64,000 nucleotides of DNA from Propioniciclava tarda (GTDB lineage: Bacteria; Actinomycetota; Actinomycetes; Propionibacteriales; Propionibacteriaceae). Positions 1 to 64,000 of the stretch are shown here, piece after piece. Made by a program: the position numbers and the translations under genes. The notes under the pieces were generated by a model, which saw only the letters and a list, made by a program, of their open reading frames with translations, was not told the origin of the DNA and did no database searches. Numbering within the stretch: the first letter of the stretch is position 1; every line of letters starts with the position of its first letter. The stretch lies in assembly GCF_900182665.1 (NCBI RefSeq), contig NZ_FXTL01000012.1:1-64000 (forward strand), written 5' to 3'.

Positions 1-118
1 CTGCGGACTCGACTCACCCTGCACAACCCAACAATTCCAGCCCAGAACCGATCAACGCGGCGGACTCGCGGACGGATTGTTCAGCAGGCTCCTAGGGCGC
101 ATCGCCTGAGGTGGCGGG

Positions 119-247
119 GCCTCGACAGGCTCAGCACCGAAAGCCTCAGCCGAGGCTCCGACAGGCTCAACCAACGCAGGACCCCGGTACGCCTTCGACA
201 GGCTCAACCAACGTAGGACTCAGACGAGACAGGCTCAGCCAACGAAG
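119..247. repeat. Cluster of four GACAGGCTCA-type repeats
   Basis: Four copies of a short element with core GACAGGCTCA begin at 124, 160, 197 and 228, about 31-37 nt apart. The better copies read CTTCGACAGGCTCAACCAACG. A further copy lies at 51444-51466 and a degenerate one near 54411. The rest of positions 1-265 has no convincing gene. Similar sequences occur in many actinobacterial intergenic regions as far as I recall; their function is unknown to me. The units differ and the intervening sequence is too short and irregular for a CRISPR array. Confidence 0.8.
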
Positions 248-265
248 TCCGCATCGATCAGCGCG

Positions 266-934
266 TCAGGACGCGCCGATCGCCGCGCGCCGTGACCGCT
301 TGCTGAGCGCTCGGCGCTGCTGCCAGAGGTCGAATCGACCCGGGTAGCGGGCGACGAGGTTCCCGAGTCGGTTGTCGCCACGGACCATGAGCTGCGGGAA
401 GCCGGGCGTCGCGCGCTCGGCGACCCCGTTCTTGATCGAGCCCATGCCCTTGGTCACCCGGGACGAGTCGACCCCCCAGCCGTCGGGCACGACCAGGACC
501 AGGTTCCCGGCGCGTCCGTTCATCACGATGTCGATGACCAGGGACACCGGCGTCGACTCGGTGAAGTTCAGTTTCACGTTGGCGGCCACCGGGTGCGCCT
601 CGAGGAACGGCGGGACGTCCCAGACGCCCAGGCGCTTCTCGTCCTCCCAGCGCGCCGTGAGGACCAGTGGGTCCTCCCAGCTGAATCCCGGACCTCGGCC
701 CTGCCGCACGGGCGTCCCTGCGACCAACTCGGCGAGCGCGAGCTGAGGCAGAACGTCGGCCAGCACCACGGCCAGCTCGCCGCGAGTCCTCGCGGACTGA
801 GCCCGCGGCGTCCGATCAGACAGTTCGGACGCCGTGAGGCGTCCGTCCGCGGCGGCCTTGGTCAAGGCCGCGATCGCGGCCTGACGTTCGGCGTCCCCGA
901 CCCGGACGAAGGGGGTGTCGATGCCAGAGGTCAC
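266..934 (-). CDS. DUF1707 domain protein
   Basis: A 222-residue protein. Residues about 10-60 match the DUF1707 pattern of actinobacteria: RVGDAER, a GRLTASELSDR segment, then ARTRGELAVVLADV. The C-terminal half contains LVVPDGWGV and alternating hydrophobic stretches like the beta-rich domain often attached to DUF1707. There is no clear membrane segment. DUF1707 is a short, possibly DNA- or protein-binding helical module of unknown role. The start is GTG, giving MTSGIDTPFV. The gene begins 9 nt after the cimA stop on the same strand, so co-transcription is likely. Function is not known. Confidence 0.8.
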   Translation of the reverse strand: MTSGIDTPFVRVGDAERQAAIAALTKAAADGRLTASELSDRTPRAQSARTRGELAVVLADVLPQLALAELVAGTPVRQGRGPGFSWEDPLVLTARWEDEKRLGVWDVPPFLEAHPVAANVKLNFTESTPVSLVIDIVMNGRAGNLVLVVPDGWGVDSSRVTKGMGSIKNGVAERATPGFPQLMVRGDNRLGNLVARYPGRFDLWQQRRALSKRSRRAAIGAS

Positions 935-943
935 GGGCCAAGA

Positions 944-2533
944 CTAGCCAGCCGCAGGCGTGGAGAGCCCCCAGCGGTAGCAGTCGTAGAGGGCCTCCCA
1001 GGACGCCTCGATGACATTGGTGCCGACGCCGACGCACGTCCATGTGCGGGAACCGTCCGTCATGTCGATGAGGACCCGCACGATGGCGTCCGTGCCGTGG
1101 CCCTGATCCATGATGCGGACGCGGTAGTCGACGAGGTCGAACGTCTCGGCGGCCGGGTACTTCGCCTTCAGGGCGCCGGTCAGGGCCTGGTCCAGCGCGT
1201 TCAGCGGCCCGAAGCCCTCGCCGACCAGCTTGGTGGTCTCGCCGTCGATGCGCACCTTGACGATCGCCTCGGAGTCGCCGTCCTCGCCCTGCTCGTTGCC
1301 GGTCCAGACGCGCCAGTGCAGGACCTCGAAGAACTCCTCCGACAGGCCCAGCGCGTCGCGCAGCAACAGCTCGAAGGACGCGTCCGCCGCCTCGTAGCTG
1401 TAGCCCTGGGCCTCACGCTCCTTGACCAGATCGGTGATCTCGGCGGCCTGAACGCGGTCGGAGATGTCGTAGCCGAGTTCCTCACCCTTGAGCTGGATGT
1501 TCGCGCGGCCAGCCATGTCAGAGACCAGCATGCGCATGTCGTTGCCGACGAAGGTCGGATCGGTGTGCTGGTACAGGTTGGCGTCCACCTTGATCGCGGA
1601 CGCGTGCAGTCCGGCCTTGTGCGCGAACGCCGAGTGGCCGACGTAGGGCTGGCGAGTGTTGGGCTGGACGTGGGTGATGGCGGCCACCGCGTGCGACGTC
1701 GCCGTGACCTTGGCGAGGGCGTCCGGGGCGACGATGTTCCAGCCGTACTTGAGCTGGAGGTTGGCGAGCACCGTGATCAGGTCGGCGTTGCCGGTGCGCT
1801 CTCCGTGGCCGTTGATGGTGCCCTGCACGTGCATGGCGCCGGCGTCCACGGCAGCGATGGTGTTCGCGACGGCGCAGCCCGTGTCGTTGTGGCAGTGGAT
1901 GCCGAGGTCGACGCCGACCTGACCGGCGGCGTCCACGACCTCACCCATCCAGCCGGGGAGCATGCCGCCGTTGGTGTCGCACATTACTACGACCTCGGCG
2001 CCGGCGTCCGCGGACGTCTTGACGACCTCCAACGCGTAGGCCGGGTTCGCTCGGTAGCCGTCGAAGAAGTGCTCGGCGTCGATGAAGACGCGGCGGCCCT
2101 CGCCGGTCAGGAACTTGACCGTGTCGGAGATCATCGCCAGGTTCTCGTCGAGGGTCGTCCGCAGCGCCCGATAAACGTGGGCATCGTGGCTCTTGGCGAC
2201 CAGGGTGATGACGGGGGTCTCGGCCTCCAGCAGCGCCCGGGTCAGCGGGTCGGACGAGGCCTGGCCGCCCACCTTGCGGGTCGAGCCGAAGGCGACCAAT
2301 TGAGAGTTGCGCAGCTTCAGCTCGCCGTCGGCGGCGGCCTTGAAGAAGGCCGTGTCGTTGGGATTGGCTCCCGGCCAGCCGCCCTCAATGAACGTGACGC
2401 CGAGGTCATCCAGCGATCGGGCGATGCGCAGCTTGTCGTGGACCGTGAGCCGGAGGCCCTCCTGCTGCGCACCGTCGCGCAGGGTGGTGTCGTAGACGTG
2501 GAAGACGTCGGGCGCGACGGGGACCATGGGCAT
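944..2533 (-). CDS. cimA: Citramalate synthase
   Basis: A 529-residue enzyme of the 2-isopropylmalate/homocitrate synthase family. It condenses pyruvate with acetyl-CoA to (R)-citramalate, the entry step of the threonine-independent isoleucine pathway. The N-terminal barrel opens with [12 protein letters not shown] (D15) and has the metal-ligand [13 protein letters not shown] motif. A C-terminal LeuA-type dimerisation/regulatory domain follows. The motif variant DGAQQEG and the length match CimA rather than LeuA. ATG at 2533 is preceded by AGGTGAGG seven bases upstream; a second ATG two codons later is less well placed. It diverges from tpx. Together with ilvE, leuB and ilvBNC nearby it suggests isoleucine is made from pyruvate. 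Confidence 0.93.
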
Positions 2534-2681
2534 GCGGAAACCTCACCTGCTGGGTTGCTGGGTCCGAGGAGTCTGCACGGTGTCCTGCAATGCGGTCTCA
2601 GATCTCGACCGGTGAGACCGCCCCGGTGAGGCTGGCACAGCGCCCACCGGTCGGCTTCTGGCCTGCGGCGTTCGGGGGTGC

Positions 2682-2687
2682 TAGAAA
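2682..2687 (+). promoter_or_regulatory. -10 box of tpx (leaderless mRNA)
   Basis: TAGAAA lies exactly 6 nt before the tpx ATG and no Shine-Dalgarno sequence intervenes. Transcription would begin at or next to the start codon. No convincing -35 box is visible. Confidence 0.55.
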
Positions 2688-2693
2688 GGCCGC

Positions 2694-3191
2694 ATGGCTG
2701 AAACCAAGTTCAAGGGCAATCCCATCCACACCAACGGCGACCTCCCGGCGGTTGGCGATCAGGCTCCTGCGTTCACGGTGACGGGCGCCAACCTGGCCGA
2801 CGTCACCCTCGGCGACTTCGCTGGCCAGCGCGTCGTCCTCAACGTCTTCCCGAGCATCGACACGGGCGTGTGCGCGACGTCCGTCCGCAAGTTCAACGAG
2901 CTTGCCGCCGGGCTCGACAACACCGCCGTCGTCTGCGTCTCGGCCGATCTGCCCTTCGCGCTCGGCCGCTTCTGCGGCGCCGAGGGCATCGAGAACGTCT
3001 CGGTCGCCTCGACCTTCCGTTCGGACTTCGCGACCGACTACGGCGTCAAGCTCACCGACAGCCCCCTGGCCGGCCTCTGCGCCCGCTCGGTCTTCGTCGT
3101 GGACGCCGACGGCACGCTCGTCTACAGCGAGCTCGTGCCCGAGACGGGCCAGGAGCCCGACTACGACGCCGCCGTCGCAGCGCTGGGCTGA
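2694..3191 (+). CDS. tpx: Thiol peroxidase (atypical 2-Cys peroxiredoxin)
   Basis: 165 residues, the usual size for Tpx. The enzyme reduces hydrogen peroxide and alkyl peroxides using thioredoxin. The peroxidatic cysteine is C60 in [15 protein letters not shown] and the resolving cysteine is C94 in [11 protein letters not shown], the two positions and the 34-residue spacing typical of the family. The surrounding PSIDT.VC motif is intact. No signal peptide is present, so it acts in the cytoplasm. It is transcribed divergently from cimA and followed by a strong hairpin, so it is probably monocistronic. Confidence 0.95.
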
Positions 3192-3214
3192 CCCGTCCAC
3201 CAGAACCGTCCATC

Positions 3215-3241
3215 GCGGCCCGTCCACCAGGGGCGGGCCGC
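3215..3241 (+). terminator. Terminator after tpx
   Basis: An 8-bp perfect stem, GCGGCCCG at 3215-3222 with CGGGCCGC at 3234-3241, encloses an 11-nt loop and is followed by TTGACTT. It starts 23 nt after the tpx stop. Confidence 0.65.
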
Positions 3242-3273
3242 TTGACTTAAGCTCGGTGTGGGAAGGCTTGACC

Positions 3274-4161
3274 ATGGCTGACGGACAATCGGCGTCGCTG
3301 AAAGACGCGACGGCCGCCGTCGTCGACCTCGTTCCAGGCGACGCCCGCTTCGCGGATCTCGCCGAGCGGGCGCTGCACCAGGCAGAGGCGGCCCTCGGGT
3401 CGCTGCCGCAGGACGATGAGGTCGTCCGCTACCTGGTCCCGGTGGTCATCCCGGCGGAAACGCTCGCGCACGGGGCTCTGCTGATCCTGCCGTCGCGGTG
3501 CGTGGCCGCTTGGCGCCAGCCGGGCAGCGGCCAGGTCCGGACGCGCGCGGTCGAGTTGGACGCCGAGACGTCCGTTGCCCTGTCGGCCGTCACGGTGGAC
3601 TCGGAGATCTGGGGCCGCTTCGACGTGATGCGTCCCGGGCAGGACGACCTCACCTTCCTCGTGCCCCCCGTCGACGCTGTCGCGCTGCCGGAGCTGCTGC
3701 GCCGCGTCCTGGTGCGCGAGCCGGGCGCCCACCTGGTGCCCTTCGCCGGAACGCCTCTCGGCGCTCGCTCGTGGGGCGCGGAGACTCCGCGCCAGACCCC
3801 CGACCCGGACCTAACCCAGCCGCTGTCGGCCCTCGACACGCCCGCGCCGCCCGCGTTGGCCGCTGCCCCGCTGCCCCCGCGACGCGTCGGTGACGAGGTC
3901 GCGATCGAGGTGCCTCTGTACCGCGACGAGGCCCTCTACCGGGACGACGGCTCCGCGCCGATGCACCCGCTGCCCGCGATCGAGCCGGTAGCCCCACTGC
4001 CCGCGCAGCCGCCCCAGGATCGGCCGTTGGACCTCCCGGCCGTCGCGCCGCGGCGCCGCGGCCTGCCGGACGCGCTCAAGGGCTTCCTGACCGGCCTCGT
4101 TGCGACCCTGGTCGTGGGCGGGTTCTACGTCCTCGCCAAGTGGCAGGGCTGGCTGGGCTGA
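3274..4161 (+). CDS. Tail-anchored membrane protein of unknown function
   Basis: A 295-residue protein that I cannot assign. Residues 1-180 form an apparently globular, cytoplasmic region rich in acidic residues and short beta-like stretches. Residues 180-265 are Pro/Ala/Asp-rich and look like a flexible linker. Residues about 272-292 (FLTGLVATLVVGGFYVLAKW) are the only membrane segment, near the C-terminus, so the body should face the cytoplasm. ATG at 3274 has GGAAGG 7 nt upstream. Its stop codon directly abuts the stop of the convergent gene (TGA|TCA), leaving no room for a terminator. Confidence 0.75.
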   Translation: MADGQSASLKDATAAVVDLVPGDARFADLAERALHQAEAALGSLPQDDEVVRYLVPVVIPAETLAHGALLILPSRCVAAWRQPGSGQVRTRAVELDAETSVALSAVTVDSEIWGRFDVMRPGQDDLTFLVPPVDAVALPELLRRVLVREPGAHLVPFAGTPLGARSWGAETPRQTPDPDLTQPLSALDTPAPPALAAAPLPPRRVGDEVAIEVPLYRDEALYRDDGSAPMHPLPAIEPVAPLPAQPPQDRPLDLPAVAPRRRGLPDALKGFLTGLVATLVVGGFYVLAKWQGWLG

Positions 4162-4653
4162 TCAGCCGATCTGGTAACGGCCGCACATGGGCCCAGGCGT
4201 GAGCTTGAGGGCCTCGCAGGTCGACGTGGCCTCGGCCATGCTCGCGAGCCCGACCACGACGATGGCGTACTGACCGGACTTTCCCCCCTTCAACTGCACC
4301 AGGTCGGTGTCGACGACGACGGCGGTCAGCTGCGGCGTCGAGCGCGTCGTGGCGTACTCGGACGCCTGTTCGAGCGTGAAGGACGTCTTCGGCATCCACC
4401 TGATCAGGGCGATCCAGCTGCCGGACGCCGGCGTCGCCAGTCCGCCGACCGATGTGGACGCCCCCGGCATGGACGACACCGCGACGACCGCGGTGCTCGG
4501 CGAGGCCGAGGGCGAGCCACCTGGACGCTGAGCAGCGGACTTGGCTGGCACCAACGATAGGGCGCCGATGACGAGAACGACGCCCGTCGCCACCCCGGCC
4601 ACGGCGCCTAGGGCGAAGCGACCGTTGCCGGAGCGGCCGCGTTCCTGGCTCAT
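4162..4653 (-). CDS. Membrane-anchored extracytoplasmic protein, unknown function
   Basis: 163 residues. A charged N-terminus (MSQERGRSGNGR) precedes one membrane segment at about 13-36, then a Ser/Pro/Ala linker to about residue 75. The compact C-terminal domain of about 85 residues contains two cysteines near its end (TCEALKLTPGPMCGRYQ) that could form a disulfide. Its fold resembles small SPOR-like domains, but the similarity is not strong enough to name it. ATG at 4653 is preceded by AGGAGGG and AAGGGG. It lies 30 nt downstream-facing from ilvE's end only by position; co-transcription with the upstream minus-strand genes is possible but not shown. Confidence 0.65.
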   Translation of the reverse strand: MSQERGRSGNGRFALGAVAGVATGVVLVIGALSLVPAKSAAQRPGGSPSASPSTAVVAVSSMPGASTSVGGLATPASGSWIALIRWMPKTSFTLEQASEYATTRSTPQLTAVVVDTDLVQLKGGKSGQYAIVVVGLASMAEATSTCEALKLTPGPMCGRYQIG

Positions 4654-4683
4654 CTGGCCCCTTCCCTCCTGATGGCTGACGGG

Positions 4684-5772
4684 TCAGCAGACCCGGTGCA
4701 TCCAGCCGAACGTGTCCTCGGCGCGTCCGAACTGAATATCGGTGATCGCCTCACGGATCTGCATGGTGATCGCGCCGGAGCCCGGCGGCAGCGCGTACTC
4801 GCCGGCCTTGCTCTTGAAGGCCCCGATCGGGCTGATCACGGCGGCGGTCCCACAGCAGAACGCCTCGACGAACTCGCCGGAGGTGATGCCGTCCCGCAGC
4901 TCGGACGCCCCCAGGGGACGCTCCTCGACCGCCAGGCCGAGCGAGCGGGCCACGGTGATGATCGAATCGCGGGTCACGCCGTGCAGGATGGTGCCGTCCA
5001 GGGCGGGGGTCACCAGGGCGCCGCCCTCGGACACGGCGAACACGTTCATGCCGCCGAGTTCTTCGACGTCGTGCTCCCCTGCCGGCTGGATGAAGAGCAC
5101 CTGCGAGCAGCCCTGCTGGTAGCCCTCGTACTGGGCGATCAAGCTGGAGGCGTAGTTGCCGCCGCACTTGGCGGACCCCGTCCCGCCCTGGCCGGCCCGC
5201 GAGTACTCGTCCGTCATCCAGATGTTGATCGGTCGGACGCCCTCGGCGAAGTAGGTGCCCACCGGCGAGGCGATCACGCAGAACAGCGCCCGCTCGGCCG
5301 CCCGGACACCCAGGAAGTTCTCGAACGCCATCATGAAGGGGCGCAGGTAGAGGCTCTGCTCGCCGCCCTCGGGATTCGGCACCCATCGGACGTCGGCCTT
5401 CACCAGCTCCCGGCAGGCGGTGAGGAAGTCCTCGACGGGCAGTTCCGGCAGCATCAACCGGGCGGCCGAGTGGACGAAGCGCTCGGCGTTCTTCTCGGGA
5501 CGGAAGAGCCAGACCGAGCCGTCCGCGTGCCGGTAGGCCTTCATCCCCTCGAAGATCTCCTGCGCGTAATGGAACACGGCTGAGGCCGGGTCCATCGAGA
5601 AGGGTCCGTAGGGCTTGATCGAGTCGTCCTGCCAGCCCTGGCCCTTGGTCCAGGTCGCCACGGCCATGTGATCGGTGAAATAGGTCCCGAAACCGGGATG
5701 GGCGAGGACCTCCGCCACGCGGGCGTCCGAGGCCGGAAGTGGGTTGGGCTGCAGCGGGAACGACAACGACAT
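4684..5772 (-). CDS. ilvE: Branched-chain amino acid aminotransferase
   Basis: 362 residues, PLP-dependent fold-type IV, of the BCAT type found in actinobacteria and eukaryotes. It catalyses the last step in leucine, isoleucine and valine synthesis. The PLP lysine is K202 in [13 protein letters not shown]. The [10 protein letters not shown] and YLRPFMMA motifs and the C-terminal [13 protein letters not shown] phosphate-binding segment are present. ATG at 5772 lies 6 nt downstream of TATCCT with no ribosome-binding site between, so the mRNA is probably leaderless. It is divergent from leuB. Confidence 0.95.
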
Positions 5773-5778
5773 GCTCGC

Positions 5779-5784
5779 AGGATA
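5779..5784 (-). promoter_or_regulatory. -10 box of ilvE (leaderless mRNA)
   Basis: On the minus strand TATCCT is followed by GCGAGC and then the ilvE ATG. The 6-nt spacing puts the transcription start at the start codon. Confidence 0.6.
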
Positions 5785-5842
5785 GCCACGCCGAACGGCG
5801 TCCGCGTGGCAGACGCACGCCTTCGGCGTCCGACCTGATCAC

Positions 5843-5848
5843 TAGGCT
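5843..5848 (+). promoter_or_regulatory. -10 box of leuB (leaderless mRNA)
   Basis: TAGGCT lies 7 nt before the leuB GTG, with no Shine-Dalgarno sequence. The divergent ilvE and leuB -10 boxes are about 58 bp apart, so the two promoters share this short interval. Confidence 0.6.
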
Positions 5849-5855
5849 GCGGGCC

Positions 5856-6917
5856 GTGACTGAACGGAACAAGAAGACGATCGCCGTCATCGGTGGCGAC
5901 GGTATCGGCCCCGAAGTTGTGGCCGAGGGATTGAAGGTCCTGTCGGCGACGGTCGGGGCGGATTCGCTCGATTTCGTGCACTACGACCTGGGCGCCGAGC
6001 GCTGGCTGCGGACGGGCGAGGTGCTGCCGGACTCGGTCGTGGACGAACTGCGCCAGGCGGACGCCATCCTGCTGGGTGCCGTGGGTGCGGCGCCGGGGTC
6101 GAAGACGATCCCCAGCGGCCTGCTCGAGCGGGGCCTGCTGCTGCGCCTGCGCTTCCTGCTCGATCACTACGTCAACCTGCGTCCGTCGAAGCTCTACCCG
6201 GGCGTCCCCACGCCGCTGGGCGAGAACATCACATCGCGCGGCCCTATCGACTTCGTCGTCGTCCGAGAGGGCACCGAGGGCCTGTACTGCGGCGTGGGCG
6301 GCGCCACGCGGGCCGGGACGCCGCATGAGATCGCCACCGAGGTCAGCGTCAACACGGCCTTCGGCGTCGAGCGCGTCGTCCGGGACGCCTACGAGCGGGC
6401 CATGAAGCGGCGCAAGAAGCTGACGCTGGTGCACAAGCACAATGTGCTGGTCAACGCGGGCGGGCTCTGGAACCGGCTGTTCCTCGCCGTGGGTGAGGAG
6501 TACCCCGAGGTTGAGACCGACTACCTGCACATCGACGCCACCACGATCGCCTTCGTGGCCGACCCGCAGCGCTTCGATGTGATCGTCACCGACAACCTCT
6601 TCGGCGACATCATCACCGACCTGGCGGGCGCCGTGACCGGCGGCATCGGGCTCGCGGCGTCCGGCAACATCAACCCCGAAGGCACGGCGCCGTCGATGTT
6701 CGAGCCCGTGCACGGCTCGGCCCCCGACATCGCCGGCCAGGGCATCGCGGACCCGACCGCCACGATTTCGTCGGTCGCGTTGATGCTGGACCACCTGGGG
6801 ATGACCGCCGAGGCGCGTCGGATCGAGGCGGCGGTGGACGCCGACATCGCCGAGCGCGGGGCGTCCAAGCGCTCGACCACGCAGGTCGGCGACGCCATCG
6901 CGGCGCGGCTGAGCTGA
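5856..6917 (+). CDS. leuB: 3-isopropylmalate dehydrogenase
   Basis: 353 residues from the GTG start, matching LeuB length. It oxidises and decarboxylates 3-isopropylmalate with NAD+ in leucine synthesis. Visible signatures are the N-terminal GGDGIGPEV, the substrate loop [17 protein letters not shown], and the metal-binding [26 protein letters not shown] region with [12 protein letters not shown] after it. A longer in-frame reading back to 5739 exists, but it runs through the ilvE promoter, and GTG at 5856 sits 7 nt after TAGGCT. Its divergence from ilvE suggests joint control of branched-chain synthesis. A strong hairpin follows the stop. Confidence 0.94.
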
Positions 6918-6929
6918 GGGCTGGGAATC

Positions 6930-6959
6930 GGTCGCGTCCGGGGATGTCCGGACGCGACC
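6930..6959. terminator. Bidirectional terminator built from GCGTCC/GGACGC
   Basis: A 12-bp perfect stem, GGTCGCGTCCGG at 6930-6941 with CCGGACGCGACC at 6948-6959, and a 6-nt loop. It lies between the convergent leuB and P-type ATPase genes. Both arms contain the over-represented hexamer GCGTCC/GGACGC. Confidence 0.75.
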
Positions 6960-6973
6960 TTCGAGCAGCGGCG

Positions 6974-10238
<3,265 letters not shown>

Positions 10239-10256
10239 CAACCGCTCAGCAACGCC

Positions 10257-10291
10257 AAGGGGCGTCCCGGTTCACCCGGGACGCCCCTTGT
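10257..10291. terminator. Bidirectional terminator between rpf and ilvC
   Basis: A perfect 15-bp stem: CAAGGGGCGTCCCGG at 10257-10271 pairs with CCGGGACGCCCCTTG at 10277-10291, loop TTCAC. On the plus strand TTGTTG follows; on the minus strand a corresponding run precedes ilvC's end. The stem contains GCGTCC/GGACGC. Confidence 0.85.
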
Positions 10292-10304
10292 TGCGTTCGT
10301 TGAC

Positions 10305-11921
<1,617 letters not shown>

Positions 11922-11925
<4 letters not shown>

Positions 11926-13670
11926 AGGACCTCATCCTCCCAGTCGGGAGCCATGTCCCGGGCAATCTTGATGTCGTCATTGCTGGTGCCCGCCGCGACC
12001 ATCGGCCACACCATGGCGTCCTTGTGGCAGACGAACTCCACCACGACCGGACGGTCGTTGGTCTCCATGGCCTGCTTGATGACCGCGTCGACCTCCTCGG
12101 GCGTCTCGGCACGGAGGCCCAGCGCGCCCATGGCCTCGGCGAGCATCGGGAAGTTCGGCACCCGCATCGATTCCAGGTTGGTGTTGCTGTAGCGCTGCCC
12201 GTAGAACAGCGTCTGCCACTGACGCACCATGCCGAGCGACTCGTTGTTGATGATCGCGATCTTGATCGGGATGTCGTTCAGCGTGCAGGTGACCAGCTCC
12301 TGGTTGGTCATCTGGAAGCAACCGTCGCCGTCGATGCCCCAGACCACCGACTCCGGACGCCCCACCTTCGCGCCCATCGCGGCCGGCACGCAGTAGCCCA
12401 TCGTGCCCGCGCCACCGGAGTTGAGCCAGCGTCCGGGCTTCTCGAAAGGCAGCAAGTGGGCGGCCCACATCTGGTGCTGGCCCACGCCGGACGCGAAGTA
12501 CGCGTCCGGACCGGCCAACTGGCCGAGTCGCTTGATCACGTAGCGCGGGCTGAGCTGCCCGTCGTGGGTGGGCTCGACGTCGTCGCGGTACTTGTCCTTG
12601 AGGTTGGTCAGATAGCGCACCCAGGCGGAGTAGTCGGGCAGATCGGCACCTCGCAGGACGCCGTTGAGCTCGGCGATCACGTCGCGGACGTCACCCACGA
12701 TCGGCACGTCGGCGACCCGGTTCTTGCTGATCTCGGCCGGGTCGATGTCGGCGTGGATGACGCGGGCCGTCGGCGCGAACGTGCTGAGCTTGCCGGTCAC
12801 CCGATCGTCGAACCGGGTGCCCAGCGCGATCAGCAGGTCGGCCTTCTGCAGCGCGCCCACGGCCGACACCGTGCCGTGCATGCCCGGCATGCCCATGTGC
12901 AGCTCGTGGCTGTCCGGGAACGCGCCGCGCGCCATCAGGGTGGTGACGAGGGGGATGCCGGTGATCTTCACCAGCTCGGCCAGTTCGTCGAATGCGGACG
13001 CCTTCACGACGCCGCCGCCCACGTAGAAGACCGGCCGGGACGACTCCGCGATCAGCTTGGCCGCCTCGCGGATCTGCTTCGTGTGCGGCTTCGTCGTCGG
13101 GTGGTAGCCGGGCAGGTCCACCGCGTCCGGCCAGCGGAACGGCGCCTTGGACGTGAGCGCGTCCTTGGCGAGGTCGACCAGGACGGGGCCGGGGCGTCCG
13201 GTGGAGGCGATGTGGAAGGCGGCCTTGATGGCGGCCGGGATGTCCTCGGCCCGCGTCACCAGGAAGCTGTGCTTGGTGATCGGGAAGGTGATGCCGCGGA
13301 TGTCGGCCTCCTGGAAGGCGTCCGTGCCGATGGCGGTCGACGCCACCTGGCCGGTGATCGCGACCATCGGGACGGAGTCCATGTAGGCGTCCGCGATGCC
13401 CGTCACCAGGTTGGTGGCGCCGGGGCCGGACGTGGCCATGCAGACGCCGACCTTGCCGGACGTCATCGCGTAGCCCTCTGCCGCGTGCGCGGCGCCCTGC
13501 TCGTGACGAACGAGGATGTGGCGCACGAGCTTGCTCTGCCCGAGCGGATCGTAGGCCGGCAGGATTGCGCCGCCTGGGATGCCGAAGACGACCTCGACGC
13601 CGACGCGCTCCAGGGACTCGACCAGCGCCTCGGCGCCGGTCAGCAGGGTGGGCGATCCATCATCGGTCAT
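11922..13670 (-). CDS. ilvB: Acetolactate synthase, catalytic large subunit
   Basis: 582 residues, a TPP- and FAD-dependent enzyme that condenses two pyruvates, or pyruvate with 2-ketobutyrate, at the first common step for valine, leucine and isoleucine. [12 protein letters not shown] and the catalytic-glutamate motif [14 protein letters not shown] lie near the N-terminus. The TPP motif runs from [14 protein letters not shown] to INN near residue 450. A longer reading to 13766 is open, but ATG at 13670 ([10 protein letters not shown]) has GGGAG nine bases upstream and the longer form would translate the attenuator. Expression is likely controlled by the leader at 13723-13848. Stop overlaps the ilvN start. 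Confidence 0.96.
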
Positions 13671-13722
13671 TCTCGTCTCCCTTGTATTCGTTGATCGTGG
13701 GCGGGGATCTCTGTCAGGCAAT

Positions 13723-13756
13723 AAAAAACCCCCGCTGCCGCGACGGCAAACGAGGG
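13723..13756 (-). terminator. Attenuator terminator of ilvBNC
   Basis: On the minus strand CCCTCG (13756-13751) pairs with CGGGGG (13734-13729). An inner stem GCCG/CGGC closes a TCG loop, and six T follow (13728-13723). It lies 52 nt before the ilvB ATG and just after the leader peptide and its hairpin. This is a textbook intrinsic terminator in an untranslated leader. Confidence 0.85.
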
Positions 13757-13786
13757 AGCGTGTCAACCGCGAGGGGCCGACACGCT
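13757..13786 (-). promoter_or_regulatory. Leader (pause-type) hairpin before the attenuator
   Basis: AGCGTGTC (13786-13779) pairs perfectly with GACACGCT (13764-13757) across a 14-nt loop. Its left arm begins inside the stop codon of the leader peptide and its right arm abuts the terminator stem. A ribosome stalled on the Leu/Val codons would mask the left arm. I did not find a strong antiterminator by eye; RNA folding is needed. Confidence 0.7.
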
Positions 13787-13814
13787 ATCGAACTACGAGA
13801 AGAGAATTCCGCAC
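13785..13814 (-). CDS. ilvB leader peptide (attenuation)
   Basis: A nine-codon reading frame GTG CGG AAT TCT CTT CTC GTA GTT CGA TAG encodes MRNSLLVVR. Four of nine residues are leucine or valine in a row, the end products of the operon. The GTG lies 6 nt after the -10 box TATGCT, so the leader mRNA should be leaderless. A hairpin and a U-tract terminator follow. C. glutamicum ilvBNC is known to be attenuated through such a peptide. Scarcity of charged Leu or Val tRNA should stall the ribosome and permit read-through. Confidence 0.8.
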   Translation of the reverse strand: MRNSLLVVR

Positions 13815-13820
13815 CTGGCC

Positions 13821-13848
13821 AGCATAGCCATGGCGTCCCGTCTGTCCA
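13821..13848 (-). promoter_or_regulatory. Promoter of the ilvBNC operon
   Basis: On the minus strand TGGACA (13848-13843) and TATGCT (13826-13821) are 16 bp apart. The start point falls at or beside the leader-peptide GTG at 13814. Confidence 0.65.
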
Positions 13849-13889
13849 CACTTTGACCTGCCCCTGCCCACCATGTGGACGGCCTGCGC

Positions 13890-14285
13890 TCAGACCAGAC
13901 GGCGGTAGACCTCATCGACGTCGATGTCGTCATCCCGGGTCAGCATCGCCTCGATGCCGGAGGCGTCCTGGAAGCGCGGGATCAGGTGAACGTGCAGGTG
14001 GAAGACCGACTGCCCGGACACCTCGCCCACGTTCGTGAGGATGTTCATTCCCTGGGCGCCCAGCCGCTCGGTGAGCAGCCGTCCCACGGCCGTGATGGCC
14101 GGTGCCAGGGACGCCAGCACGTCGGCGTCCGCCAGAGCGTCGGAGACGTGCTGGCGCGACACCACCAGCGTGTGGCCGCGCTTGAACGGCGCGATGTCCA
14201 GGAAGGCCACGGCGTCGTCACCGGCGTAGACCTGCCGAGAGGGGATGTCACCCGCCACGATGCGGCAAAACAGGCAGTCGGACAT
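13890..14285 (-). CDS. HIT-family nucleotide hydrolase/transferase
   Basis: 131 residues with the histidine triad FHLHVHLIPR near residue 100 and the N-terminal CLFCRIVAGDIP segment whose two cysteines often join in zinc binding in this subfamily. HIT proteins of this HinT-like type cleave AMP from phosphoramidates; the in vivo substrate is unknown. I chose ATG at 14285 (MSDCLFC) because homologues start there; an upstream in-frame start at 14312 adds an unconvincing nine residues. It lies 76 nt after hisF and may be co-transcribed with it. Confidence 0.9.
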   Translation of the reverse strand: MSDCLFCRIVAGDIPSRQVYAGDDAVAFLDIAPFKRGHTLVVSRQHVSDALADADVLASLAPAITAVGRLLTERLGAQGMNILTNVGEVSGQSVFHLHVHLIPRFQDASGIEAMLTRDDDIDVDEVYRRLV

Positions 14286-14361
14286 GGACTCATCTTTGCA
14301 GGTTGAGACCACCCACGAGATGGTGGTGGATTCGCGACTGTTGTCGGGGGCGAATCCACCT

Positions 14362-15129
14362 TTATCCCAGCCGGACGGGGAAACCGGCTTGGGACAGCGC
14401 CTGCTTGACTCCCGCGATCCGCAGGGTTCCGTAGTGAAAGACGGACGCCGCCAAGACGGCGTCGGCGCCGGCGCGGGCGGCGTCCACGAAGTGCTCGACC
14501 GTGCCCGCCCCGCCGGACGCGATGAGCGGGACGTCCACCACGGCCCGGACCGCCTCGATCATCTCCAAGTCGAAGCCGGAGGTGGTCCCGTCGGCGTCCA
14601 TGGAGTTGAGCAGGATCTCCCCCGCCCCACGATCGACGGCCTCTTTGGCCCACTCGATGGCGTCCAGGCCCGCGGACGTGCGACCGCCGTGGGTGGTGAC
14701 GCCGAAGCCGGACGGCTGCCCGGCCTCGCGCCGGGCGTCCAGGCTCAGCACGACCACCTGGTTGCCGAACCGCGCGGCGATCTCGTCGATGGCTTCCGGA
14801 CGCGTGATCGCGCCCGTGTTGATGCCGATCTTGTCGGCGCCGGTGCGCAGCAGCCGATCGACGTCATCGACCCCCCGGACGCCCCCGCCGACGCAGAGGG
14901 GAATGAAGACCGTCTCGGCCGTCCGGCGCACCATCTCGTAGGTGGTGGCGCGGCCGTCGGAGGAGGCCGAGATGTCCAGGAAGGTGAGCTCGTCGGCCCC
15001 CTCGAGGCCGTATGTGGTGGCCAGTTCCACGGGATCGCCCGCATCGCGCAAGGACCGGAAGTTGATCCCCTTGACCACGCGCCCGTCGTGAACGTCGAGG
15101 CACGGAATCACCCGGATGGCGAGGCTCAT
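14362..15129 (-). CDS. hisF: Imidazole glycerol phosphate synthase, cyclase subunit
   Basis: 255 residues, a single TIM barrel. With HisH it turns PRFAR and ammonia into imidazole glycerol phosphate and AICAR in histidine synthesis. The catalytic aspartates are D12 in [15 protein letters not shown] and D131 in VLSLDARR. Phosphate-binding loops CVGGGVRG and ASGGAG are present. No other his gene is in the window, so hisF is detached from its usual cluster. ATG at 15129 follows TAACCT by 6 nt, suggesting a leaderless mRNA and a promoter of its own. Confidence 0.96.
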
Positions 15130-15135
15130 GAGGTT

Positions 15136-15141
15136 AGGTTA
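15136..15141 (-). promoter_or_regulatory. -10 box of hisF (leaderless mRNA)
   Basis: On the minus strand TAACCT, then AACCTC, then the hisF ATG. Spacing 6 nt; no Shine-Dalgarno sequence. Confidence 0.5.
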
Positions 15142-15207
15142 GCGAGCCTCACTCAGCCTCCCGCGCCCGTCCACTACGCTCGCCGCAACGTGGGACCAGG
15201 GGGATGG

Positions 15208-16461
15208 ATGACGCCACGGCTCTCATACCGGACGGCCAGCGCGGCCGGGTTGGCAATTCTGGCCCTGACGGGCTGCACGGCCGGGGCTGCGGTTCCGGCC
15301 GGGCCCACTCCGCCGCAGCCAGCGTCCAGTCCTAGTCCGGCTGCGAAGACGCCGGCCAAGGCCTCGACCAAGCCCTCCGCAGCCAAGCCGTCGGCGACCA
15401 CGTCCGCCACCCCGACAACCCCGGCCGCGCCGCCCGCACCACCGCCCGCCTCGCGGCCTCCGATCACCGGCGCCGATCCGGTGACGATGGCGTTCGCCGG
15501 CGACGTCCACTTCGAGAAAGACAAGCTGCGCGCCGTGGCGGCAGACCCGAACGGGCTGTCGTCCCTCAAGCCTTACCTGTCCCGCGCGGACATCACGGTC
15601 GTGAACCTCGAGACGGCCGTAACGACCCGCGGCACCCCTATTGCGGGCAAGCAGTTCACCTTCAGGGCGCCCGAGTCTGCGCTGACAACGCTGGCCAACG
15701 CCGGAGTCGATGTCGCGGGCATGGCCAACAACCACGGCGCCGACTTCGGACCCGTCGGGCTGGTCGACACCATGAAGGCTCTGCCTGGCGCTCCCCTCAA
15801 GGTCATCGGCATCGGCCAGAACCTCGACCAGGCGCTGTCTCCCGCCACCTTCACCGTCGACGGGGTGAGCATCGCCGTCTTCAACGCCAGCGCGCTGAAG
15901 GAGGAGACGACCAACCTCTTTACCGCGTCCGCGACCAAGCCGGGTGTCGCGGCGCTGGTCAAGCCGTACAAGTCCACCTCGGCCAAGCGGTTCCTCGCCG
16001 CGGTCAAGGACGCCTCCGCCCGCTACGACGTCGTCGTTGCCTTCCTCCATTACGGGGAGGAAGGGCAAACGTGCCCCACTCCGAAGCAGGTCGAGGTCGT
16101 GAACCTGCTCGCGGACGCGGGCGCCGACGCGGTCATCGGGGGCCACAGCCACCGCGTCCAGGCCGGGGGCTGGACCAAGGACACGTACGTGAACTACGGC
16201 CTCGGCAGCTTCACCTGGTGGCTGGTGCCAAGCCAGCCGGCGACCGGCGTGCTGACCATCTCGATCGACAAGCAGCGGGTCGCAGCCAAGCGCGCGGCCG
16301 GCGCGGCGGCGTCCGCGTCGGTCATCACCAAGGAGGACTGGCAGCCGATGCTGATCGGCGCCAGCGGCCTGCCCTCCGTGCCGGACGCCGCGGGCGTCGC
16401 CCGGCTGAACGCCGCTCGCCAGGGCCTGCTGGGCTGTTCGAAGCTCAGTCCGGCGCCGTAG
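15208..16461 (+). CDS. CapA-family lipoprotein (metallophosphoesterase fold)
   Basis: 417 residues. A lipoprotein signal ends in the lipobox LTGC (C23), so the protein should be anchored to the outer face of the membrane. An Ala/Pro/Ser/Thr linker (about 25-90) precedes a PGA_cap/CapA domain (about 93-345). Its motifs are FAGDVHF, VVNLETAV, MANNHGADFG, FLHYGEE and IGGHSHRVQ, which form a calcineurin-like metal site. Homologues include the poly-gamma-glutamate CapA protein, but no capB or capC is nearby, so the substrate is unknown. ATG at 15208 is preceded by GGGGGA. The gene overlaps the convergent antiporter by 17 bp. Confidence 0.88.
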   Translation: MTPRLSYRTASAAGLAILALTGCTAGAAVPAGPTPPQPASSPSPAAKTPAKASTKPSAAKPSATTSATPTTPAAPPAPPPASRPPITGADPVTMAFAGDVHFEKDKLRAVAADPNGLSSLKPYLSRADITVVNLETAVTTRGTPIAGKQFTFRAPESALTTLANAGVDVAGMANNHGADFGPVGLVDTMKALPGAPLKVIGIGQNLDQALSPATFTVDGVSIAVFNASALKEETTNLFTASATKPGVAALVKPYKSTSAKRFLAAVKDASARYDVVVAFLHYGEEGQTCPTPKQVEVVNLLADAGADAVIGGHSHRVQAGGWTKDTYVNYGLGSFTWWLVPSQPATGVLTISIDKQRVAAKRAAGAAASASVITKEDWQPMLIGASGLPSVPDAAGVARLNAARQGLLGCSKLSPAP

Positions 16462-17599
16462 CCGGGACGAGCTTCGGGGCGACGGCGGCCTGCATCCGCG
16501 GCGCCAAGATCGTCACCGCGACGACGGTGACCAGGGCGCCGAGCAGCATCGCGGTGGGCTCGCTGTCGTTGAAGATCCCCAACTGGGTCCCCAAAGCGGC
16601 GGCCCCCACGGGCACTCCCAACTGGGCCGCAGTCGTCAACGCCAACGGCACCGGCTGGCCGGTGAGGGCCAGCAGGCCGTGGACCAGCAGCGCCCCGAAC
16701 CCGAGGGCGAGCCCGAGCGCGATCCCCTGTGGATGCCCGGCCAACGCCCGAAGGTCAAGCGACGAGCCGAGCCACACGAAGAAGATCGGCGCGAAGAAGC
16801 CCTCGCTCAGGGCCAGCATCTGGTTGGCCATGCGTTTGGGCTCCCCCACGGCGGCAACGACGATGCCCATGGCGAAGCCGGACAGCATCACGGAGACGTG
16901 CAGGGCGCCCGCGATCGCGGTGAGGGCGAAGAGCATCACGAGCACCACCCGCAACTCGATCGTGAGCTTCCGCTTCTCGGAGATGTCGTGGACGGTCCTG
17001 CGGCGTCCGGTCTTCTCCGCCCAGTTCAAGAAGAGGTAGAACGCGCCGGCGGTGAGTCCCACGGCCACGGTGCCGAGGGCGGCACGGCCCGCATTCGCCG
17101 GGTCGATCGCGAGCGGCAGCAGCACGATGCAGGCGGTGTCCGCGATGGCGATCTGGGTGAGGAACTCCAGGCCCACGGTCGAGGTGACCTTAACGCCGCC
17201 CAGCACGGGCAGGACCAGTCCTGCCGACGACGAGGCGAGCAGCACCGCGTAGAGCCAGCCATGATCGTCGCCGAACAGGGCCGCGATGCCCAGGCCCACC
17301 GGCACCGCCAGGACGCCCACGGCCGCGGCGCGCAGGGCACCGCGGCCGATGCCCCGCCGGATGGCCGGATCGAGCACCGGCACGTGCGTGCCGGCGACGA
17401 ACATCACCAGGGCGAACCCGATCGCTCCCATGAAGGCCAGCGTCTCGTTGGACGAGTCGAGCACCTCGAGGCCCGTCCGTCCGAGCACGATGCCGACGGC
17501 CAGCTCGCCGATGACCACGGGGATCCGGAATCGGGGCAGGGAGAGCAACGGACCGAGCAGCGCGACCGCGCAGATCAGTGCCAGGACGGCAAAACTCAC
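16445..17599 (-). CDS. Cation:proton antiporter, CPA2 family
   Basis: 384 residues, nearly all membrane: about 12 segments of the Na+/H+ exchanger fold. FRIPVVIGELAVGIVLGRTGLEVL near residue 25-50 matches the N-terminal signature of KefB/GerN-type antiporters. There is no C-terminal RCK/TrkA domain, so ligand gating as in KefC is unlikely. The ion, Na+ or K+, cannot be decided from sequence. GTG start at 17599 has GAAGAAGG upstream. Its 3' end overlaps capA-like gene's 3' end by 17 bp on the opposite strand. Confidence 0.88.
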   Translation of the reverse strand: MSFAVLALICAVALLGPLLSLPRFRIPVVIGELAVGIVLGRTGLEVLDSSNETLAFMGAIGFALVMFVAGTHVPVLDPAIRRGIGRGALRAAAVGVLAVPVGLGIAALFGDDHGWLYAVLLASSSAGLVLPVLGGVKVTSTVGLEFLTQIAIADTACIVLLPLAIDPANAGRAALGTVAVGLTAGAFYLFLNWAEKTGRRRTVHDISEKRKLTIELRVVLVMLFALTAIAGALHVSVMLSGFAMGIVVAAVGEPKRMANQMLALSEGFFAPIFFVWLGSSLDLRALAGHPQGIALGLALGFGALLVHGLLALTGQPVPLALTTAAQLGVPVGAAALGTQLGIFNDSEPTAMLLGALVTVVAVTILAPRMQAAVAPKLVPATAPD

Positions 17600-17697
17600 T
17601 TCGTGGACCTTCTTCGTCGAATGCCCGGACGGGATCGGGTGAGCCTACTCCTGACCGGGCCACAACCCGCTCACCTGCGCCGGCCGAGTGTCGACGC

Positions 17698-17716
17698 CGC
17701 CCCGTAGCGTGGGGCG
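17698..17716 (-). terminator. Weak hairpin after helY
   Basis: CGCCCC at 17698-17703 and GGGGCG at 17711-17716 enclose a 7-nt loop, 6 nt beyond the helY stop. No U-tract follows, so termination is uncertain. Confidence 0.35.
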
Positions 17717-17722
17717 AGGGTC

Positions 17723-20455
17723 TCAGTCGTCTTCGTCGTACGCGGCGGCCACGACGCCGCGCCGCATCCGGACGATCGCCTCGCGAGACGTCTCGCGCAG
17801 CGGGCCGGGGCCCGCTGCGTCCGCGAGTTGGCCGGCCAGGTCGATGACCTGACGGGTCCAGCGGACGAAGTCGCCGGCGGTCAGGTCCGAGCTGTAGAGG
17901 ACGTCGGCGAGCGGCTCCCCGGACGCCCAGGCGAACACCGCCTCGGCGAAGCCGATGTCGGGGTCGCGGCCCTTGTCGAGCTTGTGATCGCGCTCCAGCA
18001 GTCCGACCTCGCGCCACACCGTCCGCAGCGCCGACTGCGCGATCTCGGTGGACCGGTTCGGCATCCGCGCCGGACGCCGCTGATCGCCGCCGCGCGATTC
18101 GTAGATCAGAGTGGACGCCACGGCCGCCAGTTCCGGCGCGGTCAGCTCGTCGAACAGGCCCGCGCGGATGCACTCGGCCGCGACGAGATCGAGTTCGCAG
18201 TAGATGCGGGCGAGGAGGCGTCCGGCCGGGGTCACGGCGCGGCCACCCTCCTCGAGGTAGCCCAGCGCCTCGAGCACTGTGCAGATGCGGTCGAAGCGGG
18301 TCGCGATCGTGTTGGTGCGCTTCTCGGACGCCGCGCGGAGCGTCGCGCTGTCGCGCTCGAGGCGCAGGGCCTGTTCGGCCCAGCGGGCATGCTCCTCGCG
18401 GTCGGGGCAGCCGTGGCACGGATGGCTCTTGAGCTCGTGGCGCAGGTCGGCGATCCGAGCGGCCGTGTCGGCGTCCACCTCACCGCGTCCGGACGCCGTC
18501 GGCGTCAGGTCGACCTCGCGCAGCTTGCTGGAGAACGCCGCGAACAGGTTGCGCCGGTCGGCGGCCTGGCGCGGGTCGAAGTGCTTGGGCACCCGTAGGC
18601 GTCCGGCGACGACCGGCGGAGCGGGGATGTCGGTGATGGTCAACTTCTTGAGCTGACGCTCCGTGGTCATGACCAGCGGCTTCGGGCCCTCGCGGGTGTT
18701 GCCGAGCCCCGGATCGACCACGAGCACCCAGCCCGCGTAGCGCCCGGACGGCACATTGATGATGTCGCCCGGACGCAACTCCAGCAGGGCCGAGAGCGTC
18801 TCCGCCCGGCGGTCGTCCTTGCGCGCCCGGGCCGACGCTGCCTCGAGGCGTCCGATCTCGGCTCGTAGCTCGGCGTACTCGGCGAAGTCACCGCGGTCGC
18901 AGACGGCCTTCGCCCAGGACTCGGCCGCCCGCTCGGTGTTGCGGGCGACCGCCCGAGCCAGGCCCACGACGGAGGCGTCCGACTGGAACTGGGCGAAGGA
19001 CTGCTCCAGCAGCGTGCGGGCGCGCTCGCGTCCGACACTGCCCACGAGATTGACGGCCATGTTGTACGTCGGCGAGAACGACGATCGCAGGGGGTACGTT
19101 CGTCGGGACGCCAGGCCGGCCACCATGCGCGGATCGAAGTTGCGCTGCCACAGCACGACGGCATGCCCCTCGACGTCGATGCCGCGGCGGCCGGCGCGTC
19201 CGGTGAGCTGGGTGTACTCCCCCGGCGTGATGTCGACGTGCGCGTCACCGTTGAACTTGACCAGCTTTTCCAGCACGACCGTGCGGGCGGGCATGTTGAT
19301 GCCCAGTGCGAGCGTCTCGGTCGCGAAGACCACCTTCACGAGGCCGCGGACGAACGCCTCCTCGACGGCCTCCTTGAAGGCGGGCAGCAGCCCGGCGTGG
19401 TGCGCCGCGACGCCTCGGCGCAGCGCCTCGGCGAAGCTGCGATAGCCGAGCGCCTCCAGGTCGTCGTCGCTGAGGGACGCCACGTGTCGCGCCGCGATGT
19501 CGTCGAGCGCGTCGCGCTCGGCGGGGGTGGTGAGCCGAAGCCCCGAGTTCATCAGCTGTCCCACGGCGGCGTCGCAGCCGGCGCGGGAGAAGATGAAGTA
19601 GATCGCGGGCAGCAGCCCCTCGGCGGCGAGTTTCTCGATGGCCCCGTCGCGCCGCGGGACCAGAGTTGGGCGGTCGTTGCCGCGCTTGGCCTGGTTGGCG
19701 TCGATGCGGTCGCGCTGACGGCGTCCGCGACCCCGACGGGAGTCGTCGCGGACGTACTTCGACTCCTCCTTGGCCAGCCGGGTCAGCTCGGGGTTGACCT
19801 CACGTCCGGAGTCCTCGAACAGGTCGTAGATGCGGCGTCCGACCATGACGTGTTGGAACAGCGGCACCGGACGCCGCTCGCTCAGCACGATCGCCACCGC
19901 GCCGCGGACCTCGGCCAGCCAGGCACCAAACTCCTCCGCGTTCGACACGGTGGCGGACAGGGCGATGAGCTGGACGCTCTCGGCGAGCCCGATGATCACC
20001 TCTTCCCAGACCGCGCCGCGGAAGCGGTCGGCGAGGTAGTGGACCTCGTCCATCACCACGAAGCCCAGGCCGTCGAGCGTGCGGGACCGGGCGTAGATCA
20101 TGTTCCGCAGGACCTCGGTCGTCATGACGACCACGGGCGCCTCGCCGTTGAGCGAGGTGTCGCCGGTGAGGAGTCCGACGTTGGCCTCGCCGTAGCGCTC
20201 GACCAGGTCGTGGTACTTCTGGTTCGACAGCGCCTTGATCGGGGTCGTGTAGAAGCACTTGCGTCCGCGCTGCAGGGCCAGGAAGACGGCGAACTCCCCC
20301 GCGACGGTCTTTCCGGCGCCCGTCGGCGCCGCCACCAGGACGCCGGAGCCGGCCTCGATGTGCGCGCAGGCCTCGACCTGATAGTCGTCCAAGGCGAAGT
20401 CGTAGCCCGCGGCGAAGGCGGCGAAGCTGGGTCCCAAAGCGGGGGCGGCACTCAC
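17723..20455 (-). CDS. helY: Ski2/Mtr4-like DEAD/DEAH-box helicase (HelY)
   Basis: 910 residues. Walker A is APTGAGKTVAGE near residue 47; the Walker B box is DEVH in VVMDEVHYLADRFRG; motif VI is QLTGRAGRRG. A C-terminal DSHCT-type domain follows, with CHGCPDREEH resembling a small metal site. The family includes M. tuberculosis HelY and eukaryotic exosome helicases; an RNA-processing role is probable. I chose GTG at 20455 (VSAAPALG) with AGGG 9 nt upstream; the frame opens three codons earlier at 20464. It is last in the tatA-tatC-dagK-helY gene run, an order also seen in mycobacteria and streptomycetes. Confidence 0.92.
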   Translation of the reverse strand: MSAAPALGPSFAAFAAGYDFALDDYQVEACAHIEAGSGVLVAAPTGAGKTVAGEFAVFLALQRGRKCFYTTPIKALSNQKYHDLVERYGEANVGLLTGDTSLNGEAPVVVMTTEVLRNMIYARSRTLDGLGFVVMDEVHYLADRFRGAVWEEVIIGLAESVQLIALSATVSNAEEFGAWLAEVRGAVAIVLSERRPVPLFQHVMVGRRIYDLFEDSGREVNPELTRLAKEESKYVRDDSRRGRGRRQRDRIDANQAKRGNDRPTLVPRRDGAIEKLAAEGLLPAIYFIFSRAGCDAAVGQLMNSGLRLTTPAERDALDDIAARHVASLSDDDLEALGYRSFAEALRRGVAAHHAGLLPAFKEAVEEAFVRGLVKVVFATETLALGINMPARTVVLEKLVKFNGDAHVDITPGEYTQLTGRAGRRGIDVEGHAVVLWQRNFDPRMVAGLASRRTYPLRSSFSPTYNMAVNLVGSVGRERARTLLEQSFAQFQSDASVVGLARAVARNTERAAESWAKAVCDRGDFAEYAELRAEIGRLEAASARARKDDRRAETLSALLELRPGDIINVPSGRYAGWVLVVDPGLGNTREGPKPLVMTTERQLKKLTITDIPAPPVVAGRLRVPKHFDPRQAADRRNLFAAFSSKLREVDLTPTASGRGEVDADTAARIADLRHELKSHPCHGCPDREEHARWAEQALRLERDSATLRAASEKRTNTIATRFDRICTVLEALGYLEEGGRAVTPAGRLLARIYCELDLVAAECIRAGLFDELTAPELAAVASTLIYESRGGDQRRPARMPNRSTEIAQSALRTVWREVGLLERDHKLDKGRDPDIGFAEAVFAWASGEPLADVLYSSDLTAGDFVRWTRQVIDLAGQLADAAGPGPLRETSREAIVRMRRGVVAAAYDEDD

Positions 20456-20477
20456 TTGCCACACCCTAGGGGATCGG

Positions 20478-21413
20478 TCAGGACGGCCAGGCCGGGGCGG
20501 GCGTGTAGAGCCTGATGGCCCCGGGGACGGCGCGGCAGGTGAACGGGGGGCGTCCGAGCTCCTCGCCGTCGGCCATGCCGAACAGGCCGTCGCCGTCGAT
20601 ACCGACCTCGGTGGCGCGCAGGAGCTCGACCGCCGGATGCTTCGCGAACGTGCCGTCGAACAGGCGCGGCAGCAGCTTGATCAGGGTGCCGCGTCCGACC
20701 GGATGGACGATCGTGACATCGAGCAGGCCGTCGCGGACGTCGGCGTCCGGGCAGCCCTTCATGCCGCCGCCGAAGACGCCGGCGTTGCCGACGGCGATGA
20801 GGATCGAGTCCAGCTCGCGGGGGACGCCGTCGATCTCGATGCGGTACGCCAGGGGCTTGAACTTGGCTAGCTCGATGATCACCGAGTACGCGTACGACGG
20901 TGCGCCGAGGCTGATCGGCAGGTGGTTGTTGCGCCAGTTGACCTTCTCGTCGAAGCCGCTGGACAGGATCGAGCCCACCCAGCGCCGCTGGGAGCCGTCG
21001 ACGAGCTCGCCGTCGACGCTCATCAGGTCGAGGTCCTCGGTGTGGCCGGCGGCGATGACTGCCAGCGCCTGGTCCACCGTGGTGGGCAGCCCGACGCCGC
21101 GGCAAAAGTCGTTGCCCGTGCCGGCAGGCACGATGCCGAGCGGCACGCCGCTCTGCGCCGCGGCGTTGAGACCGATGGACGTCATGCCGTCGCCGCCCAT
21201 CATCAGCAGCCCGTCGCTGCCGGACGCCTCCCCGATCACCCTGGACGCCTGCGCGCGGGCGTCCGCGTAGTCGGTGGTGAGCCGGACGGTGACGTCGGCG
21301 TCCGGAAGCAGGCGACCCAACTCCGCGACAACCCTGGGCAGCAGGCGGCGGGCCTTGCCGCGTCCCGACGACGGGTTCACCAGGAGCGTCAGCCGACGCC
21401 GAACCTCCGTCAC
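20478..21413 (-). CDS. Diacylglycerol/lipid kinase family protein
   Basis: 311 residues of the DagK/YegS/sphingosine-kinase fold. RRLTLLVNPSSGRGKA opens the nucleotide-binding domain and GIVPAGTGNDFCRG gives the second glycine-rich motif. The central motif reads MGGDGMTS, with methionine where GGDGT is usual. The C-terminal beta domain has the GNAGVFGGGMKGCPDADVRDG segment. The likely reaction is phosphorylation of diacylglycerol or a related lipid. GTG at 21413 overlaps the tatC stop as GTGA, implying coupling. Upstream in-frame sequence to 21974 is a shadow of tatC. Confidence 0.9.
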   Translation of the reverse strand: MTEVRRRLTLLVNPSSGRGKARRLLPRVVAELGRLLPDADVTVRLTTDYADARAQASRVIGEASGSDGLLMMGGDGMTSIGLNAAAQSGVPLGIVPAGTGNDFCRGVGLPTTVDQALAVIAAGHTEDLDLMSVDGELVDGSQRRWVGSILSSGFDEKVNWRNNHLPISLGAPSYAYSVIIELAKFKPLAYRIEIDGVPRELDSILIAVGNAGVFGGGMKGCPDADVRDGLLDVTIVHPVGRGTLIKLLPRLFDGTFAKHPAVELLRATEVGIDGDGLFGMADGEELGRPPFTCRAVPGAIRLYTPAPAWPS

Positions 21414-22258
21414 GGAGTCAACGCCCGGCGCTCGGCGTCCGCCTTCTCTTCGGCCGCGATCTTGCGGGCGCGGCGCTTGTCGTTGGCGTGGCAAAGCGCC
21501 TCGGCGATCAAGAACAGCAGCATCATCGGGATGGCCAAGGCCAACATCGAGAACGGATCGGCGCCGGGCGTGGCCGCCGCGCCGAAGACGAACGTGCCGA
21601 AAATGACGCCTGTCCGGGCCTTCTTCAGCATCGCGCCGGAGATGATGCCCACCAGGTTCAACGCGACCACGAACACGGGAACCAGGAACCCGATGCCGAA
21701 GACGACCATCAGCTGGAGCAGCAGACTCAGGTAGTTGTTGACGCGGAGCATGTTCAAGATGCCGAGATTGTCGGGGGTGAACTGCAGCATGACGATGATG
21801 CCTTGAGGCATCACCCAATAGGCAACGAGGCAGCCGAAGATGAAGAGGGGGGCCGCGACGGCAATGAAGGACAGCGCAATGCGCTTCTCCTTCTGCAACA
21901 GTGCGGGAACGATATACGCCCACGCCTGGTAGAGCCAGAAGGGACTCGTCAGGACGAGTCCACCGACGAGACACAGTTGGAGGATCAGGAAGAAGCCTTG
22001 GGTGTAGTCCTCCATGGTCAACACTGTGTTGATGTTCGGGTTCGTCTGTTTGAGAACATCCCGAGCCATCATCAGCGGGCCAACCATCAGGTTGAACAGC
22101 GGACGCCAGAAGAACGCGACTCCGATCATGCCCGCGATGATCGCGAGCGCGGACACCACCACCCGATAACGGAACTCGCGGAGATGGTCCGCGAGGGACA
22201 TGACACCGTCAGCCGGGACCTTGGGGGGCTTGAGCCAGCCCAGGTTCAGCCGGGCCAT
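21410..22258 (-). CDS. tatC: Sec-independent protein translocase TatC
   Basis: 282 residues with six membrane segments. MSLADHLREFRYRVVVSALA is the conserved N-terminal TatC signature that contacts twin-arginine signal peptides. The protein forms the receptor core of the Tat export system with TatA. A charged C-terminal tail (KRRARKIAAEEKADAERR) is typical of actinobacteria. Starts 7 nt after tatA ends. Confidence 0.96.
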   Translation of the reverse strand: MARLNLGWLKPPKVPADGVMSLADHLREFRYRVVVSALAIIAGMIGVAFFWRPLFNLMVGPLMMARDVLKQTNPNINTVLTMEDYTQGFFLILQLCLVGGLVLTSPFWLYQAWAYIVPALLQKEKRIALSFIAVAAPLFIFGCLVAYWVMPQGIIVMLQFTPDNLGILNMLRVNNYLSLLLQLMVVFGIGFLVPVFVVALNLVGIISGAMLKKARTGVIFGTFVFGAAATPGADPFSMLALAIPMMLLFLIAEALCHANDKRRARKIAAEEKADAERRALTP

Positions 22259-22265
22259 AGGTCAG

Positions 22266-22499
22266 CTAGGCCGAGACGTCGGGCTTCTTCGGCGGATCGA
22301 CCAGCTCGGCGTCGTGCACGATGCTCGCCTCGGCGTCCGCGCGTGCCTTGTCGGCCTTGCTCTGGATCTGCGACTCCTCCTTGAACTCGCGGATCGCCTT
22401 GCCAGCGTTCTTACCGAAGCCGGAGATCTTCGTCCCGCCGAACAGGATGAGAGCGACGACGGCGAGAATGACCCATTCCCAGCCACCTAGGTTCGGCAT
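22266..22499 (-). CDS. tatA: Twin-arginine translocase subunit TatA
   Basis: 77 residues. One N-terminal membrane segment (WEWVILAVVALILFGGTKI) is followed by the FGKNAG hinge and an amphipathic helix (KAIREFKEE), then a charged tail. TatA forms the pore of the Tat system. ATG at 22499 has GAAGGAG 6 nt upstream, one of the few strong Shine-Dalgarno sequences here, which rules out the longer frame to 22553. A 96-nt gap separates it from pafC. Confidence 0.95.
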   Translation of the reverse strand: MPNLGGWEWVILAVVALILFGGTKISGFGKNAGKAIREFKEESQIQSKADKARADAEASIVHDAELVDPPKKPDVSA

Positions 22500-22595
22500 G
22501 CTTTGCTCCTTCGAGATCGACGCTGTGCCCGCATCAGTGTAGATGCACGGCACAGGGTAGCCGCCCCACGAAGCGCCGCCACCCCTCAGCGCGCG

Positions 22596-23540
22596 CTAAG
22601 ACTCGTACAGGTCGAGTGCCTCGCGGGCCACCTCCGCAGCGGACGCCGCCGCCGCGGGCGGCTCGACCCGCAGCACCGCCGGCCCGAGGCGCAGCAGCAG
22701 GCGCCGCAGCCAGGCGGGGTCCGCGACCAGCAGCGTGACACTCACCACGCCGTCAGGCTTGATGACGGCCGAGCGGATGGGGTGATATTCCGTGACCCAG
22801 CGAGCCTCGGGGGCGAGCTCCAGCGTCACTTCGACGGCGTCCTGCCGATGATCCAGCCAGCCGCCCGCCGGGCTCGGCGGAGCCCCGTGGTCCGACACCG
22901 GCCGGTCGGTGGGCGTCACGGCGACGATCCTGTCGAGCCGGAAGCTTCGCCAGGCACCCCGTTCGTGGCTCCACGCGTCCAGGTAGGCGTAGCCATCTCG
23001 GACGACGATGCGTTCCGGGTCCACGAGCGGCCTGGTCGCGACTCCGCGTGACGGCCCGTGGTAGTCCAGGCGGACGGCCACGCCGCGAGCCAGCGCAGCT
23101 GCCAGGGCGTCCCTGGTCTCGTCCTCTCCCCCGGCCAACCGGACGCCGACGCGCGCCTCGGTGCCGATCACGGCTTCCAGCTTGACCAGGGCGGACTGGA
23201 CCGCCGTCTTCAGGCCCGAGTCGCCCAGCTCCAGCAGCGCCCGCAGGGCGACCGCCAGCGACATGGCCTCGTCCAGGGTGAACCGGACCGGGCGCGCGAG
23301 GAACCCGGCGTTCGAGAGCCGGATGCGTCCGTGGAGCTCGACCGCGTCCATGTCGATCTCGATGAGGTCGCCAGGCAGGCCGCCCGGGAGGCCGCAGTAC
23401 CAGAGCACTTTGAGGTCCGCGACCAGCTGCCTCGGGGTGGTGTTGAACAACGCTGCGGTCACCCGGACGTCGGCGTCCGGATGCTGCTGCAGGTAGGGAA
23501 CGAGGGCCAACAGTCGGGCCACCTGGTCGGCTGACGTCAC
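22596..23540 (-). CDS. pafC: WYL-domain transcription regulator PafC
   Basis: 314 residues. An N-terminal winged-helix segment (residues about 5-60) precedes a WYL domain (about 130-235, with RDGYAYLDAWSHERGAWRSFRLDRI) and a C-terminal WCX extension. PafB and PafC form a complex that activates DNA-damage genes independently of LexA in mycobacteria. GTG at 23540 overlaps the pafB stop (GTGA), so the two are translationally coupled as expected for a heteromer. Confidence 0.9.
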   Translation of the reverse strand: MTSADQVARLLALVPYLQQHPDADVRVTAALFNTTPRQLVADLKVLWYCGLPGGLPGDLIEIDMDAVELHGRIRLSNAGFLARPVRFTLDEAMSLAVALRALLELGDSGLKTAVQSALVKLEAVIGTEARVGVRLAGGEDETRDALAAALARGVAVRLDYHGPSRGVATRPLVDPERIVVRDGYAYLDAWSHERGAWRSFRLDRIVAVTPTDRPVSDHGAPPSPAGGWLDHRQDAVEVTLELAPEARWVTEYHPIRSAVIKPDGVVSVTLLVADPAWLRRLLLRLGPAVLRVEPPAAAASAAEVAREALDLYES

Positions 23541-24484
23541 GACGCCTCCAGGCCGACCACGCCGCGCAAGTGCCGGGCCACGGCAGCCCTCAGCGCCGCG
23601 GGCTCCAGCACCAAGACGTCGGCGCCGTGGGCCGCCAGCTCGCCCACCGGATCGCGCTCTTCTGAATAGGGCAGGCGGAACAGGCTCCGACCGGCCGGGG
23701 CGACGCCGTCGATCGGCTCGGCACGCCGCCGCAGGTCCGGCGCCCTGCCGTCGGCGATCGCGACGACCGCCCACAGGTCGGCCGGACGCGCCTCCAGGGC
23801 GGCAAAGGCGGCCTCGAGGTCGATCTCAGGAACGGCGTACGCCTGTGCCTCTCCGACAACCGTGGCCTCGCCCTCGACGCGGGCCACCTTGTAGAGGCGG
23901 CGATCCGAACGCGTCGTATCGAAGGCCAGCAGGTACCAGGCCCCCCGCCGGTTTGCCAGGAACCACGGCTCAACGACCCGCTCCACGCCCTTGTAGGTGA
24001 ACCGGACGCGCGTACGGCTGTTGGTCGCCTGCCAGAGCAGCTCGAACGCTGCCTCGTGAGCGGCGAGGCTGGGGGCCAGGTGAGCCGCGCGGTCGGCGTC
24101 CGGCTCGACGCCGGCTGCCCGCAGCTTGGCGACCGCCCGGACCATATCGTCGGCCACGCGGGCCTGGTCCCAGACGGTGGACGCCAGCCCCAGGGCGACC
24201 GTCTCCCCCGCGCTGAACTCCAGCGGCGGCAGTTCAAAATCGGCCCGGCGGATGCGGTAGCCCACCTCGTCGGGGAAGAGCACCGAGTCGCTGCCGGTCT
24301 CGATTGGGACGCCCATCGCCCGCAGCTCTTCCTTATCGCGCTCGAACGTGCGCTCGAAGGCCGCGTCCGACAGCCCGTGGTAGCCCTCGACGGCCTCGCG
24401 GATGCTCTCGCGCGGCAGGAACCGACGCGCCATCAGCAGGCAGATCGTCAGGTTCATGATCCGCTCGGACTTCCTCGCCGACAC
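23537..24484 (-). CDS. pafB: WYL-domain transcription regulator PafB
   Basis: 315 residues with the same plan as PafC: ARKSERIMNLTICLLMARRFLPRESI opens the HTH, the WYL domain includes RRGAWYLLAFDTTRSDRRLYKVARV, and a WCX region ends the protein. GTG at 24484 is preceded by a G-rich AAGGGGG stretch. The paf name comes from linkage to pafA; the known role is in DNA-damage response, not in pupylation. Here pafA is 4.3 kb away, separated by gluQ, a channel pair and an FKBP gene. Confidence 0.9.
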   Translation of the reverse strand: MSARKSERIMNLTICLLMARRFLPRESIREAVEGYHGLSDAAFERTFERDKEELRAMGVPIETGSDSVLFPDEVGYRIRRADFELPPLEFSAGETVALGLASTVWDQARVADDMVRAVAKLRAAGVEPDADRAAHLAPSLAAHEAAFELLWQATNSRTRVRFTYKGVERVVEPWFLANRRGAWYLLAFDTTRSDRRLYKVARVEGEATVVGEAQAYAVPEIDLEAAFAALEARPADLWAVVAIADGRAPDLRRRAEPIDGVAPAGRSLFRLPYSEERDPVGELAAHGADVLVLEPAALRAAVARHLRGVVGLEAS

Positions 24485-24639
24485 CTCCGCCCCCTTCCCG
24501 CTCGACGTGCCAGCCTAACCGGGCCTGAGCAGCGGCACGGCGGCGACACTCCCCGGCCGGATGGGACGGTGACGTCGCCGGGCCGCGTCGAATCCATGGT
24601 CGTGACTGGGTCGCTGGGCCGGTCGGGAGACGTCACCGG

Positions 24640-24645
24640 TAGTTT
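24640..24645 (+). promoter_or_regulatory. -10 box of gluQ (leaderless mRNA)
   Basis: TAGTTT lies 6 nt before the gluQ ATG, without a Shine-Dalgarno sequence. Confidence 0.5.
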
Positions 24646-24651
24646 CGTCCC

Positions 24652-25548
24652 ATGCAGCTCTCACCGGCCGGCCGCTTCGCGCCCAGCCCCACCTCCGACC
24701 TGCACCTGGGCAACCTGCGAACCGCCCTGGTGGCCTGGCTGATGGCCCGATCCACTGGACGCCGCTTCCTGGTCCGCATCGAGGACCTGGACGCCGACCG
24801 CGTCGCCGCCGCGTCCGGGGTGGCCGACCGGCAGCTGCGCGACCTGGCCGCTCTGGGCCTCGACTGGGACGGCGAGGTGGTCCGGCAGTCGGACCGGATC
24901 GACCTGTACGCGGACGCCCTGGCCCACCTGCCCACCTACGAGTGCTTCTGCACCCGCCGCGAGATCGCCGAGTCGGCATCCGCCCCGCACGACGACGGCT
25001 ATCGCCCCTACGGCGGCACCTGCCGGGGGCTGTCTGACGCCGAGGCGGCGGACCGGCGCCGGGGGCGTCCGCCCGCTTTACGGATCGGAGCGGCCGGGGC
25101 GTCCAGCACGGTCACCGACCTGTGGAACGGACCCGTGACCGGCCTGGTGGATGACTTCGTGGTCCGCCGCAACGACGGCGCGTACGCCTACAACCTGGCC
25201 GTCGTCGTCGACGACCTCGCCCAGGGCGTCGATCAGGTCGTCCGCGGCGACGACCTGCTGTCGAGCTCGCCGCGGCAGGCGTGGCTGATCGGACGCCTCG
25301 GCGGCGGGGCGCCCCAGTACGCCCACGTGCCGCTCGTGCTGAACCAGACGGGACGCCGCCTCGCCAAGCGCGACGGGGCCGTCACGCTCGCCGACCTCGC
25401 GGACGCGGGGATCGGCGCCGACGGCGTCCGGTCGCTGCTCGGCCACTCGCTCGGCCTCAACCAGCCCGCGGAACCGATCTCGGCTGACGAGTTGCTGGCG
25501 CGCTGGGATCCGGCGCGCCTGCCCCGGGAGCCGTGGCTCTACGGTTGA
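24652..25548 (+). CDS. gluQ: Glutamyl-Q tRNA(Asp) synthetase
   Basis: 298 residues, resembling the catalytic half of glutamyl-tRNA synthetase without the anticodon-binding domain. The HIGH-type motif is in SPTSDLHLGNLRTALVAW; the KMSKS equivalent is AKRDGAVTL. A zinc site is indicated by CFCTRRE and the later Y..YGGTC. GluQ-RS attaches glutamate to queuosine at position 34 of tRNA(Asp), so it implies queuosine is made or salvaged. It is the only plus-strand gene in this stretch. Its stop abuts the stop of the convergent channel gene. Confidence 0.93.
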   Translation: MQLSPAGRFAPSPTSDLHLGNLRTALVAWLMARSTGRRFLVRIEDLDADRVAAASGVADRQLRDLAALGLDWDGEVVRQSDRIDLYADALAHLPTYECFCTRREIAESASAPHDDGYRPYGGTCRGLSDAEAADRRRGRPPALRIGAAGASSTVTDLWNGPVTGLVDDFVVRRNDGAYAYNLAVVVDDLAQGVDQVVRGDDLLSSSPRQAWLIGRLGGGAPQYAHVPLVLNQTGRRLAKRDGAVTLADLADAGIGADGVRSLLGHSLGLNQPAEPISADELLARWDPARLPREPWLYG

Positions 25549-27276
25549 TCAGACGTTCTGGACGCGGGGGCTGAGGCGCCGAAACAGCCAGGTCGAGGGC
25601 ACGATGCGTCCGGTGGCGACGTACTCCACCGCGGACGGGTGGAACAGGGTCTGCTCCAGGGAGGCCATAGCGCCGTCGTGTCCGGCCATCACGATTTCGT
25701 CGCCCACCTGCAGCACGGTGTCGTCACTGGGCACGAACTGGTCCCGGGCCCCCCGGGTCAGGATCAAGGGCACGAGGCTCAGGGGCTGATCGCGATCGGC
25801 GGGGTCGCGGAGCAGATCGGCCAAGGTGAGCGTCTCGTGCGCGAGCCAGTGGACGACGCCGGGCGCGTCAGTCGCGTTGAGGACGAACCGGCGGCTCGCC
25901 GGCGACCCCTCACCCTGGCGCTCGACCAGCCGGTCCAGGAGCTCCTCGGACCACTGCTCGTCCTGGCCGAAGGCGTGCTGGAAGAAGGCCCAGAAGTCGG
26001 GCGTCACGACGCGGGCCAACGCCTCTTGGGCGGTCAGCTTGGACGGGATGAAGACCGTGTCAGGCGCGAACGCCGTGAGCAAGGGCGCCAGCGACTCCGA
26101 GCTGGCCCGGATCGTGATGTAGACGTCCGGATTGTCCAGTCGCGCGTGCGCCGCCAAGGCCAGGTTGCGGTTCTCGTCCCGGCCCCCGGCGATGAATCCG
26201 ACGACATCGGTCATGGGTGGCAGGTCGCGTCCGACGTCGACGACATCGACGTTCTCGGCGATGCCGCGGAGGTCAGCGGCCAGCTCGGTGCCGAAGTGAT
26301 CGTCGCTCGCCACCACCCAGCGGCCCGCCGGGACCGAGCGGAGCGGCTTGCCCAGCGGCTCGTCGTAGGGGGCGAGCAGCCACGTCACGAGCCGATACGT
26401 GGTGGGGCGACTGAGCCGCAACTGCAGGTAGTCGCCGAATCGGTCGTAGGGGTTGATGACGGCATCGCACTTGAAGTCGTGCATGGTGGCGGCGATCGCC
26501 CGGTCGTTGGCCCGGGCGTAGACCGGCACCTCAGGCCGCAGCAGCTGCACCGCCATCACCACGGCCATGTTGACCGCGTCGTCGTGCGTCAACGCCAAGA
26601 CGCCCTCGCAGTAGGGATGGGTCAGCCCCGCAAGGGCGAGCGTCGTGGGTTCGCGGACGTCCCCGTCCACGGCCGGCACGTCGACGCTGAGCCTGCCGCT
26701 GGCCAGCTGATCGAGCGCCCGCTCGTCGGTGTCAATGACGACGAGGCGACGGCCTTGGGCGGCGTCCAAGGTCTCCGCGACGCGGCGTCCCATCTGGCCG
26801 TAGCCGGCGATGATCAGGAACGGCTCACGCAGGAGGCGTACCTGACGCCCGAAGCGCTGAAGCCGGATCGCGCGCTGGAAGGCGCGGTCGGAGAACAGGC
26901 TCAGCATCGAGCCCAGCGCGAAGGCCCAGCAGATGACCGAGTTGTAGATGCCGAACGTGACCCACATGCGTTGGGCGACGGTGAAGTTGTACGGGGTCTC
27001 GCCGAAGCCGATCGTGGTCGCCGCGTAGCTCCAGAAGTAGAACGCGTCGAAGATCGTCATGTAGTAGGTGTTGCCGTCGTTGTCCGCCCCCGGCATCAAC
27101 GTCATCCCGACGACGTCGAGGGAGAACATTGCGATGACCAGGATCAACGGTCCGCGGACGCGCCGCATCAGGATGAAGAGTGCGTCCGCGGGCGCCGACG
27201 CGGCCGGCAGCCGCACGTTGACGCGGCGCAGGACCGTCCGGGGCGACCTCGGACGCGCCGGAGCCGGCTGCCCCAC
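25549..27276 (-). CDS. Potassium channel with TrkA-N/RCK-type regulatory domains
   Basis: 575 residues. Two membrane segments (about 43-61 and 103-127) flank a pore loop whose selectivity filter is TIGFGE (88-93), close to the potassium signature T-V/I-G-Y/F-G. A nucleotide-binding RCK domain begins at G158YGQMG163, followed by VVIDTDERALDQL. A second, divergent Rossmann-like region with FIAGGRDENRNLALAAHARLDNPDVYITIRA lies around 355-410, so two RCK units per chain are likely. A C-terminal TrkA-C-like domain ends the protein. GTG at 27276 is 3 nt after the stop of the small membrane gene, so the two are one operon. Confidence 0.9.
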   Translation of the reverse strand: MGQPAPARPRSPRTVLRRVNVRLPAASAPADALFILMRRVRGPLILVIAMFSLDVVGMTLMPGADNDGNTYYMTIFDAFYFWSYAATTIGFGETPYNFTVAQRMWVTFGIYNSVICWAFALGSMLSLFSDRAFQRAIRLQRFGRQVRLLREPFLIIAGYGQMGRRVAETLDAAQGRRLVVIDTDERALDQLASGRLSVDVPAVDGDVREPTTLALAGLTHPYCEGVLALTHDDAVNMAVVMAVQLLRPEVPVYARANDRAIAATMHDFKCDAVINPYDRFGDYLQLRLSRPTTYRLVTWLLAPYDEPLGKPLRSVPAGRWVVASDDHFGTELAADLRGIAENVDVVDVGRDLPPMTDVVGFIAGGRDENRNLALAAHARLDNPDVYITIRASSESLAPLLTAFAPDTVFIPSKLTAQEALARVVTPDFWAFFQHAFGQDEQWSEELLDRLVERQGEGSPASRRFVLNATDAPGVVHWLAHETLTLADLLRDPADRDQPLSLVPLILTRGARDQFVPSDDTVLQVGDEIVMAGHDGAMASLEQTLFHPSAVEYVATGRIVPSTWLFRRLSPRVQNV

Positions 27277-27279
27277 CGC

Positions 27280-27678
27280 TCAGACCCGACGCCGGAAGTT
27301 GGCCGTCTCGATCACCATGAGCACGACCGACACGATGTTCGCCAGCAGCGCTCCGAGGGCCAGCGACACCACGCTGCTCATGGCGTGCGGGGAGACGTCC
27401 ATCGAGGCGATGCCCTTCGCCTGCGTCTCCCACACCCACTGGACGCCCGCGACGAGCAACTGAATGGACGCCACCAGGCTGGACGCGAGATGCATGGCAC
27501 CCATCTGCGTCCGATCACCCAGCTTCAGGACGACGACGACGATGTTGACGACGATCGCTGCATACAACTCAAGCTCGTTGTGATGCGCCGGATTGCCGAT
27601 CTCGCCCGTGACATAGCCGAAGTTGAGCGTGGCCGCCAGGAGCACGAAGAAGCCGAAGACAACCTTTTCGAAGTTCAT
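27280..27678 (-). CDS. Small membrane protein paired with the potassium channel (DUF6394-like)
   Basis: 132 residues with four predicted membrane segments (about 3-22, 38-55, 60-82, 102-125). The sequence contains NPAHHNELELYAAIVVNIVVVVLKLGDRTQMGA, a conserved-looking loop and helix. I recall this pattern from the DUF6394 family, which I cannot confirm here. It ends 3 nt before the channel gene on the same strand and has its own GGGAG site. A role as channel accessory or regulator is inference from position only. Confidence 0.75.
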   Translation of the reverse strand: MNFEKVVFGFFVLLAATLNFGYVTGEIGNPAHHNELELYAAIVVNIVVVVLKLGDRTQMGAMHLASSLVASIQLLVAGVQWVWETQAKGIASMDVSPHAMSSVVSLALGALLANIVSVVLMVIETANFRRRV

Positions 27679-27710
27679 GGGCGCTCCCTCGGTTCGATGG
27701 TCCGACGAGG

Positions 27711-28724
27711 TTACTGGTTGGGCTGGGCGAACATCAGATCAACGACGAACACGACCGTGTCGCCGGCCTCCACCGCGGGCGTGGGGTTGCCGGACGGGAA
27801 GCCGCTGACCGGCGGGCAGACGAGCATGATGCGCGAGCCCAGGGGCTGGTTGACCAGCCCCTCCTTCCAGCAAGGCAAGGCGTCGGACAGGTTCCCCGAG
27901 TCGGGATCGGCGAAACTGTCCGTGAGCAGCTTGCCCGTCTTCCACGAGTACATGCGGTAGTGGACGGCGATCGAGTCGGTCGCCGCGACCTTGCGCGTCC
28001 CGCTGCCCGCGATGAGCGGCTCGATGACGGTGGCCGTCGGAGCAGCCGTCGCGGAGTTGATGGTCACGCTCGGCACGCCATTGGCGTCCACGGCGACCGT
28101 CGGCAGCCCGGCCTTCGGCGCGACGGGGGTGCCGTAGGGCTTGGCGTAGTCGATGTCGAGGATGTCGACCACGAACACCAGGGAGTCGCCGATCAGGATG
28201 CTGCCATCACCGCTGCCACCGCTGCCGTCGTAGCCGTCCTTGCCGGGCATCACGACGAGCACGCGGTCGCCCACGTGCTTGCCGACCAGCCCGGTCTTGA
28301 AGCCGGCGACGACGCCGCTCAGCGGGAACTGAGCGCTCTGCCCGCGGGTGAAGGAACTGTCGAAAGTCTTGCCGGTGTAGGCGTTCACGCCCTGGTAGTT
28401 CACGTCGACGTAGTTCGTCTCGGCCACGACCGGACCCGTGCCGGCCTTCAGCACCTTCGACTTGGTCGCGTCGATCGCAAAGGGTGCGGTGAACGAAATC
28501 GCGGGCGCCTTGCCGAACTCGCCGTCGACCGTGATCCCGTCGATCGAGGTCAACGGCGCGATGGACGGATGCGCGGTGGGCTCCGGCGTCGGGGTCGTGT
28601 TGGCGGACGCCGCGGCGCTCGCGCTCGCCGCCGGACTCACCGTCGCCGACGGTCCGCCGCAGGCGGTCAGGGCAAGGGCAAGGATGGTGGTCGACGCAGC
28701 AGTGACCCAGACAGATGTACGCAC
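27711..28724 (-). CDS. FKBP-type peptidyl-prolyl isomerase lipoprotein
   Basis: 337 residues. A lipoprotein signal ends at LALTAC (C22). A Ser/Ala/Pro/Thr linker is followed by one FKBP-like domain at about 100-192 (NYVDVNYQGVNAYTGKTFDSSF to DSLVFVVDILDID) and a second at about 240-333 (DSIAVHYRMYSWKTGK to DTVVFVVDLMF). It should fold exported proteins at the outer membrane face. FKBP genes next to pafA are also found in streptomycetes. GTG at 28724 follows TAGGCT by 6 nt, so an internal, leaderless promoter is possible although pafA ends only 19 nt upstream. Confidence 0.9.
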   Translation of the reverse strand: MRTSVWVTAASTTILALALTACGGPSATVSPAASASAAASANTTPTPEPTAHPSIAPLTSIDGITVDGEFGKAPAISFTAPFAIDATKSKVLKAGTGPVVAETNYVDVNYQGVNAYTGKTFDSSFTRGQSAQFPLSGVVAGFKTGLVGKHVGDRVLVVMPGKDGYDGSGGSGDGSILIGDSLVFVVDILDIDYAKPYGTPVAPKAGLPTVAVDANGVPSVTINSATAAPTATVIEPLIAGSGTRKVAATDSIAVHYRMYSWKTGKLLTDSFADPDSGNLSDALPCWKEGLVNQPLGSRIMLVCPPVSGFPSGNPTPAVEAGDTVVFVVDLMFAQPNQ

Positions 28725-28730
28725 CCCGGC

Positions 28731-28736
28731 AGCCTA
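28731..28736 (-). promoter_or_regulatory. Possible -10 box of the FKBP gene
   Basis: TAGGCT on the minus strand, 6 nt (GCCGGG) before the GTG. It lies between pafA and the FKBP gene and would give a leaderless mRNA. Confidence 0.45.
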
Positions 28737-28743
28737 GCCGTCC

Positions 28744-30069
28744 TCACTGTGGGGGCCGGAATCCACCGACGGTGCGCCGCCGAGGCTCGGCGCGCATCCG
28801 CTCGACCAGGGCGTCGACCTCGGCGTCCGACTCGACGAACGGGTCGTCCAGGCGCAGGGACGCGGGCAGGTCATGTACCACGAAGGACGCCCAGTCGACC
28901 GTGTTCTCGCGGCCGTGTTGCTTGGCCGCGGCGATGAGGCATCCGCGCAGGCGCGCCCTGCCGGGACCCGGGGCGACCTCGCGGGCGGCGGCCACCGCCA
29001 CCGGGTCGGTCAGCCGGGCTAGCTCGCCGCGGGCCTCCAGGAGCCGGGCGAGCCCGAGCGGACGCCCCTGCGGGTCAGTGCCGAGGGCGTGCCAGCGCAG
29101 GTCCAGGGCGTCGAGCCGCGGATCGGCGTCCGACAAGGAATGGCGCTCGCGGTGGGCCTCGATGAGTCGCCGCTTGTGCGCCCATTCGGGCACCACGGAC
29201 GCGTCCCGCCAGGCGGCGGAGGCGTCCTCGAGGCCCTCGGCGATCTCGCCGCTCAGCTCGGCGTAGCGCGCCTGGATCTCAGACGCCTCGCGCGGGTCGC
29301 GTCCCCAGCGACGCAGGGCCAAGACCGGGTCGTCGATGCTGACGGGCGCTGGGCGTCCGGACTCGGCCAGGCGCAGGACCAGCTCGGTGCTCGCGTACTT
29401 CAGCCAGGCGGACGATTCATCCAGGCTGGAGTCCCCCGAGATGACGTGCAGGCGGCGGTACCGCGACGGGTCGGCGTGCGGCTCGTCGCGCGTGTTGATG
29501 AGCGGTCGGCTGCGCGTGGTCTGGTTCGACACGACGTCGGCCAGCGCGTCGCAGCGCTGGCTCACGGTGAACCGTCCGCGGTGCCAGCGTCCGGCTCCGG
29601 CGATCGCCTGCCGGCTGACCAGGAACGGCACCAGCCAGGCGGTCAGCGCGTCCGGGTCGGTGGCCCGATCGACCAGGTAGTTCTCGTGCGAGCCGTAGGT
29701 GTTGCCGTACGAGTCCACGTTGTTCTTGAAGAGGCGGAACTCGGTGTCGCGTCCGGCCTGGGCCTCGAGGTCAGTGGCCTGGGCGGCCAGCGCGACCATC
29801 AACTCGTCCCCGGCCCGCTCGGCCACCACCAGGTCGTCGATCGACGTGCACTCGGGCGTGGCGTACTCGGGGTGATTGCCCACATCGAGGTAGAGCCGAC
29901 CGCCGTTGCTCAGGAAGGCTCCCGTGGTCGCGCACGCGTTGACCATCGGCGCGAACAGCGCCCTCGCGGCCTCGTCGGACGTCAGGCGCTTCCAGTCGGA
30001 CGCCCCCGGCGGACGCGTCCGGGCGCTCAGCCCGTACTCGGTCTCGAGCCCGTAGACGCGCCTGCCCAT
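28744..30069 (-). CDS. pafA: Pup--protein ligase
   Basis: 441 residues. It attaches the ubiquitin-like protein Pup to lysines of target proteins using ATP. The N-terminus GLETEYG, the catalytic-aspartate motif RLYLDVGNHPEYATPEC (D62, matching D64 of M. tuberculosis PafA), FKNNVDSYGNTYGSHENYL and RSRPLINTRDEPHAD are all present. These choose PafA over the paralogue Dop, which begins with a GTEVEYG-type motif. No pup, dop, mpa or prcBA is in the window; rluB lies directly upstream instead. Starts 8 nt after rluB, probably the same operon. Confidence 0.94.
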   Translation of the reverse strand: MGRRVYGLETEYGLSARTRPPGASDWKRLTSDEAARALFAPMVNACATTGAFLSNGGRLYLDVGNHPEYATPECTSIDDLVVAERAGDELMVALAAQATDLEAQAGRDTEFRLFKNNVDSYGNTYGSHENYLVDRATDPDALTAWLVPFLVSRQAIAGAGRWHRGRFTVSQRCDALADVVSNQTTRSRPLINTRDEPHADPSRYRRLHVISGDSSLDESSAWLKYASTELVLRLAESGRPAPVSIDDPVLALRRWGRDPREASEIQARYAELSGEIAEGLEDASAAWRDASVVPEWAHKRRLIEAHRERHSLSDADPRLDALDLRWHALGTDPQGRPLGLARLLEARGELARLTDPVAVAAAREVAPGPGRARLRGCLIAAAKQHGRENTVDWASFVVHDLPASLRLDDPFVESDAEVDALVERMRAEPRRRTVGGFRPPQ

Positions 30070-30077
30070 GGCGGGGG

Positions 30078-30827
30078 CTAGAGCTTGACGGCGTCCAGCA
30101 AGGCGCCGAGCTCGTCGCTGGTGAGCTCGCGCATCTCACCCACCTTGAGCTGGCCCATCTTCACCGGACCGATCTGGACGCGCGTCAGCGCCCGCACCGG
30201 ATGCCCCACCGCCTCGAAGATGCGGCGCACGATGTGGTTGCGGCCCGAGTGCAGGACGATCGTCACCATCGTTTTGTTGCCGGACGTGGCCCCCACCTTG
30301 ACCCGGTCGGCCTTGATGGGGCCGTCGTCGAGCATGATGCCCTTCTTCAGCCGGTCCGCCAGCTTCTTGTCGACCACCCCGGACACCTCGGCAACGTAGG
30401 TCTTCTGCAGCTCGTAGCTGGGGTGCGTCACCCGGTTGATGAAGTCGCCATCGTTGGAGAGGAAGAGCATGCCCTCGGTGTCGGTGTCGAGGCGTCCGAC
30501 GTGACGCAGGGCCAGTTTCCGCAGGTTCGGGACGGTCGTGTAGTGCGCGATGGACGCGCGGTCCTGGTCGTCGTCCATCGTCGAGACGACGCCGCGCGGC
30601 TTGTTGAACACGTAGTAGGCGTGGCGGCGCGGCGGCGGGATCCGCTTGCCGTCGACGCGGATGGCGTCCCGGTCGGGGTCGACGCGGCGGCCCTGCTCCA
30701 TAACGACCTCGCCGTTCACCTCGACGCGTCCCTCGTCGATCATGATCTCGGCGTTGCGACGGGAGGTCACGCCGGCCTGGGCCAGCACCTTCTGCAGCCG
30801 GATGCCCTCGGCGTCCGCGCTCGTCAT
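30078..30827 (-). CDS. rluB: 23S rRNA pseudouridine synthase, RluB type
   Basis: 249 residues. An N-terminal S4 RNA-binding domain (RLQKVLAQAGVTSRRNAEIMIDEGRV) precedes the RsuA/RluB catalytic domain with D114 in GRLDTDTEGML. Family members modify U2605 of 23S rRNA, E. coli numbering. ATG overlaps the scpB stop as ATGA. The order parA-scpA-scpB-rluB is shared with mycobacteria. Confidence 0.93.
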   Translation of the reverse strand: MTSADAEGIRLQKVLAQAGVTSRRNAEIMIDEGRVEVNGEVVMEQGRRVDPDRDAIRVDGKRIPPPRRHAYYVFNKPRGVVSTMDDDQDRASIAHYTTVPNLRKLALRHVGRLDTDTEGMLFLSNDGDFINRVTHPSYELQKTYVAEVSGVVDKKLADRLKKGIMLDDGPIKADRVKVGATSGNKTMVTIVLHSGRNHIVRRIFEAVGHPVRALTRVQIGPVKMGQLKVGEMRELTSDELGALLDAVKL

Positions 30828-31639
30828 GCCGGATCCGACAGGCGGTCGAGCTCGGCGGCGTCCGGGATGGCGACGTCGCGGCGGGCGTCGTCCTCAGCGT
30901 GGGCCTGGGACTCGGCGACCTGCTCGTCGGCCCACTCGTCGGCGACCTCGGGCGGTGGAGCGGAGTTCGGCGAGGAGGGCGAGGATGTCATGGTCGCATC
31001 CTCGCCCAGATCGGCCAGGCTCGCCAAACCACTGAGCTCGGCCTCCAGCGCGGACGCCTCCGGCAGGTGCGGCGCGATCGGCGGGAGCTGGTCGAGGCTG
31101 GTGAGCCCCATCTTTTCCAGGAACGTCGCCGTGGTGGAGAAGAGCATCGCCCCGGTCTCGGGGTCGCGAGCGGTCTCTTCGATCAGCTCGCGGGTGACCA
31201 AGGTGCGCACGACGCCATCCACGTTCACCCCGCGGACGGCGCTCACCCGGGACCGCGAGATCGGCTGCAGGTAGGCGATCACCGCGAGGGTCTCGAGGGC
31301 GGCCTGGCTGAGGCGTCCGTGTTGGCCCTCCAGCAGCCAGCGCGCGATGACGTCGTGATGCTCGGGGCGGGTGTAGTAGCGCCAGCCGGTGCCCACCTCC
31401 CGCAGCTCGAACCCGCGTCCGGAGGTGTCATAGAACGCGCGAAGCTCGTCCAGCGCCTGCCAGACGACCGGCTTGGGCACGTCCAACGCCTGAGCCAGCT
31501 CGGCCGTCGGCATGGGCTCGGTCGCCATGAACAGCAGCGCCTCCAGCGGGCCGGTGATCGTCGAAGGATCGATGTCGAAGCCGTCGGCCGGCTTCGCCGT
31601 CTCCTCGGACGCCGCCGCGGCGGCCTGGTCCTCGGTCAT
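30824..31639 (-). CDS. scpB: Segregation and condensation protein B
   Basis: 271 residues with two winged helices between about 25 and 190 (GPLEALLFMATEPMPTAELAQALDVP; LETLAVIAYLQPISRSRVSAVRGVNVDGVVRTL). ScpB joins the kleisin ScpA and SMC in chromosome compaction. An acidic, low-complexity C-terminal tail of about 70 residues is longer than usual. ATG overlaps the scpA stop (ATGA). Confidence 0.93.
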   Translation of the reverse strand: MTEDQAAAAASEETAKPADGFDIDPSTITGPLEALLFMATEPMPTAELAQALDVPKPVVWQALDELRAFYDTSGRGFELREVGTGWRYYTRPEHHDVIARWLLEGQHGRLSQAALETLAVIAYLQPISRSRVSAVRGVNVDGVVRTLVTRELIEETARDPETGAMLFSTTATFLEKMGLTSLDQLPPIAPHLPEASALEAELSGLASLADLGEDATMTSSPSSPNSAPPPEVADEWADEQVAESQAHAEDDARRDVAIPDAAELDRLSDPA

Positions 31640-32469
31640 GCTTCTCCTTCGCGATCGATGGGTGTCTGCGCCGGTGACGGCTCGCCGTCGAACTCGTCGG
31701 CGATGGCGATCTCGCCCTCACCCGTGCCGGTCCAGCGGATGGTGAGCTCGCCGAGCGCCGTGACCTGCTCGAACGCCACAGCGCGCTGGCGGGCCAGCTC
31801 CAGCAGGGCCAGGAAGCGCGCGACGACGACGTTGCGCTCCTCGGCGTCCGCCACGAGCGCGCGGAAGGTGGTCGTCCCGGACCTGCGCAGCCGCCGCACG
31901 ATGATCTCGGCCTGCTCGGCGACGCTGACCTTCGGCGCGTGCAGGTGGGTGAAGCTGATCTCGGGCGCCTCCTTGGGCGCCATCGCGCGGGCGGCGAGCC
32001 AGGCGAGCTGGTCCGGTTCGACGTTGAGCTCGACCTCGGGCAGCAGAGCGCGGAACTGGTCTTCGAGGCCGCCGGGGTGGGCGTGGCGGCGTCCCTGGTC
32101 CTCGAAGGTGGACGCGAACATCGCCGCCATGGTCTTGAAGGCCCGGTACTGCAGCAGCCGGGCGAACAACAGGTCGCGGGCCTCGAGGACCGCCAGCTCC
32201 TCGGGGTCGTCCACCTCGCCCTGGGGCAGCAGGCGGGCGGCCTTCAGATCGAGCAGCGTCGCGGCGACGACGATGAAGGACGTCGTCTGGTCGAGGTCCC
32301 ACGGCTCCTCGCCCGACTGGCCCATCCGGACGTGGGTGATGAATTCGTCGGTGACCACGCTGAGGGCGACCTCGGTGACGTCCAGCTTGTGCCGGGTGAT
32401 CAGCTGCAGGAGCAGATCGAAGGGTCCGGTGAAGTTCGTCAGGGTGACGTTGAACGTCGAGGTGGTCAC
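31636..32469 (-). CDS. scpA: Segregation and condensation protein A (kleisin)
   Basis: 277 residues. NFTGPFDLLLQLITRHKLDVTEVALSVVTDEF is the N-terminal SMC-neck-binding signature, and the C-terminal winged helix includes TTTFRALVADAEERNVVVARFLALLELARQ. Start GTG at 32469. It bridges the SMC dimer with ScpB. It follows the RHH-like gene after 13 nt. Confidence 0.94.
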   Translation of the reverse strand: MTTSTFNVTLTNFTGPFDLLLQLITRHKLDVTEVALSVVTDEFITHVRMGQSGEEPWDLDQTTSFIVVAATLLDLKAARLLPQGEVDDPEELAVLEARDLLFARLLQYRAFKTMAAMFASTFEDQGRRHAHPGGLEDQFRALLPEVELNVEPDQLAWLAARAMAPKEAPEISFTHLHAPKVSVAEQAEIIVRRLRRSGTTTFRALVADAEERNVVVARFLALLELARQRAVAFEQVTALGELTIRWTGTGEGEIAIADEFDGEPSPAQTPIDREGEA

Positions 32470-32482
32470 GGGCGTGGGTGCG

Positions 32483-32821
32483 TCAGGACTGCGTCAGGCG
32501 CTGGATCAGGCGCGCGTCGGCCCCGTTGGCCTGCACATCGGCGAGCGCCTCGGCGATCGCGGCCCGCACGATGCGACCGCGGTCCACCGCGACGCCGTGG
32601 TGGGCGCGCAGCGTGAGCCGCAGTTGTTCGAGGGCCAGCAGTTCCTCGCTGCTCACGTAGACGGTGATCTTCTCGTCGTGGCGGATGCGTCCGGTGGGAC
32701 TCGGGGCGGCGTCCAGCGGCTGCGGCGTGACCGCAGGCGGGCTGGACGCGGGGCGTCCGGCCTTGTCGGCGGTGGGGCGGAACAGCTCGGACGCCCCAGG
32801 AAGGTCTACGCGCCGGGGCAT
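32483..32821 (-). CDS. RHH-like DNA-binding protein between parA and scpA
   Basis: 112 residues. A disordered Pro/Ser/Ala-rich N-terminus (1-47) is followed by KITVYVSSEELLALEQLRLTLR and a second helix with RIVRAAIAEALADV, a beta-helix-helix arrangement like ribbon-helix-helix proteins. It overlaps the 3' end of parA by 16 bp. Placed between a ParA-like ATPase and scpA, it may be the DNA-binding partner of the ATPase; that is inference. The overlap indicates translational coupling. Confidence 0.75.
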   Translation of the reverse strand: MPRRVDLPGASELFRPTADKAGRPASSPPAVTPQPLDAAPSPTGRIRHDEKITVYVSSEELLALEQLRLTLRAHHGVAVDRGRIVRAAIAEALADVQANGADARLIQRLTQS

Positions 32822-33693
32822 CGGACGAGCACCTCCCGGGCGAGCTGGCGGTACGCGGCCGCGCCGGGCGAACTGGACGCGTACGACGTGATCGGCTCGC
32901 CGGCGACGGTGGTCTCGGGGAACTTGATCGTCCGCCGGATCACCGTGTGGAAGACGTCGTCGCCAAACGCCTCCACGGCGCGCTCGAGCACCTCGCGGCC
33001 GTGGATCGTCCGGGAGTCGAACATGGTGCCGAGGATGCCGAGGATCTCGAGGTCGGGGTTCAGCCTTTCCTGCACCTTCTCGATCGTGTCGGTGAGCAGC
33101 GCGATGCCGCGGAGGGCGAAGAACTCCAGTTCCAGCGGCATGAGCACGCGGTCGGCCGCCGTCAGCGCGTTCACGGTGAGGAGGCCGAGCGACGGGGCGC
33201 AGTCGATGAGGATGACGTCGTAGACGTTGCGGACCGGGCGAAGAACGCGGCGCAGGGTCTGCTCGCGGGCCACCTCGGAGACCAGCTGGACCTCGGCCGC
33301 CGACAGGTCGATGTTGGCCGGCAGCAGATCGAGGTTGGGCGTGCGGGTCGGCAGGATGACGTCCGCGGTGTCGACGTTGCGGCCGAGCAGCAGGTTGTAG
33401 ATAGACCGGTCGAGGTTGTGGGGGTTGACGCCGAGGCCGACCGACAGCGAGCCCTGCGGGTCGAAGTCGACGAGCAGGACGCGGCGTCCGGTCTCGGCGA
33501 GCGCCGCGCCCAGGTTGATGGTCGTGGTGGTCTTGCCGACCCCGCCCTTCTGGTTACACAGGGCGATGACAAGGGCCTTCTTGGCACCTTCACGCGGAGG
33601 CGGCGGAGGCGGGAACGCGGGCAAGGGGCGTCCGGTGGGACCAAGACCGTCCGGGGCCTCGGGGGTGTCGTCGGTGAAGAGGGGGTCGCTCAC
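32806..33693 (-). CDS. ParA-family ATPase
   Basis: 295 residues. A Pro-rich N-terminal tail of about 38 residues precedes the deviant Walker A KGGVGKTT (K49-T56), then LLVDFDPQGSLS and the LIDCAPSLGLLTVNAL segment. These are ParA/Soj-type signatures. It resembles the second ParA-like protein encoded beside scpA in mycobacteria, not the origin-linked ParA, since no parB is adjacent. GTG at 33693 has AAGGAAG upstream. It heads the operon parA-RHH-scpA-scpB-rluB-pafA. Confidence 0.9.
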   Translation of the reverse strand: MSDPLFTDDTPEAPDGLGPTGRPLPAFPPPPPPREGAKKALVIALCNQKGGVGKTTTTINLGAALAETGRRVLLVDFDPQGSLSVGLGVNPHNLDRSIYNLLLGRNVDTADVILPTRTPNLDLLPANIDLSAAEVQLVSEVAREQTLRRVLRPVRNVYDVILIDCAPSLGLLTVNALTAADRVLMPLELEFFALRGIALLTDTIEKVQERLNPDLEILGILGTMFDSRTIHGREVLERAVEAFGDDVFHTVIRRTIKFPETTVAGEPITSYASSSPGAAAYRQLAREVLVRCPGA

Positions 33694-33807
33694 GTCTTCC
33701 TTTCAACTCGCCGCCGGTGCGATCGGGCACACTCTAGTGGTCGAAATGACGACATGCCGACTTGGCTGCGAGGAGGTCCGAGGTAACGTTCGGCCATCGC
33801 AACCACG

Positions 33808-34233
33808 GTGCAAGTCACGTTCGACGCGGCCGACCCGGCCGCGCTCTCGCGCTTCTGGGCGGACGCCCTCGGCTACGAGCTGGACGCCCCGCCTGCCGGC
33901 TTCGAGACCTGGGACGCCTTCCTGGACGCTCGCGGCGTCCCGGGTGCCGAGCGCAATCGGGCGTCGGCCATCCACGACCCGGAGGGGGTCGGTCCGCGGC
34001 TGTTCTTCCACCAGGTACCCGAGGGCAAGACGGCGAAGAACCGGGTGCACCTGGACCTGCGCAAAGCGCCAGGTGTGACCGATCCGGCCGAGCGGATGCG
34101 ACTGCTGGAAGTCGAGTGCGATCGCCTCGTCGGGCTGGGGGCCACCCGGCTGACGCGCCACGAGCCGGTTGGACTGTCGCTGGGCTTCATCGTCCTGCGC
34201 GACCCCGAGTGCAACGAGTTCTGCCTCGATTGA
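33808..34233 (+). CDS. VOC-fold (glyoxalase-like) protein
   Basis: 141 residues. VTFDAADPAALSRFWADALGYEL and NRVHLDLRK.....ERMRLLEVECDRLVGLGATRL with a final LRDPECNEFCLD match small glyoxalase/bleomycin-resistance-like proteins of actinobacteria. The substrate is unknown. GTG at 33808 is chosen because the domain starts there; no good ribosome-binding site is visible. It ends 6 nt from the convergent barstar gene. Confidence 0.8.
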   Translation: MQVTFDAADPAALSRFWADALGYELDAPPAGFETWDAFLDARGVPGAERNRASAIHDPEGVGPRLFFHQVPEGKTAKNRVHLDLRKAPGVTDPAERMRLLEVECDRLVGLGATRLTRHEPVGLSLGFIVLRDPECNEFCLD

Positions 34234-34239
34234 GCTGCC

Positions 34240-34626
34240 CTACAGGCTCGGGAGATCGGTTTCAGGGGCACCCACGCAGAAGAGGGCCGAAAACAGCGTC
34301 CCTTCCTCGGCTACGCGGTCGGAGAGCACCGTGACGAGCTTGCCCCAGTCGGACGCCGACGAGACGGCGAAGGGCTCCCAGCCGACCCAGATCAGGGCCG
34401 TCGGGGCCTCAAGATCACGCAGGCAGTCCGTGAGGGCGTCCAGGTTCCTGCCGTAGTAGGACGGAAAATCGAGGGCCTTACCGATGGCGGCCAACGCCTC
34501 GGCCTTCGTCGGCGCACCGGAGACGATGCCGACGCGCCAGCCCTGCGCGGTGAGGCGGGCGGCCAAGTCGGCGGGCGTCCGGACCGAGGTGGTCACGACG
34601 CCCTTGGTCTGCTGAGCCTGAGTCAC
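34240..34626 (-). CDS. Barstar-family ribonuclease inhibitor
   Basis: 128 residues. The core KAEALAAIGKALDFPSYYGRNLDALTDCLRDLE and following ALIWVGWEPF match barstar, whose helix around YGRNLDAL plugs the active site of barnase-type RNases. No signal peptide, so it stays in the cytoplasm. GTG at 34626 overlaps the stop of the RNase gene (GTGA), so inhibitor synthesis is coupled to RNase synthesis, the arrangement expected of a self-protecting pair. Confidence 0.88.
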   Translation of the reverse strand: MTQAQQTKGVVTTSVRTPADLAARLTAQGWRVGIVSGAPTKAEALAAIGKALDFPSYYGRNLDALTDCLRDLEAPTALIWVGWEPFAVSSASDWGKLVTVLSDRVAEEGTLFSALFCVGAPETDLPSL

Positions 34627-35186
34627 GGGCGGATCCTCTCGAAGCTGCTGTAGTGATCGTCGGTGTAGTACCACTCGGCGTTCGTCACGCCCATCTTGGG
34701 GCCGCCGGCGATGATCCGGCGCGCGCCGCGGGTGCTGGCGCCCGGGGTCACGACGGTGAACTCGTGGTAGTAGCCGTCCTTCTGCTTCGGCAGGATGCCC
34801 TCGCTGTTGTGGTAGACGACGCCGTCGTTCTTGGGGTACTTGTAAGGCGGTCCGGCCTTGATCGACTTCATCGTGTCGGACGCCTGCGCCGGCAGCTCGG
34901 CCAAGGTCACCCAGCGCAGCCCGGAGACGGGATCCTTGGCCGATGGGGCGGCGGGCGCTGTGCTCGTCGCGACGCTCGTGGGGGCACTGGTAGAGGGCTT
35001 GGCCGACGAACCCGCCTGGACGGTCTTCGTCGTCGCGGTCGGCACCGTGAGCGCGACAGTCCGGGACAGGATCTGCGGGACGACGATCACCACGGCCAAC
35101 AGCCCGACGAGCGCGAGGACCGCCCACTGCTCCTTTCGGTCGCGCCGTCGGCGGGGCGGCACGTAGCGTCGGTCGTTGTTCACCAC
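34623..35186 (-). CDS. Membrane-tethered guanyl-specific ribonuclease (RNase Sa/barnase type)
   Basis: 187 residues. A basic N-terminus (PPRRRRDRK) and one membrane segment (about 21-40) would leave the C-terminus outside. A Ser/Thr/Ala linker (45-85) leads to an RNase domain (88-187). By alignment with RNase Sa the catalytic residues are E142 (YYHEFTV), R153 (STRGARRII) and H178 (DDHYSSF), all present. The cysteine pair of RNase Sa is absent. GTG at 35186 lies 7 nt after TACACT, consistent with a leaderless mRNA. The barstar gene overlaps its stop. It may be released by proteolysis or act on competitors or extracellular RNA; this is inference. Confidence 0.9.
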   Translation of the reverse strand: MVNNDRRYVPPRRRRDRKEQWAVLALVGLLAVVIVVPQILSRTVALTVPTATTKTVQAGSSAKPSTSAPTSVATSTAPAAPSAKDPVSGLRWVTLAELPAQASDTMKSIKAGPPYKYPKNDGVVYHNSEGILPKQKDGYYHEFTVVTPGASTRGARRIIAGGPKMGVTNAEWYYTDDHYSSFERIRP

Positions 35187-35193
35187 GGCGCAC

Positions 35194-35199
35194 AGTGTA
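35194..35199 (-). promoter_or_regulatory. -10 box of the RNase-barstar operon
   Basis: TACACT on the minus strand, 7 nt before the GTG. No Shine-Dalgarno sequence. The 243 bp between here and xerD hold a small hairpin (GAGGCT/AGCCTC at 35378-35393) that could terminate xerD, and no other feature I recognise. Confidence 0.5.
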
Positions 35200-35442
35200 T
35201 GAGCCGGCTCCGCTCTCCCGCTGCCGCCGGACGCTTCTCACAAGCGAGACTGGCCCGCCCCCCAAGATGAGGCGATGAGGCTCCACGAGAGCCCGAGCGG
35301 GTCAGGCGAGTTGACGCTCCCATTCCCACCTTCTACTCGGTTGTCCATGACACAGTTGGGAAAATCATGCGGTGGTGGAGGCTTCGTAGCCTCAGCGCCC
35401 GCGGGTGGGAGCGGTCCCGCCGTGCCCTTCCGACCCTGAAGC

Positions 35443-36390
35443 TCAGCGCGCCCGCGGGTGCGACGTCAGGAAGACCTCGCGCAGATGCTCGGAGGTGACG
35501 AGCGTGTAGAGCTGGGTGGTCGTGACGGACGCGTGACCGAGCAGTTCCTGGACCACACGCACGTCGGCGCCGCCGTCCAGCAGGTGCGTGGCGAACGAAT
35601 GGCGCAGGGCGTGCGGACCCGGTTCCCCCGCGATCCGCGCCGTCGACGCCGCCTTCTGGACGATCTGCCACGCCGACTGCCGGCTGAGCCGTCCCCCGCG
35701 GGAGTTCAAGAACAGCGCCGGCCCCGGCCGCTTCGCCAGCGCCTGAAACGTCGGACGCCCGCGCACCAGGTAGTCCCCCACCGCCGTCCGGGCGTACGAG
35801 CCGAGCGGCACCATGCGCTGCTTGCGCCCCTTACCGAACAGGCGCAGCCCGAGACCCGGGTCGTCCAGCTGGGAGGAGACGTCGTCGACGTCCAGGCCCA
35901 CGGCCTCGCTGATGCGGGCGCCGGTGCCGTACAGGATCTCCAGTAGCGCGGCGTCCCTGAGCCCGACCGGCGTCGTCCGGTCCGGGGCGTCCAGCAATGC
36001 CTGTACCTCGCCCACCGAGAGCGCGTGCGGCAGGCGCTTCGGCTGCTGAGGAGGCTTCACGGCGGCGGCCGGGTTGACCGGTGTCGTCCCGTCCAGCACC
36101 GCGAACCGATGGAACGACCGCACGGCCACGACGGCCCGGGCGACGCTCGAGGCCGCGAGCCCCGGCCGGTCCTCCCCGCCCTGCCGCAGCGCCGCCGCGA
36201 ACGATTCGACGTGAACGCTGGCGACGGCGTCCAGGTTGGTCACGCCGGACGCCTCCAGGTGATCGACGTAGCGCCGCAGGTCGCGTCCGTATGAGCCGAT
36301 CGTGTTCTTGGACGCCCCCACCTCCACCCGCAGATGGGCCAGGTAGGCGTCGACGGCGTCCGGGATGCTGGGCACGCGACGATCATGCAC
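35443..36390 (-). CDS. xerD: Site-specific tyrosine recombinase XerD
   Basis: 315 residues. The catalytic set is complete: R159 (GTGARISEA), K187 (FGKGRKQR), H260 and R263 (PHALRHSFATHLL), H286 (LGHASVTTTQ) and Y295. The N-terminal SAM-like core-binding domain spans about 10-100. It resolves chromosome dimers at dif with XerC. The position between the Nudix and ParA genes is that of chromosomal XerD in mycobacteria, so this is not a phage integrase. GTG at 36390; an alternative GTG five codons in is also possible. Confidence 0.93.
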   Translation of the reverse strand: MHDRRVPSIPDAVDAYLAHLRVEVGASKNTIGSYGRDLRRYVDHLEASGVTNLDAVASVHVESFAAALRQGGEDRPGLAASSVARAVVAVRSFHRFAVLDGTTPVNPAAAVKPPQQPKRLPHALSVGEVQALLDAPDRTTPVGLRDAALLEILYGTGARISEAVGLDVDDVSSQLDDPGLGLRLFGKGRKQRMVPLGSYARTAVGDYLVRGRPTFQALAKRPGPALFLNSRGGRLSRQSAWQIVQKAASTARIAGEPGPHALRHSFATHLLDGGADVRVVQELLGHASVTTTQLYTLVTSEHLREVFLTSHPRAR

Positions 36391-36519
36391 CGGACGCGCG
36401 GCGTCCGGTGCGCCGACCTACGGCGTGCCGCCGACCAGCCAGCGCGTCGCACCGACCGGATCCGTGATCGCCCCGCCCACCACCACCGCGTGCGCGCCCT
36501 CGCCGAGCACGACATCGGG

Positions 36520-37196
36520 CTACGCCCGTTCGGCGTCCCGGTCGCGTTTGGCGTCGCGGGCGGCCCAGGGCGCATCCGGACGCCGCAGGTCGCGGAGGCG
36601 TCCCCCTCGCAGGGCCGCCTGAGCGGCGAGTGCGCCGACGACCATCGTCGGGTTCTGGACGCGTCCGGCGAAGATCGCGTCCACGAGGTCGTCGAGCGGC
36701 ACCAAGACGACGTCCATGTGGGCCTCTTCGCCCTCCAACTCGAAGCCGTCCGGACGCGGCGCGGGCTCCAGTCCGCGAGCCAGGAACACCCTCAGCGACT
36801 CCTGCAGGCAGCCAGGCGAGGTGAAGTAGTCCACCAGGACGTGCCACTCCCTCGCCTGGACGCCCGCCTCCTCGGCCAGCTCGCGCTGGGCGGCGCTGAG
36901 CCAGTCCTCGCCGTCGAGATCGAGCAGTCCGGCGGGCGGCTCGATGAGCCGGAACCCGACCGGATGCCGGTACTGGCGGACGACCAGCACGCGGTCCTCA
37001 GCGTCGACGGCGATGACACCGACCGCCCCGGTGTGCAGTAGGTAGTCGCGGACCATCCGCTCCCCCGAGGGCGTCTCCACGCGGTCCCGGACGAAGCTCT
37101 GGATCACCCCGCGGCCCAGCACCGAGTGCTCCACGACCGGCCACGACAACCGCTCGTCGGCGATCTCGGACGCCGTCAGGACCGGCAGGTCGAGCA

Positions 37197-37197
<1 letters not shown>
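36520..37197 (-). CDS. Nudix hydrolase, ADP-ribose pyrophosphatase type
   Basis: 225 residues. The Nudix box reads GLLDLDGEDWLSAAQRELAEEAGV... with the REL..EE.G core intact and one extra residue between the leading glycine and the first glutamate, as in the family near Rv1700. Likely cleaves ADP-ribose to AMP and ribose-5-phosphate. An Arg/Asp-rich C-terminal tail is extra. ATG at 37197 shares its first base with the pyrG stop (TGATG), so the two are coupled. The long frame up to 37704 is a pyrG shadow. Confidence 0.9.
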
Positions 37198-41553
<4,356 letters not shown>

Positions 41554-41562
41554 GGCGAGCGG

Positions 41563-42240
41563 ATGGCACTCTTCGGCTTCGGTGACCCGGCCCGGGCGCG
41601 GGACAAGGCGGCACGCTCGGCCCGCGGCCCGCTCGCGGACTACTACAAGGTGCCGCTGCAGCCGCCGAGCACGCCCGCAGACGAGCTTCGGCTGCTCGCG
41701 ATCGACATCGAGACCACCGGCCTGGACGCCGCACGCGACGCCTGGCTGTCGGTGGGTTTCGTCCCGGTGGACGGCCACTCGATCGTGCTGGCGGGCGCCC
41801 GGAACCTGGTGCTGCGAGGGGCGGATGTGGGCCAGTCGGCGACGATCCACGGGCTCACCGACGACGTGATCGCCGCGGGGCTGCCCCGCGAGGACGTGCT
41901 GGCGGCCACGCTGGAGGCGCTGGCCGGACGCGTCCTGCTGGCGCACTTCCACTCGATCGAGGTGAACTTCATCTCCAAGGCGTGCGTGGAGCTGTACGGC
42001 GCCCCTCTCGTGACGCCGGCCGTCGACACCCTGGACCTGCAGCGCAAGCTGGTCGCACCGGGCTTCAACGACGAGCCGCGTCCGGACGACCTGCGGCTCT
42101 GGAACGCTCGGGCCCGCTTCAACCTGCCGGTGTACGGCGCCCACGAGGCCTTGACGGACGCCCTGGCCTGCGGGGAGCTCTACCTGGCCCAGTTGGCGCA
42201 TCGGGGCGGCGAACCGACGCTGAAGGCGTTGACCGCCTGA
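41563..42240 (+). CDS. DnaQ-like 3'-5' exonuclease (DEDDh)
   Basis: 225 residues. The exonuclease motifs are D48IETTG, HFHSIEVNF and the terminal AHEALTDALACGELYL, giving the DEDDh set. A basic N-terminal tail of 40 residues precedes them. It is not the replicative epsilon subunit. It follows the CBS-nucleotidyltransferase gene by 9 nt and is almost certainly co-transcribed. The substrate could be RNA, DNA or a small nucleotide signal. Confidence 0.9.
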   Translation: MALFGFGDPARARDKAARSARGPLADYYKVPLQPPSTPADELRLLAIDIETTGLDAARDAWLSVGFVPVDGHSIVLAGARNLVLRGADVGQSATIHGLTDDVIAAGLPREDVLAATLEALAGRVLLAHFHSIEVNFISKACVELYGAPLVTPAVDTLDLQRKLVAPGFNDEPRPDDLRLWNARARFNLPVYGAHEALTDALACGELYLAQLAHRGGEPTLKALTA

Positions 42241-42259
42241 TCAGGAGCGGCGGGCCCCG

Positions 42260-42622
42260 TCAAGAGGTGAGGCGGTCCCGAACCTCATCGAGAAACTCGT
42301 CCACCGCCGCGGGTAGGTAGCCGTCGCGACGCGCCAAGCGGAACGTCACGTCAACGACCAGGGCCAGGGCCTCGCTCCGCCCACCGGGCGTCGTGAGGTC
42401 TTGCTCGCTCAACCGGACGGAGAAGGAGTCCACCTCGTCCGGGTTGTCTCCACCGCGACCTCGGACCGGAAAGTCGGGTACGGGCAAGAGCGATACCCAA
42501 CGCGACGAGCGGAAGTGTGGCCACCTCCGCGCTCGATGTGCTTTTGGATCCATCCGTTCGAGGTGACTACCTCGGCGTTGTTCGGGTCGCAGGCGCCGTG
42601 GCCTCCGTCCGTCGGCTGGCAC
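42260..42622 (-). CDS. Doubtful small ORF, possibly a frameshifted gene remnant
   Basis: The interval 42241-42725 has no firm gene. On the minus strand this 120-codon frame has a plausible C-terminal half (DEVDSFSVRLSEQDL, RSEALALVVDVTFRLARRDG, AAVDEFLDEVRDRL), while its first 40 residues are Arg-rich and unconvincing. In that 5' half another frame (42639-42409) reads better (NAEVVTSNGWIQKHIERGGG). A single frameshift near 42420-42440 would join the two. It may be a decayed gene or a small unrecognised protein. No homology can be named. Confidence 0.3.
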   Translation of the reverse strand: MPADGRRPRRLRPEQRRGSHLERMDPKAHRARRWPHFRSSRWVSLLPVPDFPVRGRGGDNPDEVDSFSVRLSEQDLTTPGGRSEALALVVDVTFRLARRDGYLPAAVDEFLDEVRDRLTS

Positions 42623-42679
42623 GGCCAGACGGCAAGCAATTGTGGGGGACGCTAGCCAGCGGCGTCCGAATGGCCATAA

Positions 42680-42690
42680 TGGTCAGACCG
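42680..42690 (+). promoter_or_regulatory. LldR-type operator upstream of D-lactate dehydrogenase gene
   Basis: TGGTCAGACCG matches TGGTC-N-GACCA with one mismatch. It overlaps the end of a -10-like CATAAT at 42675-42680. The FadR/LldR family recognises TNGTNNNACNA sites. The same site in perfect form lies before lldP at 46381-46393. A CCGAACC/GGTTCGG inverted repeat (42688-42707) follows directly. Confidence 0.65.
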
Positions 42691-42725
42691 AACCAACGGC
42701 GGTTCGGACGACAGGAGCACCTGGA

Positions 42726-45569
42726 ATGTGCAACGACACCCTCGTCTCGGATCTGCGGCTCTCGCTCGGGCAGGACCAGATCAAGGACCGCCCACTCGAC
42801 CTGGCCCGGATGGCGCACGACGCGTCCCACTACCTGCTGCAGCCGAGCGTGGTGGTCGTGGCGCGAGACGGGTTCGACGTCGCCGAGGCGGTCCGCATCG
42901 CGTCCCGCCATCGCGCCCCGGTCACGTTCCGCTCGGGCGGCACGTCGCTGTCCGGGCAGGCCCAGACCGACGGCGTCCTGATCGACACCCGCAAGGGCTT
43001 CCGGGGCGTCGAGGTCATGGACGCCGGCGCTCGCGTCCGCTGTGAGCCGGGGGCCACGGTCCGGTCAGTGAACGTCGCCCTGGCCCCGTACGGACGGGCG
43101 CTGGGGCCGGACCCGGCGTCCGAAGTGGCCTGCACAATCGGCGGCGTGGTCGCCAACAATTCATCAGGGATGGCCTGCGGAACCACCCGCAACACCTATC
43201 GCACCCTCGCCGGAATCGAAGTCGTGCTGCTCTCGGGCACCCGCATCGACACCGCCGCGCCGGACGCCGACGTCCACCTGCGCCACTCCGAGCCGGCCCT
43301 GTTCGAGGGGCTGCTGCGCCTGCGGGACCGCGTCCGCGGCAACCCGGACTCCATGCGGATCATCGCCCACCAGTTCTCGATGAAGAACACGATGGGCTAC
43401 GGCATCAACGCGTTCGTCGACTTCGACTCCCCCGCCGACATCCTCGCCCACCTGATGGTCGGCTCCGAGGGCACCCTGGGCTTCATCCTCGCGGCCACGT
43501 TCGACACCATCCCGGCGTACAAGCAGCTCGCCACCTCACTGCTCGTCTTCGACCGCATCGACGGCGCCACCGCCGCCCTGCCCGCCCTCGTGGAGGCCGG
43601 CGCCGCCACCGCGGAACTCATGGACGCGGCGTCCCTGCGCGTCGCGCAGAACCTGGCCACGGTCGTCCCCGCGCTCGTCGGACTCAACGTCGAGGCGCAT
43701 ACCGCGCTCCTCGTCGAGGCCCAGTGCGAGACCCCAGGCGAGCTGGCCGACCGCGTCGCCGCCCTGTCCGGCGTGGTGGGCACCCTCGGCGGACTCGTTC
43801 CGCTTGCCAAGCCGTACGTCTTCTCCACCGACCCGCAGGAGCGCGCCCAGGCGTGGGTCGTCCGCAAAGGCCTCTACACGGCGGTGGCCGGCGCGCGGCC
43901 GTCCGGCTCGACGGCCCTGCTCGAGGACGTCGTCGTGCCGATGCCCGCGCTCACCGAGACCGTGGGCGAGATCCAGCGGCTGTGCGGCCGGTACGCCTAC
44001 GACGACGCCGTGATCTTCGGCCACGCCAAGGACGCCAACCTCCACTTCATGATCAACCCCGACCTGCGCGACCCCGCCCAGCTGGACGCCTACGCCCGCT
44101 TCTCCGACGAGCTGGTCGACCTGATCCTCGCCGCGGACGGCTCCCTCAAGGCCGAGCACGGCACCGGACGCATCATGGCCCCCTTCGTCGAGCGCCAGTA
44201 CGGAACCGAGCTCTATGGCGTCATGCGCGACGTCAAGGCGCTCTTCGACCCCGAGGGCGTGCTCAACCCAGGTGTCATCATCACCTCCGACGCCCAACTG
44301 CACCTGCGCGACCTCAAGGTGCCCGAGGTCGTCGATCCGGCCGTCGACCGCTGCGTCGAGTGCGGCTACTGCGAGCCGGTCTGCCCGTCGCGCGACCTCA
44401 CCACGACCCCGCGGCAGCGCATCGCCCTCATGCGCGAGTTGAAGGCGTCGGACGCCGACCGTCGCGCCGCGATCGAGGCCGACTTCACCTACGACGCCGT
44501 CCAGACCTGCGCTGCCGACTCGTTGTGCCTGCTCAACTGCCCGGTCTCAATCGACACGGGCAAGGTGATGAAGGGCTTCCGCGCCGAGGCGCAGTCGCCC
44601 GTGGCCCAGAAGGTCGCCCTGCAGCTGGCCGAGAACTGGGGCTCGGTGGTCCGGGGTCTGCGGCTCGGCATGGAGGTCGCGTCCGTCGTGCCGTCACCGG
44701 TGCTATCGGTCGTCACAGACGTCGGACGTCGCGTCGTCTCGACCGACCTGCTGTACCGGGTGGGCGACGACCTGCCCGGACCAGGGGTGTCGCGCAAGAC
44801 CCGGCACCGCCGGGCGCCCGGCGAGGTCGTGCTGTTTGCGTCCTGCCTCAACGAGATCTTCGGGTCGGCGACGGCGACCCGCAAGGACAAGCACCAGGGT
44901 GCGCCCTTCGCGTTCCTGGCGCTGTGCGATCGGGCGGGCGTCAAGGCGCAGATCCCCGAGGGCATCGAGGGACTCTGCTGCGGCACGGTGTGGCGATCCA
45001 AAGGCCTCACCGACGGTCTCGGCACCATGGCCGAACGGACGGCGTCCGTCTTGTTGACCGCGACCCGCGACGGCGAGGTCCCGGTCGTGACGGACGCGAG
45101 CTCCTGCACCCACGGGCTGCACGAACTGGCGTCCGACCTCGTCAAGGCCGGAAAGCCCGACCTGGCCGAACGGTTCGCCCGCATCGAGATCATCGACTCC
45201 GTGGCCTACGCAGCCCAGCACCTGCTGCCACACCTGCGGGTCACCCGGAAGCTCGGCTCGGCGGTGCTGCACCCCACCTGCTCGGACCGGCACGCGGGCG
45301 ACCTGCCGCACCTGCTCGCCTGCGCGCAGGCGTGCGCCGACACGGTCATCGTGCCGGACGCCGCCGGCTGCTGCGCCTTCGCCGGCGACCGCGGCATGCT
45401 GCACCCGGAGCTGACGGCGTCCGCGACCAGGGCGGAGGCGTCCGAGGTGAGAAAGGCGACGTACGACGCGTACCTGTCCAGCAACCGGACCTGTGAACTC
45501 GGCATGACCCGTGCCACGGGCCAGACCTACCGGCACGTCCTGGAGCTGCTGGCGGAGCTGACGGCCTGA
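42726..45569 (+). CDS. FAD/Fe-S D-lactate dehydrogenase-type oxidoreductase
   Basis: 947 residues, a fusion of three parts. An FAD-binding domain (about 30-190, with TFRSGGTSLSGQAQTDG) and FAD-oxidase C domain (about 270-520, ending EHGTGRIMAPFVE.....FDPEGVLNPG) are followed by a ferredoxin-like region with CVECGYCEPVCPSRD and CAADSLCLLNCPVSIDTG for two [4Fe-4S] clusters. The end carries CCG-type motifs (GLCCGTVWRSKG, GCCAFAGDRG). Such GlcD-GlcF fusions oxidise D-lactate, sometimes other 2-hydroxyacids, feeding electrons to quinone. ATG at 42726 has AGGAG 9 nt upstream. The LldR-type operator before it and lldR after it support lactate as substrate. Confidence 0.9.
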   Translation: MCNDTLVSDLRLSLGQDQIKDRPLDLARMAHDASHYLLQPSVVVVARDGFDVAEAVRIASRHRAPVTFRSGGTSLSGQAQTDGVLIDTRKGFRGVEVMDAGARVRCEPGATVRSVNVALAPYGRALGPDPASEVACTIGGVVANNSSGMACGTTRNTYRTLAGIEVVLLSGTRIDTAAPDADVHLRHSEPALFEGLLRLRDRVRGNPDSMRIIAHQFSMKNTMGYGINAFVDFDSPADILAHLMVGSEGTLGFILAATFDTIPAYKQLATSLLVFDRIDGATAALPALVEAGAATAELMDAASLRVAQNLATVVPALVGLNVEAHTALLVEAQCETPGELADRVAALSGVVGTLGGLVPLAKPYVFSTDPQERAQAWVVRKGLYTAVAGARPSGSTALLEDVVVPMPALTETVGEIQRLCGRYAYDDAVIFGHAKDANLHFMINPDLRDPAQLDAYARFSDELVDLILAADGSLKAEHGTGRIMAPFVERQYGTELYGVMRDVKALFDPEGVLNPGVIITSDAQLHLRDLKVPEVVDPAVDRCVECGYCEPVCPSRDLTTTPRQRIALMRELKASDADRRAAIEADFTYDAVQTCAADSLCLLNCPVSIDTGKVMKGFRAEAQSPVAQKVALQLAENWGSVVRGLRLGMEVASVVPSPVLSVVTDVGRRVVSTDLLYRVGDDLPGPGVSRKTRHRRAPGEVVLFASCLNEIFGSATATRKDKHQGAPFAFLALCDRAGVKAQIPEGIEGLCCGTVWRSKGLTDGLGTMAERTASVLLTATRDGEVPVVTDASSCTHGLHELASDLVKAGKPDLAERFARIEIIDSVAYAAQHLLPHLRVTRKLGSAVLHPTCSDRHAGDLPHLLACAQACADTVIVPDAAGCCAFAGDRGMLHPELTASATRAEASEVRKATYDAYLSSNRTCELGMTRATGQTYRHVLELLAELTA

Positions 45570-45572
45570 GCC

Positions 45573-46304
45573 TCAGTCGCGCTCGCGGCTCCACAGCAGC
45601 GAGGCGTAGGACGAGCGGATGTGCGCCTCCACCCGGTCGGCTGCGCGGATGGGCCGGTGGCTCGCGATGGCCTCCAGGATGCCTGTGTGCGCCTCGTGCA
45701 ACTCCTCGGCGAGCTCGTCCCAGTCCTCGCGCTCTTCGAAGCTCTGCATGATCCACCACCGCATGGCGTCGCGGATGGCGGTCGTCATGTCGGCCACCAG
45801 GCGGTTGTGACCTGCCTGCGCGATCTGGACGTGGAAGTGCGTGTCCAGGTCGTTGAATTCATCGCGCGGCACTCCCGGCCGCGCCATGGCGTCCAAGGTC
45901 GCATGCATCCGGGCGATCTCGTCCGGCGTGGCGAACTGGGCGGCGAGCCGGCAGCTCCAGCGCTCGAGCATCACGCGGGCCTCGATGGCGTCCGGCATGG
46001 GGAAGTTGGACAGCCCGATGTGCAGCTTGAGCAGGCGGGTCAGCGCCGAGGACGACCCCGGCGTGAGGACCGTGCCCCCGTCCGGCCCCTGGCCCACCGA
46101 GCTGCGGACGATCCCCATGGCCTCCAGGACGCGTACGGCCTCGCGCACCGAGGCGCGGCTGACGCCCAACTGCGCGGCGAACTCGCGCTCAGGCGGCAGC
46201 CGATCGCCGACACGGAGGCGTCCGGTCGCGATTCCTTCCTCGACGAACCCGAGCACCTGTTCGTGGGCTCGCGCACGAGGTTCGTCGGAGGTCCATTCGC
46301 TCAT
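45573..46304 (-). CDS. lldR: FadR/GntR-family repressor, LldR-like
   Basis: 243 residues. An N-terminal winged HTH (RVGDRLPPEREFAAQLGVSRASVREAVRVLEAMGIV) is followed by an FCD ligand domain with three metal-ligand histidines expected in the DTHFHVQIAQAGHN and later ...H.. segments. The best reading is an LldR/LutR-type repressor that releases DNA when lactate binds. It is divergent from lldP and convergent with the D-lactate dehydrogenase gene (3-bp gap). Two sites of its expected operator type flank it, before lldP and before the dehydrogenase. Confidence 0.88.
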   Translation of the reverse strand: MSEWTSDEPRARAHEQVLGFVEEGIATGRLRVGDRLPPEREFAAQLGVSRASVREAVRVLEAMGIVRSSVGQGPDGGTVLTPGSSSALTRLLKLHIGLSNFPMPDAIEARVMLERWSCRLAAQFATPDEIARMHATLDAMARPGVPRDEFNDLDTHFHVQIAQAGHNRLVADMTTAIRDAMRWWIMQSFEEREDWDELAEELHEAHTGILEAIASHRPIRAADRVEAHIRSSYASLLWSRERD

Positions 46305-46340
46305 GGGTCCATTCTTCCCCGCAGATTCCTCAGAAAATGC

Positions 46341-46369
46341 TTGACGCTCCGCCCCACGACACTTAGATT
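46341..46369 (+). promoter_or_regulatory. Promoter of the lldP-lutABC operon
   Basis: TTGACG at 46341-46346 and TAGATT at 46364-46369 with 17-bp spacing. Transcription should begin near 46376, just upstream of the operator. Confidence 0.7.
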
Positions 46370-46380
46370 CTGCCCAAGGA

Positions 46381-46393
46381 ATGGTCTGACCAT
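46381..46393 (+). promoter_or_regulatory. LldR-type operator of lldP-lutABC
   Basis: A perfect palindrome, ATGGTC-T-GACCAT, containing the TGGTCTGACCA site known for LldR-type regulators. It lies about +6 to +18 relative to the predicted start, where a bound repressor blocks early elongation. Confidence 0.8.
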
Positions 46394-46437
46394 TACCACA
46401 ACCCAGCTGCCCGCCTGCTCATCGAGGAGCAACGCAT

Positions 46438-48126
46438 ATGAATACGTTCCAACCCGTCATCTCGCCCCTGGGCCCGCTGTGGCTCTCCGCCCTGGTCGGC
46501 TTCCTCCCCATCGTCACGATCTTCGTCACCCTCGGCGTCCTGCGCTGGAAGGCCTGGGTCGCCGGCCTCACCACCCTCGCCGTCGCGATCGTCATCGCGA
46601 TCGCCGCCTGGCGGATGCCCGCAGACCTGGCCCTGCTGTCGGCCACCGAAGGCGCCGTGTTCGGCCTCTTCCCCATCGTCTGGATCGTGTTCACGGCCAT
46701 CGTGCTGTACCAAGTCACGGTCGTCTCCGGGCGCTTCGAGGACCTGCGCGGCGTGTTCGCGCTGCTCAGCGATGACCCCCGCGTCCAGGCCATGCTGATC
46801 GCCTTCTGCTTCGGCGGCCTGATGGAGGCGCTCGCCGGCTTCGGCGCCCCCGTCGCCATCACCGGCGTCATGCTGATGGCCATCGGCTTCTCGGCCCTGC
46901 GCGCGGCATCCGTCGTGCTGCTGGCCAACACGGCCCCCGTCGCCTTCGGCGCGATCGCCATCCCGATCATCACCGCCGGCAAGCTGACCGGCATCCCGTA
47001 CCAGCAGATCGGCGCGTACGTCGGCCATCAGACTCCCGTACTGGCCGCGGTCGTCCCCCTGTTCCTCTGCCTGCTGGCCGACGGACGCCGCGGCGTCAAG
47101 GACTGCTGGCCCGTCGCGATCGTGACCGGCCTCTCCTTCGGCATCGCCCAGTGGATCAGCGCCACCTACCTGTCCGTCGAGCTGACCGACATCATCGCGT
47201 CGCTGGTCGGCCTCGGCGCGGCCGCCGTGTTCCTGCGGTTCTGGCAGCCGTCCGGGACGGCCGATGCGGCGTCCCGACTTCTGAAAGACCGCGAGGCCGA
47301 GCTGGCGTCCATGACTGAGACCGAGCGGGCGCAGCTGCCCCAGCACCAGGCCCAGGAGAAGCGCGCCCTGACCGGTGGCCAGATCGGAATGGCGCTGTTC
47401 CCCTACCTGCTGGTCATCGTGGTGTTCTCGCTGGCCAAGCTGATCCCGGCGGTCGCGTCCTGGCTGGCCAGCACCGACGTCAAGATCTCTTGGCCCGGCC
47501 TCGACGGACGCGTCCTCACGCTGGCCGGCAAGCCCAACAGCTCGACCATCTACAACTTCCAGTGGCTGAGCTCCCCCGGCACGATGCTCATCATCTGCGC
47601 GCTCATCGTGGCCCTGGTCTACAAGGTGTCGATGAAGGCCTTCCTCGGCGAGATCACCGGGACCGCCTACAAGATGCGGTTCTCCATCCTGACGATCGCA
47701 TCCGTCCTCGCCCTGGCCTACGTCATGAACCTCGCGGGCATGACCATCACGATCGGCACCTTCATCGCCGGCGCGGGTGCGGCCTTCGCGTTCTTCTCGC
47801 CGATCCTCGGCTGGCTCGGCACGGCGGTGACAGGATCCGACACCTCCGCCAACGCCCTGTTCGCGACCCTGCAGCAGACCGCCGGCAAGACGGCCGGCAT
47901 CGATCCCACGCTCCTCGTCGCCGCCAACACGGCGGGCGGCGTGGTCGGCAAGATGGTCAGCCCGCAGAACCTCACCATCGCGGCCACCGCGGTGGGCCTG
48001 CTCGGCCGCGAGTCCGACATCCTGCGCAAGATGCTGCCGTGGAGCCTCGGCCTGCTGGTCATCCTGTGCCTGCTCGTGGGTCTGCAGTCGACTCCCGTGC
48101 TGTCCTGGATGCTCCCGCACTTCTGA
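46438..48126 (+). CDS. lldP: Lactate permease
   Basis: 562 residues, about 12-14 membrane segments. FCFGGLMEALAGFGAPVAITGVMLMAIGF and the LLANTAPVAFGAIAIPI segment are LctP/LldP signatures; the C-terminus has the conserved SPILGWLGTAVTGSDTSANALF and KMVSPQNLTIA motifs. Takes up lactate, and often glycolate, with protons. ATG at 46438 has GAGGAG 7 nt upstream. First gene of a tight operon with lutA, lutB and lutC, under the LldR-type operator. Confidence 0.95.
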   Translation: MNTFQPVISPLGPLWLSALVGFLPIVTIFVTLGVLRWKAWVAGLTTLAVAIVIAIAAWRMPADLALLSATEGAVFGLFPIVWIVFTAIVLYQVTVVSGRFEDLRGVFALLSDDPRVQAMLIAFCFGGLMEALAGFGAPVAITGVMLMAIGFSALRAASVVLLANTAPVAFGAIAIPIITAGKLTGIPYQQIGAYVGHQTPVLAAVVPLFLCLLADGRRGVKDCWPVAIVTGLSFGIAQWISATYLSVELTDIIASLVGLGAAAVFLRFWQPSGTADAASRLLKDREAELASMTETERAQLPQHQAQEKRALTGGQIGMALFPYLLVIVVFSLAKLIPAVASWLASTDVKISWPGLDGRVLTLAGKPNSSTIYNFQWLSSPGTMLIICALIVALVYKVSMKAFLGEITGTAYKMRFSILTIASVLALAYVMNLAGMTITIGTFIAGAGAAFAFFSPILGWLGTAVTGSDTSANALFATLQQTAGKTAGIDPTLLVAANTAGGVVGKMVSPQNLTIAATAVGLLGRESDILRKMLPWSLGLLVILCLLVGLQSTPVLSWMLPHF

Positions 48127-48152
48127 TCCGGAAACCCTTACCAGGAGTCATC

Positions 48153-48947
48153 ATGACCACCACCTCCACCTCCCCGGGGCGTTCGTTCGCGGACGCCCCG
48201 GGGTCGGGCAAGACCGTCGCCCTCTTCGCGGCCTGCGCCAACGACGTCATGTTCCCCCAGGCGCCGATCGCCACCACCCGGCTGCTCGAACGGCTTGGCT
48301 GCCGGGTGGTGTTTCCGAAGAAGCAGACCTGCTGCGGCCAGCCGCTGGTCAACACCGGGTACTACGACGAGACCGTGCCGATCGTGCGTAACTTCGCCAA
48401 GGCCTTCGAGGGCTACGACTACGTCGTCGCCCCCTCGGGGTCGTGCGTAGGCGCCGTCCGGCATCAGCACCAGATGCTCGCCGATCACGCTAAGGATCCC
48501 GGCCTGCGCCGCGACGTGGACGCCGTCGTCGCGGCCACCTTCGACATCAGCGAGTTCCTGGTCGACGTCCTGGGCGTGACCGACGTGGGCGCGTACTTCC
48601 CGCACGTCGTCACCTATCACCCGACCTGCCACTCGCTGCGCGTCGCGCACGTCGGCGACAAGCCGATGCGCCTGCTGCAGGCCGTCCGCGGGATCACGAT
48701 CAAGGACCTTCCGGACGCCGACCGCTGCTGCGGCTTCGGCGGCACCTTCGCGCTGAAGAACCCGGACGTCTCGGTCGCCATGGCAGCCGACAAGGCCCGC
48801 AACGTCGCGTCCACCGGGGCCGAGTACCTGGTCGCCGGCGACAACCTGTGCCTGCTGAACATCTCGGGCGTCCTCGGGCGCCAGCAGTCGGGCATCAGGC
48901 CCATCCATCTGGTCGAAGTGCTCGCCTCGACGGAGGAGGAGTCATGA
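48153..48947 (+). CDS. lutA: L-lactate utilisation Fe-S protein LutA (LldE)
   Basis: 264 residues with two CCG domains: TCCGQPLVNTGYYDE and CCGFGGTFALKNPDVS. LutABC together oxidise L-lactate to pyruvate in place of a flavin enzyme. The first 18 residues (Ser/Thr/Pro-rich) are an extension. ATG at 48153 has CAGGAG upstream; it starts 26 nt after lldP. Its stop overlaps lutB (ATGA). Confidence 0.94.
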   Translation: MTTTSTSPGRSFADAPGSGKTVALFAACANDVMFPQAPIATTRLLERLGCRVVFPKKQTCCGQPLVNTGYYDETVPIVRNFAKAFEGYDYVVAPSGSCVGAVRHQHQMLADHAKDPGLRRDVDAVVAATFDISEFLVDVLGVTDVGAYFPHVVTYHPTCHSLRVAHVGDKPMRLLQAVRGITIKDLPDADRCCGFGGTFALKNPDVSVAMAADKARNVASTGAEYLVAGDNLCLLNISGVLGRQQSGIRPIHLVEVLASTEEES

Positions 48948-50485
48948 GCAAGAAGCTGCCCGTCGTCACGTCCCGCGGCGGCACGGTGGAGCCGCCCCGG
49001 CTGACGCCGGCGCCCCCACCCGGACGCCTCATCGACTCGCCGCGCTTCCCGGCGCAGGCCAAGGTCGAGCTGGGCAATCCCGTCCAGCGCAAGAACCTGC
49101 ATCACGCGATGACGACCATCCGCGACAAGCGGGCCAGGGTCGCGGGCGAGCTCGACAACTGGGAGGACCTGCGCCTGGCCGGCGAGGCCATCAAGAACCG
49201 GACGCTGCGCCACCTGGACACCTACCTCGTCCAGCTCGAGGAGAATCTGACCGCCGCCGGAACAGAAGTCCACTGGGCCCGCGACGCCGAGGAGGCCAAC
49301 CGGATCATCGTGGGCCTGGTCGAGGCGTCCCTGGGTGAGACCCGCGAGGTCGTCAAGATCAAGTCGATGGCGACACAAGAGATCGACATGAACGAGGCCC
49401 TCGAAGAGGCCGGCATCGCCGCCTGGGAGACCGACCTCGCCGAACTGATCGTGCAGCTGGGCCACGACCGCCCGAGCCACATCCTGGTTCCGGCGATCCA
49501 TCGCAACCGCTCCGAGGTCCGCGAGATCTTCAACGCCGAGATGGGCACCTACGGGCGACCCGCCCCCGAGGGGCTCGACACCGAGCCCAAGAACCTCGCC
49601 GGGGCGGCCCGTCTGCACCTGCGCGAGAAGTTCCTGCGCTCGAAGGTCGCGATCTCCGGGGCGAACTTCATGGTCGCCGACACCGGCACCCTGGTGATCG
49701 TGGAGTCCGAGGGCAACGGACGCATGTGCCTGACGCTGGCCGACACGCTGATCTCGGTGGTGGGCATCGAGAAGATCGTGCCCTCGGTCGAGGACCTCGA
49801 GGTCTTCCTGCAGCTCCTACCCCGCAGCTCCACCGGCGAGCGGATGAACCCCTACACGTCGATGTGGACGGGTCCCGCGTCCGGCGACGGACCGCAGACC
49901 ATGCACGTCGTGCTGATCGACAACGGACGCACCCAGGTGCTGTCGGATCCCAAGGGCCGCGAGGCGCTGCGCTGCATCCGCTGCTCGGCCTGCATCAACG
50001 TCTGCCCCGTCTACGAGAAGGTCGGCGGGCACGCGTACGGCTCGGTCTATCCCGGACCGATCGGGGCCGTGCTGACGCCGCAGCTGCGCGGCGTCACCTC
50101 GGCCGTGGACGCCTCGCTGCCGTATGCGTCCACGCTGTGCGGGGCCTGCTTCGACGTGTGTCCCGTCCGGATCCCCCTGCCCGACCTGCTGGTGCACATG
50201 CGGCACAAGGTCGTCGAGGGGAAGAAGGCGAAGGGCGGCGTCCACACCGAGTCGGCGATCATGAAGGCCACCGGACGCATGTTCTCCCATCCGCGCCTGT
50301 GGGCCGCCGCCGTCAACGCGGGAGCCCTCGGCGGCAAGGCGCTGACCGGACGCGTGAAGCACTTCGGGCCGCTGCCCTGGCCGCTGTCGAAGTGGACGAA
50401 CGCCCGCGACGTCCCCATCCCCCCGACCGAGAGCTTCCGGGCCTGGTACGCCCGGACCCATCACGAGGACGGATCCCTGAAATGA
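48944..50485 (+). CDS. lutB: L-lactate utilisation Fe-S protein LutB (LldF)
   Basis: 513 residues. The LUD domain (about 60-310) carries MATQEIDMNEALE and the VADTGTLVIVESEGNGRM segment. The ferredoxin-type motifs CIRCSACINVCPVY and CGACFDVCPVRIPL hold two [4Fe-4S] clusters. A 35-residue Pro-rich N-terminal extension precedes the usual start region. ATG at 48944 overlaps the lutA stop and has GGAGGAG upstream. Overlap with lutC is ATGA. Confidence 0.95.
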   Translation: MSKKLPVVTSRGGTVEPPRLTPAPPPGRLIDSPRFPAQAKVELGNPVQRKNLHHAMTTIRDKRARVAGELDNWEDLRLAGEAIKNRTLRHLDTYLVQLEENLTAAGTEVHWARDAEEANRIIVGLVEASLGETREVVKIKSMATQEIDMNEALEEAGIAAWETDLAELIVQLGHDRPSHILVPAIHRNRSEVREIFNAEMGTYGRPAPEGLDTEPKNLAGAARLHLREKFLRSKVAISGANFMVADTGTLVIVESEGNGRMCLTLADTLISVVGIEKIVPSVEDLEVFLQLLPRSSTGERMNPYTSMWTGPASGDGPQTMHVVLIDNGRTQVLSDPKGREALRCIRCSACINVCPVYEKVGGHAYGSVYPGPIGAVLTPQLRGVTSAVDASLPYASTLCGACFDVCPVRIPLPDLLVHMRHKVVEGKKAKGGVHTESAIMKATGRMFSHPRLWAAAVNAGALGGKALTGRVKHFGPLPWPLSKWTNARDVPIPPTESFRAWYARTHHEDGSLK

Positions 50486-51144
50486 GCACTGAAGCACGCG
50501 ACGCGATCCTGGGTCGGGTCCGGGCGGCGCTGGCCGACCTTCCCCCGTTGACGCCCGAGGCGGACACGCCTGTCGCCTGGACGTACGGTCAGCCCCGAGC
50601 GCTCGACAACATCCTCGACCAGTTCGAGGACCGCATCATCGACTACCGGGCCGCCTTCGAGCGCTGCACCCCCGCGACCCTGGCCGAGCATGTTGTCGGC
50701 GCCCTGCAGACGTACGGGACGGCGTCCGTGGTGCTGCCGTCCGGACTCCCACGGTCGATCTCGGACGCCGTCGCGGCGGCCGGCCTCGAGGTGCGGCTCG
50801 ATGAGCCGCAGCTGACGAGGATCGAGCTGGACGCCACCAGCGCGGTCGTCACGACGTGTGCGGTCGCCGCGGCCGAGACGGGCACGATCATGCTTGATCA
50901 CGGCCCCGGCCAGGGGCGTCGCGCCCTGTCGCTCGTCCCGGACGTGCACGTCTGCATCGTGCTCGCCGACCAGGTCGTGAGCGACGTCCCCGAGGCGGTG
51001 GCCCGCATCGCGCCGGCCATCCGCGAGAGGCGTCCGATCACCTGGATCTCGGGCGGCAGTGCCACGAGCGATATCGAACTCAGCCGCGTCGAGGGCGTCC
51101 ATGGTCCCCGCACGCTGCACGTCTTGCTGGTGGACGGATCGTGA
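50482..51144 (+). CDS. lutC: L-lactate utilisation protein LutC (LldG)
   Basis: 220 residues of the LUD superfamily: the C-terminal half has VVTTCAVAAAETGTIMLDHG and the terminal GGSATSDIELSRVEGVHGPRTLHVLLVD segment. It completes the LutABC lactate-oxidising complex. ATG overlaps the lutB stop. No hairpin follows within 40 nt, so the small gene after it may be co-transcribed. Confidence 0.94.
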   Translation: MSTEARDAILGRVRAALADLPPLTPEADTPVAWTYGQPRALDNILDQFEDRIIDYRAAFERCTPATLAEHVVGALQTYGTASVVLPSGLPRSISDAVAAAGLEVRLDEPQLTRIELDATSAVVTTCAVAAAETGTIMLDHGPGQGRRALSLVPDVHVCIVLADQVVSDVPEAVARIAPAIRERRPITWISGGSATSDIELSRVEGVHGPRTLHVLLVDGS

Positions 51145-51184
51145 ACCTGACGGAGGTCCCGTCGGCGGTGCCAGACTGAGGCTC

Positions 51185-51385
51185 ATGAGCAGCAGCGGAC
51201 AGCCCCCGGTCCTCGGACGACTTCTCGATCGGCTGCGAGGCCGTCGGACGCCCACGGCTCCGGAGTCCCGGGGTGCAGCCGAGCGCCGCGCGGTCGAAGA
51301 CGCCTACGACGACGCGCGTCGGCGTGCTGAGAGCGAGGCCAGCATGCGGCGCATGCCAGGACAGCACATGCCGGGCGGCTTCTGA
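51185..51385 (+). CDS. Small hydrophilic protein, unknown
   Basis: 66 residues starting MSSSGQPPVLGRLLDRLRGRR. A basic N-terminal helix, then a highly charged helix (ERRAVEDAYDDARRRAESEA) and a Met/Pro/Gly-rich tail (RRMPGQHMPGGF). CAGACT lies 7 nt before the ATG, a weak leaderless -10. No family recognised. It could be a real small protein, given its regular amphipathic pattern, but evidence is limited. Confidence 0.5.
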   Translation: MSSSGQPPVLGRLLDRLRGRRTPTAPESRGAAERRAVEDAYDDARRRAESEASMRRMPGQHMPGGF

Positions 51386-51443
51386 CGTTCCCGCTGCGGT
51401 TCTCGGGAACTCACGATTCAACCCTCCCGAAGCCGCGACGCAG

Positions 51444-51466
51444 GCTTCGACAGGCTCAGCCAACGG
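51444..51466. repeat. GACAGGCTCA repeat, single copy
   Basis: GCTTCGACAGGCTCAGCCAA, then CGG, matches the copies at 119-247. The stop codon and last codons of yggS are read from inside it on the minus strand. Confidence 0.75.
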
Positions 51467-52181
51467 ACTGGGGCGAGCACAGGGGTTCCTCCGCGTAGGA
51501 GCGGGCGCCGAAGATCGCGCTGCCCACGCGGACGCAGGTCGAGCCGTGCTCGATCGCGAGCTCGAAGTCTCCTGACATGCCCATGCTGAGGTCGTCGCAG
51601 CCGCCCCCCAGCGCATCGCGGACGCGTCCGCGCAGGCCGGCCATCGTGTCGAAGCACCTGCCCACGACGGCTTGATCGGACGTGTTGGCCGCCACGGTCA
51701 TGAGGCCGGTCAGCCGCAGCGACGAATACGTCCCCAGCGCCCGGGCAAGGTCGACGACGGCGTCCGGCGCGACCCCGAACTTGGACTCCTCGCCCGAGGT
51801 GTCGACCTCGATCAGCACGTCGAGCCCGCGGCCGAGCCCCTGCAGGCGCCGATCGAGAGCCTCTGCCACCCGGAGCGAGTCCAGCGCCTGAAACTCGTGC
51901 GCGTGGGCGGCGACGTCGCGGGCCTTGTTCGTCTGGAGGTGGCCGATGAACGACCAGTTGAGTTCGGAGAGGTCGGCCAGTTCGGACGCCTTCGCCGCCA
52001 GCTCCTGGACCTTGTTCTCGGCGAACCAGCGCACGCCCGCCCCATAGCACTCGGCGATGTCCGAGGTCGGGTGCGTCTTGCTCACCGGCAGCAGCCGGAC
52101 GGACTCGCGGCGACGTCCGACCCGATCACAGGCGGCCACGATGCGAGCTTCGACGGCGGCGAGGTTCTCGGCGAGCGGCAT
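51456..52181 (-). CDS. YggS-family PLP homeostasis protein
   Basis: 241 residues, an alanine-racemase-like TIM barrel. The PLP lysine is K35 in LLPVSKTHP. HLQTNKARDV, EVDTSGEESKFG and SMGMSGDFELAIEHGSTCVRVGSAIFG are family signatures. It buffers free PLP rather than racemising. The final residues, about CSPQSVG, are encoded by the inserted repeat at 51444-51466, which supplies the TGA stop; the original C-terminus may have been replaced. ATG at 52181 follows TAGGTT by 6 nt. Confidence 0.92.
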   Translation of the reverse strand: MPLAENLAAVEARIVAACDRVGRRRESVRLLPVSKTHPTSDIAECYGAGVRWFAENKVQELAAKASELADLSELNWSFIGHLQTNKARDVAAHAHEFQALDSLRVAEALDRRLQGLGRGLDVLIEVDTSGEESKFGVAPDAVVDLARALGTYSSLRLTGLMTVAANTSDQAVVGRCFDTMAGLRGRVRDALGGGCDDLSMGMSGDFELAIEHGSTCVRVGSAIFGARSYAEEPLCSPQSVG

Positions 52182-52187
52182 GTCACC

Positions 52188-52193
52188 AACCTA
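52188..52193 (-). promoter_or_regulatory. -10 box of yggS (leaderless mRNA)
   Basis: TAGGTT on the minus strand, 6 nt (GGTGAC) before the ATG. Confidence 0.5.
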
Positions 52194-52242
52194 CCCAAGG
52201 CTGACGGCGGGATGGCGACGCAACGCGTTCGGCGTCGACTGG

Positions 52243-52248
52243 TAGGAA
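52243..52248 (+). promoter_or_regulatory. -10 box of the 52255 gene (leaderless mRNA)
   Basis: TAGGAA, then TAATGC, then ATG. The 6-nt spacing indicates a leaderless mRNA. Confidence 0.5.
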
Positions 52249-52254
52249 TAATGC

Positions 52255-52899
52255 ATGCCTGCCCGTGTTCCCTGGCGACTCGTCGGAGTCATCGCCGCCG
52301 TGTTGCTCCTGACGCTGGTCACCATCGGGGTCGTCCGGGCCTGCGCGGCGCCGCGGGCCCTGACCTCGGCGCAGTACGACAAGCTGATGAAGTCGGGCAC
52401 GCTGGCCGGCATCGCCAACGACCTCACGGTCGATCCGGGCCGGCCCACGATCAACCTCGAACAGCAGCGGGAGTCTTACCTCAACGTCGGCAGCTGCACC
52501 ACCTACTGGACGAACGCCACCACCCACCTGCTCGGGCAGTCCAGCGGCCTGCCGACCAACCCGGACGAGGCGGCCATCACCGGCTTCGACACCGAGCTCT
52601 GGGACGACACCGGCGCGGCCGCGGCCGCCGTCACCCAATGGGACGTCTGCCTCCAGGACTTCCAAGAGGTCAGCAAGGCCTACAGCTACCCGCTCAAGGT
52701 CGTCGACAAGGGCGTCCGGGGCGAGGTCACCTGGCAGTACGCGGAGAACACCGACCTCCGCAACCCCTACAAGATCCTGACGCTTCGGGCCCGCAACGTC
52801 ATCGCGACCTTCGAGCTGCCGGACGCCCCCGAGCCCGGCTGGCGCAGCGACCTCATCGCGAAGTTCGCCGCCGACATCGCGAAGTACTCGGCGCAGTGA
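52255..52899 (+). CDS. Membrane-anchored extracytoplasmic protein, unknown
   Basis: 214 residues. One N-terminal hydrophobic segment (about 8-28) is a signal anchor or uncleaved signal; the sequence VRACAAP just after it is not a lipobox. The remaining 180 residues form a globular outside domain with two further cysteines (GSCTTYW and WDVCLQDF) about 45 residues apart, which may bond. No family recognised; it resembles small secreted proteins of actinobacteria in layout. Stop overlaps the patatin start (GTGA). Confidence 0.7.
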   Translation: MPARVPWRLVGVIAAVLLLTLVTIGVVRACAAPRALTSAQYDKLMKSGTLAGIANDLTVDPGRPTINLEQQRESYLNVGSCTTYWTNATTHLLGQSSGLPTNPDEAAITGFDTELWDDTGAAAAAVTQWDVCLQDFQEVSKAYSYPLKVVDKGVRGEVTWQYAENTDLRNPYKILTLRARNVIATFELPDAPEPGWRSDLIAKFAADIAKYSAQ

Positions 52900-53714
52900 C
52901 TCGGGTGCTGGTCCTCGGGGGCGGCGGGACCACGGGCATCGCCTGGGAGTGCGGCGTCCTCGACGCCCTGACCGACGCCGGCGTCGACGTCGACGCGGCC
53001 GACCGGGTGGTCGGCACGTCGGCGGGTGCGCTGGTGGGCGCCTTCCTCTGCCTCGGCTTCTCGCCCCGCGAGTTGGCCACGACGCTGGTCGACAACGTCC
53101 GCACGATCGGACGCCTCGACCCCGGCGCCGTCCTTCGGCTGGTCTCGTCGCAGGTCGGCCGCGATCGGACGGTCGCCATCCGGCGCCTGGCCGCGTCCGG
53201 GCGCAACGCCTCCGGCCTCTCCGAGGACGCCTTCGTCGACGCGATCTCGGCGCACCTGGTGGGCCGCGGTTGGCCCGACCGACTGGTCGTCACGACGGTG
53301 AACGCGGCCACGGGGCGACCCGTGATCCTGGACGCCGCCGCTGGGGTCGACCTTGGCATCGCCGTTGCGGCGTCCTGCTCGGTACCTGGCGTGTTCCCGC
53401 CGGTCAGGATCGACGGCGTCCCCCACGTCGACGGCGGCGTCCGCAGCCCGGCCAACGTGGATCTCGCCGCCGACGCGGACGCCGTCATCGCTCTGGCGCC
53501 CTTCCAGCAGGCGTTCGATCCGGCTCGGCGGCCCGGCGTCCAGGCGCGGCAGCTCCCGGCCCGGACGGGCTGGCTCTACGTCCGGCCGGACGCGACCGCC
53601 CGGCGCGCGATCGGCCTAGACGCCCTCAGCGCCGCCCGTCGCGAGGGCGCCCGCGCGGCCGGACGCCGCCAGGGCAGGTCCGCCGCCGTCGCGGCCGGAC
53701 GCATCTGGCGGTAG
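52896..53714 (+). CDS. Patatin-like phospholipase
   Basis: 272 residues. The oxyanion loop GGGGTTG, the nucleophile S42 in GTSAG and D179 in VDGG give the patatin Ser-Asp dyad. No signal peptide, so probably a cytoplasmic lipid acyl hydrolase. GTG at 52896 overlaps the previous stop, which fixes the start and indicates coupled translation with the membrane-anchored protein. An Arg/Ala-rich tail follows the domain. Confidence 0.9.
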   Translation: MTRVLVLGGGGTTGIAWECGVLDALTDAGVDVDAADRVVGTSAGALVGAFLCLGFSPRELATTLVDNVRTIGRLDPGAVLRLVSSQVGRDRTVAIRRLAASGRNASGLSEDAFVDAISAHLVGRGWPDRLVVTTVNAATGRPVILDAAAGVDLGIAVAASCSVPGVFPPVRIDGVPHVDGGVRSPANVDLAADADAVIALAPFQQAFDPARRPGVQARQLPARTGWLYVRPDATARRAIGLDALSAARREGARAAGRRQGRSAAVAAGRIWR

Positions 53715-53720
53715 ATGCCC

Positions 53721-53726
53721 TAGGCT
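53721..53726 (+). promoter_or_regulatory. -10 box of the LysE-family gene (leaderless mRNA)
   Basis: TAGGCT lies 6 nt before the GTG. Confidence 0.55.
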
Positions 53727-53732
53727 CCCCCG

Positions 53733-54359
53733 GTGGTCTCGCTGGAAGCCTTGATCGCGTTCGTCCCGATCGCCGCCCTCATCATCGCCGTCCCCGGACC
53801 CAGCGTCCTGTTCACCATCGGCCGGGCGCTCACCGTCGGCCGGGCGAGTGCGCTGCGCACGGTGATCGGCAACGGGCTCGGGCTGCTGGTCCAGGGGCTC
53901 GTGATCGCGTGCGGTGTCGGCGCGCTGATGTCGACGCTCGCGTGGGCCCTGACCGCGCTGAAGATCGGCGGCGGCCTCTACCTCGTCTGGCTGGGCATCC
54001 AGGCGCTCCGCGCCGCTGAGCCGACCGACGACGAGGTGACGCAGCGGCGTCCGGGTTCGGATCTGCGAACCGGCTTCGTCCTGGGCGTCAGCAACCCGAA
54101 GACCCTCGTCTTCCTCACGGCGCTACTCCCCCAGTTCGTGCCCGCGACGGCGGACCCCGTCCCGCAGATGCTGGCGCTGTCGGCCATGTTCGCTGTCCTG
54201 GCGATCCTGGGCGACACCGTCTGGGCGCTCAGCGCCGCCCAGGCCCGCGCCTGGTTCGGGCGCTCCGCGGGGCGGATGCGGCTGCTCCAGCGCGGCGGCG
54301 GGCTCGTCCTCATCGGGCTCGGCGCCTGGACGCTCGCGTCCGGCCAGGCGAAAGGCTGA
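53733..54359 (+). CDS. LysE/RhtB-family exporter
   Basis: 208 residues with six membrane segments. The signature PGPSVLFTIGRALTVGRASALRTVIGNGLG and the later GFVLGVSNPKTLVFL loop are typical of LysE/RhtB amino-acid exporters. The exported amino acid or metabolite is unknown. GTG start 6 nt after TAGGCT. Confidence 0.9.
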   Translation: MVSLEALIAFVPIAALIIAVPGPSVLFTIGRALTVGRASALRTVIGNGLGLLVQGLVIACGVGALMSTLAWALTALKIGGGLYLVWLGIQALRAAEPTDDEVTQRRPGSDLRTGFVLGVSNPKTLVFLTALLPQFVPATADPVPQMLALSAMFAVLAILGDTVWALSAAQARAWFGRSAGRMRLLQRGGGLVLIGLGAWTLASGQAKG

Positions 54360-54410
54360 CGAAGCTCCGCAGAGTCACTGCGTGATCTTGCCGAGGCCGA
54401 ATCAGCAAGG

Positions 54411-54430
54411 GGCTTCGGCAGGCTCTGCCC
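54411..54430. repeat. Degenerate GACAGGCTCA repeat
   Basis: GGCTTCGGCAGGCTCTGCCC resembles the copies at 119-247 and 51444 with several mismatches. It lies between convergent genes. Confidence 0.35.
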
Positions 54431-54454
54431 ATGGATCCCCGGGGAATCGCAGGA

Positions 54455-55414
54455 CTAGGGCCAGCGGGACGCCAGCGAGATCACGGCCAGGGCGGCCAGG
54501 ATGGCCAGCACCAGGGCGCCGCCGGCGAAGCGTTCGGTGATCTCGGTGAACTGCTTCTCGTAGCCGACCTGCTGCGCGATCGAGCCGTACACGGTCTTCA
54601 GTTCGGCGGCCGAGCCCGCCGTGAACGCCTTGCCACCCGAGAGGTCGGCGATGTTCTTCAACTCTGCCTTGTCGACCGGGACCGGCTCCTTGCGGCCGTC
54701 GCGCACCACGTAGCCGCCGGCCGTGCCGTAGGCGATCGTGTAGACGGGCACTTTGGCCTTCTTGGCGTCGTTGGCGGCCTGGGTCGAGGTACGGCCAGGC
54801 ACCGTCGAGTAGCCGTCGCTGAGCAGGACAATGGCGGCCGGCACGGGGGCGTCCGGGTTCTTCGGGTCCGCGGGCGCCAGCTTGATGGCGTCCAGGCACG
54901 AATAGACGCCCTCCGCGATCGCGGTCGCGGGGGCCAGCTCCAGGTTGGAGATCGCCCGCTTGACGAGCCCGCGATCCGTCGTGGGCGGGACGAGCATCGT
55001 GGCGTAGCCCGCAAACGAGACGAGCGCCGTGTTGAATCCCTGCGGCAGCATGTCGACGAACTGGCTCGCGGCGACCTTCTCGGCCGCCAACCTGTTCGGG
55101 TCGATATCCGTGGCCTCCATCGAGAGCGACACGTCGATGGCGATGCAGATCGTCGCGCGGTCGCGGGGCACGTCGACGGCGGCCGACGGCTGCGCGAAGG
55201 CCATGTTGAGCGATGCTAGGGAGAGCAGCGCGAAGCCCACCCCGAGGTGGCGCTTCCACGCCTGCTGGCGTGGCAGAAGGCGGCTCAGGCCGTCGATGCC
55301 GAACTGGCGGTTGCGCGCGGACGTGCGGCGCGACAAGACGAAGTAGAGGATCAGCAGGACCGGGATCAGGCCCAGGAACATCAGCCGGTCCGGGTAGGCG
55401 AACGTGAACTGCAT
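54455..55414 (-). CDS. VWA-domain membrane protein (second of tandem pair)
   Basis: 319 residues. Membrane segments near 10-28, 58-75 and at the C-terminus (about 295-315) frame a von Willebrand factor A domain with the MIDAS motif D94-S96-S98 (IAIDVSLSM) and the LLSDGYSTV segment. It resembles BatA/BatB proteins. ATG at 55414 shares a base with the stop of its paralogue (TGATG). Fourth gene of the moxR-DUF58-VWA-VWA operon, whose members probably act as a chaperone or metal-dependent folding system at the membrane. Confidence 0.88.
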   Translation of the reverse strand: MQFTFAYPDRLMFLGLIPVLLILYFVLSRRTSARNRQFGIDGLSRLLPRQQAWKRHLGVGFALLSLASLNMAFAQPSAAVDVPRDRATICIAIDVSLSMEATDIDPNRLAAEKVAASQFVDMLPQGFNTALVSFAGYATMLVPPTTDRGLVKRAISNLELAPATAIAEGVYSCLDAIKLAPADPKNPDAPVPAAIVLLSDGYSTVPGRTSTQAANDAKKAKVPVYTIAYGTAGGYVVRDGRKEPVPVDKAELKNIADLSGGKAFTAGSAAELKTVYGSIAQQVGYEKQFTEITERFAGGALVLAILAALAVISLASRWP

Positions 55415-56373
55415 CAGGGCCACCTCGCTCCCAACGAGACCGCGGCGAGCGCGGCGACCACGGCGAACGCGAGGCCGTACCCGGCCCACATCGCGGTGGT
55501 CTCCTTCTTGACCTCTTCGAAGCCCACCTGGGACGAGAGGTTCTTGTAGACGTTGTCCAGCTGCCCGGCGCTTTCGGCGGACGAGAAGGTGCCCTTCGTG
55601 GCGTTGGCGATCTGCTGCATCAGTTCGCGGTCCGGGGGCACCCGCTCCCGGACGCCGTCGAGATCGACCGACCCGTTCTCGGTGCCGTACGCGATCGTGT
55701 AGACGGGAATCTTGGCCTTTGCCAGCGCCTGGGCGGCCTGCAGCGGCGACTCGGTGGCCGTGTTGGCTCCGTCGCTGAGCAGGACTACGGCGCCTGGGGC
55801 CGGCTCACCGTTGTCACCCTTGGGTGCCATCTGGACGGCGGCCAGCGCCGTCTGGAGGGCCGGGCCGACGGCCGTGGAGTCCTGCGTGGTGAGCCCGTCG
55901 ATCGCCCGGAGGGCCAGCCCCCGGTCGGTGGACGGTGGCAGCTTCACCGCCGGGCTGCCCGACAGCGAGACGACGGCCACGTTGTACTTCGGCGGCAGCG
56001 TCGAGACGAACTCCTTGGAGAGCTGCTTGGCGGCGTCCAGACGGTTCGGCTTGACGTCGGTGGCCCGCATCGACTGGCTCACGTCGATCACCAACACGAT
56101 CGTGGCCCGCTCCCGCGGGACGCGCTCGACGCCGTTGGGACGCGCCCAGGCGGCGATGATCGTGACCAGGCTCGCCAGCGACATCGCGACGGCCAGGTGG
56201 CGGCGCCACTGCGACTGCCGCGGGATGACGGCGCCGAGGACGGCCGTGTTGGTATAGCGCATAGCCGTCCTGCGCTTGCGGCGCATGATCCAGATGTAGA
56301 GCGCCACCATCACGGGCACGACGATCCACCACCAGAGCCGCTCGGGGTTCAAGAACACGTCATCGAGGTTCAC
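55414..56373 (-). CDS. VWA-domain membrane protein (first of tandem pair)
   Basis: 319 residues, the same length as its downstream neighbour and alignable along its whole length, so the pair arose by duplication. MIDAS residues are D97-S99-S101 (LVIDVSQSM), with LLSDGANT later. Membrane segments at about 12-30, 60-76 and 297-315. GTG at 56373 overlaps the DUF58 stop (GTGA). Confidence 0.88.
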   Translation of the reverse strand: MNLDDVFLNPERLWWWIVVPVMVALYIWIMRRKRRTAMRYTNTAVLGAVIPRQSQWRRHLAVAMSLASLVTIIAAWARPNGVERVPRERATIVLVIDVSQSMRATDVKPNRLDAAKQLSKEFVSTLPPKYNVAVVSLSGSPAVKLPPSTDRGLALRAIDGLTTQDSTAVGPALQTALAAVQMAPKGDNGEPAPGAVVLLSDGANTATESPLQAAQALAKAKIPVYTIAYGTENGSVDLDGVRERVPPDRELMQQIANATKGTFSSAESAGQLDNVYKNLSSQVGFEEVKKETTAMWAGYGLAFAVVAALAAVSLGARWP

Positions 56374-57419
56374 ACGCTCACCCCCTGCGGAGGCTGGTGC
56401 AGCATAGCGGCGGTGCGCCGATAGGCGAGCACGAAGCGGGCGATGTCGTAGACCCAGTCCCGGTCGGTCCGCAAGCTGATGTGGCCGGCGCCGGCGCGCC
56501 GGATGGCGATGCGGACCCGTTCGCGCTGGGCGGCAGCGGCCGCGTCGAAGCGGGCTCGCGCGGCGGCGTCCGACGTGTTGACGTACCGCTGGAAGTCGGA
56601 TTCGGGGTCGCGGATCAGGATGTCGCCGACGTCCGGGAACTCGAGTTCGCGCCGGTCGACGACCTCGACGCAGAGCACCTGGTTGCGGACGCCGAGGCGC
56701 CGCAGCGGACGTTCCCAGTCGGGTTCCACGTTGGGATCAAGTTCGGTGTCCCCCGCGCTCAGGAAGTCGGACACCACGACGCGCAGGCCCCGCCGCCGTT
56801 GCAGCCGGGCCATGGCCTCGATCCCGGCGGCCAGCTCGAACGAGCCCGCGGAATGGTCCTTGACGATGGGCTCGGTGAGCATCCGGCGGAGCAGGCCGTA
56901 CAGCGCCATCCGGCCCGAGCGCGCGGGGATGCGGGCGATCTTGTCCGGACGCATGATGAGCCCACCGAAGCGGTCACCCATCTGCTGAGTGAGGAAGCCG
57001 ATGGTCGCGATGGCGGCGATGCCGAGGTCGCGCTTGGTGACGCCCTCGGTGCCCCAGTTCATGGACGGGGTGACGTCGAGCAGCGCCCACACCTCTAGCT
57101 CGCGGTCGGCGATGGTGTCGCGGACGTGCGGGATCTGGGTGCGCGCGGTGACCGCCCAGTCCATCTTGCGCACGTCGTCCTGGCCCGGCACGTAGATGCG
57201 CGCGTCGTTGGTCTCGGAGCCCGGACCCGGCAGCAGGCCGCGGTGATCCCCGTGCAGGAAGCCCTCCATGCGCCGGACGATCGTCAGCTCCAGTCGGCGC
57301 AGCGCGGCCTCCGGGGCCAGCTTGTTGAGCGGCAGGGTGGCGGCCGTCGGCTCGCGCAGCACCGACGCCAGCGCCCCGAGATCGGGTTCGCTGGCGGGAG
57401 TGAAGTCGACGGCTGCCAC
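56370..57419 (-). CDS. DUF58 protein
   Basis: 349 residues. The N-terminal part has the RIYVPGQDDVRKMDWAVTARTQ segment typical of DUF58, and the rest is a VWA-like fold (LLDVTPSMNWGT; VVVSDFLSAGD). No membrane segments, so this is the soluble form of the family. DUF58 genes almost always follow moxR, as here. GTG start 6 nt after the moxR stop. Confidence 0.9.
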   Translation of the reverse strand: MAAVDFTPASEPDLGALASVLREPTAATLPLNKLAPEAALRRLELTIVRRMEGFLHGDHRGLLPGPGSETNDARIYVPGQDDVRKMDWAVTARTQIPHVRDTIADRELEVWALLDVTPSMNWGTEGVTKRDLGIAAIATIGFLTQQMGDRFGGLIMRPDKIARIPARSGRMALYGLLRRMLTEPIVKDHSAGSFELAAGIEAMARLQRRRGLRVVVSDFLSAGDTELDPNVEPDWERPLRRLGVRNQVLCVEVVDRRELEFPDVGDILIRDPESDFQRYVNTSDAAARARFDAAAAAQRERVRIAIRRAGAGHISLRTDRDWVYDIARFVLAYRRTAAMLHQPPQGVSV

Positions 57420-57425
57420 GGCGTC

Positions 57426-58682
<1,257 letters not shown>

Positions 58683-58763
58683 GCGTGTCTCCTGTGATCT
58701 GTCGGCCACCGGCGGGCCGGACGCAACGATACCCGAGCGTCCTGAGCACCGGCCGTGCGCCGG

Positions 58764-59222
58764 CTAGCGAAGGGACAGTCGCATGGAGGGGCAGGCGGTG
58801 TCGACGAACCCCACCTTCTCGTAGATCGGCCGCCCCACCTCGGTGGCATGCAGCTCGGCACGGTCGGCGCCCTGCTCGACGGCCCACTCCAGGAGCCCGT
58901 CGAGGATCCTGGTGGCTGCGCCCTGGCCACGGGCGGACGGGAGCGTGGCGATGTTCGCCACGTAGGCCGACAGGCCCCGGCTGCCCGGACTCGGCGGGTT
59001 GCGTTGCAGGATCGCCAGCCCGGACGCCACGACCTGACCCGCCTCGTCCGCGACCAGCACGCAGAGATCAGCGTCGGTGACGACGTGATCGGCGAACCAT
59101 GCTTCGGCGTCCGACTGCCAGCTGTCGTTGGGAGGCGTGCCCATCGAGTCGAACATCAGTTGGCGCAGGTCGACGAGGGCAGCCGCGTCGGACGCCACGG
59201 CCGGCCGGATGGTGAGGCTCAC
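58764..59222 (-). CDS. GNAT-family N-acetyltransferase
   Basis: 152 residues. SLTIRPAVASDAAALVDLRQLMF opens the GNAT fold; the acetyl-CoA loop is LPSARGQGAATRILDGLLEWA; the end has GRPIYEKVGFVDT. Substrate unknown. GTG at 59222 lies 7 nt after TATCGT, and this -10 box overlaps the -10 box of the divergent gene. Confidence 0.88.
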   Translation of the reverse strand: MSLTIRPAVASDAAALVDLRQLMFDSMGTPPNDSWQSDAEAWFADHVVTDADLCVLVADEAGQVVASGLAILQRNPPSPGSRGLSAYVANIATLPSARGQGAATRILDGLLEWAVEQGADRAELHATEVGRPIYEKVGFVDTACPSMRLSLR

Positions 59223-59229
59223 GCGCCCG

Positions 59230-59237
59230 ACGATAGT
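59230..59237. promoter_or_regulatory. Overlapping divergent -10 boxes
   Basis: ACGATAGT reads as GATAGT (59232-59237) towards the plus-strand gene and TATCGT (59235-59230) towards the acetyltransferase. The two hexamers share four base pairs. Start codons lie 9 nt and 7 nt away respectively, so both mRNAs would be leaderless or nearly so. Confidence 0.5.
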
Positions 59238-59246
59238 CGGGCCGCG

Positions 59247-60113
59247 ATGTTGCCGGTGCCGTCGGGCACAATGGTGGCCGTGACGCCGATCGATGAGCCC
59301 GCTGCGGCCGAGCCTGCCCGGCTGACGCCGCTGCGCGGCGACGATCCGCCCAAGGTCGGCGACTTTGCCCTCGACGCCCGACTGACGGCGTCGGCGTCCG
59401 GCGTGGTCTACGTCGCGCACGACGACGAACAGCGCCAGGCCATGGTGCTGCTGCTGTCGGAGGGCGCGTCCGGCGACGCCGCCGCGCGCGACCGCCTCGC
59501 CGGCGCCGTGAACAAGATGCACATCGACACGGTCATCGCTCGCGGCGGCCAGGGGCAAGACGACGGACGCCTCGGGCGCAAGTTCCGCGCCGAGGACGAC
59601 GATCCCGACTCGGGCAGCGTGGGCGCACCGCTGCCGACGTTGGCCCCCTGGGTGGCGCTGGCGTACGACGGGACAGCACGCGCGGCGTCCGAAGCGGATC
59701 GCCTGCTGGCCGAAGTCGACCTCTCGTGGCTGTCGACGCAGGGACGGCCGAGCGGCCCGGACTACCAGCACTACTGGATCGAGCAGGGCCGCCCGGGCAT
59801 CTGGCGGCTGTGGCCGCTGCCGTGGCCCGGTCGCAAGGACCGGTCCGGGTGGCTGTCGATCCTGGCCTCGTGGCTGCTGATGATGCTGCTGATGCTGTTG
59901 GCCGTCCTGATCGCCATCCTGCTGTTCCAGAACGCGCCTCCGCAGCAGCCGCCGCCTCCGGTTCCTACGTCGGCGTCCGGCAGCGGCAGCGGCTCGCCGC
60001 CACCGGAGTCGAGCTCGGCGTCGCCGTCGACGGCGTCCGGTTCACCGGCCTCCCCCTCGACGTCGCCGACCGAGACCCCCTCGGGCGGACCGACGACGCA
60101 GAGCCGACTGTGA
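59247..60113 (+). CDS. Single-pass membrane protein with degenerate kinase-like N-terminus
   Basis: 288 residues from ATG 59247, which sits 9 nt after GATAGT; ATG 59271 and GTG 59280 are alternatives, all without Shine-Dalgarno sequences. Residues about 35-95 (VGDFALDARLTASASGVVYVAHDDEQRQAMVLLL) follow the pattern of the N-lobe of Ser/Thr kinases, with a degraded glycine loop and no lysine at the VAIK position. No catalytic loop is present. Residues about 205-235 form one membrane segment, followed by a Pro/Ser/Thr tail outside. Its stop overlaps the HAD gene. Function unknown. Confidence 0.7.
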   Translation: MLPVPSGTMVAVTPIDEPAAAEPARLTPLRGDDPPKVGDFALDARLTASASGVVYVAHDDEQRQAMVLLLSEGASGDAAARDRLAGAVNKMHIDTVIARGGQGQDDGRLGRKFRAEDDDPDSGSVGAPLPTLAPWVALAYDGTARAASEADRLLAEVDLSWLSTQGRPSGPDYQHYWIEQGRPGIWRLWPLPWPGRKDRSGWLSILASWLLMMLLMLLAVLIAILLFQNAPPQQPPPPVPTSASGSGSGSPPPESSSASPSTASGSPASPSTSPTETPSGGPTTQSRL

Positions 60114-60913
60114 TCTCACTCGTCGCCACCGACCTGGACGGCACATTGCTGGGCTCGGACGGGACGATTCCGCCGGCCAACGTCGCCGCGCTGCGCGAGG
60201 CCCACGCGGCCGGGGTGGCGATCGTCGTCGCTACCGGACGCCCCACGCGGTGGCTCGCCTGCCTGGAGCCGATCGCCGACCTGCATCCGCACGTGATCGC
60301 GAGCAACGGGGCCGTCCTCTACGACCTCGCCGCCGATCGGGTGCTCGCGGCGGCGGCCTTCGACCAGGCGAGCGTCGCTGAGCTGTCGGCGTCCGTGAAA
60401 GGGGCGCTCCCCCACGTCCGGTTCGGCCTGGAGCGCGGTGACCTGTTCGGGACCGAACCCGACTCGCCCTCCGATCACGCCTTCTTTCCGGGGGTGCTGC
60501 AGCTGCCGTTGGCTGAGCTGATCTCGCACATCTCGCCCGTCGTCAAACTGCTGGCCTACAGCCGCGACCTGGATTGCGACGCTCTCGCCGGGCAGATCGC
60601 CCGGGTGGTGGCAGACCGGGCCGTGGTCACGACGTCGCTGGTCCACGACCACTTCGGGATGGCCGAGCTCAGCGTGCCAGGGGTAACGAAGGCCCAGGCG
60701 TTGGCGGCCCTGTGCGCCGACCTGGGCGTCGCGGCGTCCGACGTCGTGGCATTCGGGGACATGCCGAACGACGCCGACATGCTGGGCTGGGCCGGGCACG
60801 GCTACGTGATGGGCGGGGGGCATCCGTCACTATTGGACCGCTTCCCCCGTGCGGGCTCTGCGGACGCCGGAGGCGTCGGATCGGTGCTGCGTCGCCTGCT
60901 CGCCGACGCCTGA
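60110..60913 (+). CDS. HAD-superfamily phosphatase, Cof type
   Basis: 267 residues. The nucleophile motif is D8LDGT (ATDLDGTLLGSDG), with ATGRPTRWL as motif II and FGDMPNDADMLGWAGHGYVMGG as motif IV. The cap domain is of the C2b (Cof) type. Members dephosphorylate sugar phosphates or flavin and PLP-like substrates; the substrate here is unknown. GTG overlaps the previous stop (GTGA). Confidence 0.92.
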   Translation: MISLVATDLDGTLLGSDGTIPPANVAALREAHAAGVAIVVATGRPTRWLACLEPIADLHPHVIASNGAVLYDLAADRVLAAAAFDQASVAELSASVKGALPHVRFGLERGDLFGTEPDSPSDHAFFPGVLQLPLAELISHISPVVKLLAYSRDLDCDALAGQIARVVADRAVVTTSLVHDHFGMAELSVPGVTKAQALAALCADLGVAASDVVAFGDMPNDADMLGWAGHGYVMGGGHPSLLDRFPRAGSADAGGVGSVLRRLLADA

Positions 60914-60946
60914 CCACCAACCATCGTTGTGCGTTCCTTCACTCGC

Positions 60947-60970
60947 CCTGTGCACACTTCTGTGCACAGG
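60947..60970 (+). terminator. Inverted repeat after the HAD gene
   Basis: CCTGTGCACA (60947-60956), CTTC, then TGTGCACAGG (60961-60970): a perfect 10-bp stem with a 4-nt loop, 34 nt after the stop. No U-tract follows, so it could be a U-less terminator or a protein-binding site. Confidence 0.5.
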
Positions 60971-61333
60971 CTGTGGATGTCTTGGGGGTGACCAGTCGTG
61001 GCCTGTGAGGTGTCCTGTTGACAACAAAATACAGCGCTGTGTTTCGCTCCAGGCACTTGCGCACCTAGTCAAAGGCAGATTAGAAAGAGGGCACCGCAGC
61101 AGGCCGGGCGAACCGACAGGAAAGCCAGGGCTGAAGTGAAGCCGAGGGAGACTGGCCGAAAGGCCCGCCACCCGACAGCATCGCTCCAGGTGGAAGGCTC
61201 GCAGCGGGGCACCATCTCGGTGTCGGTCTCTCGCCTTCGGGGCAACTCGAGGGGGGCCTGCGGGTGACGCGCAGACCAGGTCGACGCATCGGGCGGTGCA
61301 GATCGGAATCGTCACCAGCTTCCCGATCGACCC
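60971..61333. other. Unexplained non-coding interval
   Basis: About 360 bp with no credible reading frame on either strand; translated products are Pro/Arg/Ser-rich and lack any fold pattern. A TTGACA occurs at 61018-61023 but no matching -10 is obvious. The interval contains several short inverted segments (for example GCGCTG and CAGCGC near 61035) and almost no GCGTCC/GGACGC, unlike its surroundings. I could not fit it to RNase P RNA, tmRNA, SRP RNA or a riboswitch I know. A non-coding RNA ended by the hairpin at 61334 is possible. Confidence 0.4.
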
Positions 61334-61370
61334 GAAGGGCCCCCGCACCTCATACGTGCAGGGGCCCTTC
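61334..61370. terminator. Strong hairpin near the end of the zincin gene
   Basis: GAAGGGCCCC at 61334-61343 pairs with GGGGCCCTTC at 61361-61370. An inner GCAC/GTGC stem closes a 7-nt loop, with one C-A mismatch between. It could stop the zincin transcript on the minus strand or a plus-strand RNA from the preceding interval. Confidence 0.65.
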
Positions 61371-61421
61371 ACCTTGGTAGTGAGTCAGCCGTTCTGCCGG
61401 GCTGCTCGCCTTGGCCGGGAC

Positions 61422-61775
61422 TCAGGCGTAGCCCAATTCGTCAAGCCGCTCGTCGTCGATACCGAAGAAGTGCGCCACCTCGTGGACCACAGTGATGTAG
61501 ACCTCCTCGACCACGTCGGTTTCGGTGTCGCAGGCAGCCAAGATGTTGCGCCGGAAGATGTGGATGGTGTCGGGCAGGTAACCCGAATAGTCCATGCCGC
61601 GCTCGGTGAGGGGGATGCCGTCGTACAGGCCGAGCAGGTCGGGGTCGTCGGCGGGCGCATCGTCGTCCACCACGATCAGGCAGTTCTCGATCAGCGAGGA
61701 CAGCTCGTCCGGGATGTCGTCCAGCGCCTGCTCGACCAACGCGGCGAACCGCTCTTCACTCATCGTGACCGGCAT
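61422..61775 (-). CDS. Zincin-like metallopeptidase family protein
   Basis: 117 residues. The zinc motif is H98EVAH102...D107 (VVHEVAHFFGID), as in the small single-domain zincins common in actinobacteria. No signal peptide; substrate unknown. ATG at 61775 lies 6 nt after TAGGCT, favouring it over the ATG four codons later. Confidence 0.9.
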   Translation of the reverse strand: MPVTMSEERFAALVEQALDDIPDELSSLIENCLIVVDDDAPADDPDLLGLYDGIPLTERGMDYSGYLPDTIHIFRRNILAACDTETDVVEEVYITVVHEVAHFFGIDDERLDELGYA

Positions 61776-61781
61776 GGTGAC

Positions 61782-61787
61782 AGCCTA
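61782..61787 (-). promoter_or_regulatory. -10 box of the zincin gene (leaderless mRNA)
   Basis: TAGGCT on the minus strand, 6 nt (GTCACC) before the ATG. Confidence 0.55.
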
Positions 61788-61814
61788 CGGACTCGAGCGC
61801 AGCGCCCTCCGCAC

Positions 61815-61820
61815 TACGAT
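61815..61820 (+). promoter_or_regulatory. -10 box of the double-GNAT gene (leaderless mRNA)
   Basis: TACGAT lies 6 nt (CGCCGG) before the GTG at 61827. The divergent -10 of the zincin gene is about 30 bp away. Confidence 0.55.
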
Positions 61821-61826
61821 CGCCGG

Positions 61827-62936
61827 GTGACGAACGACTTCTCGGTGCTCCCGGTGGTGCCGCCCGACGAGGGCGAGGTGCCCGACGGCGTCCGAACTGC
61901 AGTAGCCGGAGCGGCCACCATTTCCCGGGGAGTGTGGCTAGACCTCTTCGGGCACGTCGACTTCGCGCGCTCCCCCGAGGCGTGGCTGCACCGGATGACG
62001 CACAGGGTGTCGTACGATCGTCCGCTCCTCGTGGCTGTGGCGGGAGCCCGGGCCGACCTGGTCGGCCTGAAGGTCGACGACGTGTTGGGGTACGCCTACT
62101 ACGACGTTCCCACGGCCGACAACCTGCACACCCTGGACGCCCTCGAGCTGGGCGTTCGGCCGTCCGCCCGCCGGCGCGGCGTCGGCTCGGCCCTCGTGGC
62201 CGCGGTCAAGGCGGACGCCGCGGCGCGCGGCAGGACACACGTCATGGGCTGGATGGACGCCCCGATCGCGGGCACTGACGAGACCGGGGCGCTCCGCTCC
62301 CGGACCGACCCCATCACGGCCCGCCCCACGGCCGGGAGTGCGTTCGCCCTCGCCCACGGCTTCGCGGTCGCCCAGATCGAGCGCTACAGCGTGCTCACCG
62401 TGCCAGCCGTTCTGGCGGACGCCGAGGTCGCGCCTGGCTATCGCCTCGAGGCGTGGATCGGACCGACGCCACCGCACCATCGCGCCGGCCTCGCGAGCCT
62501 GTGGACCGCGTTCGGCAACGATCAGCCTTTAGGCGACGTCGCGCTGGGCGAGGAGGCCTGGGACGCCGACCGCATCGCCGCGACCGAGGCCGCCTCTGCC
62601 GCGGTGTGTGAGCGCTGCACGGCGGTGGCGATTCACGAGGCGTCCGGGGAGGTCGTGGGCGCGTCCCAGCTCTTCCGCGATCTCGACAAGGACGAGGCGG
62701 CTACCCAGGGCGTGACCCAGGTGCTGCGGACCCACCGCGGCCACAGGCTCGGCCTGGCCCTCAAGCGGCACAACCTCCGCGTGGCGAAGGCCGGCTGGCC
62801 CGCGCTGGAACGAATCCACACCTGGAACGCAGGCGAGAACGACCACATGTGGCGCATCAACGAGGCCCTCGGCTACCAGACCCGAGCCGCCGAGATCTGC
62901 TGGCAATGGATCGCGCCCTCGGAGACGACCGACTGA
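61827..62936 (+). CDS. Double-GNAT acetyltransferase
   Basis: 369 residues with two GNAT domains. The first (about 25-190) has the acetyl-CoA loop ELGVRPSARRRGVGSALVAAV; the second (about 205-365) has TQVLRTHRGHRLGLALKRHNLR and NAGENDHMWRINEALGYQ. The layout resembles mycothiol synthase and related actinobacterial proteins, but the sequence is not close enough to name MshD. GTG at 61827 is fixed by the leaderless -10 box; the long upstream frame is the antisense of the zincin gene. Confidence 0.88.
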   Translation: MTNDFSVLPVVPPDEGEVPDGVRTAVAGAATISRGVWLDLFGHVDFARSPEAWLHRMTHRVSYDRPLLVAVAGARADLVGLKVDDVLGYAYYDVPTADNLHTLDALELGVRPSARRRGVGSALVAAVKADAAARGRTHVMGWMDAPIAGTDETGALRSRTDPITARPTAGSAFALAHGFAVAQIERYSVLTVPAVLADAEVAPGYRLEAWIGPTPPHHRAGLASLWTAFGNDQPLGDVALGEEAWDADRIAATEAASAAVCERCTAVAIHEASGEVVGASQLFRDLDKDEAATQGVTQVLRTHRGHRLGLALKRHNLRVAKAGWPALERIHTWNAGENDHMWRINEALGYQTRAAEICWQWIAPSETTD

Positions 62937-62970
62937 GCGAACTGTCGGAGGCGTCCGCCATCGTTGCGGC

Positions 62971-63213
62971 ATGTCCAGCCGCACCGACGCCCCGTTCGGG
63001 TCGTTGGGCGAGCGGGTGCAATCCCAGCGGCTCGGGGAGGTCAGTCGGACGCCGCGGGTGCGGCATGTGGTCGTCGACGGACGCCACCCCGGCGTCCTGG
63101 TCGAATGGCGACGAGAGGCGTCCGGCTGGGTTGGGCAGGTGGCCTACGTCCGAGACGGAGCCCTGATCGTCCAATCCATCCCGAGCGGACGACTGCGCCC
63201 GACGGGCGGGTGA
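62971..63213 (+). CDS. Small conserved-looking protein, unknown
   Basis: 80 residues. The core RVRHVVVDGRHPGVLVEWRRE..GWVGQVAYVRDGALIVQSIPSGRLRP looks like a small beta-barrel protein found widely in actinobacteria, as far as I recall, without known function. ATG at 62971 is 34 nt after the acetyltransferase stop. Confidence 0.65.
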   Translation: MSSRTDAPFGSLGERVQSQRLGEVSRTPRVRHVVVDGRHPGVLVEWRREASGWVGQVAYVRDGALIVQSIPSGRLRPTGG

Positions 63214-63300
63214 GAGGAGCCCCGTGAGCGAACGTTGGTACGAAACATGGTCTTGGCGTGGGACCACCCACTTCACCTGGCCGCCCGGCTAGGCCGCTCG

Positions 63301-63374
63301 TGGGGGGTGCGGGGCTCGAACCCGCGACCCAGGGATTATGAGTCCCCTGCTCTGACCGGCTGAGCTAACCCCCC
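63301..63374 (-). tRNA. tRNA with CAU anticodon (Met or Ile2)
   Basis: 74 nt fold cleanly: acceptor GGGGGGT/ACCCCCC, D arm GCTC/GAGC, anticodon stem GGGGA/TCCCT with loop CTCATAA, T arm GCGGG/CCCGC with TTCGAGC. Anticodon CAT. Discriminator A, CCA not encoded. The 3-C/G-free D arm and loop do not show initiator features, so it is elongator Met or lysidine-modified Ile2. Confidence 0.93.
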
Positions 63375-63459
63375 GCGTCGATGGGCCAGCCTAGTGCCCG
63401 CGAGTCGACGCCGGTGCGTGATCCGCCGAGGCACCTCGGTGAACCCGGGCCAACAAGAA

Positions 63460-63498
63460 AGGCGTCCGACTAGGTGTTTCACCCAATCTCGGACGCCT
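63460..63498 (-). terminator. Terminator of tRNA-Asn, built from GCGTCC/GGACGC
   Basis: AGGCGTCCGA at 63460-63469 pairs with TCGGACGCCT at 63489-63498, with an inner GGTG/CACC stem. On the minus strand TTTCTTGTTG follows. It begins 5 nt after the tRNA-Asn CCA. Confidence 0.8.
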
Positions 63499-63503
63499 GC
63501 TGG

Positions 63504-63579
63504 TGGCTCCCCCGCCTGGACTCGAACCAGGAACCTGCGGATTAACAGTCCGACGCTCTGCCAATTGAGCTACAGGGGA
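63504..63579 (-). tRNA. tRNA-Asn (GTT)
   Basis: 73 nt plus an encoded CCA. Acceptor TCCCCTG/CGGGGGA, anticodon stem TCGGA/TCCGC with loop CTGTTAA (anticodon GTT), T arm CCTGG/CCAGG with TTCGAGT, discriminator G. Confidence 0.96.
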
Positions 63580-63692
63580 TCGCGCTCGCGCGAGAAGGAA
63601 CGTTAGCAGAATCATGCCCGCTCGCCCAATCGAGGGCGCCGACTCGCACCGCCCCCACCGATGACCGCACCGCCCGCCACCGAGACGGATTC

Positions 63693-64000
63693 TCAGGCGC
63701 GTCCGGCGTCCAGGTAGGCGATCACAGCAGCGACGATGGCGCGCTCGGCGTCCGCCCGGTCGACGGTCGGGACGCCGTCACCGGCCTGCGGTCCGTAGCG
63801 TCCGAAGAAGCTATGCACGGCTCCGGGGATGACGACGAGCCGACTCCCGGCCGGCAGGCGATCCAGACCGCCGCGGACGGCGTCCGCCTTCGCGACGCCG
63901 TCGAGTTCGGCCTGCAGGCTCAGCGCCTTGAAGGACGCCGAGGTCAGCGAGTCCCCTTCGGCCGGGTAGGCGGCCATCAGGATCAGTCCCGACAGCTTGG
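63693..64000 (-). CDS. Alpha/beta hydrolase, C-terminal part (5' end outside window)
   Basis: The visible 3' part reads to the window edge in an open frame containing LSGLILMAAYPAEGDSL, LPAGSRLVVIPGAVHSFFGRYGPQ and a final helix ERAIVAAVIAYLDAGRA. The histidine in GAVHSFFG is the expected catalytic His. The nucleophile lies outside. The internal ATG at 63977 is not the true start. Confidence 0.8.
   Translation of the reverse strand, partial: KLSGLILMAAYPAEGDSLTSASFKALSLQAELDGVAKADAVRGGLDRLPAGSRLVVIPGAVHSFFGRYGPQAGDGVPTVDRADAERAIVAAVIAYLDAGRA

Follow-up and report, generated by a model that had tools for sequence, protein, structure and literature searches.

A hexamer, GGACGC/GCGTCC, held at very high density by DNA-level pressure in one lineage of Actinobacteria

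Why should a single six-letter word, GGACGC with its complement GCGTCC, recur about once per 148 bp on both strands of a 64-kb stretch of bacterial DNA (positions 1-64000, hereafter the window), within genes and between them? The window contains 431 copies, whereas 100 dinucleotide shuffles gave an expectation of 144.1 +- 12.5. Under a maximal-order Markov model the expected number is 289 (z 8.3; next hexamer z 4.5), and this is the only hexamer in the window that lies strongly above such an expectation. The same model applied to 464 kb of the same genome yielded 3113 observed versus 2040 expected copies (z 23.8; next 9.8), and the whole genome of 2.97 Mb contains 20,152 copies, or 6.8 per kb, compared with 4,015 for the reversed-word control. 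All six letters are required, one-mismatch variants showing no excess, and the context extends mildly to CGGACGCC. An excess had been claimed in the preliminary description from hand counts in two minus-strand genes, which it named as those for a lipid kinase (20481-21413) and pyrG (37200-38858). Both counts, 9 and 10 copies, are correct, each of the eight positions quoted for GGACGC lies no more than 9 bases from a copy, and the excess is stronger than was claimed. Among called window genes of at least 0.6 kb, the highest density is found in a plus-strand gene at 52905-53714, with 13 copies in 0.8 kb.

To quantify the contribution of codon usage, we shuffled codons in 229 of 340 genes (score above 60, length at least 450; 300 kb) called with simple codon-usage callers and no trained annotator. 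The word was observed 2105 times against 828 in the shuffled sequences, a ratio of 2.54 that is the largest among all hexamers, and it was elevated in all six frame and strand phases (1.65- to 7.8-fold). The count thus exceeds both the dinucleotide and the codon shuffles and is not explained by codon and dinucleotide use; the codon shuffle, together with the excess outside genes, rules out codon usage as the whole cause. As had been suspected from Gly-Arg pairs, GGA is strongly preferred before CGC, accounting for 60.6% of the glycine codons there (323/533) and 7.1% elsewhere (591/8279). In a dataset of 285 of 430 genes from a second gene caller, 55.4% of the 4,322 positions at which the protein permits GGACGC were filled, as compared with 21.5% after shuffling and 13.2% and 13.7% in the comparison genera Tessaracoccus and Knoellia. 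If mutation-selection-drift equilibrium is assumed, the corresponding odds ratio of 4.5 would translate into a scaled coefficient of about 1.5. Peptides able to hold the word are slightly commoner in G000 than in unenriched Tessaracoccus, Nocardioides, L096 and L104 (321 versus 257), and the pressure may thus reach beyond synonymous change.

Outside genes the excess is of similar size. With one first-order Markov model for both, 224 copies were observed in intergenic DNA against 64 expected (3.5-fold) and 2707 against 877 in coding DNA (3.1-fold). The codon shuffle, the six phases and the intergenic excess agree that, as first proposed, the pressure is exerted on DNA rather than mainly on protein.

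The word had also been described as part of terminator stems. Three inverted pairs of it do exist: a perfect 10-bp repeat at 6930-6959 (GGTCGCGTCC / GGACGCGACC, 10-nt loop) between the convergent genes 5856-6917 (+) and 6977-9346 (-); a 14-bp repeat at 10257-10289 (AAGGGGCGTCCCGG / CCGGGACGCCCCTT, 5-nt loop), with one word per arm, between the convergent genes 9558-10238 (+) and 10308-11339 (-); and a repeat at 63460-63498 (AGGCGTCCGA / TCGGACGCCT, 19-nt loop) behind a tRNA-Asn gene (63504-63579, minus strand). Visual inspection shows T-rich tails on the second and the third, and none on the first. The tail of the third is on the minus strand and, given its place behind the tRNA-Asn gene, this hairpin may be the terminator of that gene. 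A terminator scan of positions 1-20000 returned neither of the other two. Special enrichment at terminators was not borne out, since in gaps of 30-600 bp the first-order Markov ratio was 3.12 in convergent regions, not above the 3.23 in divergent and 3.82 in tandem regions; a terminator signal is therefore ruled out as the main role. Inverted pairs in their two arrangements numbered 2+4 in 47 convergent, 2+6 in 67 divergent and 9+15 in 125 tandem regions, and among 47 non-coding hairpins with stems of at least 10 the word was on the 5' arm in six (4 GCGTCC, 2 GGACGC), which are few cases. The claim for intergenic hairpins hence stands as to the pairs themselves but not as to a special excess in terminator-type regions. 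The non-coding interval 60971-61333, singled out as poor in the word, indeed has 0 copies in 363 bp, but such an absence is ordinary and within chance, as about 2.4 copies are expected at 6.7 per kb.

We also examined the distribution of the word among relatives. All 13 genomes of the host genus are rich in GGACGC (3.0-6.8 per kb), and the highest value in a sample of 295 further genomes from across the phylum is about 2.9 per kb, so that unrelated high-GC genomes do not show the same level. The excess is lineage-specific and mainly confined to one small bacterial branch, and a universal trait of high-GC genomes is ruled out by comparison groups of similar GC without it. The codon-shuffle samples of relatives are small (1.5 to 92 kb coding sequence each; 291 kb for G147), and in some members of the genus GGACGC is not the top hexamer in this test (rank 9 in G107, rank 6 in G086; also G150). 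Related words are preferred in two further genera of the family, GGCGTAC (4.83-fold in g9, 104 kb) and CGTACG (3.19-fold in g11, 109 kb), both of which share CGT-C with GGCGTCC; their ratios under maximal-order Markov models are 1.06 and 1.24. In further families of the order, too, GGCGTAC is frequent compared with its reversed-word control, a result that may come from codon use. With these small samples, we regard the related words in the two genera as a dialect-like lead.

A bias in mutation or repair that depends on sequence context, or some other context effect so far unrecognised, could produce such a word without any function. In favour of this, the pressure is weak, position makes no difference to it, and local density tracks GC (r 0.74 in overlapping 4-kb windows). 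Such a bias is nevertheless improbable, because the excess spans every frame and both strands, depends on all six letters, extends to intergenic DNA and is missing from groups of similar GC. With 145 multi-letter differences left aside, transversions make up 212 of the 258 that involve a single letter; this argues weakly in the same direction, since at such GC the most frequent synonymous option is a C/G swap.

The sites turn over between relatives and are not specially conserved, with a pooled odds ratio of 2.69 in 14 of 18 relatives (three Tessaracoccus loci and one Nocardioides locus are omitted), compared with 2.4-13.8 for eight control hexamers, six of which lie at 5.0-6.2. A regulatory or positional function is disfavoured by this turnover. 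In a foreign-looking island of 7 genes (G000:C4, 1-17 kb) there was no excess, 22 copies being observed and 21.1 expected. Overall, GGACGC is held at very high density, coding or not and on both strands, by a weak genome-wide pressure at the DNA level.

One source of such a pressure might be an orphan DNA methyltransferase that recognises GGACGC, with or without methylation-dependent repair, the word accumulating as substrate or by-product. A non-palindromic hexamer with one A is a suitable target for a one-strand adenine methylase, and a CcrM-like enzyme is encoded in G000 in motif-rich surroundings (L201:9505-10362). Cyanobacterial HIP words are likewise GC-rich, genome-wide and lineage-specific and follow their cognate methylase (PMC4390886). 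Described HIPs are palindromic, however, and GGACGC is not its own reverse complement. Moreover, none of three methylase families was found genus-wide: in searches covering 4 of the 13 genus members, PF01555 gave no match in the motif-bearing G086 and PF00145 none in G083, and PF02384 likewise had no match in G083. In G095, where GGACGC falls below the control (2,009 + 1,985 versus 2,434 + 2,381), there is a relative of the CcrM-like protein with 76% identity, and the changes seen where sites were lost or gained are varied, not those of one repair channel. This makes a methylase target unlikely. Deamination coupled to very-short-patch repair is disfavoured, as C5 methylases are not genus-wide and the single differences are mostly not C/T or G/A.

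A Chi-like recombination hotspot read by RecBCD would agree with the presence of the RecC family PF04257 in 56 of 57 family genomes, G000 included, and with the shortness and over-representation in core DNA of Chi words (PMC8022716). G147 has a weak tilt, with 577 copies on the strand with positive GC skew and 502 on the other, when 12 of 21 sampled stretches are summed and the ori/ter split is assumed from skew. The absence of polarity disfavours this reading: consecutive sites point in the same direction 1,387 times and in opposite directions 1,705 times, and CGTACG, the word of g11, is palindromic and cannot be polar. RecC is found equally where the word is not enriched, and a Chi-like role appears very unlikely.

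Occurrence on both strands, in coding and non-coding DNA, would suit the binding site of an abundant nucleoid-associated or chromosome-organising protein. Close inverted pairs, which a dimer might favour, are in excess: at under 20 nt there are 251 pairs in opposite and 62 in the same orientation, and at offsets of 9-18 the numbers are 155 and 53, the second highest ratio among 52 frequent hexamers. The pairs have no fixed spacing, however, the excess in G147 is weak (70 versus 42), and a chromosome-organising protein alone leaves the missing excess in the island unexplained. We consider such a binding site rather improbable.

The density of the word, beyond what genes and composition need and mainly in one small branch, suggests that some protein reads GGACGC, perhaps to tell which DNA is the cell's own. 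Our leading guess, to which we assign a probability of roughly 0.36, is a molecular drive that arises from sequence-biased exchange of self DNA. In this view, a protein handling incoming or recombining DNA would prefer fragments with GGACGC, so that alleles with the word would displace those without it and the word would build up wherever the protein sequence tolerates synonymous change, acting, by analogy, like a DNA uptake sequence. It would turn over freely between species, newly acquired DNA would lack it, and an altered reader protein would alter the favoured word between genera. A self-DNA recognition word in Actinobacteria with genus-level dialects (GGCGTCC, GGCGTAC, CGTACG), driven by uptake or exchange, is possible but doubtful. 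Every one of the 57 family genomes examined has ComEC (56 above the curated cut-off), whether or not the word is enriched, so that this protein does not discriminate. No receptor or reader protein emerged from the analysis, which counts against the drive. Among actinobacteria, Micrococcus luteus is known to undergo natural transformation, and a literature listing showed no report of competence in the host genus. The density probably exceeds severalfold the level that uptake of ordinary fragments requires, which counts against exchange as the driving force.

A search of titles and abstracts, with most subscription journals and bioRxiv preprints outside its scope, revealed no report of such a word in Actinobacteria. 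A dense word in one clade, readable as the trace of a protein's preference, offers a handle on the discrimination of self from foreign DNA or on chromosome organisation. If it is driven by exchange, sequence-biased gene exchange exists in high-GC Gram-positives, and word density is a cheap marker for foreign islands in these genomes.

Among known systems, HIP1 and the alternate HIPs resemble GGACGC in being very abundant GC-rich words with lineage-specific variants and no agreed function. HIP1 is an 8-bp palindrome with 300-2700 copies per Mb and observed/expected ratios of 55-228 (PMC4390886), whereas GGACGC is a non-palindromic hexamer with about 6,800 copies per Mb, only 2.5-3 times the expectation, and none of the three methylase families searched spans its genus. 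Chi sites, read by RecBCD or AddAB, are alike in shortness, over-representation and RecC presence and differ in their strand polarity. The DUS of Neisseriaceae and the USS of Pasteurellaceae differ from GGACGC in preferring terminator-type regions and in having a halo of one-off variants, which add 21% in K. oralis (PMC3630211). The word is also shorter (6-7 bp versus 10-12 bp for DUS), has no known receptor and resides in a Gram-positive host. At 6.8 per kb it would be, as an uptake- or exchange-driven word, the densest by raw density of the systems with figures at hand, the highest DUS figure found being that of kingDUS (5,918 copies in 2.4 Mb, or 2.5 per kb; PMC3630211), although counts of a hexamer cannot be compared directly with those of a 10- to 12-mer. 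As regards the defining features of DUS and USS, inverted pairs were not enriched in terminators in the comparison of intergenic types, and GGACGC shows the excess beyond composition and codon use, the lack of strand polarity and the presence in coding and intergenic DNA. Like them, it is a short genome-wide word on both strands, clade-specific, with possible variant words in relatives and some inverted pairs, and scarce in an apparently foreign island.

The window contains 431 copies of the hexamer GGACGC or its reverse complement GCGTCC. A set of 100 dinucleotide-preserving shuffles gave 144.1 ± 12.5, and a maximal-order Markov model, under which the word leads all hexamers (z 8.3; runner-up z 4.5), predicts 289.1. 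Over 464 kb of the same genome (G000) this model yields 3113 occurrences versus 2040 expected (z 23.8; runner-up z 9.8), and the whole genome of 2,974,143 bases carries 10,001 and 10,151 copies of the two forms, the reversed-word control reaching 2,017 and 1,998. In a set of 229 confident genes (300,762 nt), within-gene synonymous codon shuffling lowers the count from 2,105 to 828.4 (z 66.7), and the next hexamers (z 39.8 and 38.1) both overlap the word. The genome-wide excess proposed from sequence alone thus holds above dinucleotide, Markov and codon-shuffled expectations. The hand counts in example genes proved correct on recounting, and the quoted positions were accurate to within 9 bases.

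The excess over codon shuffling was 6.15, 2.77 and 1.65 in the three reading phases for GGACGC and 3.99, 1.75 and 7.79 for GCGTCC, so that all six frame and strand phases are raised. As the preliminary description had noticed, GGA is favoured before CGC (60.6% of such glycine codons, 7.1% elsewhere), and CGT makes up 65.2% of arginine codons in the motif context versus 7.2% elsewhere. In intergenic DNA, too, the word ranks first among hexamers, with 224 occurrences versus 64.3 expected (239 regions of 30-600 bp, 37,268 bp). Codon shuffle, six phases and intergenic excess agree with the earlier claim of selection on DNA and not protein; GGACGC is a signal in DNA, not merely of protein or codons. 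No letter of the six is dispensable: the sequences one mismatch away, 18 in all, lie at 0.54 to 1.08 of expectation. The flanks show a mild preference for C on both sides, and the 8-mer CGGACGCC therefore reaches 4.63x. These data are in keeping with a pressure on DNA that is weak but spread over the whole genome, mediated by something with sharp recognition of the six letters; a site for a chromosome-organising protein is the second of the rivals to the reading that we prefer, sequence-biased exchange of self-DNA.

To quantify the pressure, we counted the places where the protein permits the word. G000 carries it at 2,395 of 4,322 (55.4%, versus 21.5% after shuffling), the genus members G147 and G083 at 33.0% (versus 20.0%) and 36.7% (versus 20.6%), and the outsiders Tessaracoccus and Knoellia at 13.2% (versus 18.3%) and 13.7% (versus 20.2%). 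Word-permitting peptides were found only in G000 at 704 places and only in the relative at 699 when seven genus members were compared; the counts were 321 and 257 for unenriched relatives (three Tessaracoccus, one Nocardioides and the loci L096 and L104), and 1,335 and 1,237 for all 18 relatives. Inside the genus, proteins are therefore not bent towards the word, with a slight tilt relative to outsiders. At identical-peptide sites, sharing of the word between G000 and its relatives had an odds ratio of 2.69 (280/360/98/339, pooled from 14 of the 18), a value exceeded by all but one of eight control hexamers (range 2.41 to 13.8). Positions are exchangeable, and density is what is maintained. 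At sites where G000 has the word and the relative lacks it, leaving aside 145 multi-letter differences, transversions account for 212 of the 258 single-letter differences. This figure is to be read with caution, since at such a GC content the synonymous alternative is usually a C/G swap. Mutation bias comes third among the rivals.

Consecutive sites lie in opposite directions 1,705 times and in the same direction 1,387 times. This is contrary to the polarity expected of Chi (PMC8022716), which we place last among the rivals. The surplus of opposite pairs ranks second among 52 frequent hexamers, falls mostly below 20 nt (251 opposite versus 62 same) at variable spacing, with no fixed distance found, and is weaker in G147 (70 versus 42). 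Of the pairs with extended arms, most (58 of 79 and 73 of 98 by the first gene caller) fall within coding sequence. The three hairpins described earlier are present (6930-6959, 10257-10289 and 63460-63498) and are intergenic examples of such pairs, the third sitting between the genes for tRNA-Met (63300-63374, minus strand) and tRNA-Asn (63504-63579, minus strand). A special enrichment in terminators was not confirmed, the word being no richer in convergent than in divergent intergenic regions.

Density drops in low-GC stretches (r 0.74, overlapping 4-kb windows), and the ratio is 1.73 in 27 genes with GC3 of 0.75-0.85 and 2.5-2.6 elsewhere. The one foreign-looking island tested (contig C4, 1-17 kb) has no excess in its 7 genes (22 versus 21.1 expected); it contains the sole match of G000 to the methylase family PF00145. 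Across the 57 family genomes, RecC was found in 56, ComEC in all 57, PF01555 methylases in 40 (no match in motif-bearing G086) and PF00145 in 31 (no match in G083), while PF02384 occurs in 12 of the 13 genus members (no match in G083). Therefore none of these explains the word by presence alone. A methylase-linked word of the HIP1 kind (PMC4390886) is the rival listed first behind self-DNA exchange. A defence-like cluster on contig C2 (L220:4925-8074 and neighbours), with one protein weakly matching PglX-type methylases, is by eye common to G000, G147 and G149 (relatives in L222 and L223); its density of the word is mostly under the genome mean. On contig C18 (L221:3872-8779, 3.9 words per kb), a 1,636-aa protein with weak restriction-helicase and PF02384 matches might combine restriction and modification in a single chain.

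Every one of the 13 genus members has the word at 3.0 to 6.8 copies per kb (rounded genome sizes). In the order, 140 of 142 other genomes are below 2.4, the exceptions being G070 and G094 at 3.2 to 3.3 (1.21x in 16 kb and 1.45x in 47 kb over codon shuffling); in a phylum sample of 295 other genomes the maximum is about 2.9 (G267) and the remainder at most about 2.4. Codon shuffling gave 1.43 to 2.12x for genus relatives, except in very small samples (G152, 0.37 in 2.2 kb; G149, 0.74 in 2.5 kb and 1.64 in a larger 54 kb). The word is raised in G107, G086 and G150, yet another hexamer holds top rank. Judged by named loci from the surroundings of the ketol-acid reductoisomerase gene, the word-rich clade would lie close to Propioniciclava, Micropruina and Propionicimonas: L093 (Propionibacterium sp. 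MAG AS27, 89% identity) has 6.2 per kb and 2.01x, and MAGs of Propioniciclava (L100), Micropruina (L129) and Propionicimonas (L139) have 1.66x, 1.92x and 1.68x, with L127 at 1.73x. Micropruina SSC1 (L096) shows only 1.05x, and five pooled Tessaracoccus loci show no excess (0.72x). Raw counts of the 7-mer GGCGTCC are elevated in genus g37 as well, and in some of g31 and g6. In two genomes of genus g169 (G406, G512), from another family of the phylum (f21), GGACGC stands at 4.2-4.6x the reversed control, though at about 1.3 per kb.

Pools from two other genera of the family have different top words under codon shuffling, GGCGTAC in g9 (4.83x, z 19.6; 3 genomes, 104 kb coding) and CGTACG in g11 (3.19x, z 17.2; 2 genomes, 109 kb; GGCGTACG at 4.75x), with GCGTCC at 0.81x and 0.72x, respectively. 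No word exceeded z 9.0 in seven pools used for comparison (g5, g2, Tessaracoccus, Knoellia, Nocardioides, Kineosporia and Arachnia). GGCGTCC, GGCGTAC and CGTACG have the core CGT-C in common. Maximal-order Markov models leave GGCGTAC (1.06) and CGTACG (1.24) unremarkable, and raw GGCGTAC is above its reversed control in other families too; genus-level dialects are a lead, not a result. In g9 (L057, L235-L240), 115 of 166 steps between neighbouring GGCGTAC sites switch strand versus 85.8 ± 6.4 under permutation (100 of 151 without 15 overlapping palindromes), same-strand intervals below 500 bp are scarce (26% versus 34%), and none of nine other 7-mers tested alternates in this way. AGCGTG/CACGCT is at 1.48-1.74x over the Markov model in G000 (window, L001-L020), G147 (L021-L023, L060-L077), g9 (same loci) and g11 (L058, L229-L234), and absent from the best four words listed for the Tessaracoccus and Nocardioides pools. 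CAACTC/GAGTTG reaches 2.2-3.7x over codon shuffling in L100, G149 (L032, L189, L205, L223, L224) and G086 (L024, L025, L225), and AACTCG/CGAGTT 2.1-2.9x in L100 and G086.

Several features speak against exchange of self-DNA: the word is very dense, has no halo of one-off variants (compare the uptake sequences of PMC3630211), shows no preference for terminators, and no receptor for it was found. The symmetry, the turnover, the lack of an excess in the island and the pattern of clade and dialects fit it. Competence is on record for Micrococcus luteus. Among the known kinds of system, sequence-biased exchange of self-DNA would be the best match, as a conjecture that fits most features of the word.
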